From contig ONKQ01000015.1 of the NCBI GenBank assembly GCA_900318465.1, forward strand, positions 1 to 64,000: a DNA stretch of 64,000 bases, read 5' to 3'. The stretch comes from an uncultured Bacteroidales bacterium (lineage in GTDB: Bacteria; Bacteroidota; Bacteroidia; Bacteroidales; F082). The notes under the pieces were generated by a model, which was not told the origin of the DNA, ran no database searches, and worked only from the letters and a program-made list of their open reading frames with translations. Numbering within the stretch: the first letter of the stretch is position 1; the number at the start of each line of letters is the position of its first letter. The translations under genes were made by a program, and so were the position numbers. Below, in pieces: positions 1 to 64,000 of this stretch.

Positions 1-313
1 CATCATCCACAGTCTCGGAAATGTTCACCGTGCCGCCGAAAGTGCCATTCGAATATGTCAGTGTGCCAACGTAGGCGTTGTTGTAGCCCACATAAATCAT
101 GTCGCCCGATTCAAAGTTGACAGTGGCATAATTATACTGTCCGTTATTACCAGTCGGGTCAACAATCACCCTTGAATTGCTGTTGCCGCCATTCACGTCG
201 AGGGTAATTCTGATGCCTTCAGTCTGGTTGTTGGCGGGCATTTGTTCCTTCTTGCACTGCGTGAAGCCTAACACCAAGGCCAAGGCCATCACGAAATAGG
301 TCATTCTTCTCAT
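1..313 (-). CDS. Partial cell-surface lipoprotein, fimbrillin-like style (3' end outside window)
   Basis: The reading frame is open to the left window edge, so only the first 104 codons are seen. It starts with a basic N-terminus, a hydrophobic stretch and a lipobox-like end (VLGFTQCKK), so it should be a lipoprotein with the acylated Cys near residue 20. The visible mature part is beta-rich and Gly/Asn-rich, with phrases such as GDMIYVGYNNAYVGTL that recall fimbrillin-like surface lipoproteins of Bacteroidales. It begins 3 nt after the stop of the 101-residue gene on the same strand, so the two are surely co-transcribed and perhaps translationally coupled. Exact family and function are not determined. 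An internal ATG four codons in is an alternative start. Confidence 0.7.
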   Translation of the reverse strand, partial: MRRMTYFVMALALVLGFTQCKKEQMPANNQTEGIRITLDVNGGNSNSRVIVDPTGNNGQYNYATVNFESGDMIYVGYNNAYVGTLTYSNGTFGGTVNISETVDD

Positions 314-316
314 GGC

Positions 317-622
317 TTAATCCTCCTTCTTTTTAAGTGCCACATAGCCGAGGCCTGCACCCAGCAGAATGACGAGGCCACTGCCCAACGGAGCCTCGCC
401 GATGCCAAGGTTGGTGATGCCGCCATCATCGGTGTTTTCACTGATGCTGTAGCTTCCTCTCAGCAACGCTCCGCCATTTGAGCCGCTTTCTTTCTCGGAA
501 TAATAGTTGTCAAGCATGTCGCCAAAGACACCTTGGGCGGATGCGCTGGCCGGCAGCATCATTCCCGCTGCCAGACCGAGGGAAAACACGATGGTTTTCA
601 GGTTGAATTTACTTTTGTTCAT
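317..622 (-). CDS. Small exported protein with tripartite C-terminal membrane tail
   Basis: A 101-residue protein with a signal peptide at the N-terminus (hydrophobic core about residues 10-28, ending ASASAQ) and a short polar middle. The C-terminus is tripartite: a short APLGSG motif, a hydrophobic segment of about 14 residues (LVILLGAGLGYVAL) and a KKKED basic end. This layout (motif, membrane segment, basic tail) is the general one of exosortase or sortase substrates, but the motif is not PEP-CTERM or LPXTG. It is the first gene of a minus-strand pair with the lipoprotein 3 nt downstream. No family name is recognised. It may equally be a simple C-terminally anchored protein. Confidence 0.75.
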   Translation of the reverse strand: MNKSKFNLKTIVFSLGLAAGMMLPASASAQGVFGDMLDNYYSEKESGSNGGALLRGSYSISENTDDGGITNLGIGEAPLGSGLVILLGAGLGYVALKKKED

Positions 623-861
623 TTTAGATTAAGTGTTTGAGATTTATGATTTTAAGATTTCAAGATTTCAAGATTTCAGGATTTAACTACGAATGGCACG
701 AATATGACGAATCTTTAACAAATTGAATCTTGCAACTTCGTTGCGTATGGATACGAATGGCCAAGCCCAAATTCGTACACATTTGCAGCCTTGGCTGCTG
801 TATTCAAACAACTCATTCGCTTAATTCGTTTAATCCGTAGTTTCATTTCACATTCTGGCAC

Positions 862-902
862 AAAAAAATCCAAGACAAAGCACAATAGCCCTGCCTTGGA
901 TT
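862..902 (-). terminator. Minus-strand intrinsic terminator, possibly of a small RNA or leader
   Basis: On the minus strand AATCCAAG (902-895) pairs with CTTGGATT (874-867), and the stem is followed directly by a run of seven U (868-862). No minus-strand gene ends here. The next gene on that strand starts at 622, so the hairpin ends either a short independent RNA or the leader of that gene. A weak -7-like box (AATATTTG, minus strand, 954-947) lies upstream. Between them CTGGG and CCCAG could form a second stem. Confidence 0.5.
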
Positions 903-1100
903 AAGGTGTACACAAAAGCTGGGAACTGAGTTTTACCCCCACCCAGCAAATATTGTTGATTATCAATAACTTACGAAGATTTGTCACTAATTTTTGTTTT
1001 TTAGAGGCTGCAAAATTACAAAAAAAACTTATCCAAATTCAAAAATCTTGCAGAAATCATGAATTTCAAAAACAAACGCCTTCGTGTCGAAAAAAATCGG

Positions 1101-1108
1101 TAATTTTG
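1101..1108 (+). promoter_or_regulatory. -7 promoter box of fakA-degV
   Basis: TAATTTTG matches the Bacteroidota -7 consensus TAnnTTTG, 26 nt before the ATG at 1134. No clear TTTG -33 element is visible at the usual distance. Confidence 0.55.
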
Positions 1109-1133
1109 CACACAATTTTGGAAAGCCAAAACC

Positions 1134-2801
1134 ATGCAGAAGACCACCCAACTCGATAGCCTGACCTTCGCCGAAATGCTCCACCAAGGCGCGGTGCAGT
1201 TGGGACGCGACAAAAAGGTCGTCAACGACCTGAACGTGTTCCCCATCCCCGACGGCGACACGGGCGACAATATGCTGATGACCCTCCGAGCGGGCTGCGC
1301 ATCATTGCCCGCCTCGAATCCGTCATTGCGAGGAACGAAGCAATCCAGACAAACACTCTTTGAAGTTGCTTCAGCAGCCTCATCGGGCATGTTGCTCGGC
1401 GCGAGAGGCAACTCCGGCGTGATTCTTTCGCGCATCTTCGCGGGTTTAGCAAAAGGCCTGAAAGACATGGTGGAAGCCGACGCAAAAACCTTCGCCAAAG
1501 CCATGCAATCCGCTGTGGACGAGGCTTATAAGTCCGTTCCTGTTCCCGTGGAAGGCACCATCATCACCGTGTTGCGCGAAGGCGCGGCAGGCGCAGATGC
1601 CAACGGCGACCTCAACCATTATTTTGAAACGCTTTTGGAGGCCATGCAAACCTCCCTTGACCATACGCCCGAACTGCTCCCAGTGCTGAAAGACGCTGGC
1701 GTGGTGGACAGCGGCGGCGCGGGCTTGTTGAGCATTTTCCGTGGCATGAACGACGCGCTGAACGGCAACATCTCCGACGAGGAAATCGCCCCAACGACGG
1801 CCTCGACACCTACAGTTGAACTCGACAAATTCACCGAAAACAGCACGCTCGAATTCGGCTATTGCACGGAGTTTCTGCTCCGCCTGATGCGCTCCAAAGT
1901 CGATTTGGGAGCCTTCGACGAGAAGGTGGTTTTCGACTACCTAAACCGCGTGGGCGAGTCGGTGGTGGCTTTCCGCGAAGGCACTATCATTAAGGTGCAT
2001 GTGCATACCTTCACGCCGGGCGCGATTCTCAACGAAATGCAGAAATACGGCGAGTTCCTGACCCTCAAAATCGAGAACATGGCGCTGCAACACCATCAAT
2101 CGACCAACCAAAACAACGCCTCGTTCAAGGTGCCGCCGAAGAAATACGGCGTGGTGACGGTGGCATCGGGCGAGGGACTCATCAACGCTTTCCGCGAAAT
2201 CGGGGCCGACGAGGTGATTGCTGGTGGCCAGACCATGAACCCCTCTACGCAGGACTTTTTGGATGCTTTCGCCAAAATCAACGCCCAACATATCCTCGTT
2301 TTCCCCAACAACAATAACATCAAAATGGCCGCCGACCAAGCCGCCGAACTTTATAAAGGTGCTGACATTCATGTGCTTCCATCGGCCACTATCGGCGAAG
2401 GCTACTATGGCATCGGCTCCATCGACCGCGACAATGCCAATGTCGAGGAAGTCATCACGAGCGTCACGGAAATCATGCAAAGCGTGGTGACGGGCATGGT
2501 CAGCACCGCCATCCGCGATGCCGAGGGCGACCAAGTGAGCGTCCGCAAGGGCGATTATGTCGGTTACAGCGGCAAGCAACTCCTTTCCGACAGCCTCAAT
2601 CGCGTTGAGGCCGCCAAAGTCCTCGTTGAACGCCTCGGCGCAGCCTCCCGTGATGTAATGCTCATCTTTTTCGGAGAGCAAGTCCCTAAAAATGAAGCAG
2701 AAAGCATCGTCGCCGACCTGCAAACCCAATACAAGAACCTTGAAATTATGTTGAACAACGGCCAACAACCGATTTATGATTATATTTTTGTTTTATGCTG
2801 A
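1134..2801 (+). CDS. fakA: DAK2-domain fatty acid kinase subunit (FakA/YloV-like)
   Basis: A 555-residue cytoplasmic protein of the YloV/FakA family, which phosphorylates fatty acids held by a FakB (DegV-type) partner so that exogenous or recycled acyl chains can enter lipid synthesis. The N-terminal DAK2/Dha kinase-like domain shows the ATP/Mg motif NVFPIPDGDTGDNM (about residues 34-47) and the conserved AASSGMLLGARGNSGVI block (81-97). The middle and C-terminal domains follow, ending in NNGQQPIYDY, typical of the family. The DegV gene overlaps its 3' end by 7 nt, which is the FakB partner in context. Oddity: residues of about 59-72 (PASNPSLRGTKQSR) are an extra loop encoded by a dispersed 28-bp repeat inserted in frame between two conserved blocks. 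The ATG at 1134 is chosen because it follows the promoter and begins the family's usual N-terminus. Confidence 0.88.
   Translation: MQKTTQLDSLTFAEMLHQGAVQLGRDKKVVNDLNVFPIPDGDTGDNMLMTLRAGCASLPASNPSLRGTKQSRQTLFEVASAASSGMLLGARGNSGVILSRIFAGLAKGLKDMVEADAKTFAKAMQSAVDEAYKSVPVPVEGTIITVLREGAAGADANGDLNHYFETLLEAMQTSLDHTPELLPVLKDAGVVDSGGAGLLSIFRGMNDALNGNISDEEIAPTTASTPTVELDKFTENSTLEFGYCTEFLLRLMRSKVDLGAFDEKVVFDYLNRVGESVVAFREGTIIKVHVHTFTPGAILNEMQKYGEFLTLKIENMALQHHQSTNQNNASFKVPPKKYGVVTVASGEGLINAFREIGADEVIAGGQTMNPSTQDFLDAFAKINAQHILVFPNNNNIKMAADQAAELYKGADIHVLPSATIGEGYYGIGSIDRDNANVEEVITSVTEIMQSVVTGMVSTAIRDAEGDQVSVRKGDYVGYSGKQLLSDSLNRVEAAKVLVERLGAASRDVMLIFFGEQVPKNEAESIVADLQTQYKNLEIMLNNGQQPIYDYIFVLC
1321..1348 (+). 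repeat. Dispersed short repeat inserted in frame in fakA
   Basis: The 28 bp beginning CGTCATTGCGAGGAACGAAG and ending caatccag are the reverse complement, with few changes, of the GGACTGCTTCGTTC..CGCAGTGACG segment found at about 48335-48360 and 57681-57706. Here the element is read as NPSLRGTKQSR inside the kinase domain without breaking the frame. Confidence 0.75.
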
Positions 2802-3673
2802 CATTTTTTAGCGACACCGATTGCGACATCACTCCCAAGGAGTGCGCCGCATACAACATCAAACTCATCTCGATGCCTTACACCGTGGGCGAACAGGTGG
2901 TTTATCCCTACATCGACTTCGACGAATTCGATTCCCACAAATTTTATGACATGCTCCGCGCAGGCACCATGCCGACCACAAGCGCGATGAGCGAAGAGGC
3001 TTATACCCAATACTTTGAGCCTGAATTTGCCGCCGGAAACGACATCCTTTATGTGCATTTCTCATCGGGTACTTCCAACACTTTCAACATCATGCATCAG
3101 GCGTTGGAGAAACTGAAGGCGAAGTATCCCGAGCGCAAGTTTTATGAGGTTGACACATTGGGAATCAGTGCGTTATGCTACAATATCGTCCTCGAAGTGG
3201 CCGACCTGCTGAAAGCGGGCAAGACCGCCAAGGAAATCGTGGAATGGGCCAAAGTGGAAGTGCCGAAATTCCCGATGTATTTCTTCGCCGACGACCTGAA
3301 ATTCTTCCGCCGCAGCGGTCGCGTGAGCGGTTTGGCCGCCACAATGGGCGGTTTCATCGGCATCCGACCCATTATCCACCTCAACGACGAGGGCAAGATG
3401 GTGAGCATCGGCAAGGAAACCGGTCGCGCCAAGGCAATCGCACGTTTGGTGCAATATGTCGAAGACCTCGGCGAGGATGTGAAGGCCCACCGTGTGGTCA
3501 TCGGCCACTCTGACTGCCCCGACATCGCCGCCGAAGCCGAAAGACAACTGAAGGAGAAGTTCGGCCAAGACCTGAATGTCATCACCACCGTCGTCAACCC
3601 TACCATCGGCAGCCACTGCGGGCCTAACGCCATCGGCATCTGCTTCCACGCCAAACATCGTATGCAAGGATAG
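2795..3673 (+). CDS. degV: DegV family fatty-acid-binding protein (FakB-like)
   Basis: A 292-residue DegV-fold protein that binds a single fatty acid and presents the carboxylate to FakA. The family motifs are clear: GTMPTTSAMSEE (about 57-68), HFSSGTSNTF (about 88-97, the lipid-carboxylate loop), DDLKFFRRSGRVS (about 166-178) and the C-terminal PTIGSHCGPNAIGICF (268-283). Length is normal for the family. Its ATG lies inside the last codons of fakA (ATGCTGA), so the two proteins are translationally coupled, consistent with a kinase plus binding-protein pair. No transmembrane segment or signal peptide. Confidence 0.9.
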   Translation: MLTFFSDTDCDITPKECAAYNIKLISMPYTVGEQVVYPYIDFDEFDSHKFYDMLRAGTMPTTSAMSEEAYTQYFEPEFAAGNDILYVHFSSGTSNTFNIMHQALEKLKAKYPERKFYEVDTLGISALCYNIVLEVADLLKAGKTAKEIVEWAKVEVPKFPMYFFADDLKFFRRSGRVSGLAATMGGFIGIRPIIHLNDEGKMVSIGKETGRAKAIARLVQYVEDLGEDVKAHRVVIGHSDCPDIAAEAERQLKEKFGQDLNVITTVVNPTIGSHCGPNAIGICFHAKHRMQG

Positions 3674-3795
3674 GCTGGATTACCTTAAGCCTTTTCTCCC
3701 AAAAACTACATTTTTCCGACGAGTCTGGAATTTTGAGCTCCTCAACGACGGTTCAGTGACGATAATAATGGACTCGAAGAGAAAAGAATAAATTT

Positions 3796-4425
3796 TTATT
3801 CTATTGGTGAATGCGTGACGACAAAGCGCTTAACCACCTCGTTGTTATTTGGATAAAGATGAATCAAATATATTCCTTCATCGAACTGACTCGTGTCGAT
3901 GTATAAATTCCCAGAAAAATTCCAATCCAAAACTTCTTGACCTTGGTAGCTATTCACTGTAAAATGACAATAAGGAATCGACTCATCTGCAAAACAAACT
4001 GTTGCACCATCTGTGGCAGGGTTTGGATATAAATAGACACGAGGAGTAATCTCTGGATAATAGCACGAAACTTCGCTATAGGAACTGGAACCAAATTCAT
4101 TAACTGCCTGAATTATATAACGATTCATCCCTTCAAACGGATATAGGTCAATGTAGTTGGTGCTGGTGGTTTCACCAAGAAACACATTATATGGTCTACT
4201 AAATTGATTATTGCTATCTTTCATAAGAAAAACAACGGAAATTCGATAATAATCAGCATAAGGAACCCTATTCCATGATAACCTTATGTGGTCATCGTAT
4301 GCAACCGCCGATAAACTGTTTGGCGCGGTGGGAGGCTCTTTTTTATTGCAGGAGGTGACAAACATTAATAGCAAGGATAACAATGCTGTTGTCAATAATG
4401 TTTCAAAATGTGATCTTTTCTTCAT
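3796..4425 (-). CDS. Lipoprotein with fibronectin type III-like domain and C-terminal T9SS-like sorting domain
   Basis: A 209-residue protein with a lipoprotein signal (hydrophobic residues about 9-23, lipobox FVTSC, Cys 26). Residues of about 35-120 look like a single fibronectin type III fold (PPTAPNSLSAV..IRLSWNRV..YYRISV...YIIQAVNEFGSS). The C-terminal 80 residues carry the T9SS type A-like pattern YLYPNPATDGATV...GIYLIHLYP...KRFVV. A lipobox together with a T9SS domain is unusual, since one anchors by lipid and the other is normally cleaved at the surface. The gene is visibly more A+T-rich than the flanking fak genes, which may mean later acquisition. Function unknown. Confidence 0.75.
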   Translation of the reverse strand: MKKRSHFETLLTTALLSLLLMFVTSCNKKEPPTAPNSLSAVAYDDHIRLSWNRVPYADYYRISVVFLMKDSNNQFSRPYNVFLGETTSTNYIDLYPFEGMNRYIIQAVNEFGSSSYSEVSCYYPEITPRVYLYPNPATDGATVCFADESIPYCHFTVNSYQGQEVLDWNFSGNLYIDTSQFDEGIYLIHLYPNNNEVVKRFVVTHSPIE

Positions 4426-4445
4426 ACGATATAGTAATCAAGGGT

Positions 4446-5339
4446 TCAGTTGTTCGTGTCGTTTGCTTTGTCATCAGTCTCTTTCGGCAATTTCGGTGAA
4501 GTCTTCTCAATCTGCTTCTCGTTGTTTGTCACGCGGCGTTCCACTTTCTTTATATCCTCTGCTGCTGGAAGGTTTTCGGGATGTATACCGCGCTGTCCCA
4601 ACATCTTGCGAACGCTGATGTTGTTCTGTATATGCTCCTGCGTAATCGAATTCTCGCCCTGCAAATCCTTCTGCTCCACATTGTAATTGGTCATTTCTGT
4701 GGCGAGATTTTTTGCGGCAATGGTAAGCGTGGGCAAAAAGTCGGCCAAGGGTCTCGTGGACTTGATACCAAGGCGTTTTTTCATGTCTTCCGTTGTGTAA
4801 CCGCCAAACAACGCCGTGTCGCCTTTCGAGCGTATGCGCCCAAAGCCTTTGTCGTCCACGCCTCGTTCGTAGATGTTTCTCGAAAGTTGCTTTTCTGATG
4901 TGCGCAACCGCTCGCGGGTTTCCAATCGGGACAATTGCTCAAGATGTTCCGCAATCAATTCGGCACGGCGGGTCTGCAAAGCAAAATAGCCTTGTGCAAA
5001 AGCCACTTCCTCTTTCTTCGGGTCGCCGTTTTGTGCAATGAGATAACAAGCATAACGGGTCAGCATGAAATCGGTAATTTCTCTCTGCGAACCGCTGCCC
5101 AAGGTGACCATTTTCGTGACCTCACGAAAATGGTCATCCACATTGACATTCTGCATTTTACAGGATTCGACGGCACGGCTGATGGCCACAAGAAAATTCT
5201 CCCATCGCGCATAACCCAATACGGTCTGCAACTCCCTTGCAAACCACACTTCCACCTGTTCCTTATCGTCTTCACCATTGATGTAATGCATGATGTCATC
5301 AAAGGCTTGCTTATGTTGGTTGATTCTGATGATGTCCAT
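4446..5339 (-). CDS. dinD: DinD-like DNA damage-inducible protein
   Basis: A 297-residue protein of the DinD family. The N-terminal half has the BRO-N-like sequence VEVWFARELQTVLGYARWENF (about 30-50) and TDFMLTRYACYLIAQNGDPKKEEVA (about 89-113), both hallmarks of DinD. The C-terminal half has GRIRSKGDTALFGGYTTEDMKKRLGI, with a basic, low-complexity tail. In E. coli DinD is SOS-induced and acts on RecA filaments. No LexA-type operator was recognised here, so the regulation is unknown. The gene is monocistronic, with a -7 box (minus, 5366-5359) close before the ATG. DinD genes in Bacteroidota often travel with mobile DNA, but no such neighbours are seen. Confidence 0.85.
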   Translation of the reverse strand: MDIIRINQHKQAFDDIMHYINGEDDKEQVEVWFARELQTVLGYARWENFLVAISRAVESCKMQNVNVDDHFREVTKMVTLGSGSQREITDFMLTRYACYLIAQNGDPKKEEVAFAQGYFALQTRRAELIAEHLEQLSRLETRERLRTSEKQLSRNIYERGVDDKGFGRIRSKGDTALFGGYTTEDMKKRLGIKSTRPLADFLPTLTIAAKNLATEMTNYNVEQKDLQGENSITQEHIQNNISVRKMLGQRGIHPENLPAAEDIKKVERRVTNNEKQIEKTSPKLPKETDDKANDTNN

Positions 5340-5358
5340 TGTTCCAATTATTGAACCG

Positions 5359-5366
5359 CAAAATTA
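5359..5366 (-). promoter_or_regulatory. -7 promoter box of dinD
   Basis: On the minus strand this is TAATTTTG, a full match to TAnnTTTG, about 20 nt before the dinD ATG. Confidence 0.55.
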
Positions 5367-5407
5367 TTCAAAAGAAATGAAATACGCAAGATTTCAAAAG
5401 AATTGCC

Positions 5408-5415
5408 TATTTTTG
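5408..5415 (+). promoter_or_regulatory. -7 promoter box of the GNAT-like gene
   Basis: TATTTTTG matches TAnnTTTG. Transcription would begin near 5422, at the start of the hairpin repeat in the 5' leader of the gene at 5493. Confidence 0.5.
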
Positions 5416-5417
5416 CA

Positions 5418-5452
5418 CTCCCCCATTAAGGGGACGCCCGAAGGGTGGGGAG
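5418..5452. repeat. Palindromic repeat in 5' leader
   Basis: CTCCCCCATTAAGGGG.. faces ..GGGTGGGGAGG, giving a G/C-rich hairpin between the promoter box at 5408 and the ATG at 5493. It looks like one of the dispersed palindromic elements of this genome and would form in the 5' untranslated RNA. Confidence 0.5.
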
Positions 5453-5492
5453 GTAACCGAACAACTAAACAACAGAACAACTGTATATTAAA

Positions 5493-6611
5493 ATGATAAC
5501 CGTCGAAGAGGTACTGACCAAAAAGCAGCAAAAGGAGTTCATCGACTTCCCGCTGAAACTCTACAAGGGCAACCCCTACTACACGCCACCCTTGTACATG
5601 GACGAGAAGAAAATCTTCCGTAAGGACTTCGTTTACAACGACATGTGCGAGTCTGTCCATTTCAACGCTTACAAGGATGGCAAGATGGCGGGGCGCATTT
5701 CGGGCATCCTGCAACGCGCCGCCAACGAAAAGACGGGCGAGAAACAGGTGCGCTTTTCGCATTTCGATGTCATTGAGGATGAGGAAGTTGCTCACGAACT
5801 GCTGAAAACCGTTGAGAACTGGGCGAAGCAAATCGGCATGAATGAGGTGATTGGTCCGTTGGGCTATTCCGACCTCGAGCGCGAAGGCCTGCTCATCGAG
5901 GGTTTCGACTATCCCGCCACCTTCGAGGAAAGTTACAACTATCCATATTATCAACGCTTTATCGAGAACTACGGCTACCAAAAAGACGTGGACTGGACGG
6001 GCAGTCGCTTGCGCATTCCCAAAGATTACGACGGCGAGGTCGATAAGTTGGCCGCCTTCGTGATGAAACGTTACAACCTGCACCTCGGAACGGCACGCAA
6101 CACCAACGAATTCATCAAGAAATACGCCGACGGCATTTTCGAATTGCTCGACAAGTCCTACGAACTGCTCTACGGCACCGTGCCCTTCACCGAAGGCATG
6201 AAAAAGATGATGATCGACAACTTCAAGCTCGTCATCGACGTGAAATACGCCGCCGTCATCCTCGACGAAAACGAGAAAATGATTTGCTTCGGGCTGGCTT
6301 TCCCCGCCATCGCCGATGCAGTGCGACCTTCGGGCGGGCGACTGACACCTCTTACATTAATAAGGTTGCTCAAGGCCTTGAAAAAGCCCAACGTCATCGA
6401 CCTCTGCCTCATCGGTGTGGAACCGGAATGGCTCAACCGAGGCGTGAGTGTCATCATTTCCGCCGAGATGATGAAGATGCTCAAACGTATCGATTATGCC
6501 GAAACCAACGCCAATTTGGAGGAGAATTACGCGATACAAAACCAATGGAAACGGTTTGATGAACAGAAGATTAAACGACGTCGCTGCTACATCAAGCAAA
6601 TAGGTATGTAG
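5493..6611 (+). CDS. GNAT-fold acetyltransferase-like protein
   Basis: A 372-residue soluble protein. The N-terminal part (VEEVLTKKQQKEFIDFPLKLYKG..YYTPPLYMDEK) and the core stretches around RISGILQRAANEKTG and VIGPLGYSDLEREGLLIEG resemble large GNAT-type proteins of the YghO group found in Bacteroidota. The C-terminal GVEPEWLNRGVSVIISAEMMKML segment looks like a second GNAT-like lobe. No signal peptide or membrane segment. The substrate is unknown. The gene lies upstream of plsX, which may hint at a lipid-related acyl transfer, but that is inference from position only. A 167-nt gap separates it from plsX. Confidence 0.6.
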   Translation: MITVEEVLTKKQQKEFIDFPLKLYKGNPYYTPPLYMDEKKIFRKDFVYNDMCESVHFNAYKDGKMAGRISGILQRAANEKTGEKQVRFSHFDVIEDEEVAHELLKTVENWAKQIGMNEVIGPLGYSDLEREGLLIEGFDYPATFEESYNYPYYQRFIENYGYQKDVDWTGSRLRIPKDYDGEVDKLAAFVMKRYNLHLGTARNTNEFIKKYADGIFELLDKSYELLYGTVPFTEGMKKMMIDNFKLVIDVKYAAVILDENEKMICFGLAFPAIADAVRPSGGRLTPLTLIRLLKALKKPNVIDLCLIGVEPEWLNRGVSVIISAEMMKMLKRIDYAETNANLEENYAIQNQWKRFDEQKIKRRRCYIKQIGM

Positions 6612-6778
6612 TTTATTCACAAAACCGTCAAAACTTTCAAAACAATGGATATTCCTATGAAAAATGTGCAACGGCTCCACAACCGTGTCGCCGACGGAAA
6701 GCAGCCGGTTGGCGTGCTTTCCAACTTCAAAAAAGGTTTTGTCTGTTTTGTAAGTTTTGTTACAAAAAAGAATTGAGC

Positions 6779-7798
6779 ATGATAAAAATCCTCATAGACT
6801 GCTTCGGCGGCGACCACAGCCCCGAGGCCAATGTGGACGGAGCATTAGCAGCAATGGCCAAAATGCCCGACCTACATCTCATCCTGACTGGCGACGAAGC
6901 CACCTTGCAGAACTACTTGAAGACCAAGACCTTCAACGCTTCGCGCATCGAAATCGTCCACGCGCCAGAGGTCATCGGCTGCGAGGAACGCCCCATCGAT
7001 GCTATCCGACTGAAACGCGAAAGTTCGATGATCAAGGCCGTGCGCCTCTTGCGCGACCGCGACGACATCAACGCGATGGTCAGCACGGGTTCCACGGGAG
7101 CCTTGGTGGCCGCCGCCTTGACCCGCATCGGGCGCGTGAAAGGCGTGATACGCCCCGCCTTCTGCCCCATCCTGCCCACCATGGACGGCGGCATCGTTGG
7201 CATTTGCGACAGCGGCGCGAATGTGGAGGTCACACCAGAACATTTGCGGCAATTCGCCATCATGGCAAGCCTTTACATGGAAAAAGTCTATAGCATTGAA
7301 AAACCGCGAGTTGCTTTGCTTAATGTAGGAAAAGAAGCAGAAAAAGGCGACGAAATTCGACAAAAGGCACACTTTTTGCTGAGTGAAACGCCCGAAATCC
7401 ATTTTGTGGGCAACATGGAGAGCCGCGACCTGCTTTCGGGCAACTACGACGTGGTGGTGTGCGACGGTTTTTCGGGCAACGTACTGGTGAAAACAACGGA
7501 AGGAACCGCCTTGGAATTGTTGAAAAAGCTGAAGAAGGACATCTATTCGAGGCCAATTTACAAGTTGGGTGCGTTGCTGATGAAACGGATGTTCATGGAA
7601 GAAAAGGAGTTCATGAACTATCAAAACTACGGCGGCAGCGTCCTCCTCGGCACGGAGAAAACGGTGGTGAAAGGCCACGGATCCAGCAAGGCCACGGCGA
7701 TGGAGAAGTGCATCGAGCAAGCCTACAAGATGGAAATCAGTTCGCTTTCGGCGACGATGGAAGAGATTATTATGAAGTATGAGCACTATGAATATTGA
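6779..7798 (+). CDS. plsX: Phosphate acyltransferase PlsX
   Basis: A 339-residue soluble enzyme that makes acyl-phosphate from acyl-ACP, feeding PlsY in phospholipid synthesis. Visible family blocks are DCFGGDHSPEANVDGA, the RESSMIKAVRLLRD motif, STGSTGALVAAA, CDSGANVEVTPEHLRQFAIM and VVVCDGFSGNVLVKTTEG. Length is normal. The ATG at 6779 is preferred over an in-frame TTG two codons upstream. An acyl carrier protein gene follows about 120 nt downstream, which fits the substrate. rpmF, often next to plsX in other bacteria, is absent here. Confidence 0.93.
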   Translation: MIKILIDCFGGDHSPEANVDGALAAMAKMPDLHLILTGDEATLQNYLKTKTFNASRIEIVHAPEVIGCEERPIDAIRLKRESSMIKAVRLLRDRDDINAMVSTGSTGALVAAALTRIGRVKGVIRPAFCPILPTMDGGIVGICDSGANVEVTPEHLRQFAIMASLYMEKVYSIEKPRVALLNVGKEAEKGDEIRQKAHFLLSETPEIHFVGNMESRDLLSGNYDVVVCDGFSGNVLVKTTEGTALELLKKLKKDIYSRPIYKLGALLMKRMFMEEKEFMNYQNYGGSVLLGTEKTVVKGHGSSKATAMEKCIEQAYKMEISSLSATMEEIIMKYEHYEY

Positions 7799-7803
7799 AT
7801 ATT

Positions 7804-7878
7804 GGCTGTTAGCTATTAGCCTTTAGCTGTTAGCCGGCGTAACTGTGGCTAATGGCTAACAGCTAAAAGCTAAAAGCC
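7804..7878. repeat. Long imperfect inverted repeat before acpP
   Basis: A left arm at 7804-7835 (starting ggctgttagctattagcc) and a right arm at 7847-7878 (ending agctaaaagccc-like text) are near-perfect reverse complements, made of tandem TTAGC words. They can fold into a hairpin of about 32 bp between plsX and acpP. It is followed at about 7885-7909 by the aaatctgaaatcttgaaat repeat seen inverted near 650-680. Either a transcript-stabilising or terminating hairpin, or a dispersed repeat. Confidence 0.6.
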
Positions 7879-7919
7879 AGACAAATCCTGAAATCTGAAA
7901 TCTTGAAATAACAATTATT

Positions 7920-8147
7920 ATGTACGAAGAAGTAAAAACCATCCTTGCGCGTCAGTTGCGCATTGCGCCCGAAAGGGTCACGCTCGATGCCCAAATCAAG
8001 AAAGACCTTGGTGCCGATTCTGTTGACATTCTGCAACTTCTGATGCGCCTTGAAGACGATTACGGCATTGTCATCCCCGACCAGGAATTGGCCAAATTTG
8101 AAACAGTAAATGATGTAGTCACCTTTTTAGATAATTTACCGAAATGA
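7920..8147 (+). CDS. acpP: Acyl carrier protein
   Basis: A 75-residue acidic protein with the phosphopantetheine attachment motif LGADSVDILQL (Ser about residue 34) and the normal four-helix ACP length. It carries acyl chains as thioesters in the cytoplasm. It follows plsX and overlaps the next gene (LolA-like) by 4 nt (ATGA), so it may serve a dedicated lipid or polyene-type pathway rather than the main fatty acid synthase. DSVD in place of the common DSLD is within normal variation. Confidence 0.9.
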   Translation: MYEEVKTILARQLRIAPERVTLDAQIKKDLGADSVDILQLLMRLEDDYGIVIPDQELAKFETVNDVVTFLDNLPK

Positions 8148-8668
8148 AACATATTACATTGATTATCATTGCGATGCTATTTTCTATCGGAGCATTCGCA
8201 CAACAACAGTACGACACCGATTTTACCCAAACTAAATTAATGAAGGTGTCAGGAAAAACCACCGAAAAGGTCGGTCATCTCGTTTTCGACGGAAACGACC
8301 ACCTTTCCATGATTTACACCGAACCCGAAGGCGACTATTTCATCATCGAGGGCAACATGGTGAAAATCAACATGGATGGCAAGAAAGCCGACCTCGATTC
8401 CGAAAAAGTGAAGATGGTGCAACTGCAACGTTCCACACTTCTCAACTGTCTCTCAGGCAATTGGGAACAGGCTGCCGATGACAACAACGCCGACCTCACC
8501 GTGACCGAAAAAAACGGCCTCAAGACGGTTTCCATCGTTGCGAGAGGCAAGGTGCCGAGAGGCGGCTACAATTCCGTGGAACTCACCTATCGCCTTTCCG
8601 ACGGCATGATGACCAAGATGATTTTGGTGGAAGCCATTGGCATTCAGAACACTTACGAAATCAAATGA
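8144..8668 (+). CDS. LolA-like outer-membrane lipoprotein carrier protein
   Basis: A 174-residue protein with a cleavable signal peptide (residues 1-19, ending GAFAQ). The body resembles LolA-type half-barrels: DTDFTQTKLMKVSGKTTEKVGHL followed by HLSMIYTEPEGDYFIIEGNMV and a C-terminal VELTYRLSDGMMTKM strand pattern. Such LolA-like proteins sit next to ACPs in aryl-polyene and flexirubin-type clusters, but no ketosynthases are present here. Its start overlaps the acpP stop, so the two are co-expressed. It probably moves a lipid or lipoprotein across the periplasm. True LolA function is not proven. Confidence 0.72.
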   Translation: MKHITLIIIAMLFSIGAFAQQQYDTDFTQTKLMKVSGKTTEKVGHLVFDGNDHLSMIYTEPEGDYFIIEGNMVKINMDGKKADLDSEKVKMVQLQRSTLLNCLSGNWEQAADDNNADLTVTEKNGLKTVSIVARGKVPRGGYNSVELTYRLSDGMMTKMILVEAIGIQNTYEIK

Positions 8669-8690
8669 TCTAACTCTCAAAACCTAACCC

Positions 8691-11225
8691 ATGAAAAAAA
8701 CACTGACTCTACTTTGTGTGATGGCTGCGCTGACCTCTTTCGCCCAGCCCAATCACTATCTCACTTTCAATGGAACCGACCAGTATATGGTAGTGCAACA
8801 CCACAACAATTTCAACATCGCTGCCGACCAAAGTTTCACCCTGACCGGTTGGGTACGCAATGAGACCTATACCAGTACTCCCCGCTATGTCTGCAAGCGC
8901 GACATGTCAGTAAATGGTGCTGGCAACGAACGCACAGGGTACGAGTTTTTCGGCACTGGCAACGCCGGACAATCGCTCGGCCTGAACACGCCCACAGCCA
9001 CTACAGGTCATGCCTTATCGGTTTACACGGGTGTCACTGTGCCTGCTGGCGAGTGGATGCACTACGCTCTCGTTGTTGACCGCCCCAACAATGAAATCCG
9101 CATCTATCACAACGGAGAAACCAATAACGCTTGGGCCGCTGCGGTAGGCAATTGGGCCGTCAGCAACACACACGATCTCTTCATCGGAGCAGGCAACAAC
9201 AATGGCGAACCTACCTATTTTTGCAACGGCTCGTTTGGCAACGTGCGATTTTACAATATGGCATTGACCGCCGAAGAGATGCTTATTGACTTGAACAACA
9301 GCGTTTTGGGAAACCTCACCCAAACTATGCAAGAACACCTGTTGGCGGCTTACGACTTTTCGACCGACAACATCACAGACAACCACTTGGCTGACCTCTC
9401 AGGACATGGGCACGACGGCACTTTGATCAACTTCAACTTTGGCGATGCCGAAATTCTTGGCGTTGTTTTGACGCAAGACACTCGCCTCACTGGTTGCAGC
9501 AACCCCAACGATGTACTGCTCAAGGCAGCCGTGAGCTATGGCGGCAACAATGCTACCGTCGGTCTTCAATCCATGACTCTTAATCTTGACGGCACGACAG
9601 ACCTGTCCGATATCAATGAGATCAAAGTCTACTCTACCGGCATCTCCAGCAATTTCGATTGGCGCACCTTGCAAGGTGCCACTTTGATTGGTAGCATCAA
9701 TCCCGCTTCAGGTGACTTGACCTGTGACCTCAATGGCCAACTCATTTCAGGTACCAACTACCTCTGGATTACCGCCCACATAGCCGACCATGCCACCGAA
9801 GGCAATGTAATCGACGCTTCGCTCATCGCGATTCAGACTACGGACGAGTATTACGAGATAGAGAATCCGTCGCCCGAAGGCAGCCGTGAAATCATTCGAG
9901 CTTGCACCACGATTTATCAACCTGGCGACTACAACTCGGCCAACTATCGCATTCCTGCCGTCATCACCGCCAAAGACGGAAGCATTGTGGCGGTGACCGA
10001 CAAGCGCAAATTCAACGAAGGCGACCTGCCGCAAGACATCGACATCGTATGCAACCGCAGCACCGATGGCGGACACACCTGGAGCGAGCCTTACACTATC
10101 GCGTTGGGCACGGGCTACAATCACGGTTTCGGAGATTGCGCTTTGGCGTGGAGCAACGACGACAACGGCCTCATTGCAGCCTTCGTCGGAGGTCAAGGCC
10201 TTTGGAACTCAACACCCGAAAACCCTATACGTTCCTATATCGCACGAAGCTACGATAACGGCCAAACCTGGACCGAACCCGAAGACATCACCGACTTCAT
10301 TTTCGGCGCCAACTGCATCATCCCTGAGCACCAAACTTGGCGCGCCTCGTTCTTCGGATCGGGCAATGGACTGCGCACCTCAACGGGTCGCATCATGTTC
10401 GTAGCCGCCATCAGAGAGGGTAGCGCACAATCGCTCAACAACTACGCCGTTTATTCCGACGACAACGGGCAGACATGGCAAGTCTCAGGTCGTGCCTCCG
10501 TGGGTGGCGACGAAGCCAAGGTAACCGAACTTGCCGATGGTCGTATCCTGATGAGCATACGCCATTCCAACCGTCGTTGGTACAACATTTCTGAAGACGG
10601 CGGTGAAACATGGCAACCCAACACATCCACTTGGAACGACCTCATAGCTCCTGCCTGCAACGGCGACATGATCCGATTCACCTCTGAGAACCAAGGACAA
10701 GACAAGAACCGTCTGCTCCATTCCTTGCCATACGGCAATTCCCGCGAAAAAGTGACCGTCTACGTCAGCTACGATGAAGGACAAACCTGGCCCACAAGCA
10801 AGTGCATTGTGCCATATAGCGCAGCCTATTCGTCACTCTGCATCCTCCCTGATGGAACCATCGGCCTGTATGTTGAGGAGAGCTATGCTGGTGCTTCGGG
10901 CTATTCCACTGTGTTTTACAACTTCAGTCTCGAATGGCTCACCGACGGCAATGACGCCTTCGACCCAACGGAAACGGGAGAGAACCTCGTCCCCGGCGAA
11001 ACGCTTGAAATCTATCCCATCCCCGCTTCCACTTTCATTGCCATCAAAGCAGATGGTATTAAAAGCGTGAATGTATTCGACATAACAGGTCGAGTGGTCA
11101 AAACCCAAATTTGCAACCGAACCTCACAAGTCATGGTCGACATTTCAGAGCTTGCTGCCGGCACTTATATCGTTGAATGTACCGACGACAAAGGACTACG
11201 AAGACAAGGACGTTTTGTCAAATGA
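8691..11225 (+). CDS. Exported exo-alpha-sialidase with LamG-like domain and T9SS C-terminal domain
   Basis: An 844-residue secreted enzyme predicted to release terminal sialic acid from host glycans (GH33-type). It has a signal peptide (1-18), a LamG/concanavalin-like domain (about 22-200), a beta-sandwich linker (about 250-395) and a six-bladed propeller (about 400-760). The propeller carries the YRIP motif (419-422, one of the arginine-triad residues) and five Asp boxes: STDGGHTW, SYDNGQTW, SDDNGQTW, SEDGGETW and SYDEGQTW. The C-terminal 75 residues (EIYPIPAS...AAGTYIVECTDDKG...GRFVK) form a T9SS type A sorting domain, so it should be surface-attached or secreted. It starts 22 nt after the LolA-like gene and ends in a clear terminator. 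nanH-type function is a family inference. Confidence 0.9.
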   Translation: MKKTLTLLCVMAALTSFAQPNHYLTFNGTDQYMVVQHHNNFNIAADQSFTLTGWVRNETYTSTPRYVCKRDMSVNGAGNERTGYEFFGTGNAGQSLGLNTPTATTGHALSVYTGVTVPAGEWMHYALVVDRPNNEIRIYHNGETNNAWAAAVGNWAVSNTHDLFIGAGNNNGEPTYFCNGSFGNVRFYNMALTAEEMLIDLNNSVLGNLTQTMQEHLLAAYDFSTDNITDNHLADLSGHGHDGTLINFNFGDAEILGVVLTQDTRLTGCSNPNDVLLKAAVSYGGNNATVGLQSMTLNLDGTTDLSDINEIKVYSTGISSNFDWRTLQGATLIGSINPASGDLTCDLNGQLISGTNYLWITAHIADHATEGNVIDASLIAIQTTDEYYEIENPSPEGSREIIRACTTIYQPGDYNSANYRIPAVITAKDGSIVAVTDKRKFNEGDLPQDIDIVCNRSTDGGHTWSEPYTIALGTGYNHGFGDCALAWSNDDNGLIAAFVGGQGLWNSTPENPIRSYIARSYDNGQTWTEPEDITDFIFGANCIIPEHQTWRASFFGSGNGLRTSTGRIMFVAAIREGSAQSLNNYAVYSDDNGQTWQVSGRASVGGDEAKVTELADGRILMSIRHSNRRWYNISEDGGETWQPNTSTWNDLIAPACNGDMIRFTSENQGQDKNRLLHSLPYGNSREKVTVYVSYDEGQTWPTSKCIVPYSAAYSSLCILPDGTIGLYVEESYAGASGYSTVFYNFSLEWLTDGNDAFDPTETGENLVPGETLEIYPIPASTFIAIKADGIKSVNVFDITGRVVKTQICNRTSQVMVDISELAAGTYIVECTDDKGLRRQGRFVK

Positions 11226-11248
11226 AGTCTGGCCCTATCAATAAAAGA

Positions 11249-11280
11249 AGGACGACCGAAAGGCCGTCCTTTTTTCTTTT
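11249..11280 (+). terminator. Terminator after the sialidase gene
   Basis: AGGACGACC-GAAA-GGCCGTCCT forms a stem with one mismatch and a GNRA loop, followed by a T-rich tract (11271-11280). Confidence 0.85.
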
Positions 11281-11295
11281 AATCCATCAAATTGT

Positions 11296-12015
11296 TTACA
11301 AGAATTTATAACCTACCGTGACCATAAACATGTGGGTATGAACATCGGAAATGTTATTGGTGTCGATATATTGACCCCATTCAGTGTTGTTGATGTAATT
11401 GGAACCAAACACCTTGCTTATGCCAAAGTTGTAATTGATGTCCAACGTGATTCTTTTCAGTACATCCACGCCCAAACCGCCTTGCAATCCGAAAGCAATC
11501 GATTTCGTGTCGAACGAATCATTACTGACCTCAGTAGGTTCGCTGCTTCCCACTGCCTTGTTGATCAAGGTCTTTTGAGGAAGAGTGAAATTGAGCGTGG
11601 GACCCACTTGAGCACGCACAGCAAGCAGGTTTTCGATAATGTCATACTTATAGCCAAACAAAATAGGCACTTGGATGTTCATGGCATTCAAGGTGAAATC
11701 AAGGTTGCCACCGCTCGGAATGGTGATATTGCCGATAATAGTATCTTGAGCAACATTAGTATTCAACGAAAAAACGTTGGAGGTCTTGAACCAAAGCACT
11801 TCGGGTTGCACATAGAATCCGCCAATTTCAACACGGCCAAACAAACCAATAGTGAAATGATTGGCGAATCCAGCTTTAATGTCCTTTTTCTGATAAGAAA
11901 GTTTTGCAGTCTGATAACCCACTTTCGGGCCGATGGAGATGTCTAAACCACCTCCAGCAAAAGCAGCGCTACCCATCATGAGCAGGGCGGCCATAAGTAA
12001 AAATGTCTTTTTCAT
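11296..12015 (-). CDS. Outer-membrane beta-barrel protein (porin/PorT-like family)
   Basis: A 239-residue protein with a signal peptide (1-21, ending AAFAG). It has alternating polar/aromatic strands such as ISIGPKVGYQTAKLSY, IGLFGRVEIGGFYVQPEVLW and VTVGYKFL, ending in Leu after Phe as barrels often do. This is the Bacteroidota OMP_b-brl type of 8-10 strands. Divergent to the next barrel gene with promoter boxes back to back (12054 and 12104), so the two may be co-regulated. Cargo or function unknown. Confidence 0.8.
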   Translation of the reverse strand: MKKTFLLMAALLMMGSAAFAGGGLDISIGPKVGYQTAKLSYQKKDIKAGFANHFTIGLFGRVEIGGFYVQPEVLWFKTSNVFSLNTNVAQDTIIGNITIPSGGNLDFTLNAMNIQVPILFGYKYDIIENLLAVRAQVGPTLNFTLPQKTLINKAVGSSEPTEVSNDSFDTKSIAFGLQGGLGVDVLKRITLDINYNFGISKVFGSNYINNTEWGQYIDTNNISDVHTHMFMVTVGYKFL

Positions 12016-12053
12016 TGTAATTGGGTTTTAATGAATAATAGGTTTATTTGGCG

Positions 12054-12061
12054 CAAAATTA
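12054..12061 (-). promoter_or_regulatory. -7 box of minus-strand barrel gene
   Basis: TAATTTTG on the minus strand (TAnnTTTG), about 40 nt before the ATG at 12015. Confidence 0.55.
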
Positions 12062-12103
12062 GAAATCATTTTTGAATTTGAGCCGAATTTCGACAAAATA
12101 AAT

Positions 12104-12111
12104 TACTTTTG
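12104..12111 (+). promoter_or_regulatory. -7 box of plus-strand barrel gene
   Basis: TACTTTTG matches TAnnTTTG. A TTTG at 12077-12080 could be the -33 element. Confidence 0.6.
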
Positions 12112-12131
12112 TAAGGTTAAATCTTACTTAT

Positions 12132-12827
12132 ATGAAGAAAATATCATTGATTATCAGTTTGATAGCGATTTTTTCGCTACAAGGTTTCGCCCAAAAAGGT
12201 TCGTATTCCTATGGCATTAAATTTGGCCCTACTTTCGATTGGGCATCGTCTGGCTCAACGGCGGCAAACAACAAAGGCATGAAGATGGGCTTCACTTTTG
12301 GCGGCATCATCGACCATTACTTCACTCGTCACGTCGCCTTCTCTTCGGGCCTCAACTTCAACTGCTGGCGTGGTTATTACCAGTTTACCGACAAGCGTTA
12401 TGTTCCTGATTTTTTGGAGCAAGTTCCTCTCAGCGTCGAACGTCGGGTACGTGCCACTTATCTTGAATTGCCCTTGAAAGCCAAGGTAAAAGCCGAAATC
12501 ATTGACGGAGTGAAAGTCTTTGCCGAAGCAGGTATCGGGGTCAGTTTCAACTTGTCAGATTTGACAAAGGACAAATATGACTTTTACTGGATCTCTTCCG
12601 CCGACAACGTTTACACCAATTCTCTCTTCTATGAATACCGTTGGTTCCAGACCGCACTCAACTTCGGGATTGGTGCCGAATACGAAATCAACAGCAAGTT
12701 TGGCATCTTTGCCCAACTCTCATTCAATCACGCTTTAACCAACACTTTCAGCACCAATTTGGAAAAACTGACGGGAAGCAATCTTCAAACCAACTTTATT
12801 GGTGTTGAGGTAGGCATCATGCATTAA
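12132..12827 (+). CDS. PorT-family-like outer-membrane beta-barrel protein
   Basis: A 231-residue protein with a signal peptide (1-20, ending QGFAQ). The strand pattern is typical of the PorT/OMP_b-brl_2 family: YSYGIKFGPTFDWASSG near the start, ATYLELPLKAKVKAEI in the middle (ELPL is common in this family) and VFAEAGIGVSFNL then GVEVGIMH at the end. PorT itself is a T9SS assembly factor, but this family is broad and the sequence alone does not show that role. A strong terminator follows at 12858-12890. Confidence 0.78.
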   Translation: MKKISLIISLIAIFSLQGFAQKGSYSYGIKFGPTFDWASSGSTAANNKGMKMGFTFGGIIDHYFTRHVAFSSGLNFNCWRGYYQFTDKRYVPDFLEQVPLSVERRVRATYLELPLKAKVKAEIIDGVKVFAEAGIGVSFNLSDLTKDKYDFYWISSADNVYTNSLFYEYRWFQTALNFGIGAEYEINSKFGIFAQLSFNHALTNTFSTNLEKLTGSNLQTNFIGVEVGIMH

Positions 12828-12857
12828 GAGCCATCCCCATTGAAATGTGAACATATA

Positions 12858-12890
12858 AAGAAGCCCGGCGAAATCTCGTCGGGCTTCTTT
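12858..12890. terminator. Bidirectional terminator between convergent genes
   Basis: AAGAAGCCCGGCG and CGTCGGGCTTCTTT form a long stem, with A and T tracts on both sides. It lies between the plus-strand barrel gene and the convergent OmpA-type gene. Confidence 0.85.
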
Positions 12891-12936
12891 GGTCAAACTA
12901 CTAAAACTATGAAAAACTTAATTCTATTTTTCTTGA

Positions 12937-14202
12937 TTACGGTGCATCCTTAACCAAATCCACCAACACGCGACGGTCATATTCGGTCGGATTAAGTTCT
13001 TTCACGCCGCCCATAGGAATGAGGATGATTTGATCTTCTGGAATACCCATCTGCATAAGCTCCATCATGATTCTCCGGCAGCGGTTCTCCGACAAAGTCT
13101 GGTTGTAGGAAGGTGCAGCAGTAGCACTGTCACATGAGCCTCTCAAACGGATTTTATAGCCATTAGCCTTGGCCACATCAGCGATTTCCTTCAAGTTGAC
13201 GAGGTCTCTATCCGACATCAGTTGATAGGAATCACGATTGAAGAAGATGGAGAACGGATAGCTGACCATTTCATCTGTCGATACAGTCACCACTTTCACG
13301 ATGGTATCGCCAGGCAAGGCCGGCAAAGTATCATGCCTGCACAGGTCATAGATTCTGCTGAAATAATAGGTGACTCCTAAAGCGACAGTGTACATGTTGT
13401 CGAATCTTTTGGGTCTTATATGATGTTCATTCTCGGTGAAGAAAGCAGGGCCTCCATCATAATATTCATGTGCCCATGAGTCAATTGTCCATCTATGGAA
13501 ATTCCAATTGATGTCAAGATTGATGTCAAAATGTTCACCAAGTTTAAAATTGTTCAGCAAACCGACACCCAATGCTAACTCAAAGTTAGTGCCATCAACT
13601 TTGGTAAGATCGTAATAATTGGAATAATTGATAAAATGAATGAGATTCTGAGTAAGAAACATTCGGTTGGAAGTCAACCCAGCACCTGCACTTAAATAAA
13701 TCACAGGTGTCCATATTCTATCGGGGTTGTAATAGCCTTGGAAGAAGTCTATTGGGCTAACCATATATTGAGCCAACAAACGTTGGTAATGCATGTATGT
13801 TCTGTAGATTTCTACACCATTTATGGCTTCAACCAATTCCGGCTCATCGCCATAAAGGAATTGAATATGTTGCTCGTTTGGAGTAGCATGCCTTCCGTTG
13901 ATAAAACTATTAAACGCAGTGTTGTCATACGACATTCTCACGCCCATTTTGTGGTTAATCCATTTTCCAAAATTGAGCGACACACCAAAATGCGGTTGAT
14001 CCCAAAACACTTTAGTATAGTTATTGAAATTTTCAGGCATTCTCATGCTTCCCTGCCACCAATTAATGGTTGCATCAGCCGAAACGAACCAATTCCTGCG
14101 CCATCTTGTCGTCAAATAACGAACCGAATCCACATGGCCGTCGGCCATTACCGATGCAGAGACTGCGAAAAATGCAATAATTGTAAGAAAAAGTTTTTTC
14201 AT
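12937..14202 (-). CDS. OmpA-family outer-membrane protein
   Basis: A 421-residue protein. It has a signal peptide (MKKLFLTIIAFFAVSASVMA), an N-terminal beta-barrel of about 270 residues rich in aromatic strands (WFVSADATINWWQG, FGVSLNFGKWINHKMGVRMSY), then a C-terminal OmpA-type peptidoglycan-binding domain. That domain shows FSIFFNRDSYQLM, IRLRGSCDSA, NQTLSENRCRRIMMEL and YDRRVLVDL. The canonical ELSxxRA is replaced by TLSENRC, a common Bacteroidota variant. An upstream in-frame start at 14262 lies before the -7 box at 14252-14259, so the ATG at 14202 is chosen. Likely role: envelope tethering or a porin-like structure. Confidence 0.85.
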   Translation of the reverse strand: MKKLFLTIIAFFAVSASVMADGHVDSVRYLTTRWRRNWFVSADATINWWQGSMRMPENFNNYTKVFWDQPHFGVSLNFGKWINHKMGVRMSYDNTAFNSFINGRHATPNEQHIQFLYGDEPELVEAINGVEIYRTYMHYQRLLAQYMVSPIDFFQGYYNPDRIWTPVIYLSAGAGLTSNRMFLTQNLIHFINYSNYYDLTKVDGTNFELALGVGLLNNFKLGEHFDINLDINWNFHRWTIDSWAHEYYDGGPAFFTENEHHIRPKRFDNMYTVALGVTYYFSRIYDLCRHDTLPALPGDTIVKVVTVSTDEMVSYPFSIFFNRDSYQLMSDRDLVNLKEIADVAKANGYKIRLRGSCDSATAAPSYNQTLSENRCRRIMMELMQMGIPEDQIILIPMGGVKELNPTEYDRRVLVDLVKDAP

Positions 14203-14251
14203 CGTATTGATTATTATGTCTTTATAAAAAAAGACTGATGATTCTAAACGG

Positions 14252-14259
14252 CAAAAATA
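14252..14259 (-). promoter_or_regulatory. -7 box of the OmpA-type gene
   Basis: TATTTTTG on the minus strand, about 50 nt before the ATG at 14202. This rules out the longer in-frame start. Confidence 0.6.
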
Positions 14260-14330
14260 CACTTTTTTTCTATTCCAAGCTCGTTTTTTAGAAAAAAAGG
14301 TGACTTTTCAAGCAAATTCGATGCCTTACT

Positions 14331-15209
14331 TCAATTTGACAATCTTTCCAAAGTATTCAGAATGAGCTTCTTGACATAAGGATGATAATCGATGGCGAAT
14401 TTTTCCGTAACGCGATTCGCTACAACAACGCAAATGGTCAGGCAGTTGTGGCCCATCATCTTACCAAGTCCGTAAAGTGCCGACGACTCCATCTCGAAAT
14501 TGCAGATCCGCCATCCTTGATAATTGAATGCTTCCATCTTATGGTTGTTTTCAGGATAGGACAAATGCATCCTCAAAGTCCTTCCCTGTGGTCCATAAAA
14601 ACCTGGTGCCGTCGCGGTTACGCCTTGATAATAACCCTCAGCCAGTCTATCAAAAAGTGCTTTTGAACCTTCAACAACATAAGGCAAAGGCAGGTCTTTT
14701 GGATAATCCATTTGCTCGATGAAGGCATCACGCATGGCAATTTCGTTCACCTCGTTGTGCTTCTCGTAAAAATAAAGCAGTCCGTCCAACCCGATGGCAT
14801 AACGAGTGGCTACATAGTTGTCTTCCACTTCTATGTCGGGCTGCAATGCACCGCAAGTACCGAGACGGATAAGATTGAGCGAGCGATGGGTTTCTTTGGG
14901 AACTCGAGCCTTCAAGTCGATATTGGCCAAAGCATCAAGTTCGTTCATCACGATGTCCAAATTGTCGGTACCCATACCAGTTGAAAGTGCCGTGATGCGT
15001 TTGCCATTGAACCAACCTGTGCGAGTAACAAGTTCACGGTTCTGTCGCTTTACCTCTATCTTGTCAAAGAAAGCGGCAATTTCATTGACGCGCCCAGGGT
15101 CGCCGACCAAAATGATGTCGTCGGCAATATCGTCGGGATGAAGGTTGAGGTGGTATATTGCGCCCTCATTATTGAGTACAAGTTGCGATGCTGGAATTGG
15201 TTGTTGCAT
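14331..15209 (-). CDS. Uridine/purine nucleoside phosphorylase family protein
   Basis: A 292-residue cytoplasmic enzyme of the PNP/UDP superfamily, splitting nucleosides with phosphate to base and ribose-1-phosphate. Motifs: ILVGDPGRVNEI (phosphate loop), TALSTGMGTDNLDIV, LIRLGTCGALQ and the nucleoside-binding CNFEMESSALYGLGKMMGH. This matches uridine phosphorylase-like proteins of Bacteroidales rather than DeoD. It is monocistronic and divergent from pncC, sharing a short promoter region. Base preference cannot be read from the sequence. Confidence 0.87.
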   Translation of the reverse strand: MQQPIPASQLVLNNEGAIYHLNLHPDDIADDIILVGDPGRVNEIAAFFDKIEVKRQNRELVTRTGWFNGKRITALSTGMGTDNLDIVMNELDALANIDLKARVPKETHRSLNLIRLGTCGALQPDIEVEDNYVATRYAIGLDGLLYFYEKHNEVNEIAMRDAFIEQMDYPKDLPLPYVVEGSKALFDRLAEGYYQGVTATAPGFYGPQGRTLRMHLSYPENNHKMEAFNYQGWRICNFEMESSALYGLGKMMGHNCLTICVVVANRVTEKFAIDYHPYVKKLILNTLERLSN

Positions 15210-15231
15210 AGTAGTTTGGTTTTTTAGGCTG

Positions 15232-15239
15232 CAAAATTA
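15232..15239 (-). promoter_or_regulatory. -7 box of the nucleoside phosphorylase gene
   Basis: TAATTTTG on the minus strand. A CAAA (TTTG on the minus strand) at 15263-15266 could be its -33 element. It is divergent to the box at 15253. Confidence 0.55.
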
Positions 15240-15252
15240 AAAAGAATTTTCC

Positions 15253-15260
15253 TACTTTTG
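15253..15260 (+). promoter_or_regulatory. -7 box of pncC-gldB
   Basis: TACTTTTG matches TAnnTTTG, about 18 nt before the pncC ATG. An in-frame TTG start at 15258 overlaps this box, so the ATG at 15279 is the right start. Confidence 0.55.
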
Positions 15261-15278
15261 CGCAAAAATAATCCAAGT

Positions 15279-15764
15279 ATGAAAAACGACACTGTACAAG
15301 AGGTTTTCGACCTATTAATTAATAGAAAGATGACCTTTGCCTCGGCAGAAAGCTGCACTGGCGGAAACATTGCCCACCAGATTACACTGATTGCGGGTAG
15401 TTCTGAGATTTACACGGGAACAGTTGTAACCTACGCCACTCCCATGAAAACCAAAGTGTTGGGTGTGCCTATCGAAACCATAGAACAATATTCCGTAGTC
15501 AGTCGCGAAGTGGTTGAAGACATGGCCAAAGGCGTACGCCTACTGATGGAAGCCGACTTCGGTTTGGCTACTACGGGCGTGGCCGGTCCTAGTGGTGGTA
15601 CTGCACAAAATCCTGTTGGTACGGTGTGGATTGGATTGGCCGCCCCTGATGGCGTAACCTCACAATGCTGTCATTTTGATGGCAACCGAGAATCAGTCAT
15701 CAATCAAGCGACTGAAGCGGCTTATTTGATGTTAAAGAATTGGTTTTCAAAACAATCGATTTGA
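15279..15764 (+). CDS. pncC: Nicotinamide-nucleotide amidase (CinA C-terminal domain, PncC)
   Basis: A 161-residue stand-alone CinA C-terminal domain. It hydrolyses NMN to NaMN in the pyridine nucleotide salvage cycle. Family marks: TFASAESCTGGNIAHQIT near the start, GTVVTYATPMKTKVLGVP, SREVVEDMAKGV and ATTGVAGPSGGT. The N-terminal MoCF-like half of full CinA is absent, as in E. coli YgaD. gldB starts 3 nt after its stop, so the two are co-transcribed. Confidence 0.88.
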   Translation: MKNDTVQEVFDLLINRKMTFASAESCTGGNIAHQITLIAGSSEIYTGTVVTYATPMKTKVLGVPIETIEQYSVVSREVVEDMAKGVRLLMEADFGLATTGVAGPSGGTAQNPVGTVWIGLAAPDGVTSQCCHFDGNRESVINQATEAAYLMLKNWFSKQSI

Positions 15765-15766
15765 CC

Positions 15767-16777
15767 ATGAAAACGACAACCCAATTAACCATATTGATTT
15801 GTGGACTATTCTTGATGGTCGCTTGCCAACCTAAACAACCTGACTACAAGAAGAAACTTGAAGTGAAAACAGACCCGTATCCTCTCGAGTTTGACCGCTA
15901 TGAAGACGTTCTTTTCAACTTAGACACAACGGATTTCCAACATGAGCTGATGAAGATACAAAACCGTTACCGTGTGTTCCTCGGCGGCGATCTGAACAAC
16001 CTCGACGCAGTGAAATACCTCAAGGACTTCGCCACCGACCCCTATTGCATCAATCTGTACCACAAAGTGAGAGCCGCTTTCCCCGACCTGAACACCATAA
16101 AGCCCATTGTGGAGGATGTATTTTCTCATTTCCATTATTATTACCCTGACATTGAACTACCTGCAAAAGCGTTCACTTGCATCACGGGCATCAGTGCTGA
16201 CGAACCTCCAGTGCAAATCATCGACAACGCTTTGGTGATTTCCCTCGACTGGTACTTGGACGGTGACGAAACCTACGACCAAATCGGGATGCCACGTTAC
16301 ATCTCTCAGCGCACCAATGTGTCAACCTTGGCCAAAGACGTGGCCAATCGCCTGTATATGCACTACCTTTATGAGTGGCGCAAGCAAGGACAAGTGGTCA
16401 ACGAGATGGTCTTTTACGGGCGCCAAAATTTCTTCATCGAGGCCATGTGTCCTTCCATTGAAGACCACATACTTTTAGGTTACTCCAAAGAACAACTGCG
16501 CTGGGCTGAAGACAACGAAGGCGAGGTATGGGCTGATATTGTGGGTAATCGTCGTCTTTATGACGCGAGATTAGATAGTTACATGATGTATTTTGGGGAT
16601 GGCCCATATACTCAAGCCTACAGTAATGAATCGCCTTCGCGCTTAGGCGAGTTTTTTGGGTTGAACATCGTTCGCAGTTATGTGGCGCATCACGATGACT
16701 TCAATCTGCAACAATTCATGCAGCGGAAAGACTTACAGAATATCTTCCAAGATTCTGGGTATAAACCGAAGAAATAG
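15767..16777 (+). CDS. gldB: Gliding motility lipoprotein GldB-like
   Basis: A 336-residue protein starting with a lipoprotein signal (MKTTTQLTILICGLFLMVAC, Cys 20). The body shows the GldB pattern: FDRYEDVLFNLDTTDF near the start, YRVFLGGDL, a region of DNALVISLDWYLDGDETYD followed by MPRYISQR, and the end motif GEFFGLNIVRSYV. GldB is required for gliding in Flavobacterium, and homologues occur in many T9SS-bearing species. In this window gldE and gldD lie 45 kb away. The ATG at 15767 is chosen as it starts the lipoprotein signal. The assignment rests on pattern recognition of the family. Confidence 0.78.
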   Translation: MKTTTQLTILICGLFLMVACQPKQPDYKKKLEVKTDPYPLEFDRYEDVLFNLDTTDFQHELMKIQNRYRVFLGGDLNNLDAVKYLKDFATDPYCINLYHKVRAAFPDLNTIKPIVEDVFSHFHYYYPDIELPAKAFTCITGISADEPPVQIIDNALVISLDWYLDGDETYDQIGMPRYISQRTNVSTLAKDVANRLYMHYLYEWRKQGQVVNEMVFYGRQNFFIEAMCPSIEDHILLGYSKEQLRWAEDNEGEVWADIVGNRRLYDARLDSYMMYFGDGPYTQAYSNESPSRLGEFFGLNIVRSYVAHHDDFNLQQFMQRKDLQNIFQDSGYKPKK

Positions 16778-16808
16778 TTGAGAGTTGAAAGTTGAGAGTT
16801 GAGAGTTT
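16775..16808. repeat. Tandem GAGAGTTGA-type repeat
   Basis: TAGTTGAGAGTTGAAAGTTG followed by another AGAGTTGAGAGTTT forms a tandem array of about 7-10 nt units. It starts at the gldB stop. A close copy lies at 49143-49168, directly upstream of tatD. The gap to 16985 otherwise contains short A/T-rich text with no gene. Confidence 0.6.
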
Positions 16809-16985
16809 AGGGGGGCGTTATTGGTTTTTTGGTAAAACAGAACAAATTGGTATATTATTGGTTTTTAGCGATAAAGTCGACAGCAAACGACAACAAACGA
16901 TTACTGTCGACTACAAACGTTTATTCAACGGCTTTTTCTTGACAAATGTAGCATCTTTGCAGCGTAATCATTAAAACCTACAATC

Positions 16986-18521
16986 ATGTTAGTAAAAACA
17001 TTTGGATGCGCCCTTTTCGGTATTGATGCGATTCTCGTCACCATCGAAGTGAACATTGACAAAGGAATGCCGAACTATTTCACCGTCGGCCTGCCCGACA
17101 GCGCCGTCAAAGAAAGCCAACAACGCATCGAGGCCGCCATCGGCAACCTCGGTTACTATTATCCTCACAAACGGATTGTCGTCAACCTTGCACCCGCCGA
17201 CATTCGCAAGGAAGGCTCGTCTTACGATCTTCCCATCGCCATCGGCATTTTGGCGGCTGCCGAGCAAATAGAATCCAACCTTATGGAACAGTTCGTCATC
17301 ATGGGTGAACTGTCATTAGACGGCACCGTCAACCCAATCAAAGGAAGCTTGCCCATCGCCCTCAAAGCCAAACAAGACGGATTTCGAGGCCTCATCCTTC
17401 CCAAAGAGAACGCACGTGAAGCCGCTGTAGTGGAGGGCCTTGAGGTTTATGGCGTTTCAACCATGAGCGAGGTGATTTCCATACTCAACGGCGAACATGA
17501 AATTGAACCCGAACAAGTGAGCAACTTGGACGAAGAACAAAGCTGTTTTTACGACTTCGACTTCAGCGACGTGAAAGGTCAGGAGAACATCAAACGTGCC
17601 TTGGAGATTGCAGCGGCTGGTGGTCACAATGTCATTTTAATCGGCCCTCCAGGTAGCGGTAAGACCATGTTAGCCAAACGAATGCCAACGATCTTGCCAC
17701 CCCTGACGATGACTGAAGCCTTGGAAACAACAAAAATCCATTCTGTGGCTGGATTAGTCGGCAGCCATACCTCATTAATCCGAAAACGCCCTTTTCGCAG
17801 TCCGCACCACACCATCAGCGATGCAGGTTTGGTGGGCGGCGGCACTTATCCACAGCCTGGGGAAATATCGCTTGCCCACAACGGAGTGCTTTTTCTTGAC
17901 GAACTGCCCGAGTTCAAAAGGACGGTTTTGGAAGTGATGCGCCAACCAATGGAAGACCGTGTTGTGACCATCTCGCGAGCCAAAATGACGGTTGATTTCC
18001 CCGCCAATTTCATGATGGTGGCAGCAATGAACCCTTGTCCTTGCGGCTATTATAACCACCCCGACAAAGAATGTACTTGCAAGCCTGGCATGGTGCAACA
18101 ATACCTCAACCGCATCAGTGGACCGCTCATGGATCGCATCGACCTGCATGTGGAGGTTGTGCCTGTAGCCTACAAAGACCTTTCATCCAAAAACAACGGT
18201 GAACCCAGTTCCATAGTACGCGAGCGTGTCATTAATGCAAGAAAGATACAAGAGAAGCGTTATGCAGAATATCCCACCATACATGCCAACGCGCAGATGA
18301 ACACGCAACTCATCCAGAAATACTGCGACCTCGACGATTCTTGCCGCAACATCCTCAAGAACGCCATGAACCGCCTTGGCCTCTCAGCCCGTGCTTATGA
18401 CCGCATTCTCAAAGTCTCCCGCACTATCGCCGACCTTGATGGCAGTGAAAACATCCAAACTGGGCATTTGGCTGAGGCTATTAATTATAGGAGTCTGGAT
18501 CGGGATAACTGGGGGAGTTAA
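16986..18521 (+). CDS. comM: YifB/ComM family Mg-chelatase-like AAA+ ATPase
   Basis: A 511-residue AAA+ protein. The N-terminal ChlI-like domain has GLPDSAVKESQQRIEAA and APADIRKEGSSYDLP. The ATPase core has Walker A GPPGSGKT (220-227), PFRSPHHTISDAGLVGGG, GVLFLDELPEF (Walker B) and AMNPCPCGYYNHPDKECTC. The C-terminal helix pattern LGLSARAYDRILKVSRTIADL is conserved. In other species ComM is a branch-migration helicase in natural transformation. The gene is monocistronic, with the start at the first ATG after a TTTGC-containing promoter-like stretch. Confidence 0.92.
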   Translation: MLVKTFGCALFGIDAILVTIEVNIDKGMPNYFTVGLPDSAVKESQQRIEAAIGNLGYYYPHKRIVVNLAPADIRKEGSSYDLPIAIGILAAAEQIESNLMEQFVIMGELSLDGTVNPIKGSLPIALKAKQDGFRGLILPKENAREAAVVEGLEVYGVSTMSEVISILNGEHEIEPEQVSNLDEEQSCFYDFDFSDVKGQENIKRALEIAAAGGHNVILIGPPGSGKTMLAKRMPTILPPLTMTEALETTKIHSVAGLVGSHTSLIRKRPFRSPHHTISDAGLVGGGTYPQPGEISLAHNGVLFLDELPEFKRTVLEVMRQPMEDRVVTISRAKMTVDFPANFMMVAAMNPCPCGYYNHPDKECTCKPGMVQQYLNRISGPLMDRIDLHVEVVPVAYKDLSSKNNGEPSSIVRERVINARKIQEKRYAEYPTIHANAQMNTQLIQKYCDLDDSCRNILKNAMNRLGLSARAYDRILKVSRTIADLDGSENIQTGHLAEAINYRSLDRDNWGS

Positions 18522-18541
18522 GTGGGTTTTAATAATCAGAC

Positions 18542-18572
18542 TTTGTCAGTTCGAAAAGTTGTTGTACCTTTG
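18542..18572 (+). promoter_or_regulatory. Full -33/-7 promoter of the EF-G gene
   Basis: TTTG at 18542-18545 and TACCTTTG at 18565-18572 with a 19-nt spacer make the best canonical Bacteroidota promoter of the window, 57 nt before the ATG at 18630. Confidence 0.7.
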
Positions 18573-18629
18573 CAGCCCGAATCAAAAGCCTGATTTGTAT
18601 TTGCAAATAATTGATAATCAAATAAAATA

Positions 18630-20587
18630 ATGAGTTTAAACATTTCAAAATTGAGAAACATCGGTATCGCTGCGCATATCGATGCTGGAAAGACTACGGT
18701 TTCGGAACGCATCCTGTTCTTCACGGGCGTCAACCGTAAGGTGGGTGAAACGCATGATGGACAAGCCACCATGGACTTTATGAAACAAAACGCTCGCTGC
18801 GCGTCATCGACGGGATGGTGGCAGTGTTCTGCGCCGTTGGTGGCGTGGAGCCGCAATCGGAAACGGTGTGGAACCAAGCCGACAAATACCGCGTGCCGCG
18901 TATCGCTTTCGTGAACAAGATGGACCGCACGGGTGCCGACTTCCAAGAGGTGGTCAACCAAATGCATAAATACTTGGGTGCCAATGCTGTGCCACTGCAT
19001 CTCCCCATCGGAGCTGAGTCTGATTTTGAGGGTATGGTTGACTTGGTGCAGATGAACTCGGTGCGCTTCATCGAGAAGGAACGCATCGTCGGTCCGATTC
19101 CTGAAAACATGGTGGAGCAGGCTCAGGAAGCCCGCCGCAACCTCGTTGAAAAAGTCGCCGACTTGGACGACGAAATCGCCGAACTTTACCTCGAAGACAA
19201 AGAAATCCCGACCGAAAAACTGATGGCCGCCATTCGTCAGGCCACCATCAAACTGATGATGGTGCCAGTGCTTTGCGGTGCAGCCTATAAGAACAAAGGT
19301 ATCCAACTGCTTTTGGATGCCGTCGTCGATTACCTGCCTTCGCCGAAGGACTTGGGTGCCGTCATCGCGCACGACCCCGCCAACGAGGAGAAGACCTACC
19401 AGCGCAATCCCTCTGAGAATGAGCCTTTCTCGGCGTTGGCCTTCAAGCTCATCAACGACCCGTATGTGGGCCAGCAGACCTTCATCCGTATCTTCAGCGG
19501 CAAGCTGACCAACGGCATGAGCGTCTACAACACCAATAAATTGAAGAGTGAGCGCGTTGGCCGCATCTTCCGCATCAAGGCGAAGGAACGCGAGGAAATT
19601 GAAGAGGCAAGTGCTGGCGAAATCGTGGCTCTCGTGGGCATGAAATACACCAAGACGGGCGATACCCTCTGCGATGAGGAGCAGCCTATCTTGTTGGAAT
19701 CCATCAACATACCTCCTGCGGTCATCGAGATGAAAGTCAACCTCGACGACAAGAAGAACCGCAGCAAGTTGAGTGAGGCCTTGGCCAAGCTCTGCAACGA
19801 AGACCCGTCGTTCCACGCCCATTTCGACGAGGAGACGGAAGAGACCATTATCGCCGGCATGGGCGAGTTGCATTTAGAAATCATCGTCGACCGCCTGAAG
19901 GAAGAGTTCAAGGTGCCGGTCACGGTGGGTGCGCCTTCGGTGTCGTTCCGCGAGACCATCACCGCGCCTTTCGAGTGCAACTACCGCTATGTGAAACAGA
20001 CTGGCGGCAAGGGCCAGTTTGCCCACACCGTCATCCGCTTCGAGCCGAACCCTGGCGGCGGCTTCGAGTTCGTCGACATCACCAAGGGCGGCGTGATTCC
20101 TAAGGAATACATTCCCTCGGTGCAGAAGGGCCTGGCAGCGGCCATGAACAAAGGTCCTTTCGCGGGCTATCCCGTCGTGGATGTGAAGTGCGTCCTCGTG
20201 GACGGCAGCTCTCACCCCGTCGATTCCAGCGATATGGCCTTCCAGCTCTGCGCCCAGATGTGTTTCAAGCAGGCCTTCATGAAAGCCGCTCCCGTGCTGC
20301 TTGAGCCTGTGATGAAGGTGGAAATCAACACGCCCGACGACTACATCGGCAACGTGACGGGCGACGTCAACAAGCGTCGTGGCCGCATCGAGGCGATGAG
20401 GCGTTTTCGTAAGGGTTCGCAGAAATTGGATGCCTTCGTCCCGCTGATGGAGATGTTCGGCTATGCCACCGCCTTGCGCAATCTCACCTCGGGCCGCGCC
20501 AACTACTCGATGGAGTTCCACCAGTACATGCCGACGCCGAAGGACAAGCAGGAGGAGATTGTGAAGGAGAGAAACACGAAAGAGTAA
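18630..20587 (+). pseudogene. fusA: Elongation factor G gene with internal frame-breaking deletion
   Basis: The first frame (from 18630) gives a correct EF-G start with P-loop AHIDAGKTT and [15 protein letters not shown]. Then it changes frame. The second frame (from about 18791) continues as [34 protein letters not shown] and domains II-V to the normal C-terminus. The segment of about 40 residues expected between MKQ and RSLR, which holds switch I/II, RGITI and DTPGHVDF, is missing, and the joint at 18788/18789 is out of frame (a 3n+1 loss). As read, no functional GTPase can be made. The gene stands alone, not in a ribosomal str operon, so it is probably an accessory EF-G copy. A real mutation or a sequence/assembly error are both possible. 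A good promoter and a terminator are still present. Confidence 0.85.
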
Positions 20588-20606
20588 GCAACAATACAAA
20601 GCAATT

Positions 20607-20640
20607 AAGCCAGAGCCGCCAAAAGGTTCTGGCTTTTTTA
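20607..20640 (+). terminator. Terminator after the EF-G gene
   Basis: AAGCCAGAGCC and GGTTCTGGCTT form a stem with a short loop, followed by six T. It overlaps the stop of the convergent ATPase gene. Confidence 0.85.
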
Positions 20641-21762
20641 TTGCCGCAACCAAAGCCCAAAGAATCGGTCATAGACGCTATAACCGTCCTCGTCTTCAGC
20701 AACTAACTCTTTATCCATGAGGACGCGGAGGGCACTCCTTACTGTGCTTGCTGGCCCAGGTTGATATTTTTGTAAGAATTCTTGGCTTCCGATTTCTTTC
20801 ACTTTGCCTTCATGGGCAATAGCTTTGACAAGTGCCAACTGATTGGAAGTAAGTAACTTGCAATAAGTCCTAAAGGATTCTTTGTATTCCATCAAAATAT
20901 TGTTGATGGCCGAAGTCAACGCTTGATTGTCGATTTGACGTATGCCGTACTGGTAAAGCCGGTTGAGGACGCATTGTATGTACCAAGTATGGCCGTAAAC
21001 TGTTGTGTATAAATCATGAAAAGTCTCTCGCGGCAGCGTTTGCTTGTGTTGCGCAAAATGGCGTTGCGCGAAATCGAAATAAGCGTCTTCGGGGATTTCA
21101 TACAGCGGAAACATCTGTGTGCTTTGGAAAAACGGTCGGTTGGCCGCCATGAACATTTCGGTCATCAAGTGTTTTTGGCTGCCCGCAAAGATGAAATTCA
21201 CATTGGTGAGGTGTTGAATATGACTGCGCAGCAGGGCCTCCATTTTCGGTTCGGGGTAGTCGGTGATGACTTGAAACTCGTCGAAGGCCACATAACAAGG
21301 CAGTTTCGACTTCTCCAACCACCCAAACAGCTCGCCCAACGAGGCTTCTGCCGCCGTAGGCTGCACATCGAGGCCGATTTGTGGTGCCCCAGTGGCAGGG
21401 TCGGCAGTCATGACAGGACGAAACGACTTGAACCAAGCCAAAATTTCCTTCCAAACACGTTCCGAAGGTGCCCCGATTTTCTTCATCACCACCTCGCCAA
21501 AGGCTTTCACCAAGTCGGCAAGACAAGTGGTTTGGTCCAAATCGACATAAAAGCAAATGACTTCTTTTGGGTTCAATTGTGCGAAAACATGCTTGATTAA
21601 CCCTGTTTTCCCCATCCTTCTTAGGCTTAATAGGGTTACATTTCGTCCGTTTTTTCGTGCTTCCAATAGTTCTTTTGTCTCGTTTTCTCGGTCACAGAAG
21701 TAGTCTTCACCAAGGTAGGCGAGTACAGAAAAAGGATTGATTTTCTGTGATTTATTTGCCAT
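20638..21762 (-). CDS. AAA+ ATPase of the archaeal-type (ATPase_2) group, copy 1
   Basis: A 374-residue P-loop ATPase. It has an N-terminal CDRENETKELL box, a Walker A variant SLRRMGKTG (46-54), Walker B AFDEFQVI (159-166), a sensor-1-like NFIFAGSQKHLM, and a C-terminal winged-helix-like part ending YDRFFGLWLRQ. This fits the archaeal ATPase/STAND-like group (PF01637-type), whose cellular roles are mostly unknown. A second family member of identical length lies at 44020-45144. The promoter region holds three tandem palindromes (21804-21842) near the expected transcription start. The gene is single and convergent with the EF-G gene. Confidence 0.82.
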   Translation of the reverse strand: MANKSQKINPFSVLAYLGEDYFCDRENETKELLEARKNGRNVTLLSLRRMGKTGLIKHVFAQLNPKEVICFYVDLDQTTCLADLVKAFGEVVMKKIGAPSERVWKEILAWFKSFRPVMTADPATGAPQIGLDVQPTAAEASLGELFGWLEKSKLPCYVAFDEFQVITDYPEPKMEALLRSHIQHLTNVNFIFAGSQKHLMTEMFMAANRPFFQSTQMFPLYEIPEDAYFDFAQRHFAQHKQTLPRETFHDLYTTVYGHTWYIQCVLNRLYQYGIRQIDNQALTSAINNILMEYKESFRTYCKLLTSNQLALVKAIAHEGKVKEIGSQEFLQKYQPGPASTVRSALRVLMDKELVAEDEDGYSVYDRFFGLWLRQ

Positions 21763-21803
21763 TTTTGCTCAATCTATAGACATACAACATTACTCTAAAA
21801 ACA

Positions 21804-21842
21804 CGAAATTTTCGTCGCGAAATTTTCGTCGCGAAAATTTCG
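21804..21842. promoter_or_regulatory. Three tandem palindromes before AAA+ ATPase copy 1
   Basis: CGAAA-T-TTTCG, CGAAA-T-TTTCG and CGAAA-A-TTTCG occur in a row with a 14-bp period (TCG spacers). Each 11-mer is a perfect palindrome around one base. On the minus strand they lie just after the -7 box at 21853-21846, that is, over the expected start of transcription and the 5' leader. This is a typical place for a repressor. Confidence 0.75.
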
Positions 21843-21845
21843 CTG

Positions 21846-21853
21846 CAAAGATA
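21846..21853 (-). promoter_or_regulatory. -7 box of AAA+ ATPase copy 1
   Basis: TATCTTTG on the minus strand matches TAnnTTTG, about 84 nt before the ATG at 21762. Confidence 0.6.
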
Positions 21854-21979
21854 AGGCTTTCCAAACAAGTTTTACAAGATGACAACATTTTTTTCATCCA
21901 AAAACAACTGTTTTTCTCAAGAAAAGGTTCTATTTCAATAGAAAGCTATATTTTTGCTGCCGTAATCATCACTAAAAAC

Positions 21980-23077
21980 ATGAAAAAGCCATTCTTACTT
22001 CTGTTGGCCTGCCTTGCGGCCACCATCTCTTTTGCCGGCAACCTGCTCAACGAGGGCTTCGAATACGCCAACCACGACTTTGAGAAACCTGTTGGCTGGA
22101 CTTGCGATGACAACAGTTGGCTCTGCGGCTATCTGGAAAAAGACCACAACCGCCTCCCCCACTCCGGCAACTGGTATGCCTTCAGCAATGCCGAGGAATC
22201 GTGGATGTACATGCCCATGTATCTCATCGAAAGCATGAAATACCGCTTCACACTGTGGGCCATCTCCGACGGCGAGTTCCTATTCGAAATTTGGGCTGGC
22301 TCCACGCCGACTTCCGGCGGTATGCACACGCTGTTCTATTCCACAACCATCGACAAGAATGAATATGAAACGGTATCGGCCTACGTGGAGACTATTCCCC
22401 CTGACTGCCAGTATTTTGGCTTCCGTGCCGTTGCCTTGAACGGTGCCTCCCACCTTACCATCGACGACGTTGAGGTTGACATGGTGGAACAATACACTTT
22501 TGAGGCTGAGGCCATTACGGGCGACACGGCCATGTATCCTGGAACCGAGGCCACGTTCCATTACCTCGTCCATAACACGGGCTACGACCCCGTAGACATC
22601 ACGATGCACCCGTCGAATGAATTTTTTACCAACTTTACCTGCACCTTTGACGGCGTGACGGGCATGACCATCCCCACCGAGCCTGACGAGATTGTAGAAG
22701 TCACGATGACGGCCACGCTGCGCCCTGAAATCGAACCTGGCACAGTGGCTTGGCTCGACATCCAAATGACCATCCCATGCAACTGCAACACGGCTATGGT
22801 GACGTTCTGGGTGACACCCTTGGACATCACACAGACTTCTGAAAACAATTCTTTGGAAATCAACGTATTTCCAAATCCCGCCACAGATTATATCGCCATC
22901 GAAGCGGACGGCTTGCAACGGGTTAGCATTATCGACCTCCAAGGAAGAACGATACTGAGCAAACAAGCGGCTGATGCCAATTCGGGCATTGATATCAGAG
23001 CTTTAAGATGTGGCCTATATATCCTCTCTGTTGAAACGAACCAAGGAGTGATGAAGCAAAGTTTCGTGAAACGGTAA
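21980..23077 (+). CDS. Exported protein with T9SS C-terminal sorting domain
   Basis: A 365-residue secreted protein. It has a signal peptide (MKKPFLLLLACLAATISFAG), then a beta-sandwich of about 150 residues resembling choice-of-anchor or cleaved-adhesin domains (NEGFEYANHDFEKPVGWTC; HSGNWYAFSNAEESWMYMP). A linker domain of about 100 residues follows, and then a T9SS type A domain (NVFPNPATDYIAIEADG...GLYILSVETNQG...QSFVKR). The ATG at 21980 is chosen as the start of the signal peptide, since the upstream frame has no such features. Likely surface adhesin or carbohydrate-binding protein; the ligand is unknown. Confidence 0.82.
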   Translation: MKKPFLLLLACLAATISFAGNLLNEGFEYANHDFEKPVGWTCDDNSWLCGYLEKDHNRLPHSGNWYAFSNAEESWMYMPMYLIESMKYRFTLWAISDGEFLFEIWAGSTPTSGGMHTLFYSTTIDKNEYETVSAYVETIPPDCQYFGFRAVALNGASHLTIDDVEVDMVEQYTFEAEAITGDTAMYPGTEATFHYLVHNTGYDPVDITMHPSNEFFTNFTCTFDGVTGMTIPTEPDEIVEVTMTATLRPEIEPGTVAWLDIQMTIPCNCNTAMVTFWVTPLDITQTSENNSLEINVFPNPATDYIAIEADGLQRVSIIDLQGRTILSKQAADANSGIDIRALRCGLYILSVETNQGVMKQSFVKR

Positions 23078-23108
23078 TCCTTCGTTATAGGTTTCAGGCC
23101 AAAAAGAT

Positions 23109-23143
23109 AGCGGCTCCGTACTCTAATGAAAGACGGAGCCGCT
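23109..23143. terminator. Terminator between convergent T9SS cargo genes
   Basis: AGCGGCTCCGT and ACGGAGCCGCT form an 11-bp perfect stem. The T-run lies on the minus strand (ATCTTTTTGG), so it mainly ends the minus-strand gene at 23167, and it can also serve the plus-strand gene. Confidence 0.8.
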
Positions 23144-23166
23144 TGTTGTATAAACCAATTGTCAAA

Positions 23167-25083
23167 TCATCTCACCACCACCTTCTGCACCTTCATGTCG
23201 TTGCCGCTGATAAGGCGGAACATGTAGACGCCAGGAGCGGCATTGATGCTCATGCTATAGCTGCCTTCAATCTGCTCGCTCTTCAGAATGCGGCCAGTCA
23301 CATCAACGACTTGCACGATGGCCTTGCCGTCGTTGTTGATGACCCAGTTGCCATTGCTGAAGAAGACGAAGCTGTCGTCAGTGGCATTGCCCGTGGCAAA
23401 CACCAGCTTGAAGCGGGTAGCATAGTCTGTTGTCTTGGCATCGAAGGAGTAGCTGGGGGTTTCAAGCAAGTCGACATCAACACCCGTCAGGTTGTCGATG
23501 AGGTGGAGATAGCTGAAACTGACTTCCTCGTTGCTGAAGCTGAGGGTATAAGTGCCATTTTTGGCAGCCTTGAAGTTGACCGGCATCTCGCCCATGTCGC
23601 TGTTGACAGAAACCACCGCATAGTCCTTATTGTCCTGCGGGATATAGACCTTGGTATTGTTTTCATTGAGCATGAACTTGGGCAAAGTGCTCTCTTCACC
23701 GAAACGGACAATGGCGCGGTCGATGGCAGCACCACGGTTTTGGGTGATGTTCATCGTAAGAGATGCACCTCTATTTGGTTCTTCAGTGCTGAAAGTCATG
23801 GTTTCGCCATCAGTCTCAGCAACGACAAAGATACCTTCCATAGCTTCAACGCTATTGCCTTCGCCAGTGATGATTTCCGTGCCGAATTCATTCATGACGT
23901 AAAACTCGCGGTCGATGTAAGCAGTGTTTGCGAAGGGGTTGCCCACAAGGTTCCAACCCGCGAAACGGGCGTTTGCATCATAAGCCAAAGTGACTTCGCC
24001 TTCGCCGCCGTAGGGGAAGCCCTTGAAGGTCAGCGTAACATCCCCACTGTTGGCATAAAGATAGCCTTTGCCAGGAAGGAGATTGTAGTTGCCATCGGTG
24101 CCCTCGTAATTAATCCATTCCAAATCTGAAGATTGGTTGAAATAGTAAAGGTCGAAGCTGTTTTCAAGCATGTTGGTCACGTTCTCAGGATCCACTTCGC
24201 CGATGGGGGAAGCGATGAGATAGTAATGGCCAATGCTGTCTTCCGCGTAACCTTCAATTTCCTTGGTGAAAGTTTGCTCCGTCACGAAATTGAGGACAAA
24301 AAGGTCGTTGAAGACATCCTGACCGATGTATGTATCGTTGACCAATTCCACAGTGGTGAAACACTTGGCGCGAAGGACAGCACCAGCTTCCGTGTCATAC
24401 AGATAGAAATCGATGATGTCGCCATTGTTGCCCAAAATGTTCATATCGACAAAATAACCCATATTGAAGTCTGTCCAATCAGTAAGCGGGGTCTTGTCGC
24501 CACGGCACTCGTTGTCGCAGAAGGCACCCACTTCCCACGTGGCTCTGTCAACAAGCTCACCGTCAATTTGAATCTGGGCGGTGAGGGCCATACCATTGCC
24601 CGAATAACTTGAGGATTGAATCCAAGGATAATCAGGACCAAAGGGAAGTATTTGCTCCGAAACGAACTCAAGGTACAAGCCGGATTCAATGCCACCGTAA
24701 TGGTATTCCTCGGCTCCACTAAACTCAAAAGTCTGCTGACAATTTACATACTCTGTGTCCGTGTCATGGTCATAGGCTTTCAAGGTGATGGTTTGGCCAA
24801 TCTCAGGCTGGTTGGCAAATATGGTCAAATAGGTGTAATACTGCCCTGGCAGACCGACAGGATAGGGTTCGAGGAGACGGATAACGCCTCTGACTTCATC
24901 GCCAATGAACGCGGCAATTTCAATTGCATCAGATGCTTGAAGCACGCCGTCAATCTTCACTTGCGCAGTGATGTGGTTGCGGTAGTCATACAAGCTGGAA
25001 TTGGGTGCTGTCCAATGATACTCTTGGGCAAACATCATTCCACTGAGCATCAAGGCTGTAACAATCATTATCAGTTTTTTCAT
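23167..25083 (-). CDS. Exported T9SS cargo protein with duplicated domain
   Basis: A 638-residue secreted protein with a signal peptide (1-19, ending MMFAQ). Two related N-terminal repeats are visible: HITAQVKIDGVLQ..EIAAFIGDEVRG (about 36-67) and ALTAQIQIDGELV..EVGAFCDNECRG (about 165-195). A beta-rich middle with GWNLVGNPFANTAYI follows, then YLHLIDNLTGVDVDLLETP and a T9SS type A sorting domain (WVINNDGKAIVQVVDVTGR...GVYMFRLISG...KVVVR). Function unknown, presumably surface-exposed binding. It has its own promoter box at 25125-25132. The LHLI..TGVDVDLL part is shared with the endonuclease at 37404. Confidence 0.8.
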   Translation of the reverse strand: MKKLIMIVTALMLSGMMFAQEYHWTAPNSSLYDYRNHITAQVKIDGVLQASDAIEIAAFIGDEVRGVIRLLEPYPVGLPGQYYTYLTIFANQPEIGQTITLKAYDHDTDTEYVNCQQTFEFSGAEEYHYGGIESGLYLEFVSEQILPFGPDYPWIQSSSYSGNGMALTAQIQIDGELVDRATWEVGAFCDNECRGDKTPLTDWTDFNMGYFVDMNILGNNGDIIDFYLYDTEAGAVLRAKCFTTVELVNDTYIGQDVFNDLFVLNFVTEQTFTKEIEGYAEDSIGHYYLIASPIGEVDPENVTNMLENSFDLYYFNQSSDLEWINYEGTDGNYNLLPGKGYLYANSGDVTLTFKGFPYGGEGEVTLAYDANARFAGWNLVGNPFANTAYIDREFYVMNEFGTEIITGEGNSVEAMEGIFVVAETDGETMTFSTEEPNRGASLTMNITQNRGAAIDRAIVRFGEESTLPKFMLNENNTKVYIPQDNKDYAVVSVNSDMGEMPVNFKAAKNGTYTLSFSNEEVSFSYLHLIDNLTGVDVDLLETPSYSFDAKTTDYATRFKLVFATGNATDDSFVFFSNGNWVINNDGKAIVQVVDVTGRILKSEQIEGSYSMSINAAPGVYMFRLISGNDMKVQKVVVR

Positions 25084-25124
25084 TCGTTATGATTTTTAAT
25101 AATTATACTTAATTTTTAAAGGTG

Positions 25125-25132
25125 CAAAAATA
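25125..25132 (-). promoter_or_regulatory. -7 box of the T9SS cargo gene
   Basis: TATTTTTG on the minus strand, about 42 nt before the ATG at 25083. Confidence 0.55.
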
Positions 25133-25143
25133 CGTTTTTTTAT

Positions 25144-28100
25144 TTATTGTGCCGACGGAAAAGTGAAAGATGTTTCGCCTGCCGCCTTCGAATTGTAGAT
25201 ATAGCCATTGCCGGGCTGCAATATTTGGAGAGAGCCTCCCCAACCATAGACAGTATAGGTGGCATAGGTTCCATTAGCCGCAGAAATCACGTCGCCTACA
25301 GTCGGCGTTAGATTCGCCAAAGCGTTGGTCACGCTCATGCTTTGTGTGCTAACAAAACCAATCCAGTTGTTGCCTGGATTCAGCGTAATTGTAACATCGG
25401 CCGGATTAACGGCAGGGCCTGTCAACGTAATCTCGCAAGCTGTATTGGTTTGGATTTTGTACATCTTGCCAGCTTCGATGGTAGTGAGAGAACCTCCCCA
25501 GCCATAGGTTGGGTTGTAGGAGGCATATTGGCCTTCCTTGTTCGAAATCATAATACCGTTGCTGCCTAAAGCCGCTTCAAGTTGGGCAAGAGTGATTCCC
25601 ACATTGGCAGTCCACCAATTGAAGCCAGCCGCAAATTGGAATGTTTGTTCATCATTGCCAGAGCCGCTGCCTTCCGTGACTTCACCACTAAGAGTAATGC
25701 TTTGCATGGTGGTGCCCGAAGTGAGGGTCATCGTGCCGTTGTAATTGCCTTGGGTCAGGTTTGCGCTTAGGCGCACATAAAGCATCTGTTGCAAGTTGCC
25801 GTTGGCAGGTGTCAGGCTGAGGGTGGAAGCATACGTGCTGCCATTGTTGCTAACCTCATAGCCTGTTGGCATGGCGACAGTCACATTGCCCTGCAAGTTG
25901 GCACCAATGAGGGCCACGCTTTGAGCTTCTGATGGGCCTTCGCCTTCGGCATAAGCGAAATCGGAAAGTACATCGGGCGAAACGGAGAGATAACCGTCAG
26001 TGCTGGGGATTTCCTTGGTGAAAATGATTTGGCAGTTGCTGGTACTGGTGTAAGCGTTATAACTGCCGCCAGTCTGAGGATTTAACGGAGTCTGGTTGTA
26101 ATTGTCATTGTATTGGTAAATGGCTCTGTTTTCGCCAGTAGAATATGTGTAGAAGGCTCTGCCACTACTTCCCGAGTAACTTCCTGTGTTATCATCAAAC
26201 GTAATCAAAATGTTGTTATTGCCATCATACTCGAACGGGGTGTTCAGAGTAAATGTGTACCAGTCATTATTAACGAATGTTTGAGTACCGGAATAGACCA
26301 GATGGCTGGAAGCCTCGGCTACCCAAGAAGTGATGGTTGAACTTGTGGTGTGTGACATATAGATGTCAATGGTTCTCGCACCCGAAGTGGAGTTACCGTT
26401 GTATTTGAAGCTGACGGCGGAAATAGTGCCTGCGTCACCCACCTCGGCGGTGGTGTAAATCTGCTGCGTGGTGGAATATTTGTACCACACATTGGAAGGT
26501 AGGTATGCCAAGGTGTTGCTGCCACTGCCCACATTCACCTCGCCGCCTTGCGGAACGAGGAAAATGCCACTCACGGTGACATCGTAGTCCGGCATGGTGA
26601 AGCTGTTTCCACTTACTGCAACGGTGGTGTTCACATCACCAGTCTTGTAGACTATCCAACTGTTGAAAACATAGCCCGTTTCAGGTGTGGCGGTAAGGTT
26701 GATGGTGGTGCCTTGAAGGGCGTAAACAGGGTCAGCGGTGATAGTGCCATTCATTACAGAAGCCAAAGTGACCTTCATGCCTTCCACAAAGGTTGCGCTC
26801 ACCGTGACATTGCTTTCAGGCATGACGAAAGTGTTGTTGGTCACAGGGATGAGGTTGTTGTTGGCATCCCTGACCTCCCACGACGACAGGCAATAGCCCG
26901 TTTCGGGCGTGGCCGTCAGGGTGACAGTTTGGGAGCCGTAGGCCATTTCAGGGGCACTGATGCAGCCGTGTTCGGGTTGGTTGCATGTGATGGTGTATTG
27001 CGCTCCACCAACGACGGAAATGTTGCCGAGATAGGTCACCTTATTATATCCGAACACACACAAGGTAAGGTCTTGGATTTGCCCAGGAGCCGTCAATGTG
27101 ATGTTGGCTGTGCCGTTGCTCACCGTGGCCGAACCCAAAATATTGTGGTTGGCGTCAGTGATGGTGGCCAAAGCTCCGTTTCCATTGGTCACATTGACCG
27201 TGTAGGTGGTAGCGGCCAAATTGATGGTGCCGGGATGGGTCACGGTCATAGCCTGTGGGGTCTTGGTGCGGAGCATCATGGTCGGGTCGCCGTAAAGAAT
27301 CCAAGCTTGATAGGTTCCAACGGCAGAGTAGTCCGAAGGGCTGTAGTGATCGAAAATGCCCAACAAACCGTTGATGGAAGTGCCGCCCCAAGTGCGCTTG
27401 ATGTTGCTGTTATAACTTTCCACCAGGATATCGATGCACTCGTCCTGTGCCCACATGGGCGGAATCCAAGGTTGGTTAATATAGGACATCAATGCACCGA
27501 CAGCACCGGTAGGCGTCAGGTCGGAGCTACTATAGGTGGCATGCATCCAAGCCTCGGCGAAGCAGTCGTTGTTTTGACCGATGGTGTAGTTGCCACCGTA
27601 TGAGGTCGAGGTGTTGTCGTATTTACCAACAAGGCAGGCCACCGACCAAATGAAAGGCAACTTGTTGCTGTTGGTGAGGTTGTTGACATGCGTGTTGCTG
27701 TAGCTTGCCACGCCCCACATTTGAAGGTTGCCGTGGTTGCAGTAATTGACAATGCCCACACCGCTATTAATATGGCTGCTGATGGAGGAAGCCGTTCCCG
27801 TGTAACCGTTCAAGTTCTCATAGTCTTGATACACGGTGTTGTAACCATAGTTGAGCAAGTCCGTGCGAATGTTGTCCATGTGTTGGTAGTCGTCCTCGTT
27901 GTTGTGCCCCGAGCCACCTTCTTTTCTTGAGATGCCGTCAGCATTTTGCAACCATGTGGCGGATGTGGTGAGGTCGCGCTCGTAGGTGATGGTGCGGTTG
28001 ACTTGAGTGGTCACTTGGGCGGCAGTTTGAGCCGAGAAACGACCAATGAAAAGATCGTTGTAGATGTCGTTACCCACAATTTGGCCGTAGGGGTTGTCAC

Positions 28101-29094
28101 CCAGACCGCCGTATGAAGAGCCACCACCCGTGTAAGAATAACCCGGAATCTGGGCAACGTCACCAACGAGCAGCACATGCGTAAGGTTGTTGTTGGCATT
28201 GTATTGGTTCTGGATGTAGGTCTTGATGGCCGAAGAAGTACTACCCGCCGTGCTGGTGCCCACGATGGTGGTGTTCACGCCACGGGTTTTCTTCCAGTTG
28301 ACGAAGTCGGTCATTGAACTGAGGAAGCCGTCGTAGCAGATGATGAGCAGGTCGCCTTCCTCGTCGACGGGGCTGTATTTGGCCATGCTATCCTCATAGT
28401 TGATGAAGTGACGTTGATACATGTTCTTGAAGTCGGCATCCATCTTCACAGTGTTGCTCTTGCGGGCTTCCATCACGTTTTCGCCGTTGTCGTCCACCTT
28501 GTACATTTCGATTGTCATGTCGTAGTAGACGCGCAAGGTTTTCGTGACGGGATTGTAGGCGTAGGGATAAACCACCATGTTCTGTCCACGGAAATCGCGG
28601 ATGATGTATGGCTCATAAAGACCTACATTGTTGGCAGGGAAAAATGCGTCCTGATTGTAGCACTCACCGTAGGTGTAAGGCACCGTGGCGGGGTCAATCT
28701 GGCGGCTGAAGTCGCCTTTTGATGGAGCCACTTCGATGTTCTCAAAATCCCTGTATTGGGCAAACACAATGCGGACGCTCATACGGGCGCGGGCGCCGAT
28801 GATGGCGGGGATGCCCGTCATGGGTACGTTGGGTTCGCCTGCTTTGGCCGTACTGATGGCCTTGGGCATGGAAACGATTTTGGCTTCACCTCTCGGGGTG
28901 GTGACATTCGTCGTGTAAAACCCGGGAACTTGTACGTTCACCTTGATGCTTCCCTCCGAGGAGGAAACGAGCTGCGTGCGGAAGGTCTCAGGCTGGTCGC
29001 TGAGAATACTGTTCCATTCCGGCGCATTTTGAAGCTGTGCAAAGGCCGTCATGCAGAGGGCCGAGAGTAAACAAACTAAAAATCCTTTTTTCAT
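25144..29094 (-). CDS. Gingipain-like C25 cysteine protease with InlB-type repeats
   Basis: A 1316-residue exported protease. It has a signal peptide (1-19), a propeptide region (about 20-240) and a C25 catalytic domain with VGDVAQIPGYSY, the catalytic His in VNYCNHGNLQMWG (His454) and the catalytic Cys in SVACLVGKYD (Cys487). Two InlB-B-like repeats follow (ITCNQPEHGCISAP..TLTATPETGYCLSSW, and a second of the same type), then a beta-sandwich domain (NVWYKYSTTQQIYTTAEVG). The end is a non-canonical C-terminal module of about 165 residues (FNWWTANVGITLAQLEAAL...YGWGGSL...TFPSAQ). That module recurs in the next two genes. Last gene of a three-protease operon, 18 nt after the carboxypeptidase gene. 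Confidence 0.88.
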   Translation of the reverse strand: MKKGFLVCLLSALCMTAFAQLQNAPEWNSILSDQPETFRTQLVSSSEGSIKVNVQVPGFYTTNVTTPRGEAKIVSMPKAISTAKAGEPNVPMTGIPAIIGARARMSVRIVFAQYRDFENIEVAPSKGDFSRQIDPATVPYTYGECYNQDAFFPANNVGLYEPYIIRDFRGQNMVVYPYAYNPVTKTLRVYYDMTIEMYKVDDNGENVMEARKSNTVKMDADFKNMYQRHFINYEDSMAKYSPVDEEGDLLIICYDGFLSSMTDFVNWKKTRGVNTTIVGTSTAGSTSSAIKTYIQNQYNANNNLTHVLLVGDVAQIPGYSYTGGGSSYGGLGDNPYGQIVGNDIYNDLFIGRFSAQTAAQVTTQVNRTITYERDLTTSATWLQNADGISRKEGGSGHNNEDDYQHMDNIRTDLLNYGYNTVYQDYENLNGYTGTASSISSHINSGVGIVNYCNHGNLQMWGVASYSNTHVNNLTNSNKLPFIWSVACLVGKYDNTSTSYGGNYTIGQNNDCFAEAWMHATYSSSDLTPTGAVGALMSYINQPWIPPMWAQDECIDILVESYNSNIKRTWGGTSINGLLGIFDHYSPSDYSAVGTYQAWILYGDPTMMLRTKTPQAMTVTHPGTINLAATTYTVNVTNGNGALATITDANHNILGSATVSNGTANITLTAPGQIQDLTLCVFGYNKVTYLGNISVVGGAQYTITCNQPEHGCISAPEMAYGSQTVTLTATPETGYCLSSWEVRDANNNLIPVTNNTFVMPESNVTVSATFVEGMKVTLASVMNGTITADPVYALQGTTINLTATPETGYVFNSWIVYKTGDVNTTVAVSGNSFTMPDYDVTVSGIFLVPQGGEVNVGSGSNTLAYLPSNVWYKYSTTQQIYTTAEVGDAGTISAVSFKYNGNSTSGARTIDIYMSHTTSSTITSWVAEASSHLVYSGTQTFVNNDWYTFTLNTPFEYDGNNNILITFDDNTGSYSGSSGRAFYTYSTGENRAIYQYNDNYNQTPLNPQTGGSYNAYTSTSNCQIIFTKEIPSTDGYLSVSPDVLSDFAYAEGEGPSEAQSVALIGANLQGNVTVAMPTGYEVSNNGSTYASTLSLTPANGNLQQMLYVRLSANLTQGNYNGTMTLTSGTTMQSITLSGEVTEGSGSGNDEQTFQFAAGFNWWTANVGITLAQLEAALGSNGIMISNKEGQYASYNPTYGWGGSLTTIEAGKMYKIQTNTACEITLTGPAVNPADVTITLNPGNNWIGFVSTQSMSVTNALANLTPTVGDVISAANGTYATYTVYGWGGSLQILQPGNGYIYNSKAAGETSFTFPSAQ

Positions 29095-29112
29095 TTGGTA
29101 TAAAATTGAGTT

Positions 29113-29620
29113 TTACTTGTTCGTTGAAGAAGTCGGATAGGTAAAGGTCTTGTCCGTTGCCGCTTTCGACTTGTATATGAAGCCTTCACCTGGGTTAAGG
29201 TCGCTAATGCTTCCTCTCCAGCCGATTCCTTGATAATAAGTGGCAACGCCGTCTTTGGTTTGGATGTAATCCATATTGGTAGGCGTGAGGTTCGCAAAGG
29301 CATCGCTGAGGCTCATGCTTTCCGTGCCGATGAAGCCAATCCAGTTGACACCTGGTACCAACGTGATGGGGTGTTCGGCGGGGTCAACCAAAGCGCCTTC
29401 CACCGTGATAGTGCAAGCCTCGTTGGTCTGAACCTTGTACATGGTGCCCGCTTCAATGCTGGTGAGATTGCCACCCCAGCCATAGGTTGAATTAGTGGCA
29501 TAGTGGCCTTCCTTGTCGGTGATTGTGATGCCATTGCTACCTAAAGCCGCTTCAAAATCAGCCAAAGTGATGTCCGCATTCGGCGACCACCAGTTCCAAT
29601 CGGCAGCAAGCTCGAAAGTC
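29113..29620 (-). repeat. Direct repeat copy A (shared protease 3' end)
   Basis: About 500 bp coding for the C-terminal module of the carboxypeptidase. By eye it matches 31444-31945 with only scattered substitutions over most of its length, for example in the stretches around 29230-29390 and 31560-31715. The repeat covers the module from WNWWSPN to the stop codon. Confidence 0.75.
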
Positions 29621-31425
29621 TGGACAGCAGAAGGCATTTCGCACGACACCGTGGCGACCCAACCAGCTTTGTTCACTGAATGATCCGAAGTGAACCTGAA
29701 AGTCAAGGCTCCTTCGCCGTTGGTGGCGGTCACGGTTCCGGGGCTTGTTGTGCCAGTAAACTGTCCAATTTGCGTGGCCGAAGTGGAAGTGCCGTCATAA
29801 ATATAAAGGTAGTCGTAAGTCGATTCGGTATTGAACTCGGAGAAGTCAACGATGATTTTCGCTCCTGTGGTTGCAGGATAGAAAACCAAGGTGTAATCGA
29901 GGTTGTTGCCATAGTTGCTGTCGGGGCCGCCTGAATCATAAAACAGCGCGTCACAAGTCTCAAAAGAGCCATTCTGCATGTTGATGATGTCGGGTGTGGG
30001 ACAACCTGCGGTCAAGAAAATCGTGTCAAGATCCACCCTTTGGTTGTCGACCACAGTGACTTCAACGGTTTGTGGGCAGTAGCCGTTTTTGGAGATGGCC
30101 AAGGTGTAAGTTCCGCCTTTGATGGGACGGTGGAAGTCGCCAATATTATGCGTACTCACCTGTGAATTGTTGACATCATGGTCTTGCGCCGTGATGGTGG
30201 CACCGACAATCGGCTGGTTGGTTTCAGCGTCATACACATAACCGTGGATACCGTTCAGGCATTGCTCAATGAGCCCAAGCATGGCGGTATGGTTGTAGTT
30301 CCAATAGGTCGGCATGGTGGAGGCATTGGGCTTCTTGGTGGTGGAGCACTCAATAGTGATTTCGCGACATTCGCCGAATGCATTCTCATAATCCTGACGG
30401 CTACCCGTAATCACATACCAATCGGCACCATTGGTGACACCATCAGAATAAGGATTGGTCATGTAGGACGAGGAATAGGCTCTCGCATTGCTGACGTACT
30501 CCGCACTGATAAGCTCGTACCAATCTTTGTCGGCATGGTCGGTATAGACGGCGTCCCAAGGATAGTTCACCACTTCAGCACCGCCATGATAGTTGGCGCT
30601 CATGGTGAACAGATAATCTTGAGCCAATTGCATGGTCCATTGGGTCTCCAAGGCGTATGCCTTGCCGTCAGGATGGTCGCCATTGAAATAATCCTTATAG
30701 TTGCGGTTCAAGTCCACCCCATTGATGTTGTAACGACGTGCTCTGTTCATGGTGCTGTTGCCGCCATAATAAGTGCCGTCAGGGTTAGTCAAGGGGAAAA
30801 TGAAGAGATCCACATTGTTCAGGATGTTGACAATGCGCGGGTCGGTGCTCGTGCAGAACTCGTCAATCAAGCGAAGCATGAGCATCATGCCGGTCACTTC
30901 GTCACCGTGCATCGTGGAACTGTAAAGGAATCTCGGCTTGCCGTCGGGCTGGCCGTTATTGAGGCGCACACCCAACAATTTGCGTCCGCTGTTGAGGGTG
31001 CCAAGATCAAGCAGGGTACACGACCTGTCACTCAAGGCTTGTGACGGGAAGGCTTCCATCATGCTTTGGTAGGCATCGTATGTGGGATAGCTGTCCCATT
31101 CATACGAGGCTCGGTCGCTCCCGTCCCACATGACGGCATCGTAAAGCATGGAAGGCGGCGTCTGCAATTCAGGCTGATAGCCAGCCAGCAGCAGATCGTC
31201 ATACTGCTGCTGGTTGGCGTAGCAAACCACGGTTCTGCCATCAGTGCCATCAACGGAGCAAAGTTTGCTGATGCCCTGAATTTCAGAGGGTTCCTGAACA
31301 GTGAGCGTAAAATAATACTCGTTGCGCTCACGCATGAGCTGTTGCAGTTCCCTTTGACTTTGGGCAAAAAGACTTCCTCCGATGACGAGGGCAAGAACCA
31401 ATATTAAATGACGAAACTTGTTCAT
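29113..31425 (-). CDS. Exported M14 zinc carboxypeptidase with CUB-like domain
   Basis: A 770-residue exported metallopeptidase. Its signal peptide starts at MNKFRHLILVLALVIGG, so the ATG at 31425 is preferred over an upstream in-frame one. The M14 domain shows the zinc ligands HGDE (His173, Glu176) and the third ligand in NYHGG (His280), with substrate motifs NPDG and NGVDLNRN and the catalytic Glu in ITIECSTTKK (about 359). A carboxypeptidase regulatory-like domain (GYVYDAETNQPIVGATI), a CUB-like domain (YDYLYIYDGTST) and the shared C-terminal module follow. It sits between two C25 proteases with gaps of only 18 nt, so endo- and exopeptidases are made together. The DNA of its 3' end is nearly identical to that of the gene at 31444. 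Confidence 0.9.
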   Translation of the reverse strand: MNKFRHLILVLALVIGGSLFAQSQRELQQLMRERNEYYFTLTVQEPSEIQGISKLCSVDGTDGRTVVCYANQQQYDDLLLAGYQPELQTPPSMLYDAVMWDGSDRASYEWDSYPTYDAYQSMMEAFPSQALSDRSCTLLDLGTLNSGRKLLGVRLNNGQPDGKPRFLYSSTMHGDEVTGMMLMLRLIDEFCTSTDPRIVNILNNVDLFIFPLTNPDGTYYGGNSTMNRARRYNINGVDLNRNYKDYFNGDHPDGKAYALETQWTMQLAQDYLFTMSANYHGGAEVVNYPWDAVYTDHADKDWYELISAEYVSNARAYSSSYMTNPYSDGVTNGADWYVITGSRQDYENAFGECREITIECSTTKKPNASTMPTYWNYNHTAMLGLIEQCLNGIHGYVYDAETNQPIVGATITAQDHDVNNSQVSTHNIGDFHRPIKGGTYTLAISKNGYCPQTVEVTVVDNQRVDLDTIFLTAGCPTPDIINMQNGSFETCDALFYDSGGPDSNYGNNLDYTLVFYPATTGAKIIVDFSEFNTESTYDYLYIYDGTSTSATQIGQFTGTTSPGTVTATNGEGALTFRFTSDHSVNKAGWVATVSCEMPSAVQTFELAADWNWWSPNADITLADFEAALGSNGITITDKEGHYATNSTYGWGGNLTSIEAGTMYKVQTNEACTITVEGALVDPAEHPITLVPGVNWIGFIGTESMSLSDAFANLTPTNMDYIQTKDGVATYYQGIGWRGSISDLNPGEGFIYKSKAATDKTFTYPTSSTNK

Positions 31426-31443
31426 TTCATTCAACACCTTGCA

Positions 31444-31945
31444 TTATTTTGCAGAAGGATAAGTAAAGGTTTTGTTTGTACTTGCTTTCGACTTGTAGAT
31501 GAAGCCTTCGCCCGGGTTAAGGCTGCTAATGCTACCTCTCCAGCCGATTCCTTGATAATAAGTGGCAACGCCATCTTTGGTTTGGATGTAGTCCATATTG
31601 GTAGGCGTGAGGTTCACAAAGGCATCGCTGAGGCTCATGCTTTCTGTGCCGATGAAGCCAATCCAGTTGACACCTGGGACTAACGTGATGGGGTGTTCGG
31701 CGGGGTCAACTACGGTGCCTTCCACAGTAATTGTGCAAGCCTCGTTGGTTTGAACCTTGAACATCGTGCCCACTTCAATGCTTGAGAGATTGCCACCCCA
31801 GCCATAGGTTGAATTAGTGGCATAGTGGCCTTCCTTGTTGGTAATCGTGATTCCATAGTTACCCAAAGCCGCTTCAAAGTCTTCCAAAGAGATGTCCAAA
31901 TTCGGCGACCACCAGTTCCAGTCGGCTCCAAGTTGGATGGTTTGC
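31444..31945 (-). repeat. Direct repeat copy B (shared protease 3' end)
   Basis: Second copy of the nearly identical 3' module described for copy A, in the same orientation and about 2.3 kb away. Recombination between the copies would delete the carboxypeptidase gene and keep one intact module. Confidence 0.75.
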
Positions 31946-34900
31946 TCGATAATAGGATTGACTGTATCGATACCTAACAAGATTTGGTTCTTCTGTGACA
32001 ACACACTGTTATGATCTTGGGAAGTATAGGATGTCGGTGGATTCGATGGATTGTAATTGGTATTATCGCCGTAAACATACAAAGCCTGATTGCCAGAGGC
32101 GCTAAAGGTACGGCAGGCCATGTGCGGGGAACTTGTCCATTGTTCCGTATTGTCATCAGCAATGAGAACAAGGTTGGATGTGCCGTCGTACTCAAATGGG
32201 GTGCTGAAGGTGATGAATGTCCAAGCGTTGGCTGCCATAGTGACACTGCCGCTGAACACTTTATTGGACTCAGAGACCGTCACCCAATCGGTATTGCTGG
32301 AGAATGAACTTTTGGTAGTGGCCTTCAAATAGAAGTCGTAAGTACGTGTCTTCTCCGCTCCACCATTGTAGAAAGCAATGGTGTTGATGGTACCGGCAGT
32401 GCCAATCTCCTCGGCTGTGTAAATCTGCTGGGTGAGCGCATACTTGTAATAGTTGTAACTGGGCAGGTATTGGCTCGTTGCCGTGCCACCGTCACCAATG
32501 ATAGTACCTTCTGCGAAAGTGGCCACCAAATCCATGTCGCTGGTTACATTGAAAGTATATTCGGCTTCACCCGAAACAAACTCGCCGTCTTGAATCCATC
32601 CGCTAAAGTAATAACCAGGATTTGCAGTGGCTGTAACCGTGCAAGACTGGCCATAGTTGAATTCACCGCCGCCACTGACTGTGCCATAGGTGGAATTGCT
32701 TGAACTGACATTGACGATGAAAGTTTGGGATGCTATGGCACAATTGCAGTCGAACTCAAAAAGAGTGCCCGCGCTCGGCGTGCCGCTCGACTGGTAAATG
32801 ATAATGTTGCCTTCCTCATATTGTATCGAGAAGGAGCACTCATTGTTGTAGCTGCCAGAGACAAAGGTCACTGTGACATGCGTGCCATTTCCAATTTCTA
32901 AAACATAGTTTGCTGAACTGCCCGAAGAAACGGTCAGAGATTGTGATTCAGTGCCGTCATCGAACGAAACGGTCAGGCTGGCACCGTTCCAGCCGTCGCC
33001 GTAGGAGTCACTAAGATTGAAAACCACATTGCAAGCATTCTTCAAAGTCTCGCTGCCTTGTGCGCTGAGGTTGCCGTCGGCAGTCAGGGTGAAAGTGATG
33101 GGGATTTGTGCGGTTTCAGGACAGTTGGCCGCAATGGTTACGTTGAAATTGCAAGAAACAACCTCGTCTACACCAATGTTACCCACGGTAATCGGTGAGT
33201 TATTGATAGTGATGTAGTTGCTGGATGAACTCATCGTGGCTACGGCATTGGTGGCTTGGTAATGGCCCGTGTTCTTGAACTTGGCTGTCAAGGTTAGGGT
33301 CTGGCCAGGAGTAAAACTGCCGTCCCAATTCATGCTCTGGTATTCCAAAACGGCTTCATTGGCCGTAATGGAGATGTCGCCTTCCCAAGTGTCGTTGCCA
33401 TTGACCGCAGCATAGTGAAGGGTGACATTGGTCTCATCGGCCACGCCGGAGGCAATGTTGAACTGGAATCCATTCACCGTAGTGGTGGCATTGGCAGCCA
33501 AAGCACCGAAAGTCTTTGTATTCTCGAGGATGGTAACATTAGAGTCGCTTGAAGTCAAGGTAACCGTGGTCGTGCCAGTAGTGGACGAATTACCAAGATT
33601 CTTAAAGGTGATGCTCAGGTTGGTGTCGTCGCCAACATGGGCGTCAGTAGGTGTGTAGCCGTCAACACCGATGAACGGACCATCAAGGGCAACAGCTGGA
33701 ATGGTTTGGATATAAGGCTGGCGTTGCTGACGGGTGACAACAATCATCACATCGCCTGCTGTGTTGACTGGGGTAACCGGCACATCGACAATTCCCGTTG
33801 AACCGACTTGGGCCACACCAAGGATTTCATTGTCCTTCGTGATGGAAACGTAGGAACCGGGAAGGGCATTCACCGTGAACGTAGTCAGACCCATGCCAAA
33901 AGCAGAGGCGTGGCTCACATTGTTGGCCGAAGGATTGACGTGATAAGGCATCACGGAACCATCGCCCAAGCAGTGGTAGGCTTCCCAATAATAAGTGTCG
34001 GAAACGCTTCCCGTATAACTGTTGGCATGAGCGTAGGTCACGGCCACATTGCCCAAGAAAGGCACAGAGTTCAAAGTGTTGTACATGTCGTCCATGAACA
34101 TGGCATCGTAGGTGCCTGTTTGGGTTTGCGACATGGTCGGCGTGGTATTGTAAACCGAAGTGGCACCCACACCAAAATAGTAATCTTCCCACCAATAAGT
34201 CTCAGGGCAGGAACCGATATAGCCGAAAGCACCCTTGTTGGCAGAACGGAGCAAAGCCTCAGCAAGGCAAGTGCCGCTGTAGCCCCAGTCGGCGGCCAAG
34301 CAGCAGTTACCCATTGCCCAAAAGTATTTGTTATTGTTAGTCAAATTATTGGCATCGCTGACAGAAAACGAAGGTCCCGACCAACCTGTTTGACCACCAT
34401 GGGCAGTATAGTTGGCGAAACCGATGCCCGTGTTCATGTTGTTGTAGCAGCCAGAGTAGGAATCGAGGTATTTATAAACACTGGTAAAACCATGCGCTGT
34501 ATTGAAATAGTTGTCGGCGGCGTAGTTGATGGTAGGCTGACCCACCCTCGGATTCCAGGTTCCATCGGAACCAGCAATCAACAACACTTTGCTCAAATAA
34601 GAAGGATCGGGCATGGCGTATTGTTCATACATCATAATCTTGTTGAGAAGATTGGCGAGTTCAGTGGTGGAGGAAACGGGCATACGACTCATAAAGATGT
34701 CGGGGAAGATGTCGCCGTCGGGAGAGGAATAATACAAGTCAGTGACCTTATCGGTTGTGTTGCTGCTCAAGCTATAGGTAACATCGCCTGTATCGCCCAC
34801 GATGACCAAGAAAGTCGGGTGATTCTGGTTGTATTGGGTTTGGATGAACGACTTGATGTTGGCAGACGTTGTTCCAGTTTGGGCAGTCGTGTAAACATCC

Positions 34901-35721
34901 ACATAAATGCCCTTTTGCTTCTTCCAAGTCACCCAGTTTTGGAAAGCAGTGCTATTGGCATAGGTCGAAGTGGTGATGACCAACATCTTCACAGGCGTAG
35001 TGTAAAGGTCGGGGTGTTCGCTGTAAGCGTCCCTGAGCGACCTGCCATTGAACATTTGGGCATAAACGACATCAAAATAAGGGCTGTAGGTGTCAACCAA
35101 CATCTTTTCGGTGGCTGCGGCATCGGCACCGTCGAAGCTCACTTCCACTTCAATGTCGTTGAACACGCGCAAGGTGTTGTTGACGGGGTCGTAGCTCACC
35201 GGCTCGATGGTCATCTTGCCAAGTTGCACACCACGCATAGTACCCACTACGTTGACAACTGCCAAAGGTTCGCTGCGGAAGCCACGGGTTTGGTAAGCGG
35301 CCTCATTCATAACGAAAGGCACGTCCTCCGGCCTCTGGTCTTTTCTCAATGAGGGCTGACGGGGCACCAAGGTATGAATGCCGAAGTCTTCGAGACGATA
35401 GTCGGTAGAGGAATAGCTCGTCACACGGATGGAAGGATTGGCACCGAAAGGAACGGCGATAAGTTGGTTCACGACGGGGATTTGAGGGTCGCCCTCGTTG
35501 CCGCCGATGACGGTGTTAGGGAGGCTGAGCCACGAGAATTGACCGCGCTGGGTCTCCACATCTTGTGCTTCAATGGTAGAAAACGAAAATGAAGCCTTGA
35601 GGCTCGTCATGTCGCTCTTCACGCATTCGGCCTTGTCGGCTGAACGCAACTGGATTTTTTGTTGAGCCATGACACTCACGTTGAGCATCACGGAAAGGAA
35701 AATAAAAAACGCTTTTTTCAT
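31444..35721 (-). CDS. Gingipain-like C25 cysteine protease with long beta-rich C-terminal half
   Basis: A 1425-residue exported protease, first gene of the three-protease operon. It has a signal peptide (1-20, ending VMAQ), a propeptide (about 25-240), and a C25 domain with VIVGDTGDVTY, the catalytic His in NYTAHGGQTGW (His441) and the catalytic Cys in AMGNCCLAADWG (Cys474 by alignment to the sister protease). Ig-like and CARDB-like domains (about 640-900), a beta-domain with FNLSDSYGDGWNGASL, an InlB-like repeat (YGTVSGGGEFNYGQSCTVTATANPGYYFSGW in parts) and the shared C-terminal module ending in TFTYPSAK follow. Operon promoter at about 35779. It likely degrades extracellular protein. Confidence 0.88.
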   Translation of the reverse strand: MKKAFFIFLSVMLNVSVMAQQKIQLRSADKAECVKSDMTSLKASFSFSTIEAQDVETQRGQFSWLSLPNTVIGGNEGDPQIPVVNQLIAVPFGANPSIRVTSYSSTDYRLEDFGIHTLVPRQPSLRKDQRPEDVPFVMNEAAYQTRGFRSEPLAVVNVVGTMRGVQLGKMTIEPVSYDPVNNTLRVFNDIEVEVSFDGADAAATEKMLVDTYSPYFDVVYAQMFNGRSLRDAYSEHPDLYTTPVKMLVITTSTYANSTAFQNWVTWKKQKGIYVDVYTTAQTGTTSANIKSFIQTQYNQNHPTFLVIVGDTGDVTYSLSSNTTDKVTDLYYSSPDGDIFPDIFMSRMPVSSTTELANLLNKIMMYEQYAMPDPSYLSKVLLIAGSDGTWNPRVGQPTINYAADNYFNTAHGFTSVYKYLDSYSGCYNNMNTGIGFANYTAHGGQTGWSGPSFSVSDANNLTNNNKYFWAMGNCCLAADWGYSGTCLAEALLRSANKGAFGYIGSCPETYWWEDYYFGVGATSVYNTTPTMSQTQTGTYDAMFMDDMYNTLNSVPFLGNVAVTYAHANSYTGSVSDTYYWEAYHCLGDGSVMPYHVNPSANNVSHASAFGMGLTTFTVNALPGSYVSITKDNEILGVAQVGSTGIVDVPVTPVNTAGDVMIVVTRQQRQPYIQTIPAVALDGPFIGVDGYTPTDAHVGDDTNLSITFKNLGNSSTTGTTTVTLTSSDSNVTILENTKTFGALAANATTTVNGFQFNIASGVADETNVTLHYAAVNGNDTWEGDISITANEAVLEYQSMNWDGSFTPGQTLTLTAKFKNTGHYQATNAVATMSSSSNYITINNSPITVGNIGVDEVVSCNFNVTIAANCPETAQIPITFTLTADGNLSAQGSETLKNACNVVFNLSDSYGDGWNGASLTVSFDDGTESQSLTVSSGSSANYVLEIGNGTHVTVTFVSGSYNNECSFSIQYEEGNIIIYQSSGTPSAGTLFEFDCNCAIASQTFIVNVSSSNSTYGTVSGGGEFNYGQSCTVTATANPGYYFSGWIQDGEFVSGEAEYTFNVTSDMDLVATFAEGTIIGDGGTATSQYLPSYNYYKYALTQQIYTAEEIGTAGTINTIAFYNGGAEKTRTYDFYLKATTKSSFSSNTDWVTVSESNKVFSGSVTMAANAWTFITFSTPFEYDGTSNLVLIADDNTEQWTSSPHMACRTFSASGNQALYVYGDNTNYNPSNPPTSYTSQDHNSVLSQKNQILLGIDTVNPIIEQTIQLGADWNWWSPNLDISLEDFEAALGNYGITITNKEGHYATNSTYGWGGNLSSIEVGTMFKVQTNEACTITVEGTVVDPAEHPITLVPGVNWIGFIGTESMSLSDAFVNLTPTNMDYIQTKDGVATYYQGIGWRGSISSLNPGEGFIYKSKASTNKTFTYPSAK

Positions 35722-35778
35722 GAGGTTGATGATTTTAATTAATTCAATCTTAGTTCTTTATCTTTGAAAAACAAGGCG

Positions 35779-35786
35779 CAAATTTA
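35779..35786 (-). promoter_or_regulatory. -7 box of the three-protease operon
   Basis: TAAATTTG on the minus strand (TAnnTTTG), about 58 nt before the ATG at 35721. No other such box was seen in the 18-nt gaps between the three genes. Confidence 0.55.
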
Positions 35787-35920
35787 CACAAAAAAACAAT
35801 ATAAAGTCTCTTCATTGTACATTTTTAATAAAAAAAGTGCTGCATCAATATCATGATACAACACTCAATATTGAAAGATAAGTAACTGTTCATAATTAAA
35901 CTGCAATATCTTTTGACTTT

Positions 35921-35991
35921 GGGACACGGGACTTCGAGACTTCGGGACAAGCAAATTCCTCGTAGTTTCGCAGTCCCATAGTCTCGTGTCC
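35921..35991. repeat. Intergenic inverted repeat of GGACACGRGACT type
   Basis: GGACACGGGACTTCGAGACT at the left faces the complement of GGACACGAGACTATGGGACT at the right, giving an imperfect hairpin of about 70 nt with internal near-tandem GAGACT/GGGACT units. The rest of the gap from 35722 to 36036 holds the operon promoter and A/T-rich text, with no gene. Confidence 0.6.
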
Positions 35992-36036
35992 AATATGTAA
36001 ACTAAATTTGCTCATCTACTTAGTAATCTTTGTTCA

Positions 36037-37338
36037 TCACATGGCGCTCAAAACCTGTTTCACTTCGTCTTTCGTGAAGCCGATTTTGAAGATGTGGATT
36101 GGCTTCAGGTTGAAAATCTTGTGCTCGGCGAGGAAACGGCTTTCGCCACCTCCCGTTATGTTGAGCATCACCACGTCATCGGCCTTCACCGTACCCATTG
36201 CAACGGCCTGCTGCAACGAGGCAGTAGCCACAGCAGCAGCATGATAGATGTCGATACCCTCGGTTTCCTCAAACAGGGCTTTGGCAGCGTTGGCCTCGTC
36301 ATTGCTGACGGCAAGAATGTCGCCGTTGGTGTCTTTCAGTGCGTCGTAAAGTCCACCGGCAAGGCTGTAAGGCGGCTTGCGGTTGGAGAGCACAGGCGCG
36401 CAAATTTCGGCAGCGTCCTTGCGGGCTTGGTCGGCATCGTAGGGCAACATGGGACGGGAATCGGCACGCCAAGCATCGTACATAGGTACGAAAGGCTTGT
36501 TTTGCGACACCATTAAACGGGCTTTGTTGGTGCCAAAGCGACCATCGCCGATGAAGCGCAAATTGGCCTCCCATGCAGCGATGGCTCCTGTACCACTACC
36601 CACGGCCTGGAAATAAAAGTCGGGAATGCGACCGATAAAGGTTGTAGCCGACATCATCGTGGTACTCATCCCGTCGCGACGGGCTATGTTCTTCGCGCCG
36701 CCTTCGGGGAGATAACCACCCAACTCACAGACCACATTCGAGAGGTTGATGGCATCGAAATAATCGCTGCCCGACTCGGTGGTAATGAGCTTGACGCAAT
36801 CATTCAGCGGTGCATCGAACCACAAAGCCTTGATATTGTCTTGCGGCACACACAACAATAGCTTGATGCCATTGTCGGAACACACCTTGGCGAAAGCACG
36901 AGCCGTGTTGCCAGCCGAGGCCACTACCAACACCTTGTCTTTCAGCTCTTCACCCAAGCGGGCACACACCGAGTAGGCCTCCATCTCCTTGAAAGAGCAG
37001 GTGGTCATGCGGGCACCACGTTCAGGCCACCAGCCGTTGAAAGTGATGTAAAGATTGTTGAGGTCCAACTTCTTTGCCAAACCCTCGCTTTTATATGTGA
37101 TAGGCTCGGAAGGGTTTTGCAGCATGGTCTTGATGGGCAGCCAGTCGGCGTAGCGGTAGAGGCCCAAGTCCTTGCCTTCCCTAATCGTGAGTTGTTTCTT
37201 CTCGTATACGGGACGCACCATGCTCGGCTTGTCGCAAAGCTTGTCGTCTAATGTCCAGCCTTCATCGCTGAAAATGCGGCCAGTAGCCACGGTTTGCAGC
37301 TGGTATTTCGTCGGAATGAAATTCGTTTTGTCGCTCAT
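36037..37338 (-). CDS. Cysteate synthase-like PLP enzyme (threonine synthase fold)
   Basis: A 433-residue PLP-dependent fold-type II enzyme. Diagnostic stretches are PITYKSEGLAKKLDLNNL (PLP Lys in TYKSEG), ITFNGWWPERGARMTTCSFKE, VVASAGNTARAFAKVCSDNG and the phosphate-binding NITGGGESR. The FNG[YW]WPERGA block points to the cysteate synthase group, which makes L-cysteate from O-phosphoserine and sulfite, rather than to true threonine synthase. In Bacteroidota cysteate is the precursor of sulfonolipids (capnine type). The ATG at 37338 is chosen since an upstream TTG lies inside the -7 box. A perfect 20-bp palindrome lies just upstream of that box. No acyltransferase partner for cysteate is in the window. 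Confidence 0.78.
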   Translation of the reverse strand: MSDKTNFIPTKYQLQTVATGRIFSDEGWTLDDKLCDKPSMVRPVYEKKQLTIREGKDLGLYRYADWLPIKTMLQNPSEPITYKSEGLAKKLDLNNLYITFNGWWPERGARMTTCSFKEMEAYSVCARLGEELKDKVLVVASAGNTARAFAKVCSDNGIKLLLCVPQDNIKALWFDAPLNDCVKLITTESGSDYFDAINLSNVVCELGGYLPEGGAKNIARRDGMSTTMMSATTFIGRIPDFYFQAVGSGTGAIAAWEANLRFIGDGRFGTNKARLMVSQNKPFVPMYDAWRADSRPMLPYDADQARKDAAEICAPVLSNRKPPYSLAGGLYDALKDTNGDILAVSNDEANAAKALFEETEGIDIYHAAAVATASLQQAVAMGTVKADDVVMLNITGGGESRFLAEHKIFNLKPIHIFKIGFTKDEVKQVLSAM

Positions 37339-37356
37339 TTTCTTAAAAATTTGCGG

Positions 37357-37364
37357 CAAAGATA
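37357..37364 (-). promoter_or_regulatory. -7 box of the cysteate synthase-like gene
   Basis: TATCTTTG on the minus strand, about 20 nt before the ATG at 37338. Confidence 0.6.
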
Positions 37365-37383
37365 CGAAAAAGTAAAAATACAG

Positions 37384-37403
37384 ATAGTAAATATATTTAC
37401 TAT
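37384..37403. promoter_or_regulatory. Perfect 20-bp palindrome at the cysteate synthase promoter
   Basis: The half-site ATAGTAAATA is followed directly by its exact complement TATTTACTAT. The palindrome abuts the stop codon of the upstream gene and covers the region 20-39 nt before the -7 box, where the -33 element would lie. It looks like a dimeric regulator site. Its A/T richness and lack of loop speak against a terminator. Confidence 0.7.
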
Positions 37404-40400
37404 TTATTTCACTTCGGTTTTCTGAACGCCGCTGCCTTCGTTGAAGAGCAACATAAACCGTGCCTCAGAATCTGTAGGACGTGCCTCGAAAGTGTATGCT
37501 GGCGTGGCCAAAAGGTCGATGTCGGTTCCAGTGAGTCGGTCGATGAGGTGAAGATAGTCCAAGCCGAGACCTTCGGTTTGAACCACAAGCGTCTGCCGAC
37601 CTGCATGACGGGCTTCATAGCAAAGGACGAAAGAGGTCGCTCTGTCGCGCACCAACATGACGTAGGGCTGACGGTCGCGCAAAAGATAAAACGGCGCATG
37701 TTCCCCATTCAAATCGACCAACGGCATACTGACACCATCGCTCAACTTGACAAAGACTTTGTCTTCACCGATACCGAGACAAAGGTATGGTTCCTTGTCG
37801 GTGTTCTCTCCCCTGCGTTGCGGGTTGAGGGTCACGCTTTGTCCTGTGGCATTGGCTTTCACCAAAAAGCCCCGACCTGCCGGCACGGTGTTGGATGTGG
37901 TATAAGTCCAGGCACTGCCGTTGTCGATATAATAGTAGCCATCAGAAACTGCGTCCGTCTTGGTGTAGGTGATTTCGTGCGCCTTGGGATTGCCGAGCAG
38001 GTTGAAGCCTTTCACGACTTCATTGCTGTTGCCATAGCTCAAACTGATGGTTTCGGCGGAATTGCCATTGCTGAGAACGCCGCTCATGCGCAAAGTGACA
38101 TTGGGCTTGTGGGCATATAGATAGCCTGAACCCGACGCCATGACAAAGTCGGCTGTGTGATTCTTATAGTTATACCACTCCAAATCAGCGTCTTCGTCGT
38201 AGGCATAAAGATCGAATTTGCTGCCAATCATGGTTCCTGCCGGAGCATACGACACGAATGGTGCCGCAATGGTGTACCAACCGCCATCCGTGGTATAGGC
38301 ATTGATGCTTTTCTTGAATGTGGCCATCACGCCATCATTGTGGTGCATGAATTGCGCACCGTCCTCAAGAATCAGATGGCTGGCATCGTTGCAAGTGGCT
38401 GTTCCACTAACCGTAAGTGTGGCACCACTACGAACCGTGTGTTTGTCGAACGGAAAGAGGTTGGCAATGGTCTCATTTTCAGGATGATCGTATTCCTCGC
38501 TGCGGATGAAGAGGCAAACATCTTGCTGGCCTGTTGAATAACAAGAAAAAATAGTCGAGCCTGAGTTGTATCTGATAATATTGCGGGTGTTTGTCCCTTG
38601 CGCAACAATGGCAGCTTTGTGGTTATTGTCGAAAGTGATGTTCCATTGTCCGTTGGCATCGTTAGTGGCTTGTGTTTTCAGGTAATTGTTGCTACTGCTT
38701 GCGGCATAAAGATAGCCGCCTGCGGTACCCCAATTGGCATCGAAGAAAGTCCATGCGCCAATAGAACCGCCTAAAGTCAATTCGCAAACCGTGGTGCCAA
38801 TACTTGCGATGCAGTTGTTGCTAATTGTCACATCAGCTGCCCCTCGGTTATTGTTGTTTTGGGTAGTACTCATGGCTTTTCCGGCAGAGGTGTTCACAAT
38901 CAGATAAGTCCTTCCCGCAACGAGTTGGCTCGCGTCCGTCACCAAGTAATATTGATGGGAAAACGAACCGATATAAGCAAAAACGGCACTCACCGAAACA
39001 TCGTCTGCCGGCATTTCAAACTGGTTCTCAGCAACGGTGACATTATCGCCCGAAGCAGTGGTAACCATCCAATAATCAAGCTCGTAACCCGTTTCTGGCG
39101 TGGCCGTAAGGGAGATGGTGCTGCCTTCCACAGCCTCAGTCGGATTGGCACTGATGCTGCCATGCTCGATACCAGTGGCGCAAGCGATGCTGTAGAGAGG
39201 CAACCATTGGGCATAAAGCGTCAAGTCGTTCAAAAGCGTGACTATTGCGCCATCGAAATAGGTGGTTCCGCTGCCGTCGGCGGCGGTGTTCCAGCTGTCA
39301 AAGGCATAGTTTTCGCGGGTGAAAGTGTTGGCTTCCAAAGCAGTAGGTTCAAACTCATTGACGCTCTGGTTATAACTCGAACCTGAGCCACCGTTGGGAT
39401 TAAACTGGATGGTATGGGTCGGTGTACTGCTGATGCCCATTTTTTTATAAAGCTGGACGGGTTGCTGACTGCTGTAGCTGGATGATTTGTAATAGCGAAA
39501 ACGATGGTCGTTGTTATTGAATCTCATCACGGATGTGTTGGAGGTGATTTTGACGCCATCGGACTCAAGCGCTATGGTATTCAATTTGGCCGAGGTTCCA
39601 AAATTGAGCGCATTTGAGCCAGAAGAGCCAGAGATGTATTTTCCATTGTTTGTTCCTCCGTTGACCTTGATGGAATAGCCGCCCGTCATCGGAGCAACGG
39701 TAATTGAAACCATGCCGTCGTCAGCGATAGTATTTTCTGCAATGGGCTTGGAAACATAGCAATTGGTTTGATCTATGCCCGTCCAAACATAGCCTTCAGT
39801 TGCACTGTTTTCATAAACCAAAATATAATCCCCGCTCCAGTCTGTCGGGGCTTCTGTGACCTTTACGTAAGTATAACTCGAAGGCTGGGCAAACGAAGCC
39901 GACACCGTAACGTCGTAGGCAGGCATGATGAACGTGTTGCCCGTACCTGAATAGACGATGGTATTGATGTCGCCCGTCTTGTAAACATAATAGGAATATA
40001 GGACGTAACCGATTGCGGGAGAGGCTGTTAAGGTAATCGTGGTTCCAGATTGGGCGCTGGTGGCACTCACATTCACGCTTCCGTGGCTCACCGTGCCTTG
40101 CGTGATGGCATAGTAAGTGGTATTCTGCACAAACGTCGCACTCACCGTAACGTTGAACGACGGCATGGTGAAGGTGCCATTGTCGCTCACCGAAACGGTT
40201 GTGGTTGGGTCTCCCGTCTTGAACACCGACCAACTGCCGAGCATATAGCCTTGGTTGGGTGTGGCTGTGAGGCTCACCATGGTGCCTTCCACGGCGGTCG
40301 AGGGTGCCGAAATGCTGCCATGCTGAACAGCGGTACAAGTGATGTTGTAAGTGACCCCCATCCAGCCCTCTTCCCAAATGATATGGGCATATTCTGGATG

Positions 40401-41177
40401 GTCGATGAAGGGATTGCGATTGCCTTGTATACCAAACACGACGTTGTTTCGGTCAATTTCCTTTTGGCTCACAGGGTCGTTGTCGCTCCAACTCAGAAGC
40501 ATGTTGATGGCCCAAGGCTTGATGACCGATTTGTTGGTCATGCCGCTGTTGCCCCAATCCTCGTCCTCGCCATAGTAGCGCACACTCATATACATCATAG
40601 CGCGGGCGAAGTCGCCTTTGTATTCGTCAATCGGTTCGAAAACAGTTCCCGAATATCCCAACGACGACTTGCAAGGCCCTAATTTTGAGCCGTTTTGTGA
40701 AATCCACGAGGCATTATTCACCTCACCGAAAGGGTAGCTGCTCCTTTGTGCGTTGACAAAGCCGTCGGTTGGAAAGATGTGGTGCATATCGCGCCCCGGC
40801 GTGGTTTGTTCATCACCGCTGAACCAACTTTTGGGCCACGAGTGCTCGCGGTTGTAGCAGTCACCTTCCTGCTCGTATTCCCCGCATTGGTTGTTGCCAT
40901 TGTAATAATAATTGTAGCTGTAATTGGCACCGTCGGAATACATGTCCCACACCACATTGTTGCCTTTGTTGTCGGTGCTCCAGAAGGCATTCCAAATCTG
41001 TTGGTAGGAGATGACAGTGTGCCCTTGGATGATGTCGTGCAAGGCCACCTTCAATTCATCACCCGTCTTGCCCGTGGCGTTATCGTAATACCCGTTTGGA
41101 ATTTGTGCATAAAGGCCGTTGCCCACAACGACAGCCAAAAGAGCCACCACTTGCAGCTTAACGAAAAAAGACCTCAT
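37404..41177 (-). CDS. Exported endonuclease I with InlB-type repeats
   Basis: A 1257-residue secreted nuclease. It has a signal peptide (1-24, ending GLYAQ) and an N-terminal endonuclease I (EndA/NucM) domain with CYNREHSWPKSWF (108-120) and DMHHIFPTDGFVNAQRS (130-146), the metal and catalytic motifs. InlB-B/Flg_new-like repeats follow, with units such as VQHGSISAPSTAVEGTMVSL and VSHGSVNVSATSAQSGTTI, then a beta-domain, a further repeat pair and a domain ending YLHLIDRLTGTDIDLLATP...RFMLLF. It ends with GSGVQKTEVK and lacks a recognisable T9SS C-terminal domain, though the same preceding domain in the 638-residue cargo protein is followed by one. It lies 31 nt after mscS, so probably co-transcribed. 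Likely role: extracellular DNA breakdown. Confidence 0.87.
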   Translation of the reverse strand: MRSFFVKLQVVALLAVVVGNGLYAQIPNGYYDNATGKTGDELKVALHDIIQGHTVISYQQIWNAFWSTDNKGNNVVWDMYSDGANYSYNYYYNGNNQCGEYEQEGDCYNREHSWPKSWFSGDEQTTPGRDMHHIFPTDGFVNAQRSSYPFGEVNNASWISQNGSKLGPCKSSLGYSGTVFEPIDEYKGDFARAMMYMSVRYYGEDEDWGNSGMTNKSVIKPWAINMLLSWSDNDPVSQKEIDRNNVVFGIQGNRNPFIDHPEYAHIIWEEGWMGVTYNITCTAVQHGSISAPSTAVEGTMVSLTATPNQGYMLGSWSVFKTGDPTTTVSVSDNGTFTMPSFNVTVSATFVQNTTYYAITQGTVSHGSVNVSATSAQSGTTITLTASPAIGYVLYSYYVYKTGDINTIVYSGTGNTFIMPAYDVTVSASFAQPSSYTYVKVTEAPTDWSGDYILVYENSATEGYVWTGIDQTNCYVSKPIAENTIADDGMVSITVAPMTGGYSIKVNGGTNNGKYISGSSGSNALNFGTSAKLNTIALESDGVKITSNTSVMRFNNNDHRFRYYKSSSYSSQQPVQLYKKMGISSTPTHTIQFNPNGGSGSSYNQSVNEFEPTALEANTFTRENYAFDSWNTAADGSGTTYFDGAIVTLLNDLTLYAQWLPLYSIACATGIEHGSISANPTEAVEGSTISLTATPETGYELDYWMVTTASGDNVTVAENQFEMPADDVSVSAVFAYIGSFSHQYYLVTDASQLVAGRTYLIVNTSAGKAMSTTQNNNNRGAADVTISNNCIASIGTTVCELTLGGSIGAWTFFDANWGTAGGYLYAASSSNNYLKTQATNDANGQWNITFDNNHKAAIVAQGTNTRNIIRYNSGSTIFSCYSTGQQDVCLFIRSEEYDHPENETIANLFPFDKHTVRSGATLTVSGTATCNDASHLILEDGAQFMHHNDGVMATFKKSINAYTTDGGWYTIAAPFVSYAPAGTMIGSKFDLYAYDEDADLEWYNYKNHTADFVMASGSGYLYAHKPNVTLRMSGVLSNGNSAETISLSYGNSNEVVKGFNLLGNPKAHEITYTKTDAVSDGYYYIDNGSAWTYTTSNTVPAGRGFLVKANATGQSVTLNPQRRGENTDKEPYLCLGIGEDKVFVKLSDGVSMPLVDLNGEHAPFYLLRDRQPYVMLVRDRATSFVLCYEARHAGRQTLVVQTEGLGLDYLHLIDRLTGTDIDLLATPAYTFEARPTDSEARFMLLFNEGSGVQKTEVK

Positions 41178-41208
41178 AGGATTTTTTGGATTAATGTGTT
41201 CCGCATGA

Positions 41209-42120
41209 TTACGATTGCTTCAAATGCACGTCCATCTGCGGGAATGGGATGTGCAGCCCCTCTTGGGCGAAAGCCTTGTAAACGCGCTCGTTCATGGCGA
41301 AGAAAACAGGCCAATAGTCGGCGGAGTCCACCCAGACGCGCACGGTGATGTCGACGGAGCTGTCGTTGAGTTTCAGCAGCTCGATGAAAGGTTCAGGGTT
41401 CTTCTTGATTTTCGGGTCGGCCTCACACAGTCGTTTCAGCACGGCCTTAGCGTGGTCGTAGTCGTCGCCGTATGCCATGGAAAAAACCCAATCCACACGG
41501 CGGGTATCTTGCTTCATGAAGTTGGTCATGATGCCCGTCGAGAGGATGCCGTTGGGCAGGATGATCTCCTTGTTGTCCGTCGTCAAAAGATGGGTGTTGA
41601 ATATCTGAATCTCGCTCACCTTGCCCTCGAAACCTTGCGCTGAAATAAAATCACCCACCTTAAACGGCCGGAACATGACAATCATCACACCTCCGGCAAA
41701 GTTCTGCAAAGTGCCACTCAAAGCCATGCCCACGGCCAATCCAGCCGATGCCAAAAGTGCCACCAACGACGACGTATTGATTCCTAAAATACTGATAATG
41801 CTGATGATAAGGATGAAATAGAGCAACACCCCAACCAAATTCGAAAGGAACGAGTGTACCGTAGCATCGCCATGCTTGCTCATCAAACCGTTGGCCATCC
41901 ATTTTTTCACCAATTTGATGACCCAACGACCAATGATGAAAACGACAATAGCAGCCAAAATCTTGAGGCCCAACGGAACAACATAATCATGCACCAATTG
42001 GGGCATCCACTCCGAAACGGGGGTAGTGGTGAGTTGTTTTATGCCATCCACCATTCCGTTGACTGCGGTGGTGTCTTTTATCGATTGGGTCATTTCGTTG
42101 ACGATGCTGTCGTTTTCCAT
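41209..42120 (-). CDS. mscS: Small-conductance mechanosensitive channel (MscS family)
   Basis: A 303-residue inner-membrane channel that opens under membrane tension to release solutes. An N-terminal extension (residues 1-50) is followed by three membrane helices (about 50-70, 90-115, 120-145). The pore helix has VALLASAGLAVGMALSGTLQNFAGGVMI, the MscS signature, then the beta-domain FRPFKVGDFISAQGFEGKVSEI and LPNGILS. Length matches the short MscS type. It has its own promoter, divergent to the exosortase-like gene. Confidence 0.92.
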   Translation of the reverse strand: MENDSIVNEMTQSIKDTTAVNGMVDGIKQLTTTPVSEWMPQLVHDYVVPLGLKILAAIVVFIIGRWVIKLVKKWMANGLMSKHGDATVHSFLSNLVGVLLYFILIISIISILGINTSSLVALLASAGLAVGMALSGTLQNFAGGVMIVMFRPFKVGDFISAQGFEGKVSEIQIFNTHLLTTDNKEIILPNGILSTGIMTNFMKQDTRRVDWVFSMAYGDDYDHAKAVLKRLCEADPKIKKNPEPFIELLKLNDSSVDITVRVWVDSADYWPVFFAMNERVYKAFAQEGLHIPFPQMDVHLKQS

Positions 42121-42137
42121 AATGCTGAAATTTGCTG

Positions 42138-42145
42138 CAAAGATA
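42138..42145 (-). promoter_or_regulatory. -7 box of mscS
   Basis: TATCTTTG on the minus strand, just before the mscS ATG. Confidence 0.6.
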
Positions 42146-42160
42146 TGGTTTATTGTTGGA

Positions 42161-42189
42161 TTTGCATTTCAAATTATTTTCTACTTTTG
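42161..42189 (+). promoter_or_regulatory. Promoter of the exosortase-like gene
   Basis: TACTTTTG at 42182-42189 matches TAnnTTTG, and a TTTG at 42161-42164 may be the -33 element with a slightly short spacer. Confidence 0.55.
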
Positions 42190-42206
42190 CGGAAAAATTT
42201 GTTTCG

Positions 42207-42809
42207 ATGAAAATCATTGCCGACTTTAAGGCCTATTGCAACAACCCAAAAAACCTCAGCACAGTCAATGTTGGGCTTTTTATCTTATTGATAATCAGCT
42301 TCCATTTCCTTTATTTAGGTTGGCAAGCCTTGGGCTATTGGCCTATCGGAAAGCTTATTTACAAGTTGATGGTATGGTCGGTCGACTTGGTTTACAGCCA
42401 AGCCTGTTGGCTCCTCGACCGCGTTTTCCATGTCAACATCACCACTGTCACATCGGAACGTCTCCTTGCCACACCCAATGTGGACGATGGCTGGGCCCGT
42501 GTCATCGTGGCACCCGAATGTGCCAGCCTCAAGCAATGGATGCACTGGCTCTTCCTCATGATTCTTTTCCCCGGTCCGTGGAAACACAAACTGTGGTATA
42601 TTCCCGCCGGCCTCGTCATTATCGAGTGGACCAACGTTGTGCGCATTTGCGGCGTGCTGCTGATGCAAGTGCCGTGGCCCAATAGCTTCCACCTCGCTCA
42701 CGATTATATATTTAAGGTGTTTTTCTACCTTGTCATCTTCCTGATGTGGATGCTCTGGGTGGAAAAGTTCTATAATCCGACACTAAAAAACAAGCAACAA
42801 CATGAATAA
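42207..42809 (+). CDS. Exosortase/archaeosortase-like membrane transpeptidase
   Basis: A 200-residue polytopic membrane protein. Hydrophobic helices lie at about 22-40, 47-72, 110-122, 130-150 and 170-187. The three residues of the exosortase active site are in the right order and setting: Cys105 in VAPECASLKQW, Arg146 in NVVRICGVLL and His165 in FHLAHDYIF. Exosortases cleave C-terminal signals and pass the protein to another anchor. Unlike most, this gene has no polysaccharide or substrate genes beside it. It overlaps a ROK-like kinase gene by 8 nt. The ATG at 42207 follows the promoter and opens the family-like N-terminus. Cognate substrates are unknown. Confidence 0.8.
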   Translation: MKIIADFKAYCNNPKNLSTVNVGLFILLIISFHFLYLGWQALGYWPIGKLIYKLMVWSVDLVYSQACWLLDRVFHVNITTVTSERLLATPNVDDGWARVIVAPECASLKQWMHWLFLMILFPGPWKHKLWYIPAGLVIIEWTNVVRICGVLLMQVPWPNSFHLAHDYIFKVFFYLVIFLMWMLWVEKFYNPTLKNKQQHE

Positions 42810-43899
42810 CAGTCCCATCATCTTCATCCTCGATGCCGGTGGCACGGGGTTCAAATTCTCGGCCGTGCAAGATTCGCGCGAAATCATCGAACCTTTCACC
42901 ATTCCTTCGGCGGCACCCAACCTTGAGGAAGTGCTGCAAAAAATCATCACCGGTTTCCATGAGTGCGAAACACGCTGCGGCTCAAAGGCTGCGGCCATCA
43001 GTTTCTGCTTCCCCGGTCCCGCCGACTATCCCAACGGCATCATCGGCGACTTGGAGAACCTGCCCCATTTTCGCGGCGGAGTGCCTTTGAAGGCCATGTT
43101 GGAGAACGAATTTCACATCCCCGTTTTCATCAACAACGACGGCGACCTGTTTGCCTACGGCGAAGCCCTCAACGGCCTGCTTCCCGAGGTGAACAAGTTG
43201 CTGGAGCAGCAACGCAACCCGAAACGCTACAAGAACCTGCTCGGCGTGACCATCGGCACGGGCTTTGGCGGCGGTATTGTAATTAATAAGGTGTTGGTCA
43301 ATGGCGACAACTCTGCCGGCGGCGAAATCAACCGCCACCGCAACCCGCTTTATCCACAAACCAGTGCCGAAGACAGCATCAGCATCCGCGCAGTGCGCCG
43401 TGTGTATGGCCGCGAGGCTGGCATCGATTTCGACAAAACACCCCACCCCTACGACATCTACAAAATCGCCATGGGTCATCAACCTGGCAACAAGGAAGCC
43501 GCCCTGAAATCGTGGGAGGAATTGGCCACAGCTTTGGCCGATGTGTTAGCCAATGCCATTTCGCTCGTCGACGGCATCGTTGTCATCGGCGGCGGACTCT
43601 CGGGCGCATGGCCTATTTTCATGCCCATACTCATCAAGAAGATGAACGAGCCTTTCAAGGGACTCAACGGCAGCCCCTTCAGCCGTATGGAAACCGAAGC
43701 CTACAACCTGATGGATGCCCAAGACATGATCCGCTTCACCGAAAAGACGGGCAAGATGGTCAAAGTGCCTTTCAGCGACCAAGAAGTGTGGTACAACCCG
43801 ACCAAGCGCATTGGTGTTGGTGTCACCAAACTCGGCACCACCTCGGCAGTGGCCATCGGCGCGTATGCTTTTGCCATAGAAAAATTGAAAAACAATTGA
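42802..43899 (+). CDS. ROK-like sugar kinase without the usual zinc motif
   Basis: A 365-residue ASKHA-fold protein. It has phosphate-1 motif ILDAGGTGFKFSAV (9-22), FCFPGPADYPNGIIGDLENLP, FINNDGDLFAYGE (catalytic Asp region), phosphate-2 VTIGTGFGGGIVIN and adenosine-side VIGGGLSGAWPIF. This is the ROK/glucokinase pattern. The Cys-rich zinc motif typical of ROK proteins, after the GE(I/L) block, is absent: the sequence there reads GGEINRHRNPLYPQTSAED. The substrate is therefore uncertain. The start codon lies inside the 3' end of the exosortase-like gene, so the two are translationally coupled. No sugar transport genes are nearby. Confidence 0.8.
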   Translation: MNNSPIIFILDAGGTGFKFSAVQDSREIIEPFTIPSAAPNLEEVLQKIITGFHECETRCGSKAAAISFCFPGPADYPNGIIGDLENLPHFRGGVPLKAMLENEFHIPVFINNDGDLFAYGEALNGLLPEVNKLLEQQRNPKRYKNLLGVTIGTGFGGGIVINKVLVNGDNSAGGEINRHRNPLYPQTSAEDSISIRAVRRVYGREAGIDFDKTPHPYDIYKIAMGHQPGNKEAALKSWEELATALADVLANAISLVDGIVVIGGGLSGAWPIFMPILIKKMNEPFKGLNGSPFSRMETEAYNLMDAQDMIRFTEKTGKMVKVPFSDQEVWYNPTKRIGVGVTKLGTTSAVAIGAYAFAIEKLKNN

Positions 43900-43933
43900 T
43901 TTTTAATTACTGATTATCAATTATTTATAACTA

Positions 43934-43978
43934 ACACAACATTGTGTTACACAAACTTGTGTTACACAATGTTGTGTA
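43934..43978. promoter_or_regulatory. Three tandem palindromes before AAA+ ATPase copy 2
   Basis: ACACAA-CA-TTGTGT, ACACAA-AC-TTGTGT and ACACAA-TG-TTGTGT follow each other with a 15-bp period. Each has perfect 6-bp arms. The last one ends 15 nt before the -7 box (43994-44001), so it covers the -33 region. The word differs wholly from the CGAAA-N-TTTCG set of copy 1, but the three-unit layout is the same. Confidence 0.8.
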
Positions 43979-43993
43979 TTGGAAAATTTTGCC

Positions 43994-44001
43994 TATTTTT
44001 G
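43994..44001 (+). promoter_or_regulatory. -7 box of AAA+ ATPase copy 2
   Basis: TATTTTTG matches TAnnTTTG, 19 nt before the ATG at 44020. Confidence 0.6.
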
Positions 44002-44019
44002 CAGCAAAATCAGAACGTC

Positions 44020-45144
44020 ATGGATAACAGACCTTTCATGTTCGGCATTCCGGTTGAAGACAATCATTTCATCGGTAGACAATCAGAAGTCGAACGCCTT
44101 GCAGCCAATTTCCGCTATGGCATCAATACCATACTGCTGTCGCCCCGACGCTGGGGAAAAACCTCGTTGGTCAACAAAGTTGCCTCAATGGTCAACTCAA
44201 AAGACGTCATTGTGGTCACAATGGATATTTTCTCCTGCCGTAATGAATACGACTTCTTCAACACCTTTTCGGAAAACATTTTGAAGCAAACCGCATCGAA
44301 GATAGAAGAATGGAAAGACTTGGCCAAAGGCTTCATTGAGAGGCTTGTACCCAAGTTTTCCCTATCGCTTGACGGTCAGGCCGAATATGGCGTTTCATTG
44401 GGCATCACCCCAAAAACCCACCAACCTGAAGAAGTGCTTTCGCTCCCCGAAATGATTGCAGACCGCAAAGGTTGCCACATTGTTGTTTGCATCGACGAGT
44501 TCCAACAAGTGGGCGAATTTCCCGATTCACTCAACGTCCAAAAACGCATGAGAACAGTTTGGCAGCACCAACAAAATGTTTCCTACTGCCTATACGGAAG
44601 CAAGATGCACATGATGACCAACCTGTTTCAGAAAAAAAGCTATCCTTTCTATAAATTCGGCGAAATTCAATACCTGAAAAACATCCCTTTGGAAACATGG
44701 ATGCCCTATATCCAAGGTGGTTTCGCCAAACAAGGGAAAACCATTTCCGGGCAATTTGTGCAACAGCTATGCGAAAGTGTTGACTATCAATCTTCATACG
44801 TCCAGCAACTCGCATACGACACCCTGCTTTTGACCAACCATGAGGTGACAGAAGAGATACTGAAAGTAGCACTCAACGACTTGATTGATCAAAATTCCGT
44901 CGTTTATATCGAGCAAACCCAGTCGTTAACCAGTTATCAACTCAATTTCCTCAGAGCGGTATTGTCGGGCCAAACCTCCGATTTCGGCAAAAAAGAAGTT
45001 CGCGACAACTTTGATTTAGGTTCCCCATCCAATGTCACTCGACTAAAAAACGCACTAATCGACAAGGAATTGATTGAACTGACAGCAAACGGTTACATCA
45101 TAGGCGACCCCGTTTTGAGGCTTTGGTTGAAACGTATATTGTAA
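44020..45144 (+). CDS. AAA+ ATPase of the archaeal-type (ATPase_2) group, copy 2
   Basis: A 374-residue P-loop ATPase, the same length as copy 1 at 20638. It has an N-terminal FIGRQSEVERL box, Walker A variant SPRRWGKTS (41-49), Walker B VCIDEFQQVG (146-155), a YCLYGSKMHMM sensor-like strand and a C-terminal winged-helix-like region (GSPSNVTRLKNALIDKELIEL) ending in DPVLRLWLKRIL. The middle regions of the two paralogues differ widely, so they are old copies or separate arrivals. The ATG at 44020 is chosen because upstream in-frame starts lie inside the palindromes and promoter. Target and role unknown. Confidence 0.82.
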   Translation: MDNRPFMFGIPVEDNHFIGRQSEVERLAANFRYGINTILLSPRRWGKTSLVNKVASMVNSKDVIVVTMDIFSCRNEYDFFNTFSENILKQTASKIEEWKDLAKGFIERLVPKFSLSLDGQAEYGVSLGITPKTHQPEEVLSLPEMIADRKGCHIVVCIDEFQQVGEFPDSLNVQKRMRTVWQHQQNVSYCLYGSKMHMMTNLFQKKSYPFYKFGEIQYLKNIPLETWMPYIQGGFAKQGKTISGQFVQQLCESVDYQSSYVQQLAYDTLLLTNHEVTEEILKVALNDLIDQNSVVYIEQTQSLTSYQLNFLRAVLSGQTSDFGKKEVRDNFDLGSPSNVTRLKNALIDKELIELTANGYIIGDPVLRLWLKRIL

Positions 45145-45208
45145 GCTTGCGTGCCAAAAATTCCCACTCCTCCCCTATCCTTTTGACTATCAAAACAGAA
45201 AAAATTAT

Positions 45209-45267
45209 CAACAATAATTGTTGAAAAAAACATATCCTGAAAAGCAACTTTTCCGTGGCAGGATATG
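45209..45267 (+). promoter_or_regulatory. Palindrome and hairpin between the ATPase gene and nrdJ
   Basis: CAACAAT-A-ATTGTTG (45209-45223) is a perfect palindrome. Then CATATCCTG (45231-45239) pairs with CAGGATATG (45259-45267), followed by a T-rich tract (TTCTTCTTTCC). The second part may be the terminator of the ATPase gene. The first could be a regulator site upstream of a TATTTTCG box at 45278-45285. No B12 riboswitch was recognised, although NrdJ is B12-dependent. Confidence 0.5.
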
Positions 45268-45350
45268 TTCTTCTTTCCTATTTTCGCATACTGAATTGCA
45301 ACGGAAAACGAGCTTATCGCTATTGCGTTAATACCCTAACAATCAAAAAG

Positions 45351-48140
45351 ATGAATTCGCGTCCTACCACTATGGAATTTGATGGAGACTTATTTTTCGG
45401 CTTGGATGAATCCTCAACCGAGCAGCACGAACCCGTTTCATACGACAAGATTATAGAAACCCGCAAAAGCACCAACTTCGCGGCTGAGAGTTTCGAAGGC
45501 ATGGACGAAGTGCAGCTTGTTGAGAAAGAAGTGGAGACAAGGCCTCAAGAGCAACCCGTAGTGGAAGAAAAACCGAAAATCGAGTATCACGCCTACCCCA
45601 TCGAAGAGGTGAAAGAGGCCGCCAAGAATTACTTCCACGGCGACGCTTTGGCAGGGGATGTGTGGGCCAACAAATACGCCCTCAAGGACAGCGATGGCAA
45701 CACTTACGAGCTGACACCCGACGACATGCACCACCGCATCGCCCGTGAGATCGCCCGCATCGAGAGACGCTATCCCAACCCGATGACGGAGGATGAGATT
45801 TTTGAGGTGTTGAAGGATTTCCGTTACATCGTGCCGCAAGGTAGCCCCATGACTGGCATCGGCAATGATTTTCAGATTTCGTCGCTGTCGAACTGCTTTG
45901 TCATCGGCAACAATGGCGACTCCGATTCCTACGGAGGCATCATGAAGACCGACCAGGAGCAAGTGCAGCTGATGAAACGGCGCGGCGGCGTGGGTCACGA
46001 CCTGTCGCACCTGCGTCCTGCGGGTAGTCCTGTCAAGAACTGCGCCCTTACCTCTACCGGCGTGGTGCCTTTCATGGAACGTTTCTCCAACTCCACCAAA
46101 GAGGTGGCACAAGACGGTCGACGCGGTGCCCTGATGATGACCATCAGCATCAAGCACCCGGATTCGGAGGCTTTCATTGATGCCAAGATGACCCAAGGCA
46201 AAATCACCAACGCCAATGTTTCGGTGCGCCTCACCGACGAATTCATGCAATGCGTCAAGGAAGGCAAGCCCTTCATCCAGCAATATCCCATCGACTCGCC
46301 CAATCCGAAAATCACCAAGGAAGTGGATGCCCGCGCCTTGTGGAACAAGATTATCCACAACGCATGGAAGTCGGCTGAGCCTGGTGTGATGTTTTGGGAC
46401 ACCATCATCCGCGAATCCATCCCCGACTGCTATGCCGACCTTGGTTTCAAGACCTTGAGCACCAATCCCTGTGGTGAGATTCCGCTCTGTGCCTACGACA
46501 GCTGCCGACTTTTGGCCATCAACCTTTACAGCTATGTCGACAACCCGTTCACGCCCGAAGCACGTTTTAACCACCAACTCTTTTCGAAGCATGTGGCCAT
46601 CGCCCAACGCATGATGGACGACATTGTAGACCTTGAAATCGAGAAGGTGGACGCTATTTTGGCCAAAATTTATGCCGACCCCGAAGACGAAGAAGTGAAA
46701 CGCACCGAGATTAACCTGTGGAAGAACATCAAGGCGAAGTGCCTACAAGGTCGTCGCACGGGCATCGGCATCACCGCCGAGGGCGACATGCTGGCCGCCT
46801 TAGGCAAACGCTACGCATCTGACGAAGCCATCGCCTTCTCGACTGAAATACAGAAACTTTTGGCTTATAACGCCTATAAATCATCGGTCAACTTGGCTGA
46901 AGAACGCGGCAAGTTCCCGATGTACGACCCCAAGCGCGAGGAAAACAATCCGTTCATCAAGCGGCTGCGCGCCTTGGACGAAAACCTCTACCAAAAAATG
47001 ATTCGCGTGGGTAGGCGCAACATCGCCATGCTGACCATCGCGCCCACTGGCACCGTCAGCATCTGCACCCAGACCACTTCGGGCATCGAACCCGTTTTCA
47101 TGGTAGCCTACAAACGCCGCCGCAAGGTGAACCCCAACGACAAGGATGTCCACGTGACCTTCACCGACGTAACAGGCAACTCGTTTGAGGAATACAACGT
47201 GTTCCACCACAAGTTCATCACTTGGCTTGAAGTGAACGGCTACAACGTGGATGAGGTATTGCATTACGACGACGAGAAACTTAACGCCGTCATTGCGCAG
47301 TCGCCTTATTATAAAGCCACTGCCAACGACATCGACTGGGTGAACAAGGTAAGGATGCAAGGCTCGATGCAACAATGGGTTGACCATAGCATCAGCGTGA
47401 CGGTGAACGTGCCGAAAGATACAACCGAGGAACTCGTCAGCCAAATTTACATGACCGCTTGGGAGAGTGGCTGCAAGGGCATGACCATCTACCGCGACGG
47501 CTCCCGCGATGGCGTGTTGGTCTCCAAAGAGGACAACAAAAAAGAAGAAAAGAAAGGAGCCAAAGGCCAAGACGGTGTGCGTCCCAACGACATCCATGAA
47601 AACTCAGCCCCGCCTCGCCCGAAAGAGCTGGAATGCGATGTGGTGCGGTTCCAGAACAACTACGAGAAATGGATTGCTTTTGTGGGTATCCTTCATGGCA
47701 AGCCTTACGAAATCTTCCTCGGCAAAGCTGAGGGTTTCTTCCTGCCGCCATACGTCGAAAAGGGTGTGATTATCAAGGAGAAAATCAAGGGAGAATCCTC
47801 TCGATACGACTTCTGCTACACCGACAAGGACGGTTACGAAGTAATCATGCAGGGCCTGTCGCGCTCGTTCAACAAGGAATACTGGAACTACGCCAAACTG
47901 ATTTCGGGCATCCTGCGCCACGGTATGCCGATTCAGTATGTCATCGACCTGGTGCAGAACCTCAACGTGGAGGAAGACCACATCAACACGTGGAAAAACG
48001 GCATCGCTCGCGCCCTGAAGAAATATGTTCCCGACGGCGTGATTGACGAGAAGGAAAAATGCCCCAACTGCGGCGAGAAACTCATCTTCGAAGATGGCTG
48101 CAAACACTGCAAAAACTGTGGCTATTCGAAGTGCGGATAA
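45351..48140 (+). CDS. nrdJ: Class II (B12-dependent) ribonucleotide reductase
   Basis: A 929-residue enzyme that makes deoxyribonucleotides using adenosylcobalamin, independent of oxygen. It has an N-terminal extension (to about 80), then the catalytic barrel with SSLSNCFVIG (first redox Cys), GGVGHDLSHLRPAGSPV and the active-site loop STNPCGEIPL (N-x-C-x-E type). TIAPTGTVSICTQTTSGIEP and GMTIYRDGSRDGVL follow, and the C-terminal zinc-ribbon-like CPNCGEKL..CKHCKNCGYSKCG, the redox-active tail. The ATG at 45351 (MNSRPTTMEF) is preferred, and one at 45372 is also possible. The upstream GTG at 45255 lies before the promoter-like box. A strong terminator follows. Confidence 0.93.
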   Translation: MNSRPTTMEFDGDLFFGLDESSTEQHEPVSYDKIIETRKSTNFAAESFEGMDEVQLVEKEVETRPQEQPVVEEKPKIEYHAYPIEEVKEAAKNYFHGDALAGDVWANKYALKDSDGNTYELTPDDMHHRIAREIARIERRYPNPMTEDEIFEVLKDFRYIVPQGSPMTGIGNDFQISSLSNCFVIGNNGDSDSYGGIMKTDQEQVQLMKRRGGVGHDLSHLRPAGSPVKNCALTSTGVVPFMERFSNSTKEVAQDGRRGALMMTISIKHPDSEAFIDAKMTQGKITNANVSVRLTDEFMQCVKEGKPFIQQYPIDSPNPKITKEVDARALWNKIIHNAWKSAEPGVMFWDTIIRESIPDCYADLGFKTLSTNPCGEIPLCAYDSCRLLAINLYSYVDNPFTPEARFNHQLFSKHVAIAQRMMDDIVDLEIEKVDAILAKIYADPEDEEVKRTEINLWKNIKAKCLQGRRTGIGITAEGDMLAALGKRYASDEAIAFSTEIQKLLAYNAYKSSVNLAEERGKFPMYDPKREENNPFIKRLRALDENLYQKMIRVGRRNIAMLTIAPTGTVSICTQTTSGIEPVFMVAYKRRRKVNPNDKDVHVTFTDVTGNSFEEYNVFHHKFITWLEVNGYNVDEVLHYDDEKLNAVIAQSPYYKATANDIDWVNKVRMQGSMQQWVDHSISVTVNVPKDTTEELVSQIYMTAWESGCKGMTIYRDGSRDGVLVSKEDNKKEEKKGAKGQDGVRPNDIHENSAPPRPKELECDVVRFQNNYEKWIAFVGILHGKPYEIFLGKAEGFFLPPYVEKGVIIKEKIKGESSRYDFCYTDKDGYEVIMQGLSRSFNKEYWNYAKLISGILRHGMPIQYVIDLVQNLNVEEDHINTWKNGIARALKKYVPDGVIDEKEKCPNCGEKLIFEDGCKHCKNCGYSKCG

Positions 48141-48184
48141 ACGAAAACGAGAACAACAGTTGTTTTTTTATCTTCATAATGGCG

Positions 48185-48219
48185 GGTCGCCGGTTCTCTT
48201 GGGCCGGCGACCATTTTTT
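48185..48219 (+). terminator. Terminator after nrdJ
   Basis: GGTCGCCGG and CCGGCGACC form a perfect 9-bp stem with a 10-nt loop, followed by A and six T. Confidence 0.9.
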
Positions 48220-48285
48220 ATGACACGCATCGAGTTATTTTCAGGAGACACGACGAAGCATTCCACTCGTTTCATCTGCATAATT

Positions 48286-48363
48286 AATTCGCCGTTATGT
48301 TTATCGGCGAATGAAACCAATTAAGCGAATTTCTGGACTGCTTCGTTCATCGCAGTGACGCAA
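48286..48363. repeat. Composite dispersed repeat, copy 1
   Basis: AATTCGCCG..CGGCGAAT stem, then ATTAAGCGAAT, then GGACTGCTTCGTTC followed by ATCGCAGTGACGCAA. The same parts in the same order occur at 57635-57713. The last block is related, in inverted orientation, to the in-frame insert in fakA at 1321. It lies between nrdJ and the convergent tatD. Confidence 0.7.
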
Positions 48364-48370
48364 CGAAACA

Positions 48371-49138
48371 TCAAAGCCGAAACAAAGCTTTTGCATTAGC
48401 CGTCGTAGCAGCAGCCAATTCTTCAACGGGAATCTGAAGAATGTCTGCAATCTTCTGCGCCGTATGAACCAGAAAAGCGGGTTCGTTGCGCTTGCCGCGA
48501 CAAGGAACAGGTGCGAGATAAGGCGCATCGGTTTCCAAAACGATTCTGTCAAGGGACAAATTGGGCAGATAATCTTTCAGGCCACAATTCTTATAGGTCG
48601 TCAAGCCACCCAAGCCGAGGTGGAAGCCCAATTCAAGGTAGACTTTAGCCTCTTCCTCTGAACCCGTGAAGCAGTGCATGATACCGCTTAAGCCGCCGTC
48701 TTGCTTGCGTTCAAGGATTTTAATCATTTTATCAAAGGCGTTGCGGCAATGGATGGAAAGCGGCAGATGGAGTTGTTTCGCCCAGTCCAATTGGGTCTCA
48801 AAAGTGTCAAGTTGTTGTTTCTCAAAGGTCGAATCCCAATAGAAGTCGAGGCCGACTTCGCCCACACCTATATATATATTGCGCTCCAATTCCTTCTCCA
48901 TCATGGCCAAAACCGCCTTGTAATCCTCCTTGACTTCTTCGGGTTGCAGACCCATCATCACACGGGTACGATCAGGGCATTGCTCGTGTAGTTCAAGCAT
49001 TGGCGCGATGGTGGAGGCATCCACATTGGGCAGGAGCATCATTTTGACGCCTGCTTCCAAAGCACGTTGAACGGTTTCGTTTCGGTCGAGGCTGAATTGG
49101 TGGTCGTAGATGTGGGTGTGGGTGTCGATGAGGTTCAT
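48371..49138 (-). CDS. tatD: TatD family metal-dependent hydrolase
   Basis: A 255-residue TIM-barrel hydrolase. Metal ligands are seen in IDTHTHIYD (His7, His9), GEVGLDFYW (Glu), LSIHCRNAFDK (His), GIMHCFTGSEEE (His) and LETDAPYLAPVPCRGKRNEP (Asp). TatD proteins act as 3'-5' DNA exonucleases or in related nucleic acid repair and turnover. It lies 41 nt after hflX on the same strand. The gap holds the GAGAGTTGA tandem repeat. Confidence 0.92.
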   Translation of the reverse strand: MNLIDTHTHIYDHQFSLDRNETVQRALEAGVKMMLLPNVDASTIAPMLELHEQCPDRTRVMMGLQPEEVKEDYKAVLAMMEKELERNIYIGVGEVGLDFYWDSTFEKQQLDTFETQLDWAKQLHLPLSIHCRNAFDKMIKILERKQDGGLSGIMHCFTGSEEEAKVYLELGFHLGLGGLTTYKNCGLKDYLPNLSLDRIVLETDAPYLAPVPCRGKRNEPAFLVHTAQKIADILQIPVEELAAATTANAKALFRL

Positions 49139-49142
49139 CTAT

Positions 49143-49168
49143 AGTTGAGAGTTGAGAGTTGAAAGTTG
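49143..49168. repeat. Tandem GAGAGTTGA-type repeat, second copy
   Basis: AGTTGAGAGTTGAGAGTTGA followed by AAGTTG lies between hflX and tatD and closely matches the array at 16775-16808. Confidence 0.6.
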
Positions 49169-49179
49169 GGGGAGTAGGG

Positions 49180-50373
49180 TTAATAGAGGAAATTATCATA
49201 CGGATAGCGAATCGCGTGCATGTCGCGGATTTCCTTGTATAGCAAATCACGGAATTCCTGATAGTTGTCGCGGTTTTTGGCGGAAATGAAGATGCAGTTT
49301 TCGTTCATTTTGGCCATCCAAGTGTTTTTCAACTCCTCATAGGAAACATTGCGCTTGGTGGGTGGCGTCAAGTCGTCGGGGGCTTTTTCTTCCCAAGTGT
49401 AGGCGTCGGTCTTGTTGAACACGACAATGGTTTTCTTGTCGGCGCAGCCCAACTCGGCCAAGGTTTGGTTCACCACTTCCATTTGCGCCTCAAAGTCGGG
49501 ATGCGAAATGTCGACCACGTGGAGCAGAATGTCAGATTCTCTTACCTCGTCCAAGGTCGACTTGAACGACTCCACCAAATGGTGCGGCAGCTTGCGGATA
49601 AATCCCACGGTGTCAGACAAGAGAAAAGGCAAGTTCTCCACCACCACCTTACGCACGGTCGTGTCCAAAGTGGCGAAAAGTTTGTTCTCGGTGTAGACCT
49701 CCGACTTGCTCAGCAGGTTCATGATAGTCGACTTTCCTACATTAGTATAGCCCACCAAAGCCACGCGCACCAACTTTCCACGGTTTTTGCGTTGTACTGT
49801 CTTCTGCATGTCGATTTCCTTCAGTTTCTCCTTCAGCAATGCAATTCTGTCGAGAATCAAGCGGCGGTCGGTCTCGATTTGGGTTTCACCGGGGCCACGC
49901 ATACCGATACCGCCACGCTGGCGTTCCAAGTGGGTCCACATTCGGGTCAGGCGGGGCAGAAGATATTGGTATTGCGCCAATTCCACCTGCGCCTTGGCGT
50001 GTGCCGTGTGCGCATTGGAAGCGAAGATGTCGAGGATGAGGCTCGTGCGGTCGAGCACTCGGCACTCCAAGGCCTGTTCCATGTTGCGGGCTTGGGTCGC
50101 GCTCAGCTCGTCGTCGATGACGGCTAATTTGATGTCTTCAGCCTTGATGTATTGGTGGATTTCCTCCAATTTGCCTGAACCTAAATAGGTTACGCTGCTT
50201 GGATGGTCCATGGCCTGCACGAAACGCGCCACCGGCACACCGCCCGCCGTTTCGAGCAAGAATGACAGTTCGTCCAAATATTCCTCCGTGCGCTCGCGGC
50301 CTTGCTTCTTCGATGCAACAGCAATAAGGACTGCCCTTTCGGGGATTTTTTCGTATGTTATAAAGTCGCCCAT
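49180..50373 (-). CDS. hflX: GTPase HflX
   Basis: A 397-residue ribosome-associated GTPase that splits stalled or heat-damaged ribosomes. The N-terminal HflX domain has SSVTYLGSGKLEEI and IDDELSATQARNMEQ. The linker RGGIGMRGPGETQIETDRR is diagnostic. The G domain has GYTNVGKST (G1), DTVGFI (G3) and NKTD (G4). Length is normal. It begins 13 nt after the PemK-type toxin gene, so transcription from the antitoxin promoter probably runs through hflX and tatD. Confidence 0.93.
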   Translation of the reverse strand: MGDFITYEKIPERAVLIAVASKKQGRERTEEYLDELSFLLETAGGVPVARFVQAMDHPSSVTYLGSGKLEEIHQYIKAEDIKLAVIDDELSATQARNMEQALECRVLDRTSLILDIFASNAHTAHAKAQVELAQYQYLLPRLTRMWTHLERQRGGIGMRGPGETQIETDRRLILDRIALLKEKLKEIDMQKTVQRKNRGKLVRVALVGYTNVGKSTIMNLLSKSEVYTENKLFATLDTTVRKVVVENLPFLLSDTVGFIRKLPHHLVESFKSTLDEVRESDILLHVVDISHPDFEAQMEVVNQTLAELGCADKKTIVVFNKTDAYTWEEKAPDDLTPPTKRNVSYEELKNTWMAKMNENCIFISAKNRDNYQEFRDLLYKEIRDMHAIRYPYDNFLY

Positions 50374-50386
50374 TTAATTTCTCTTG

Positions 50387-50746
50387 TTACCAATTTCCAT
50401 CAACAATGTTAGCAATGACCTTGTCAACCACTTGGTCAAAATAGGGTTGTCGCAGAAAGCAATTATGTCGCGAAATCACCTCATCAACATTGAATGGATT
50501 GACAATATGAGTGACAAAATACGATGCTTTCGGCAACGGCGACGACAGCCATTCCGAGCGGATAGGTATCGTCAAATCAGGATTGATGTTCTTCGAAGAA
50601 ACGAGTACGGCATAAAAAAGTCCTGGTTCCACATTCTGCAAGTCGTCACACGAAATGACAAGCGCTGGATGGGGCAATGTCTTGCCATCAGGAAGCACAA
50701 AAGGAACCTCCACTATTTCTCGTTGACAAACCTGATTTACAGCCAT
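50387..50746 (-). CDS. PemK/MazF-like toxin of a type II toxin-antitoxin pair
   Basis: A 119-residue protein with the PemK/MazF-like start QREIVEVPFVLPDGKTLPHPALVIS, a small beta-barrel pattern and no signal peptide. Members of this fold are usually mRNA endoribonucleases. Its start overlaps the 3' end of the upstream gene by 10 nt, which is the common antitoxin-toxin order. The next gene is hflX, 13 nt downstream. Divergence from model MazF is strong, so activity is not certain. Confidence 0.72.
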   Translation of the reverse strand: MAVNQVCQREIVEVPFVLPDGKTLPHPALVISCDDLQNVEPGLFYAVLVSSKNINPDLTIPIRSEWLSSPLPKASYFVTHIVNPFNVDEVISRHNCFLRQPYFDQVVDKVIANIVDGNW

Positions 50747-51054
50747 TTTTCCAATCCTTTAGGGAGTTGACCGCTTCGGTTTCTTTGGAAAGAGCCATAA
50801 TCTGCCGCTTCCAAATCAGGAAAGTCTTTGGCTTCCAAAGGGGGAAAATCCTTCAACTTTTCAGCCAACATTTCATCCGTAAGCCTTCCGTGGCAGGATT
50901 TGGCTTGATGATTCAAGCCATTGAGTTGAGCCAAAAGCCACAACTCGACTTGATGCTGAAGCCATATCTGAAAAGACTCTTTGATTTGCAGCGTTTTTTC
51001 GGCCTGCATGACCAAACTATCATCCAATGAGATTGGGTATGTACACATAATCAT
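50737..51054 (-). CDS. Probable antitoxin partner of the PemK-like toxin
   Basis: A 105-residue protein if the ATG at 51054 is used, with 51048 also possible. A short N-terminal strand and two helices (CTYPISLDDSLVMQAEKTL.. and the following IKESFQIWLQHQVELWLLAQ) resemble a ribbon-helix-helix DNA-binding unit. A charged C-terminal part (LTDEMLAEKLKDFPPLEAKDFPDLE in pieces) would wrap the toxin. The -7 box at 51069-51076 sits right before the start, so a longer frame to 51093 is rejected. Likely autoregulates the pair. Confidence 0.65.
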   Translation of the reverse strand: MIMCTYPISLDDSLVMQAEKTLQIKESFQIWLQHQVELWLLAQLNGLNHQAKSCHGRLTDEMLAEKLKDFPPLEAKDFPDLEAADYGSFQRNRSGQLPKGLEKWL

Positions 51055-51068
51055 TGATTTTCTGACCG

Positions 51069-51076
51069 CAAAAGTA
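51069..51076 (-). promoter_or_regulatory. -7 box of the toxin-antitoxin-hflX operon
   Basis: TACTTTTG on the minus strand (TAnnTTTG), about 15 nt before the antitoxin ATG. No other box is seen between the toxin and hflX. Confidence 0.6.
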
Positions 51077-51093
51077 ATCATTTCCGCCGACAC

Positions 51094-51482
51094 TGCAACA
51101 TTTTTCCGGCATTGTTGTTTTTCCGTTAGGGACTCATATCGTGTTTTTTCGGCAGGGGTTCACGCCTCTTGCTGGATATGCTTTCATTCTACTGCCAATA
51201 ATCATCGGCGAATTAGGCGGATTAAACGAATTAGTTGGCTGCCGCAATGCGAAAGTCCCACAACGCCGCATCTGAAAGGCACAACCTCCCGTAACCGCAA
51301 GTCGCGACCTACGGCAGCCACGACTCTGCAACATAGCAGGCTGCATTTGCCATAGATATCGTAACGGCATACATAAAAACAATAGAGACGCGCCATAGCA
51401 CATCTCTATTATCAGATGGAAATTGAAAATTCCTTTCTCATCGCTCGTGATTCCAAATTCGGTAGAACAGGATACGAAAAGG
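51094..51482. other. Gene-free intergenic region with repeats
   Basis: No credible gene. It contains part of the ATTCG/ATTAGGCGGATTAAACGAATTAG repeat family at about 51204-51235 and a clear hairpin at 51382-51411. Short open frames here are low-complexity or overlap the repeats. Confidence 0.65.
51382..51411. repeat. Palindromic element between toxin-antitoxin genes and trpS
   Basis: AATAGAGACG and CATCTCTATT frame GCGCCATAGC, giving an imperfect hairpin of the GAGACGCGCCAT type often dispersed in Bacteroidota genomes. It may also end transcription from trpS on the minus strand, though the T-run is weak. Confidence 0.55.
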
Positions 51483-52478
51483 TCAATACTGCCTAAATCC
51501 AATGATCTTTCTCACCTCATTCAAGGTCTTAGCTGCGCTTTCGCGGGCCTTTTCGGCACCCATTCGGGCGATGCGGTCGAGGCGTTCCGTGTCGGACGAG
51601 AACTCGATGATGCGCTCGCGGATGGGCGCGACGGTCTTTTCCAAGTCCTCGGCCAACTGTTTCTTCATGTCGCCGTAGCGGATGGAGCAGTCGTTCCACT
51701 TCTCGTCGAAGTATTTCACCGTCTCAGGCTCGCTGACGATGTTCATCATCGTGAAGAGGTTCTGTATCACCTCGGGCTTAGGACTGTTAGGCTCGATTGG
51801 GCCGCTGTCGGTGACGGCGCGCATCACCTTCTTGCGCATCGTCTTTTCGTCCTCGAAGAGGTAGATGCAGTTGCCGTCGCTCTTGCCCATCTTGCCGCTG
51901 CCGTCGAGGCCGGGTACTTTGATGGCGTCGCCGCCGAAATAGTAGTTTTGCGGCTCGGGGAAGAACTCGATGCCGTAGATGTTGTTGAAACGGCGGGCGC
52001 ACTTGCGGGCCATCTCCATGTTTTGCTCTTGGTCTTTGCCCACAGGCACCCATTTGGCGCGGTGTTGCAGAATGTCGGCGGCCATCAAGGTCGGATAGGT
52101 GAACAGGCCTGCGTTCACATTATCAGGCTGTTGGCGGGCCTTTTCCTTGAAGGTGGTCACGCGGCCCAACTCACCGATATAGGCGTTCATATTGAAATAC
52201 AGATACAGTTCAATCGTCTCAGGCACATCACTTTGGATGTAGATGGTGGCCTTTTCGGGGTCGATGCCACAGGCCAAATATTCAGCCAAGATGGTGCGGG
52301 CCGAGCGCTGAATGTTTTCGGGCTTGGGGTGCGTGGTTAGCGAGTGCCAGTCGGCGATGAAGAAATAGCAATTGTAGTCTTCCTGCATCTTCACGAAACT
52401 GCGCACGGCACCGTAATAATTGCCAAGGTGAAGGTTTCCGGTGGGGCGGATGCCGCTCAAAACGATGTCTTTTGCCAT
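51483..52478 (-). CDS. trpS: Tryptophanyl-tRNA synthetase
   Basis: A 331-residue class I aminoacyl-tRNA synthetase. Signatures: HIGH-like GNLHLGNYYGA (14-24), FFIADWHSLTTH, FTYPTLMAADIL, VPVGKDQEQNMEMAR and KMSKS-like GSGKMGKSDGN. Length is typical. Single gene with its own promoter box (52498-52505). Charges tRNA-Trp in the cytoplasm. Confidence 0.95.
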   Translation of the reverse strand: MAKDIVLSGIRPTGNLHLGNYYGAVRSFVKMQEDYNCYFFIADWHSLTTHPKPENIQRSARTILAEYLACGIDPEKATIYIQSDVPETIELYLYFNMNAYIGELGRVTTFKEKARQQPDNVNAGLFTYPTLMAADILQHRAKWVPVGKDQEQNMEMARKCARRFNNIYGIEFFPEPQNYYFGGDAIKVPGLDGSGKMGKSDGNCIYLFEDEKTMRKKVMRAVTDSGPIEPNSPKPEVIQNLFTMMNIVSEPETVKYFDEKWNDCSIRYGDMKKQLAEDLEKTVAPIRERIIEFSSDTERLDRIARMGAEKARESAAKTLNEVRKIIGFRQY

Positions 52479-52497
52479 AGTTGATTCAATTTGGGTG

Positions 52498-52505
52498 CAA
52501 AAGTA
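52498..52505 (-). promoter_or_regulatory. -7 box of trpS
   Basis: TACTTTTG on the minus strand, about 20 nt before the trpS ATG. Confidence 0.6.
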
Positions 52506-52535
52506 AGAAAAAAAGGCCTGCCATCGGAATTTTGT

Positions 52536-52543
52536 TTAATTTT
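52536..52543 (+). promoter_or_regulatory. -7 box of hicBA
   Basis: TAATTTTG matches TAnnTTTG, 27 nt before the hicB ATG, divergent from trpS. Confidence 0.6.
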
Positions 52544-52569
52544 GCAGCATCAACCTTACAAACGGATAA

Positions 52570-52788
52570 ATGGAATACACAATCATCATTCATAAAGACG
52601 AACAAAGCGGCTGGTACACAGGCAAGTGTATGCAAGTTCCAGGCGCGATGAGCCAGGGGCGTACCCTTGACGAACTCATCGAGAACATGAAGGATGCAAT
52701 AAGACTGATGCTTGAATGTTACAGGGATGAAGCACTCCAAGCCTATGCGGGAGAAAAACACTTCTATCGGAAAGTGGCATTGGCATGA
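52570..52788 (+). CDS. hicB: HicB-type antitoxin
   Basis: A 72-residue protein with the HicB partial RNase H-like fold: EYTIIIHKDEQSGWYTGKCM then VPGAMSQGRTLDELIENMKDAIRLML. This short form lacks a separate C-terminal DNA-binding domain. It precedes hicA with a 4-nt ATGA overlap. The HicB-first order is found in many type II systems. Confidence 0.85.
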   Translation: MEYTIIIHKDEQSGWYTGKCMQVPGAMSQGRTLDELIENMKDAIRLMLECYRDEALQAYAGEKHFYRKVALA

Positions 52789-52979
52789 AAAGGAACCTGC
52801 TAATCCGTTACCTTGCCGAATATGGTTGCGTCTTATACCGTGAAGGAGGCAGACATAGCGTATTCATCAATACCGAGACTTCTAAAAAGGTTGCCATTCC
52901 ACGTCATCCCGATATCAATGACTATCTTGTTAGGGAAATCTGCAAGGAACTTGCAATACCCTATCCAGGTAAAAATTGA
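52785..52979 (+). CDS. hicA: HicA-type mRNA interferase toxin
   Basis: A 64-residue double-stranded-RNA-binding-like toxin. Features: LAEYGCVLYREGGRHSVFIN with the catalytic His in GGRHSVF, VAIPRHPDINDYLVREICKEL and a short tail, the standard HicA layout. It cleaves mRNA when freed from HicB. Translationally coupled to hicB. A terminator follows. Confidence 0.87.
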   Translation: MKRNLLIRYLAEYGCVLYREGGRHSVFINTETSKKVAIPRHPDINDYLVREICKELAIPYPGKN

Positions 52980-52995
52980 ACTATCACCAAAATAG

Positions 52996-53033
52996 AAAAG
53001 GTTTGCCGATTAATATCACGACAAACCTTTTCT
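52996..53033 (+). terminator. Terminator after hicA
   Basis: AAAAGGTTTG and CAAACCTTTT form a perfect stem followed by a T-containing tract. It may also serve the convergent gene at 53079. Confidence 0.75.
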
Positions 53034-53078
53034 TATTATGGCTGAAGCTCTAACCACATCGATTTTATCCCGTTCGGG

Positions 53079-55955
53079 CTATTTCACCACAAATTTCCGC
53101 GTCGCTTCGCCTACGGTAATGAAATACATCCCTTGAGGCAACGATGAAACGTCAATCTGTTGGTTTTCAGCGTTAATATTGCCGGAAAGGACGGTTTGGC
53201 CCATGAGGTTGGCAATTTGGAATTCGGAATGATGAATGCGGAATGTGGAATGATGAATGGTGAGAACGCCATTGGTAGGATTAGGATAAACCGTAAATGC
53301 GTTCCCTGAATCCATCGAAGGGCCAACCTCCTCCACACCGTGTACCTCCGAATAAATCGCATCGCAGTCTTCGTCGCCAGGTTTGAAGACCAGTTCGTTC
53401 TCCACCCAATAGCAGCGCATACCTTCCACACGGATGCCATCGCCATTGTCCATCAACCTTTCGGGGAAGAAACTGGTGAGATGGCCGATGCCGCACACGA
53501 TGTCGCCGCTGAAGTAGTCGTCCGCGTCGCTGACGTGCAGCATCCTATAAGTTTTGCCTTCGTATTCAACGGTTTCCACCGAATTGACGTGCATGATGAG
53601 TGTTTCCGTGCCGACCTTGGTGACCCAAGTGTCGCCTTCTTGGGCACCAAAGTCGTACAGCACGGTAAACTCTTCTAAGGTCTTGTTCCACCAATACACC
53701 TTGCCATCGCGCATATAGACATACTCGCGTGTCACATCCTCTCGCAATCCCTTGTCGTAAAGCGTGTTGATTTTCACAAGGATATGCGAAGGCTCATCGC
53801 CGACAACGGTATCACCCGCCTGATACATGTATTGGTAGGTGATGCTGCCGTTCTCGTTCTGGATTTCGTAATACCATTCGGCACCAGGAGGAAGGATTGG
53901 ATTTAAAACTTCGGCTTCGTTGATGTTGATTCGATAATAGAAATTCAAACCGTTATCAATCAAGATTTTTGAAGTAAAGGTCGCCGTGATTTCCTGACCA
54001 GAATAAATGGTGTCGTTGCCCACAAGGAACCATTCACTACCAGAATAGTCTTGTGGATTTTCGAGATAATATGTTCTCTCATTCGCTTTAAAAGCGACCA
54101 TCACTCCTGGCACTGGCAAAGGATTATTTCCTGTATTTGGTATGGGAGCCATTTCAACGGTTCCTGTCAAAGTGGTTTCTTCTTCAGTATCCATTTCAAC
54201 TATTTCGACAGTATTCACCTCAGAGCCATAAATATCATAACGAATGTGCTCTATGCCTTTTAAGTCAACATGCATGCCTTCCCTGAAAATGTCGTTGTTG
54301 ATAAACGACCCTTTGTAAAACTGGCCATTGTGCATCGGATAAAATGGGCTTGGAAACGTGAAGTCACCCCATAGGAAGGTCAAAAAATGCTGATCCTCAA
54401 AAGGAGCGGAAAGATAGAGCGGGTTCCAATAATTCGTGGAAAGTGTACCATCTTCTAGTTCGAAGGTGTAATCCCTAAATGGTTGTATATCTTGTAATTC
54501 CATGCCCATAAACTCGTTTCCGATGGAATCCGTTTGAATGCTGCAATGTCCGATAAAAGTAAGAAGGTCGAAGTCTTCATACGTCACGCCATTGAAGACC
54601 AAAGGCCAGGTTTGTAGTTCACCATTGATGGTAAGGTAATATATCTGACTGGGAGAAACAGTAGGTTGGATATACACATACTCTTCTGGCCACCCCTTAA
54701 GCATGGAAGTGATGGCATCGTAATAATGTGCTGTAGTCTCTTGAATATCTATCACATAAAACGGGTTACCCAATTCATCTGACATCGTCTTGATGGTTCC
54801 AGACACGTCAATGGCAGTACCAATGGGTATGGTATCGTAGTGAACAACGAGTGCATCCAAGTTCGGGTTGGGCCAAAAGCCATCCACGGTGACATAAAAC
54901 GTTTCCTCTCCTGAAACGATAGCCAGTCGGGTGTCGCAAACGTTTTGCTCGAAATAGGGAGCGGGAACGCGGGTCAATATGCCATTCAAAGGAATGGAAA
55001 TCTCATCGGCACGTTGGATACTCTTGTAATACTGACTTTCAAATTCTGGTTCCCAAACATCACCATGGCAATAAATATGGTTGTCACGACCTTTGTAAAG
55101 ACCCAAGTCAGGGTCGGGAGCGGTTGTTGTTGAAGGGATGTTCTCGCTACACTGGGTATAGGTCTGGCCGTGGTCAGTGGAGTAGAACAAGGCTTCGTTG
55201 TCCCAGTCCACACGTTTCATTGCAAAAATGACATCATTTGTCAGTGCAAATCGGTCGGCATTGACAACGTAAACATCGTTTTCATAATAGAAAGTTCCAG
55301 GACTAGCAACTAAAATGTTCCCTTCACTGTCAAAAGCCATCTCTCTTCCTCCGAAGGGCACTTTCACCGTCCAGTTGGTCATGTTGTCCAAAGTTGCGGT
55401 ATATATTCCAGTATGGTCGACAGGAATAGTCCAACTATAGGTACTCACATAAACGTTTCCCTCATGGTCAGCGAGAATACTTCCAAAATTCGCGTCACCG
55501 ATGAAATCAATGGGAGTTTCGTTCCATGACTCACCGCTGTCCAAAGTCCAGAAAAAAGTGTCGTGGTTTGCTATGAAGATGGTGTCATTTGAAAGCGAGA
55601 ACATACCCAAAGGCCAGTTGGTGGAGATGCCCGACATCTGTTCCTGCCAGTTATCGCCGTTGTCGTCAGAATACCATAATTTGTGTGTGTTCTCGTTAAA
55701 AACGAAGATTCTTTCCTGATCATTAATCATGAAAGTTTCCTTCCTGACATAACTCGCCACGTTAAGGGATTCCCAATTCACGCCCTCATCCTGTGAACGG
55801 AACAATCCGCTGTAGCCCATGTCACAAAACATGTCGCCGTTGGCAGATACACCAAGGAATTCTCCATCCATTCCGACAGGTTTCCAAACATTTTGTGCCA
55901 CGCCACCAAGGGCGAAGCCAGCTAAAATTGCTAAAGTTAATACTAATCTTTTCAT
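53079..55955 (-). CDS. Exported T9SS cargo protein with Asp-box propeller-like N-terminus
   Basis: A 958-residue secreted protein with a signal peptide (1-20, ending GGVAQ). Residues of about 25-300 hold Asp-box-like turns (SQDEGVNW, SDDNGDNW, TLDSGESW, STDHGQTY) of a beta-propeller, but no YRIP motif, so it is not an obvious sialidase. Beta-rich domains of unknown type follow. The C-terminal T9SS type A domain starts at FTVYPNPTNGVLTI and ends FVVK. Within it a 7-residue tandem repeat (HHSTFRI HHSEFQI) has been inserted in frame. Function unknown; ligand binding at the surface is likely. Confidence 0.8.
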   Translation of the reverse strand: MKRLVLTLAILAGFALGGVAQNVWKPVGMDGEFLGVSANGDMFCDMGYSGLFRSQDEGVNWESLNVASYVRKETFMINDQERIFVFNENTHKLWYSDDNGDNWQEQMSGISTNWPLGMFSLSNDTIFIANHDTFFWTLDSGESWNETPIDFIGDANFGSILADHEGNVYVSTYSWTIPVDHTGIYTATLDNMTNWTVKVPFGGREMAFDSEGNILVASPGTFYYENDVYVVNADRFALTNDVIFAMKRVDWDNEALFYSTDHGQTYTQCSENIPSTTTAPDPDLGLYKGRDNHIYCHGDVWEPEFESQYYKSIQRADEISIPLNGILTRVPAPYFEQNVCDTRLAIVSGEETFYVTVDGFWPNPNLDALVVHYDTIPIGTAIDVSGTIKTMSDELGNPFYVIDIQETTAHYYDAITSMLKGWPEEYVYIQPTVSPSQIYYLTINGELQTWPLVFNGVTYEDFDLLTFIGHCSIQTDSIGNEFMGMELQDIQPFRDYTFELEDGTLSTNYWNPLYLSAPFEDQHFLTFLWGDFTFPSPFYPMHNGQFYKGSFINNDIFREGMHVDLKGIEHIRYDIYGSEVNTVEIVEMDTEEETTLTGTVEMAPIPNTGNNPLPVPGVMVAFKANERTYYLENPQDYSGSEWFLVGNDTIYSGQEITATFTSKILIDNGLNFYYRININEAEVLNPILPPGAEWYYEIQNENGSITYQYMYQAGDTVVGDEPSHILVKINTLYDKGLREDVTREYVYMRDGKVYWWNKTLEEFTVLYDFGAQEGDTWVTKVGTETLIMHVNSVETVEYEGKTYRMLHVSDADDYFSGDIVCGIGHLTSFFPERLMDNGDGIRVEGMRCYWVENELVFKPGDEDCDAIYSEVHGVEEVGPSMDSGNAFTVYPNPTNGVLTIHHSTFRIHHSEFQIANLMGQTVLSGNINAENQQIDVSSLPQGMYFITVGEATRKFVVK
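53219..53261 (-). repeat. In-frame 21-bp tandem repeat inside a T9SS sorting domain
   Basis: ggaatgatgaatg recurs with a 21-bp period, followed by partial units. On the coding strand this reads as HHSTFRI HHSEFQI between the first and second strands of the sorting domain. Confidence 0.7.
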
Positions 55956-55997
55956 TGTCGTATGTTTTTGATTGTTAATTATTTGATTTCGTTTTTT

Positions 55998-56070
55998 AAC
56001 TACGGATTTTACGGATTATACAAATTCCATTTTGATGAATATTTCCGTCAAATCCGTGTAATCCGTAGTT
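55998..56070. repeat. Inverted repeat with TAATCCGTAGTT ends
   Basis: AACTACGGATT (55998-56008) faces AATCCGTAGTT (56060-56070), with further partial matches inside. The same family occurs near 684-843 and, in part, near 51204-51235. Confidence 0.6.
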
Positions 56071-56072
56071 TC

Positions 56073-57545
56073 TCATACAGCATTCACGATTTCCTCAAAG
56101 GTGCGGTTATCATCCCCGAGGTCCATCTTCATCTGTTTTATGCGGGTTTTGCGTTTGTAGTAAGAGTCGGTCTGCGTGTCCAACAGGATGGAAATCACTT
56201 GGTTGGAGAAGCCGTTTTTCGAGAGGCAGCAGATGCGCACATCCCACTTGCCGAGTTTGGGGTAGAGTTGCAACAGCCGCTGCGAGAAGCCGTCGAAGAC
56301 CAAGTCGGTGAGGCTGATGAAGTCGTTCCAGTCGTTGTCGGTCAGCTCGAAGTTGAGCGAGTCGTTGTTCACCTCTTCCGTGAGGGCTTGCGCGGTGACC
56401 ATGATCTTGTTTCGCGTCAAGATTTTCTGGATCGACATCAAATCCTTCGGCGGGAGGGTCTGTTGGTAGCGGCGTAGTTCGTCGTTGGTGCGAATCAGAT
56501 TCTCCATGTCGCTCACCAACTCGTGGATGCGGTTCTGGTCGCGCTCCACCTGCCGCCCGAAGTGCTCCATCTCCAGTTTGTGGTCGCTGATTTTCTTCCT
56601 CACAATCAGGAGGATGACGAGCAAGGCAATGACAGCTAAGGCGATAATCAGGTAGAGTTTCAGGTCGCGGGTGCGGTGCAGACTCTCCAGCTCGCTCTGC
56701 TGCGCCTTCAATTCATATTCCGACTTAATCCTTTGGATGTTCTCGTTGGAGTGTTCAGCATCGGCTTGCATCATGTTCGCGGCAAACTGCTCGTGGTATT
56801 TCACCGCTTGTTGGTAATCACCCTCGCTGTAGGCAATGGCATAAAGCGTTTGATAGACAGACATTTTCAGTCCGGCACGCTCGCTGCGGAGGGCTTGGCT
56901 CAAGTAGGACTTCGCCTTTTCGTTTTCGCGTGTGTAATAATAGAGGATGCCCAAGGTCATGTTGGCGATGTCGGTGTCGTTGGCGCCGAGGCCGATTTCC
57001 AGGGCTTGGTTGACGCTTTCGATGCCTTTGGCGAAGTTGCCCGTTTCCATGTAGTAGTCGCGACCCATCTCGAGATAGAGGTCAGCAAGCATAGCTTGGT
57101 CGTTGATGAAGGTGGCAACACGAAAAGCTGAGTCGTAGTATTGCTTGGCTTGGGTGTATTGCTCCTGCGCCCTCACCGCCCGACCGCTGTTGCGGTAGGC
57201 GTTCATCATGCCCGATGAGTCGGCGGTCTGCTTGAAGCAGTTCAACGCCTGTTGATGTTGCTTGAAGGCATCCTCGAAAAGGCCGTGTTTGAGGTACATC
57301 GCGCCGAGGTTGTCGCAAAGTTTGCCTTCCAATTGGACGGTTTCGGCAGTCTTGTTGGAACGCTGCACGAGGGCCAGCCCTTGCAGGAACTTCTCGGCGG
57401 CTTCTTCGGAGCGGCGTTGCTCGCGCAGTTCGGCACCTTCCTTATAGAGGGCTTGGGCTTGTTCCATGCGCTTCGTCGGGCTGTCGCAGGCGGCCATTGT
57501 AAGGAGTACCGCAATTAGGCTGAGTGTTTTTAAGGTCGTTTTCAT
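56073..57545 (-). CDS. TPR membrane protein with C-terminal helix-turn-helix-like domain
   Basis: A 490-residue protein with a lipoprotein-like signal (lipobox LTMAAC, Cys 20). Tetratricopeptide repeats follow (about 25-270, with units such as GAMYLKHGLFEDAFKQHQQAL and YRNSGRAVRAQEQYTQAKQYY). One membrane helix (LYLIIALAVIALLVILLIV, about 297-315), a coiled coil (about 320-370) and a C-terminal part with LYPKLGKWDVRICCLSKNGFSNQVISILLDT, resembling a LuxR-type helix-turn-helix, complete the protein. This TPR-TM-HTH layout is frequent in Bacteroidales and suggests a signal-responsive membrane-bound regulator. A dispersed repeat lies in its probable 5' leader. Confidence 0.75.
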   Translation of the reverse strand: MKTTLKTLSLIAVLLTMAACDSPTKRMEQAQALYKEGAELREQRRSEEAAEKFLQGLALVQRSNKTAETVQLEGKLCDNLGAMYLKHGLFEDAFKQHQQALNCFKQTADSSGMMNAYRNSGRAVRAQEQYTQAKQYYDSAFRVATFINDQAMLADLYLEMGRDYYMETGNFAKGIESVNQALEIGLGANDTDIANMTLGILYYYTRENEKAKSYLSQALRSERAGLKMSVYQTLYAIAYSEGDYQQAVKYHEQFAANMMQADAEHSNENIQRIKSEYELKAQQSELESLHRTRDLKLYLIIALAVIALLVILLIVRKKISDHKLEMEHFGRQVERDQNRIHELVSDMENLIRTNDELRRYQQTLPPKDLMSIQKILTRNKIMVTAQALTEEVNNDSLNFELTDNDWNDFISLTDLVFDGFSQRLLQLYPKLGKWDVRICCLSKNGFSNQVISILLDTQTDSYYKRKTRIKQMKMDLGDDNRTFEEIVNAV

Positions 57546-57634
57546 AGGTTTCCACTTTTATATTATGTCTCTTCGTCCGCTTCGCATCTTTGCGAGGAGG
57601 AACGGCGGAGCAATCTATTTCGTTTCATTCGTTC

Positions 57635-57713
57635 AATTCGCCGACAAAAGAAAACGGCGAATTTTGCGAATTAAGCGAATGGACTGCTTCGTTCCTCGCA
57701 GTGACGCAAAGCG
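57635..57713. repeat. Composite dispersed repeat, copy 2
   Basis: Same ordered parts as copy 1 at 48286: AATTCGCCG..CGGCGAAT stem, ATTAAGCGAAT, GGACTGCTTCGTTC then CTCGCAGTGACGCAA. It lies between the promoter box at 57731 and the ATG at 57545, so it is in the TPR gene's 5' leader. Confidence 0.7.
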
Positions 57714-57730
57714 TGTCCGTTTCTCTGACG

Positions 57731-57738
57731 CAAAAATA
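57731..57738 (-). promoter_or_regulatory. -7 box of the TPR regulator gene
   Basis: TATTTTTG on the minus strand (TAnnTTTG), about 186 nt before the ATG. No closer box is seen. Confidence 0.45.
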
Positions 57739-57882
57739 TACAGAAAAAACGCTTGTCAAGAGGCAAAGGGGGCGCAACGGGGCGATGTCCCTACTTTTTT
57801 GGAATGTCCTTATTGTAGTTTTCTAAAAATCAACAATATAACAATTGTCGCAAAACGGGCTTGTCCCTACTTTTTTTGCAGA

Positions 57883-57916
57883 AAAAGCCGCCCCAAAGCG
57901 ATGATGGGACGGCTTT
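57883..57916 (-). terminator. Terminator of rng
   Basis: AAAAGCCG.CCC and GGG.CGGCTTTT form a stem with one mismatch. On the minus strand it is followed by T-rich sequence. Confidence 0.75.
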
Positions 57917-57945
57917 TCGAGGTTTTTTTGTGGCAGCAACTTCCT

Positions 57946-59541
57946 TTAGAGCTTGATGTCTTCGCCGTTGGCGTTGAGGAAATTGTACTGTAGTGCATGG
58001 AACTCGGGCATCGCCTGCACTTTGAAGCTCTTGCCGTACTTCTTGATCCATTTGCGGCGAATCGAAAACAGCCCGTCGATGCAAAGGTAGGAATAGATGA
58101 ACGGGTGTACCTGCAAGGTGATGTGGCTCTCGTTCTGGTCGACGAGGAGGTATTTGAGGTTGTTTTCGATTTCGTCGACGAACAGCATGGCTGGCCTGAT
58201 TTTGCCCGTTCCGGAACAGACGGGGCATTTCTCCTGCACCTGTATCTCGGTCTCGGGGCGCACACGGTGGCGCGTAATCTGGATGAGGCCGAACTTGGTG
58301 GCGGGCAGGATGGTGTGTTTGGCGCGGTCGTTCTTCATGGCGTCCACAAGGGCGTCGAAAAGCTTCTTGCGGTTCTTCGACTCGCGCAGGTCGATGAAGT
58401 CGACGATGATGATGCCGCCCATGTCGCGCAGACGTAGCTGGCGGGCGATTTCCTTGGCGGCTTCGATGTTGACTTCAAGGGCGTTTTCTTCAGGCGTGTT
58501 CTCGCTGTTCAGACGGTGACCGCTGTTGACGTCGATGACGTGCATGGCCTCGGTGTGCTCGATGACGAGGTAGACACCGTTTCTGATGGTGACAATCTTC
58601 CCGAAAAAGCCTTTGATCTGCTTCGTGACGTTGTAATGGTCAAAGATGGGGTCTTTGCCTTTGTGAAGTTGCACGATTTCAGCCTTTTGCGGGGCGATGG
58701 TCTGGAGGTAACTCCGAATGTCTTCATAAAGTTTCTCGTCGTTCGTGATGATGCGGTTGAACGACTCGTTCAGCAAATCGCGCAGCATGACGGCGGTTTG
58801 GTCCATTTCGCTGACCATCCTGCCGAAGTCTTTCATGCGCTTCATCTCAATGGTGCAATGCTCCCATTTCTCGATGAGCGAGCGCAGGTCGGCATCAAGG
58901 TCGGCCACTTTCTTGCCCTCGGCGATGGTGCGGATGATGACGCCGTAATTGTTGGGACGGATGCTCTGGATGAGCCGTCTGAGGCGGTTGCGTTCTTCGT
59001 TGCTGCGGATTTTCTGTGATACCGAAATGCGGTTGGAGAAGGGGACGAGGACGAGATAGCGACCAGCGAATGAGATTTCGGCGGAGATGCGCGGCCCTTT
59101 GGTGGAGATGGGCTCCTTGGCGATTTGCACCGGCAGCAGCTCGCCCACCGTGAGGTAGTCGGCAATCTTGCCGTTCTTTTCCAAATCAGGCTCAAGGACG
59201 AAATCGTTCATCGAGACATTTTGGCCCGAAACGACTTGGTTCCTGTATTTCAGCACCGACCGGCCTTGCAGACCGAGGTCGAGGTAATGCAGGAAGGCCT
59301 CTTTGTGGTAGCCCACTTCTACGAAAGCGGCGTTGAGGCCGGGAAGAAGCTTCTTCACGCGACCGAGATACACGTCGCCCACCGCAAACTGGTTGTTGGT
59401 CTTCTCTTTGTGAAGTTCGACAAGTACGTTGTCCTCCAGCAGAGCGATGTCAACCTCCGAAGCGTGCGCGTTGATGATCAAGTCGCGCTGCACCGTCACT
59501 TCACCCGCCTGTTCGACGGGTTCTTTCTGTTCTTCAGTCAT
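57946..59541 (-). CDS. rng: Ribonuclease G/E family protein
   Basis: A 531-residue endoribonuclease. It has an N-terminal S1-like part with FAVGDVYLGRVKKLLPGLNAAFVEVG, the RNase H-like region SIRPNNYGVIIRT, catalytic Asp in HVIDVNSGHR and in GGIIIVDFIDLRESKNR, and the zinc-link CPVCSGTG. Length fits RNase G rather than E, with no long C-terminal scaffold. It processes rRNA and mRNA in the cytoplasm. The gene follows a terminator-like hairpin, so it may have weak read-through from the HU operon. Confidence 0.92.
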   Translation of the reverse strand: MTEEQKEPVEQAGEVTVQRDLIINAHASEVDIALLEDNVLVELHKEKTNNQFAVGDVYLGRVKKLLPGLNAAFVEVGYHKEAFLHYLDLGLQGRSVLKYRNQVVSGQNVSMNDFVLEPDLEKNGKIADYLTVGELLPVQIAKEPISTKGPRISAEISFAGRYLVLVPFSNRISVSQKIRSNEERNRLRRLIQSIRPNNYGVIIRTIAEGKKVADLDADLRSLIEKWEHCTIEMKRMKDFGRMVSEMDQTAVMLRDLLNESFNRIITNDEKLYEDIRSYLQTIAPQKAEIVQLHKGKDPIFDHYNVTKQIKGFFGKIVTIRNGVYLVIEHTEAMHVIDVNSGHRLNSENTPEENALEVNIEAAKEIARQLRLRDMGGIIIVDFIDLRESKNRKKLFDALVDAMKNDRAKHTILPATKFGLIQITRHRVRPETEIQVQEKCPVCSGTGKIRPAMLFVDEIENNLKYLLVDQNESHITLQVHPFIYSYLCIDGLFSIRRKWIKKYGKSFKVQAMPEFHALQYNFLNANGEDIKL

Positions 59542-59583
59542 GGTGATTTTGCTTTAGGGGTTAACAATCTGATTGATAAAACA

Positions 59584-59621
59584 AAACACAACATCGGAGT
59601 TTCACCGATGCTGTGTTGTTG
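59584..59621 (-). terminator. Terminator between the COX24-like gene and rng
   Basis: On the minus strand AACACAGCATCGG pairs with CCGATGTTGTGTT, followed by TTGTTTTATC. A partial terminator or attenuator upstream of rng. Confidence 0.7.
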
Positions 59622-59645
59622 TTCTTGTTTAGGCTCAAGAAGAGC

Positions 59646-59735
59646 TTATTTCTTCTTGTGTCTGTCCTTTCTCAAGCGTTTTTTGCGCTTGTGAGTCGAC
59701 ATCTTGTGTCTCTTGTGTTTCTTACCGTTTGGCAT
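59646..59735 (-). CDS. 29-residue basic AURKAIP1/COX24 (mS38)-like protein
   Basis: A short gene coding MPNGKKHKRHKMSTHKRK followed by KRLRKDRHKKK, 29 residues. It is almost wholly Lys, Arg and His, with the KRHKMxTHKRKKRLRK core of the AURKAIP1/COX24 domain family, the mitochondrial small-subunit protein mS38. In Bacteroidota such tiny proteins are annotated widely and may bind the ribosome. It lies 20 nt after the HU-type gene and ends before a hairpin. It is below the length that gene finders usually accept. Confidence 0.85.
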   Translation of the reverse strand: MPNGKKHKRHKMSTHKRKKRLRKDRHKKK

Positions 59736-59755
59736 AGTTCAATATGATTTTGGGA

Positions 59756-60028
59756 TTACTTAACAGCGTTCATGAAGGTCTTGGCAGGCTTGAAAGCCGG
59801 AATCTTGTGGGCCGGGATGGTGATGGCGATGTTCTTGCCAATATTGCGGCCAGTCTTCTCAGCTCTTGTCTTGATGATGAAGCTACCGAAACCTCTCAGA
59901 TAGACGTTCTCACCCTTGGCCATCGAAGCTTTGACGACTTCCATGAAATTCTCGACTACATTTTGCACGGCACTTTTCTCGATACCAGTCTTGTTGGCGA
60001 TTTCAGCCACGATTTCTGCTTTTGTCAT
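59756..60028 (-). CDS. HU/IHF-family DNA-binding protein
   Basis: A 90-residue nucleoid protein: MTKAEIVAEIANKTGIEKSAV, GENVYLRGFGSFIIKTRAEKTGRN and IPAFKPAKTFMNAVK, the complete HU/IHF fold with the DNA-bending Pro in the arm (TIPAHKIPAF). First gene of a short operon with the COX24-like gene. Promoter box at 60078-60085. Divergent from mutY. Confidence 0.93.
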   Translation of the reverse strand: MTKAEIVAEIANKTGIEKSAVQNVVENFMEVVKASMAKGENVYLRGFGSFIIKTRAEKTGRNIGKNIAITIPAHKIPAFKPAKTFMNAVK

Positions 60029-60066
60029 TTTTCTTCTTTTTTAATGGTTATGTTATGTGTTTGTCG

Positions 60067-60085
60067 TAAATTTGCCGCAAAAGTA
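60067..60085. promoter_or_regulatory. Divergent -7 boxes of mutY and the HU gene
   Basis: TAAATTTG on the plus strand (60067-60074) and TACTTTTG on the minus strand (60085-60078) are both TAnnTTTG matches, placed back to back. Confidence 0.5.
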
Positions 60086-60169
60086 CGAACATTTTCAATA
60101 CGGCGACAAGTTTTATTGAATTTTTTTCGTCTAAACAGTTAAGAATAAAGAATTTCGGAAAATCTCACG

Positions 60170-61219
60170 ATGGATTTCATACATAACACCTTAATTAATT
60201 GGTACGCCGAAAACCGCCGCGACTTGCCCTGGCGACATCATCCCTCGCCTTACCAAGTGTGGCTGTCGGAAGTCATTCTGCAACAGACGCGCGTCAACCA
60301 AGGCTGGGACTATTATCTGCGCTTCGTCGAGAAATGGCCCACCGTCGCCGACCTTGCCGCCGCCACCGAGGAAGAAGTGCTGAAGATGTGGCAGGGCTTG
60401 GGCTACTACTCCCGCGCCCGCAACCTGCATACGTGCGCCAAACAAGTCGTGGAGCAATACAATGGTGAGTTCCCCGCTGATTACGAGAAACTTAGGAAAT
60501 TGCAAGGCATAGGCAACTACACCGCCGCCGCCATCGCATCCATCGCCTTCAACCTGCCCCACGCCGTGGTCGACGGGAATGTGTTTCGGGTGCTTTCGAG
60601 GCTCTTCAACATCGACACACCTATTAATACTAATGAAGGCCAACAAGTTTTCGCCCGCCTTGCCAACGAACTGCTCAACCGCGAACAACCCTCATTCCAC
60701 AACCAAGCCATGATGGAATTTGGCGCCCTGCAATGCACCCCGAAAAACCCGAACTGCCTGCATTGCCCTTTGCAAACGCAATGCCTCGCCTTTGAGCGGC
60801 AGACCGTCATGCAACGACCCGTCAAATTGGCCAAGACAAAAGTCACTACAAGACATTTCAACTATTTGGTTTTCAGGTTTGAAGACAAAATCTATCTCCG
60901 CAAGCGTAGCGACAACGACATTTGGAAAAACCTCTACGACTTTCCTTGTGTAGAAAGCCCGAAACCCATATCGGTCGAGGATATCTTGACCTCGGAAACA
61001 TTTCTGCAACTGACTGAAAACATATCGTTTACGGTGACAAAAACCTCACCAGTCTACACCCACAAACTGACCCATCGCACCATCTTGGCGCAGTTCATCG
61101 AGATAAAACTTTCACAAGAATTGTTGCGGATTAAAACAAAAGGCTTAATTTTGACCCCTGAAAGGGACTTGGGAAACTACCCCATTCCACGCTTAATAGA
61201 CTTATACTTAAACAATTAA
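60170..61219 (+). CDS. mutY: A/G-specific adenine glycosylase MutY
   Basis: A 349-residue base-excision repair enzyme removing A opposite 8-oxoG. It has WLSEVILQQTRVNQ (catalytic Glu), the helix-hairpin-helix LQGIGNYTAAAIAS, VVDGNVFRVLSR (catalytic Asp) and the 4Fe-4S cluster Cys pattern CTPKNPNCLHCPLQTQC. A C-terminal NUDIX-like domain recognises 8-oxoG. Length is typical. First gene of mutY-ssb, followed by gldE-gldD, an order known from gliding Bacteroidota. Confidence 0.93.
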   Translation: MDFIHNTLINWYAENRRDLPWRHHPSPYQVWLSEVILQQTRVNQGWDYYLRFVEKWPTVADLAAATEEEVLKMWQGLGYYSRARNLHTCAKQVVEQYNGEFPADYEKLRKLQGIGNYTAAAIASIAFNLPHAVVDGNVFRVLSRLFNIDTPINTNEGQQVFARLANELLNREQPSFHNQAMMEFGALQCTPKNPNCLHCPLQTQCLAFERQTVMQRPVKLAKTKVTTRHFNYLVFRFEDKIYLRKRSDNDIWKNLYDFPCVESPKPISVEDILTSETFLQLTENISFTVTKTSPVYTHKLTHRTILAQFIEIKLSQELLRIKTKGLILTPERDLGNYPIPRLIDLYLNN

Positions 61220-61231
61220 AACGACAACAAC

Positions 61232-61693
61232 ATGGCAGGATTAAACAAAGTCATCTTAATAGGCCGTCTGGGAAGAAATCCCGAAGTATACACTTCAGAA
61301 AGTGGCAATAAAAAAATTACCGTATCATTAGCTACATCTGAACGGTATCGCGATAAAGAAGATAATTGGCAAGAACAGACAGAATGGCATAACCTTGTTG
61401 CTATCGGAAATTTAGCCAATGATATTGCCGAAGGTCGACGCAATTATGCAAAAGGAGATCTTATGTATGTCGAAGGCAAAATAAGGTATCGTCAATATAC
61501 AAATCAAAACGGTGTATTATGTAATGTCACTGAAATTCTTGTCGATAGAATGATGCAGTTGGCATCTGCCCGTCCACCGCAACAGTCGTCGTATGGCCAG
61601 CCCTACAGTCCCGCCACCGAACCCGCCCCGACTGGCTATGTGCCGCAAAACAACCCCAACATGCGCGAAGAAGGCGACGATTTGCCATTTTAA
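61232..61693 (+). CDS. ssb: Single-stranded DNA-binding protein
   Basis: A 153-residue SSB: MAGLNKVILIGRLGRNPEVYTSESG, the OB-fold with VSLATSERYRDKE..TEWHNLVAIG, a Gly/Pro/Gln-rich linker and the acidic tip EEGDDLPF that recruits partners. It lies 12 nt after mutY. Oddity: the OB-fold part (to about 61555) uses visibly more A/T-ending codons than its neighbours, while the linker and tip are G/C-rich. Confidence 0.93.
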   Translation: MAGLNKVILIGRLGRNPEVYTSESGNKKITVSLATSERYRDKEDNWQEQTEWHNLVAIGNLANDIAEGRRNYAKGDLMYVEGKIRYRQYTNQNGVLCNVTEILVDRMMQLASARPPQQSSYGQPYSPATEPAPTGYVPQNNPNMREEGDDLPF

Positions 61694-61725
61694 CGATTAA
61701 TGCCGCACATATCGAAAGAAATTCG

Positions 61726-61733
61726 TATTTTTG
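61726..61733 (+). promoter_or_regulatory. -7 box of gldE-gldD
   Basis: TATTTTTG matches TAnnTTTG, 27 nt before the TTG start of gldE, so the gld genes need not rely on the mutY-ssb promoter. Confidence 0.55.
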
Positions 61734-61759
61734 CCGCCTCAATCATAAAACATTAAACT

Positions 61760-63100
61760 TTGGAAACACCTGACCCTGACCCTCTTATAGGACTGCTTAC
61801 TGTTGTTTCAAACAACTTTTTCACTGGATTTACCGTCAACGCCATCATCGGAATGGCTGTATTGTGTCTGCTTCTCATCGCCTCGGCGTTGATTTCGAGC
61901 AGCGAAACGGCGTTTTTCTCGCTCCAGCCCGCCGACATCGACGACCTTGAATCGCACAACGACGCGAAGAGCCAACTCGTGCTGAAACTGCGGGAAATAC
62001 CCAAGACCTTGTTGGCCACCATCCTGATTGGCAACAACTTCATCAATGTGACCATCACTTTGCTGTCGACCTACATCATGGCGCAGCTGTTCGACATGGC
62101 CAACTATCCCGTGGCAGCCTTTCTACTTGAAGTGGTGATTGTCACCTCATTAATCCTCATCGTGGGCGAAATCACGCCGAAAATCTATGCCAGTAAACGC
62201 CCCGTCAAAATGGCGCGTTTCATGGCCCGACCGCTACGGTTCCTCATCGGGTTGTTCAAGCCGCTGAGTAAACCATTGGTCAACTCCACTTCGTTCATGG
62301 ACAAGCACTTGGAGAAGAAAAAAGGCGAAATCTCGATGGAAGACCTCTCGACCGCCGTCGACATTGCCACCGAAGAATCCACCCCACTTGAAGAAAAACA
62401 GATGCTGAAAGGCATCGCCTCGTTTAGCGAAAAGGAGGTGAGCGGCGTGATGATTCCGCGCATCGACATCATAGGCGTAGAAAAGGAAATGGACTTCACG
62501 GAGATGCTCGCCATCGTCATAAAGAGCGGATTTTCAAGGATTCCCGTCTATGAGGAGACTATGGACAACGTGAGCGGCATCCTTTATGTGAAAGACCTCC
62601 TTCCTTACTTGGACGCGCAATCATACGAATGGCAAAAACTCATCCGCCCCGCTTTTTTCGTGCCGGAAAACCGCAAAATTAATGACCTGTTCCAGGACTT
62701 CCGCGAGAAAAAAATCCACATCGCCATTGTGGTGGACGAATACGGCGGCACTTCTGGATTGATTACGATGGAAGACGTTATAGAGGAAATCGTGGGCGAG
62801 ATTAATGACGAGTTTGACGAGGCTAATGTTGAGGAACATTACAAGAAACAAGATGACGGCTCCTATCTCTTTAAGGCTCAGACCAGTATCGTCGACTTCT
62901 GCAAGGTGTTTGGCGTTGACGAAGGCTACTTTGAACCCATGCAGGGCGAAGCCGACACCCTCGCCGGACTCATCCTCGAAATCGAGGGACGCATCCCCGA
63001 AATCGGGTTCAAGTTCAATTTCGAGAAGTTCCACATGGAAATCACCGATGCCGACACAAAACGCATCAAGGAAGTGAAAGTCATATTTGATGAAGAATAA
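61760..63100 (+). CDS. gldE: GldE, CBS-domain gliding-associated membrane protein (CorC/HlyC type)
   Basis: A 446-residue inner-membrane protein starting at TTG (no ATG fits at this point). The CNNM/DUF21 membrane domain (about 15-190) has [27 protein letters not shown]-like text ([11 protein letters not shown]) and helices. Two CBS domains (about 215-340, with [14 protein letters not shown] and [24 protein letters not shown]) and a CorC_HlyC C-terminal domain follow. In Flavobacterium gldE precedes gldD and can partly compensate for gldB loss. gldD starts inside its 3' end (11-nt overlap). Confidence 0.85.
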
Positions 63101-63677
63101 AGTATCCATATTGATTGCGGCCTTGGCCATCGTCCTCGTCGCCACCTCGTGCGGCGACCGCGACAACTATCTGCCCAAGCCGCGCGGCTATTTCCGCATC
63201 GACCTGCCCGAAAAGGGCTACACCAAAGTGGACACCATAGAACGCTACAGTTTCGAGTGCCCACAATACGCCCTCATCACGCCCGACCCGTATTCACCCG
63301 ATGAAAAGAACTGGATTAATATTGAAATGCCCCAATTCAATGGCTCCATCCACCTGACACACAAGCCTGTAAATGGCAACTTGGGTGAATATCTTGAAGA
63401 TGTCCATACCATGGTCACCAAACATCTGCAAAAGGCTAACGGCATGCGCGACAGCCTGATTGTCAACGACGAGCATCAAGTTTACGGCCTCTTCATCGAA
63501 ATGGACGGCAAGGGTGTGGCCACCCCAATGCAGTTCTACCTCACCGACAGCACAAAGAACTTTGTCCGGGGTGCCCTCTACTTCAATTTCCAGCCCAACA
63601 ACGACTCGATGCAGCCCGTCATCAACTTCATCCGCGAGGATATTGACCGCATGATTGAATCATTTGAGTGGAAGTGA
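63090..63677 (+). CDS. gldD: Gliding motility lipoprotein GldD
   Basis: A 195-residue lipoprotein with signal [21 protein letters not shown] (acylated Cys 21). The family signature YLPKPRGYFRIDLPEKGY lies right after it, then INIEMPQFNGSIHLTHKPVNG and the end ALYFNFQPNNDSMQPVINFIREDI. GldD is essential for gliding in Flavobacterium. The ATG at 63090 is preferred over an in-frame TTG one codon upstream. It overlaps the end of gldE, so the two proteins are translationally coupled. Confidence 0.88.
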   Translation: MKNKVSILIAALAIVLVATSCGDRDNYLPKPRGYFRIDLPEKGYTKVDTIERYSFECPQYALITPDPYSPDEKNWINIEMPQFNGSIHLTHKPVNGNLGEYLEDVHTMVTKHLQKANGMRDSLIVNDEHQVYGLFIEMDGKGVATPMQFYLTDSTKNFVRGALYFNFQPNNDSMQPVINFIREDIDRMIESFEWK

Positions 63678-63681
63678 TGAT

Positions 63682-64000
63682 TTAAAAGCCTGATTTGATT
63701 GCATCATACGCCGCTGTCATTCTTTCTTTTATCAAACCTTCTTCAAGATTTTTCAAAATATCGGCACTAACATCCAAAAGGTTTTCGATGGCTTCATGGT
63801 CTTGCATTTGCTTGGCTCGTGTGGCCATGATTACCTCCGAAGGCAAAACACTACTGCTCCATTCTCCCTCAGCGAGGACGTAGTCCATCACCAAAGTTTT
63901 GGCGAAACAATCGAAAAGGCAAATCCTTTCAACCGATTTTTCATAATATAACCTGTCGAGCGACTGTGGCAATCCTTCAACTGCTGCATTATGAGATTCG
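63682..64000 (-). CDS. Partial unknown protein (5' end outside window)
   Basis: An open minus-strand frame running to the right window edge and ending at 63682, just 4 nt from the convergent gldD stop. The visible 105 residues are helical and charged (LLDVSADILKNLEEGLIKERM, KSVERICLFDCFAKTLVMDY), without membrane segments. The family is not recognised. Although TTG at 63972 could be a start, the frame continues upstream without a stop, so the gene is treated as partial. Confidence 0.55.
   Translation of the reverse strand, partial: ESHNAAVEGLPQSLDRLYYEKSVERICLFDCFAKTLVMDYVLAEGEWSSSVLPSEVIMATRAKQMQDHEAIENLLDVSADILKNLEEGLIKERMTAAYDAIKSGF

Follow-up and report, generated by a model that had tools for sequence, protein, structure and literature searches.

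Two genes in a 64-kb stretch of DNA from an uncultured Bacteroidales bacterium (64,000 nucleotides, hereafter the window) encode ATPases of the same length, and each is accompanied by tandem palindromes of a sequence of its own. The question that this locus poses is why a conserved, mobile ATPase should have a private binding site. The copy 1 ATPase (P0001, 374 residues) lies at 20638–21762 on the minus strand, as defined by ORF calling, Pfam and an AlphaFold model (m32314463d90f, mean pLDDT 89.9). The copy 2 ATPase (P0002, also 374 residues) lies at 44020–45144 on the plus strand, starting at the ATG at 44020 within an open frame that spans 43942–45144 (AlphaFold model mcd7f45cdcefd, mean pLDDT 88.8). 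P0001 is composed of an ORC/archaeal-type AAA+ ATPase and a C-terminal winged helix, and P0002 has the same fold. The two are distant paralogues (26% identity), with Walker motifs LRRMGKT and FDEFQ in copy 1 and PRRWGKT and IDEFQ in copy 2. Their equal length, to which the first-pass annotation had drawn attention, is correct for both ORFs but is only loosely typical of the family, the homologues listed ranging from 354 to 388 residues, mostly 371–382.

Both proteins show the order of AAA+ core, lid and winged helix found in the archaeal-type AAA+ ATPase fold (2fna/2qen). Structure matches, which compare folds only, include Orc1/Cdc6, in some cases bound to origin DNA, and TnsC. Pfam ATPase_2 (PF01637) matches P0001 with 21.0 bits and P0002 with 29.7 bits, both below the curated cut-off of 33.2, and AAA_14 (PF13173; curated cut-off 27) matches them with 32.2 and 25.2 bits, respectively. 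DUF4143 is absent from the Pfam matches of both proteins, and the PF09820 match of P0002 is weak. The suggestion that the ATPases are defence-like was not borne out, since matches to described systems are weak: the best PADLOC match to known anti-phage defence (E 4.6e-4, 17.3 bits, for a model with no curated cut-off) is not convincing, and the best NCBIfam defence model reaches 17.2 bits against a cut-off of 370. A defence role of a kind not yet described would still be compatible with these scores.

The copy 1 array (21804–21842, no strand assigned) consists of three CGAAA-N-TTTCG palindromes with a 14-bp period: CGAAATTTTCG at 21804–21814 and 21818–21828, and CGAAAATTTCG at 21832–21842. It lies directly downstream of a TAnnTTTG box (TATCTTTG, 21846–21853, minus strand), and therefore over the expected transcription start. 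The copy 2 array (43934–43977, no strand assigned) consists of three ACACAA-NN-TTGTGT palindromes with a 15-bp period, at 43934–43947, 43949–43962 and 43964–43977. It stops 16 bp upstream of the corresponding box (TATTTTTG, 43994–44001, plus strand), which places it over the expected −33 region. Each copy thus has an iterated palindromic site in its own promoter. A scan of the whole window for three-unit palindromic arrays (period 13–17, score at least 0.86) gave five hits, all of them within these two arrays. The three tandem palindromes of private sequence reported for each ATPase are therefore present, with the coordinates, units and periods originally given. The claim that the sites share count and layout holds for the count, three units each, but not for the layout, as both the period (14 versus 15 bp) and the position in the promoter differ.

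Arrays of this kind recur across homologues. Matches to P0002 were found in 42 of 60 genomes, including its own, which has seven ATPase loci with differing upstream sequences. Eighty places were fetched and 150-bp upstream regions inspected. An upstream array score of at least 18 (of 20) was reached by 66 of 111 homologues. The same score was seen in 8.9% of dinucleotide shuffles and, among control segments, in 11 of 110 lying immediately downstream of the genes, 2 of 111 within them and 1 of 109 at −450 to −300. A search of genome_contigs confirmed at least 566 relatives of one clade; the 80 loci kept are nearly all titled Bacteroidales or subgroups thereof, with three Fibrobacter succinogenes records besides, and removal of one locus lacking an ATG and two identical to earlier ones left 77. 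The best period, among 11–19 bp, is 15 bp in 72 of these 77 new P0002-clade loci. In the P0001 clade, it is 14 bp in 47 of 74 loci, 15 bp in 11 and another value in 16, whereas inside the same genes each of these two periods is best in 4 of 74. One near-identical P0001-clade group (L034, L037, L039, L055, L059 and L063) has no tandem array. The array sequences differ between subclades (TTATTAGTAATAA, GTGGACCACAA, ATTTCAAAT, ACGTAATTTACGT and TTTTATGGTAATC are examples). L025 and L043–L045 show more than three units by eye; the half-site array scan sought two or three.

The arrays are also specific to the ATPase genes. A three-unit, 15-bp array (score at least 0.80) precedes the ATPase gene in 56 of 79 cases and a neighbouring gene in 3 of 290; two of these three are AT-rich, and the third (L126), in which the array precedes a toxin–antitoxin-like pair, is a genuine-looking exception. 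The link between arrays and ATPases would have been broken by homologues without arrays or by arrays beside unrelated genes, but arrays are usual before homologues and rare before neighbours. The palindrome arrays are not a product of chance. An orphan array (G000:C51) stands, by eye, before a decayed Walker-A-like fragment.

The position of the arrays is tied to the promoter. TAnnTTTG is the −7 consensus of Bacteroidota, with a set spacing to −33. The box occurs in 96 of 103 array-bearing upstream regions of the P0002 clade and in 5 of 209 background segments. Among promoters with both array and box, the array overlaps the region between −33 and roughly +15 in 87 of 96 cases in the P0002 clade and in 51 of 54 in the P0001 clade, so that a protein bound there would block polymerase. 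Beyond the three units of the array, the genome contains no exact match to the copy 2 site, and sites with one mismatch occur at two further places, no more than for a backward control. As the only exact sites are those of its own array, the regulon of copy 2 appears to consist of a single gene.

In the AlphaFold model of P0002, helix 336–348 (45025–45063, plus strand) is the predicted recognition helix, residues 353–360 form the wing, and S337, R341 and A345 share one face of the helix. The candidate recognition helix of copy 1 comprises residues 338–350 (20713–20751, minus strand), on the basis of secondary structure in the model and homology with copy 2. Half-sites (6 bp around the even centre) were taken from 107 P0002-clade members, which together show 24 half-site strings, some of them out of register. 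Eight members were dropped, four for a score below 0.83 (L027, L029, L156 and L161) and four more because their unusual half-site looked out of register by eye (L031, L189, L192 and L194), leaving 99. Average-product-corrected mutual information was then calculated for 373 protein columns. The top covarying column is residue 341 at half-site positions 2 and 3, 337 at position 5 and 355 at position 6; residue 345 ranks second at position 2. R or K at 341 pairs with G3 in 66 of 66 rows and I, V, A or N at 341 with a base other than G3 in 30 of 30; in the three rows where 341 is T or G, position 3 is G. Likewise, S337 pairs with G5 in 66 of 66 rows and A or G at 337 with non-G5 in 33 of 33, and K341 is accompanied by G2 in 6 of 8. 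L046, which combines A337 with R341, carries TTGTTT, as this code predicts. Positions 1 and 4 are T in 98 and 99 of the 99 rows, respectively, and hardly vary, so they are uninformative about covariation.

The signal is not confined to the recognition helix. Outside the winged helix, the scores of V173, Y77, N81 and P136 for positions 3 and 5 approach those of 337 and 341, and residues 1–135 supply 12 of the 30 highest-ranking mutual-information columns. In a register-free test on 66 rows, array similarity was compared with identity in nine-residue windows after removal of overall identity. Of 366 windows, the five best all fall within residues 333–345 (partial r up to 0.60; mean 0.02, s.d. 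0.17), and a second peak lies at 125–141. On a tree of residues 1–300 (111 rows), 341[R/K] changes five times and position 3 four times (seven jointly), 337[S] once and position 5 twice (two jointly), and 341[K] five times and position 2 five times (seven jointly); the number of independent co-changes is small because the ATPase sequences are related. A rule fixed beforehand was applied to 30 held-out loci, of which 8 had been part of the training set, 1 duplicated a locus seen before and 2 lacked an ATG. Nineteen were read, and six of these scored below 0.83 and were not counted. The rule was correct for position 3 in 11 of 13 loci, for position 2 in 7 of 7 and for position 5 in 10 of 10, the last figure covering the non-S337 half of the rule, as no S337 member is among the counted rows. 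Of the 13 rows, four lie close to the TTATTA group of the training set. The two failures are L232 and L249, the latter cut by a contig end.

The search for upstream palindromes that covary with the C-terminal domain, which had been proposed on the basis of the window, therefore succeeds in the P0002 clade, in which residues 337 and 341 follow the half-site. In the P0001 clade (32 rows), covariation is weaker, the best windows (303–313, r 0.33) fall in the first helix of the winged helix, and the recognition helix is not the top covarying window. The idea that the protein reads its own operator through its C-terminal winged helix is thus supported by the P0002 clade but less so by the P0001 clade.

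Judging from these sequence patterns, it is probable that the ATPases bind their own private arrays and regulate their own expression. In the mechanism that we propose, each ATPase would recognize, in the promoter of its own gene, private palindromic units of 14 or 15 bp. Two protomers would sit head to head on each unit, with one recognition helix in each half-site, and adjacent dimers would cooperate through their ATPase domains. The occupied array would block RNA polymerase at −33, −7 or +1, and the ATPase would in this way hold its own level low until ATP binding or hydrolysis, or a signal, released it. We infer all of these steps, namely binding, dimer geometry, cooperativity, repression and the ATP switch, as well as the role of the copy 1 recognition helix.

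The gene and its array also behave as a mobile single-gene cassette. Among the matches listed, copies up to 98.7% identical occupy unrelated surroundings. We compared unit ends in 32 pairs picked because at least one flank was unmatched or matched only partly. In 19 of them, the shared stretch begins 68–168 bp before the ATG, often close to the outer boundary of the array, and stops somewhere from 21 bp before to 27 bp after the end of the gene; in the other 13, one flank is shared further or the end lies elsewhere. The moving unit of ATPase gene and array is about 1.25 kb long, and its one ORF is the ATPase, with no transposase or recombinase in the shared unit. For copy 2, the unit (array, promoter and ORF) spans approximately 43890–45150 on the plus strand, its ends being good to some tens of base pairs. 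Four congeners (L214, L215, L216 and L217) lack the unit at this site, and in them a ROK-family gene and a ribonucleotide reductase gene are directly adjacent; no clear target duplication was visible by eye. The site beside the copy 1 neighbour, which is an elongation-factor-G-like gene, is occupied by another ATPase in one genome (G016) and by a remnant in a second (G018), and contains no ATPase in seven other loci checked.

Neighbouring genes provide no constant partner: among 366 ORFs around 79 P0002-clade loci, no family occurs in more than six loci, several of the neighbour clusters listed are the same locus in close relatives, and no transposase family was noticed among the recurrent neighbours listed. 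By a crude ORF call, 35 of 175 loci have a same-strand ORF that begins within 30 bp after the stop, so some copies may be transcribed together with another gene. Relatives in phage and plasmid records are few and distant, with 7 loci in viral_contigs (25–48% identity), 2 phage records and 28 plasmid records (all of the latter below 60% identity). The best identity between ATPases of one genome is 58.1% (183 aligned same-genome pairs), and all 136 pairs at least 60% identical are across genomes; descent with one orthologue per genome would equally explain this absence of close same-genome copies. dN/dS is 0.02–0.07 in the 10 pairs, of 12, for which it could be computed, which points to purifying selection and speaks for a conserved function. 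The description of the ATPases as selfish thus fits their mobility and the empty sites but not the low dN/dS or the lack of a transposase in the unit.

The arrays might instead work in the manner of iterons, as an origin, a partition site or a point at which the ATPase is loaded onto DNA, their overlap with the promoter arising from adjacency and any repression being a side effect, as with iteron plasmids. The fold match to Orc1/Cdc6, some of it to structures bound to origin DNA, and to TnsC would agree with such a role, as would the 7 of 106 loci in which own-type arrays flank the gene on either side (one subclade, 39–55 bp after the stop), the direct repeats belonging to AAA_14/DUF4143 ATPases of the same genome (10 of 25 promoters) and the finding that none of the 136 pairs above 60% identity falls within one genome. 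We nevertheless consider it unlikely, given that array position is tied to −33, −7 or +1, that seven ATPase loci with different upstream sequences are many for the origins of one genome, and that no partner helicase or replication gene recurs.

It is quite unlikely that a separate regulator of the host or cassette binds the arrays, with the ATPase merely the regulated gene: covariation centres on the ATPase's own recognition helix, the 24 half-site strings of 107 members would call for a correspondingly large number of regulators, and no neighbour family is shared by more than 6 of 79 loci. The weak covariation of the P0001 clade would fit this alternative. Finally, the arrays could be ends of a transposable element that overlap the promoter by chance, the ATPase being a transposition helper like TnsC or MuB for a transposase acting in trans. 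The limits of the shared unit (from upstream of or near the array to about the stop in 19 of 32 pairs), the empty sites, the two-sided arrays of one subclade and the TnsC fold match are all compatible with this. Yet in 99 of 106 loci the 250 bp that follow the stop contain no array of the gene's own type, recent same-genome duplicates are lacking, and neither a recurrent transposase neighbour nor a clear target duplication at the empty copy 2 site was seen, making this explanation very improbable.

Private autoregulation by the ATPase, the reading that we favour, may be part of something broader, although we put this forward as rather doubtful speculation. Bacteroidales chromosomes could host a class of mobile single-gene ORC-like ATPases, each with a private iterated site that serves as a working address and not merely as an operator. 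Changes at a few residues of the recognition helix would diversify specificity, allowing many modules, but not close relatives, to share one cell, in the manner of plasmid incompatibility groups or phage immunity types. The family is numerous in gut and rumen Bacteroidales, and covariation offers a first molecular handle on it, as the code (R341 with G3, K341 mostly with G2G3 and S337 with G5) predicts the target of a member. Cultured carriers include Bacteroides rodentium JCM 16496 (L169) and Prevotella sp. P6B1 (L149). If our reading is true, the family would supply numerous similar, naturally occurring regulators that differ in operator, and thereby orthogonal repressors for Bacteroides engineering.

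Several known systems resemble this arrangement in part. The archaeal ATPase_2-type proteins SSO1545 (2fna) and PAB2304 (2qen) are 16–18% identical to the ATPases described here; to our knowledge, neither has a known function or operator. Orc1/Cdc6 initiators likewise combine AAA+ and winged-helix domains, and their DNA-bound structures are among the best matches when fold alone is compared; at archaeal origins, the Orc1/Cdc6 gene adjoins its own repeated binding sites, a likeness to the present arrays. Iteron plasmid Rep is a winged-helix protein of a different fold family, with tandem sites beside its own gene and autoregulation. By contrast, the sites described here are short palindromes within a promoter and are not known to belong to a replicon. 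STAND regulators (MalT and IniR) also pair an ATPase with a C-terminal DNA-binding domain. A passage of PMC5760070 presents IniR as the dedicated regulator of one operon and likens its ATPase domain to SSO1545. The present ATPases differ from STAND regulators in having no sensor repeat domain, in their proposed target, which is their own gene, and in their many relatives with sites of their own. DUF1703 proteins (AAA-ATPase_like and PDDEXK_9) of Cardinium and others are described in part of PMC6387759 as an expanded, diverse and horizontally moving ATPase family, and a passage of PMC1913061 links DUF1703 to PF01637; the present ATPases, unlike these, end at the winged helix and carry no nuclease domain. 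A crude look at the six PF09820 loci of this genome revealed no comparable array. The same genome has 49 AAA_14/DUF4143 ATPase matches, and 25 of their promoters were examined. Ten of these contain an 11-mer at least three times at even spacing of 23 or 32/33 bp, each with its own sequence; 0–20% of shuffles of each promoter reach three copies, spacing ignored. Repeated promoter sites of private sequence may thus be a general feature of the ORC-like ATPases of these bacteria.

In one subclade, the open reading frame of the ATPase is flanked by arrays on both sides, since another array of matching type is located 39–55 bp past the stop codon (loci L015, L016, L017, L040, L153, L154 and L199). 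Operator covariation is also observed at residues 125–141 of P0002, the copy 2 ATPase, a second stretch that is distant in sequence from the winged helix.

Across 93 ATPase loci in 26 genomes, 0 of the 136 pairs of copies that are at least 60% identical fall within the same genome, where label shuffling expects 5.86. Descent of single orthologues may explain this absence. At two loci, L130 and L142, ATPases of the P0001 (copy 1) and P0002 types lie within about 1.5 kb of each other.

The space after an EF-G-like gene (20588–21860 in the window, with the corresponding intergenic site in G016 and G018, genomes of other species) is occupied by differing ATPases or remnants, depending on the species, and is a possible insertion hotspot. 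An orphan 14-bp array in the window's own genome, G000 (C51:49377–49401, locus L121), precedes a short open reading frame that retains a Walker-A-like piece; together, the two probably represent a decayed ATPase cassette.

A 15-bp array of the ATPase type (L126:1309–1354) is located upstream of a toxin–antitoxin-like pair, labelled nucleotidyltransferase/HEPN from a family assignment made by eye. This pair is followed by the ATPase with an array of its own; between the pair and the ATPase there seems to be a repeat of the preceding gene's end.

G000 also contains 49 matches to AAA_14/DUF4143 ATPases. Ten of the 25 examined have their own upstream direct repeats, evenly spaced at 23 or 32/33 bp (loci L276, L278–L281, L283, L284, L286, L287 and L289).
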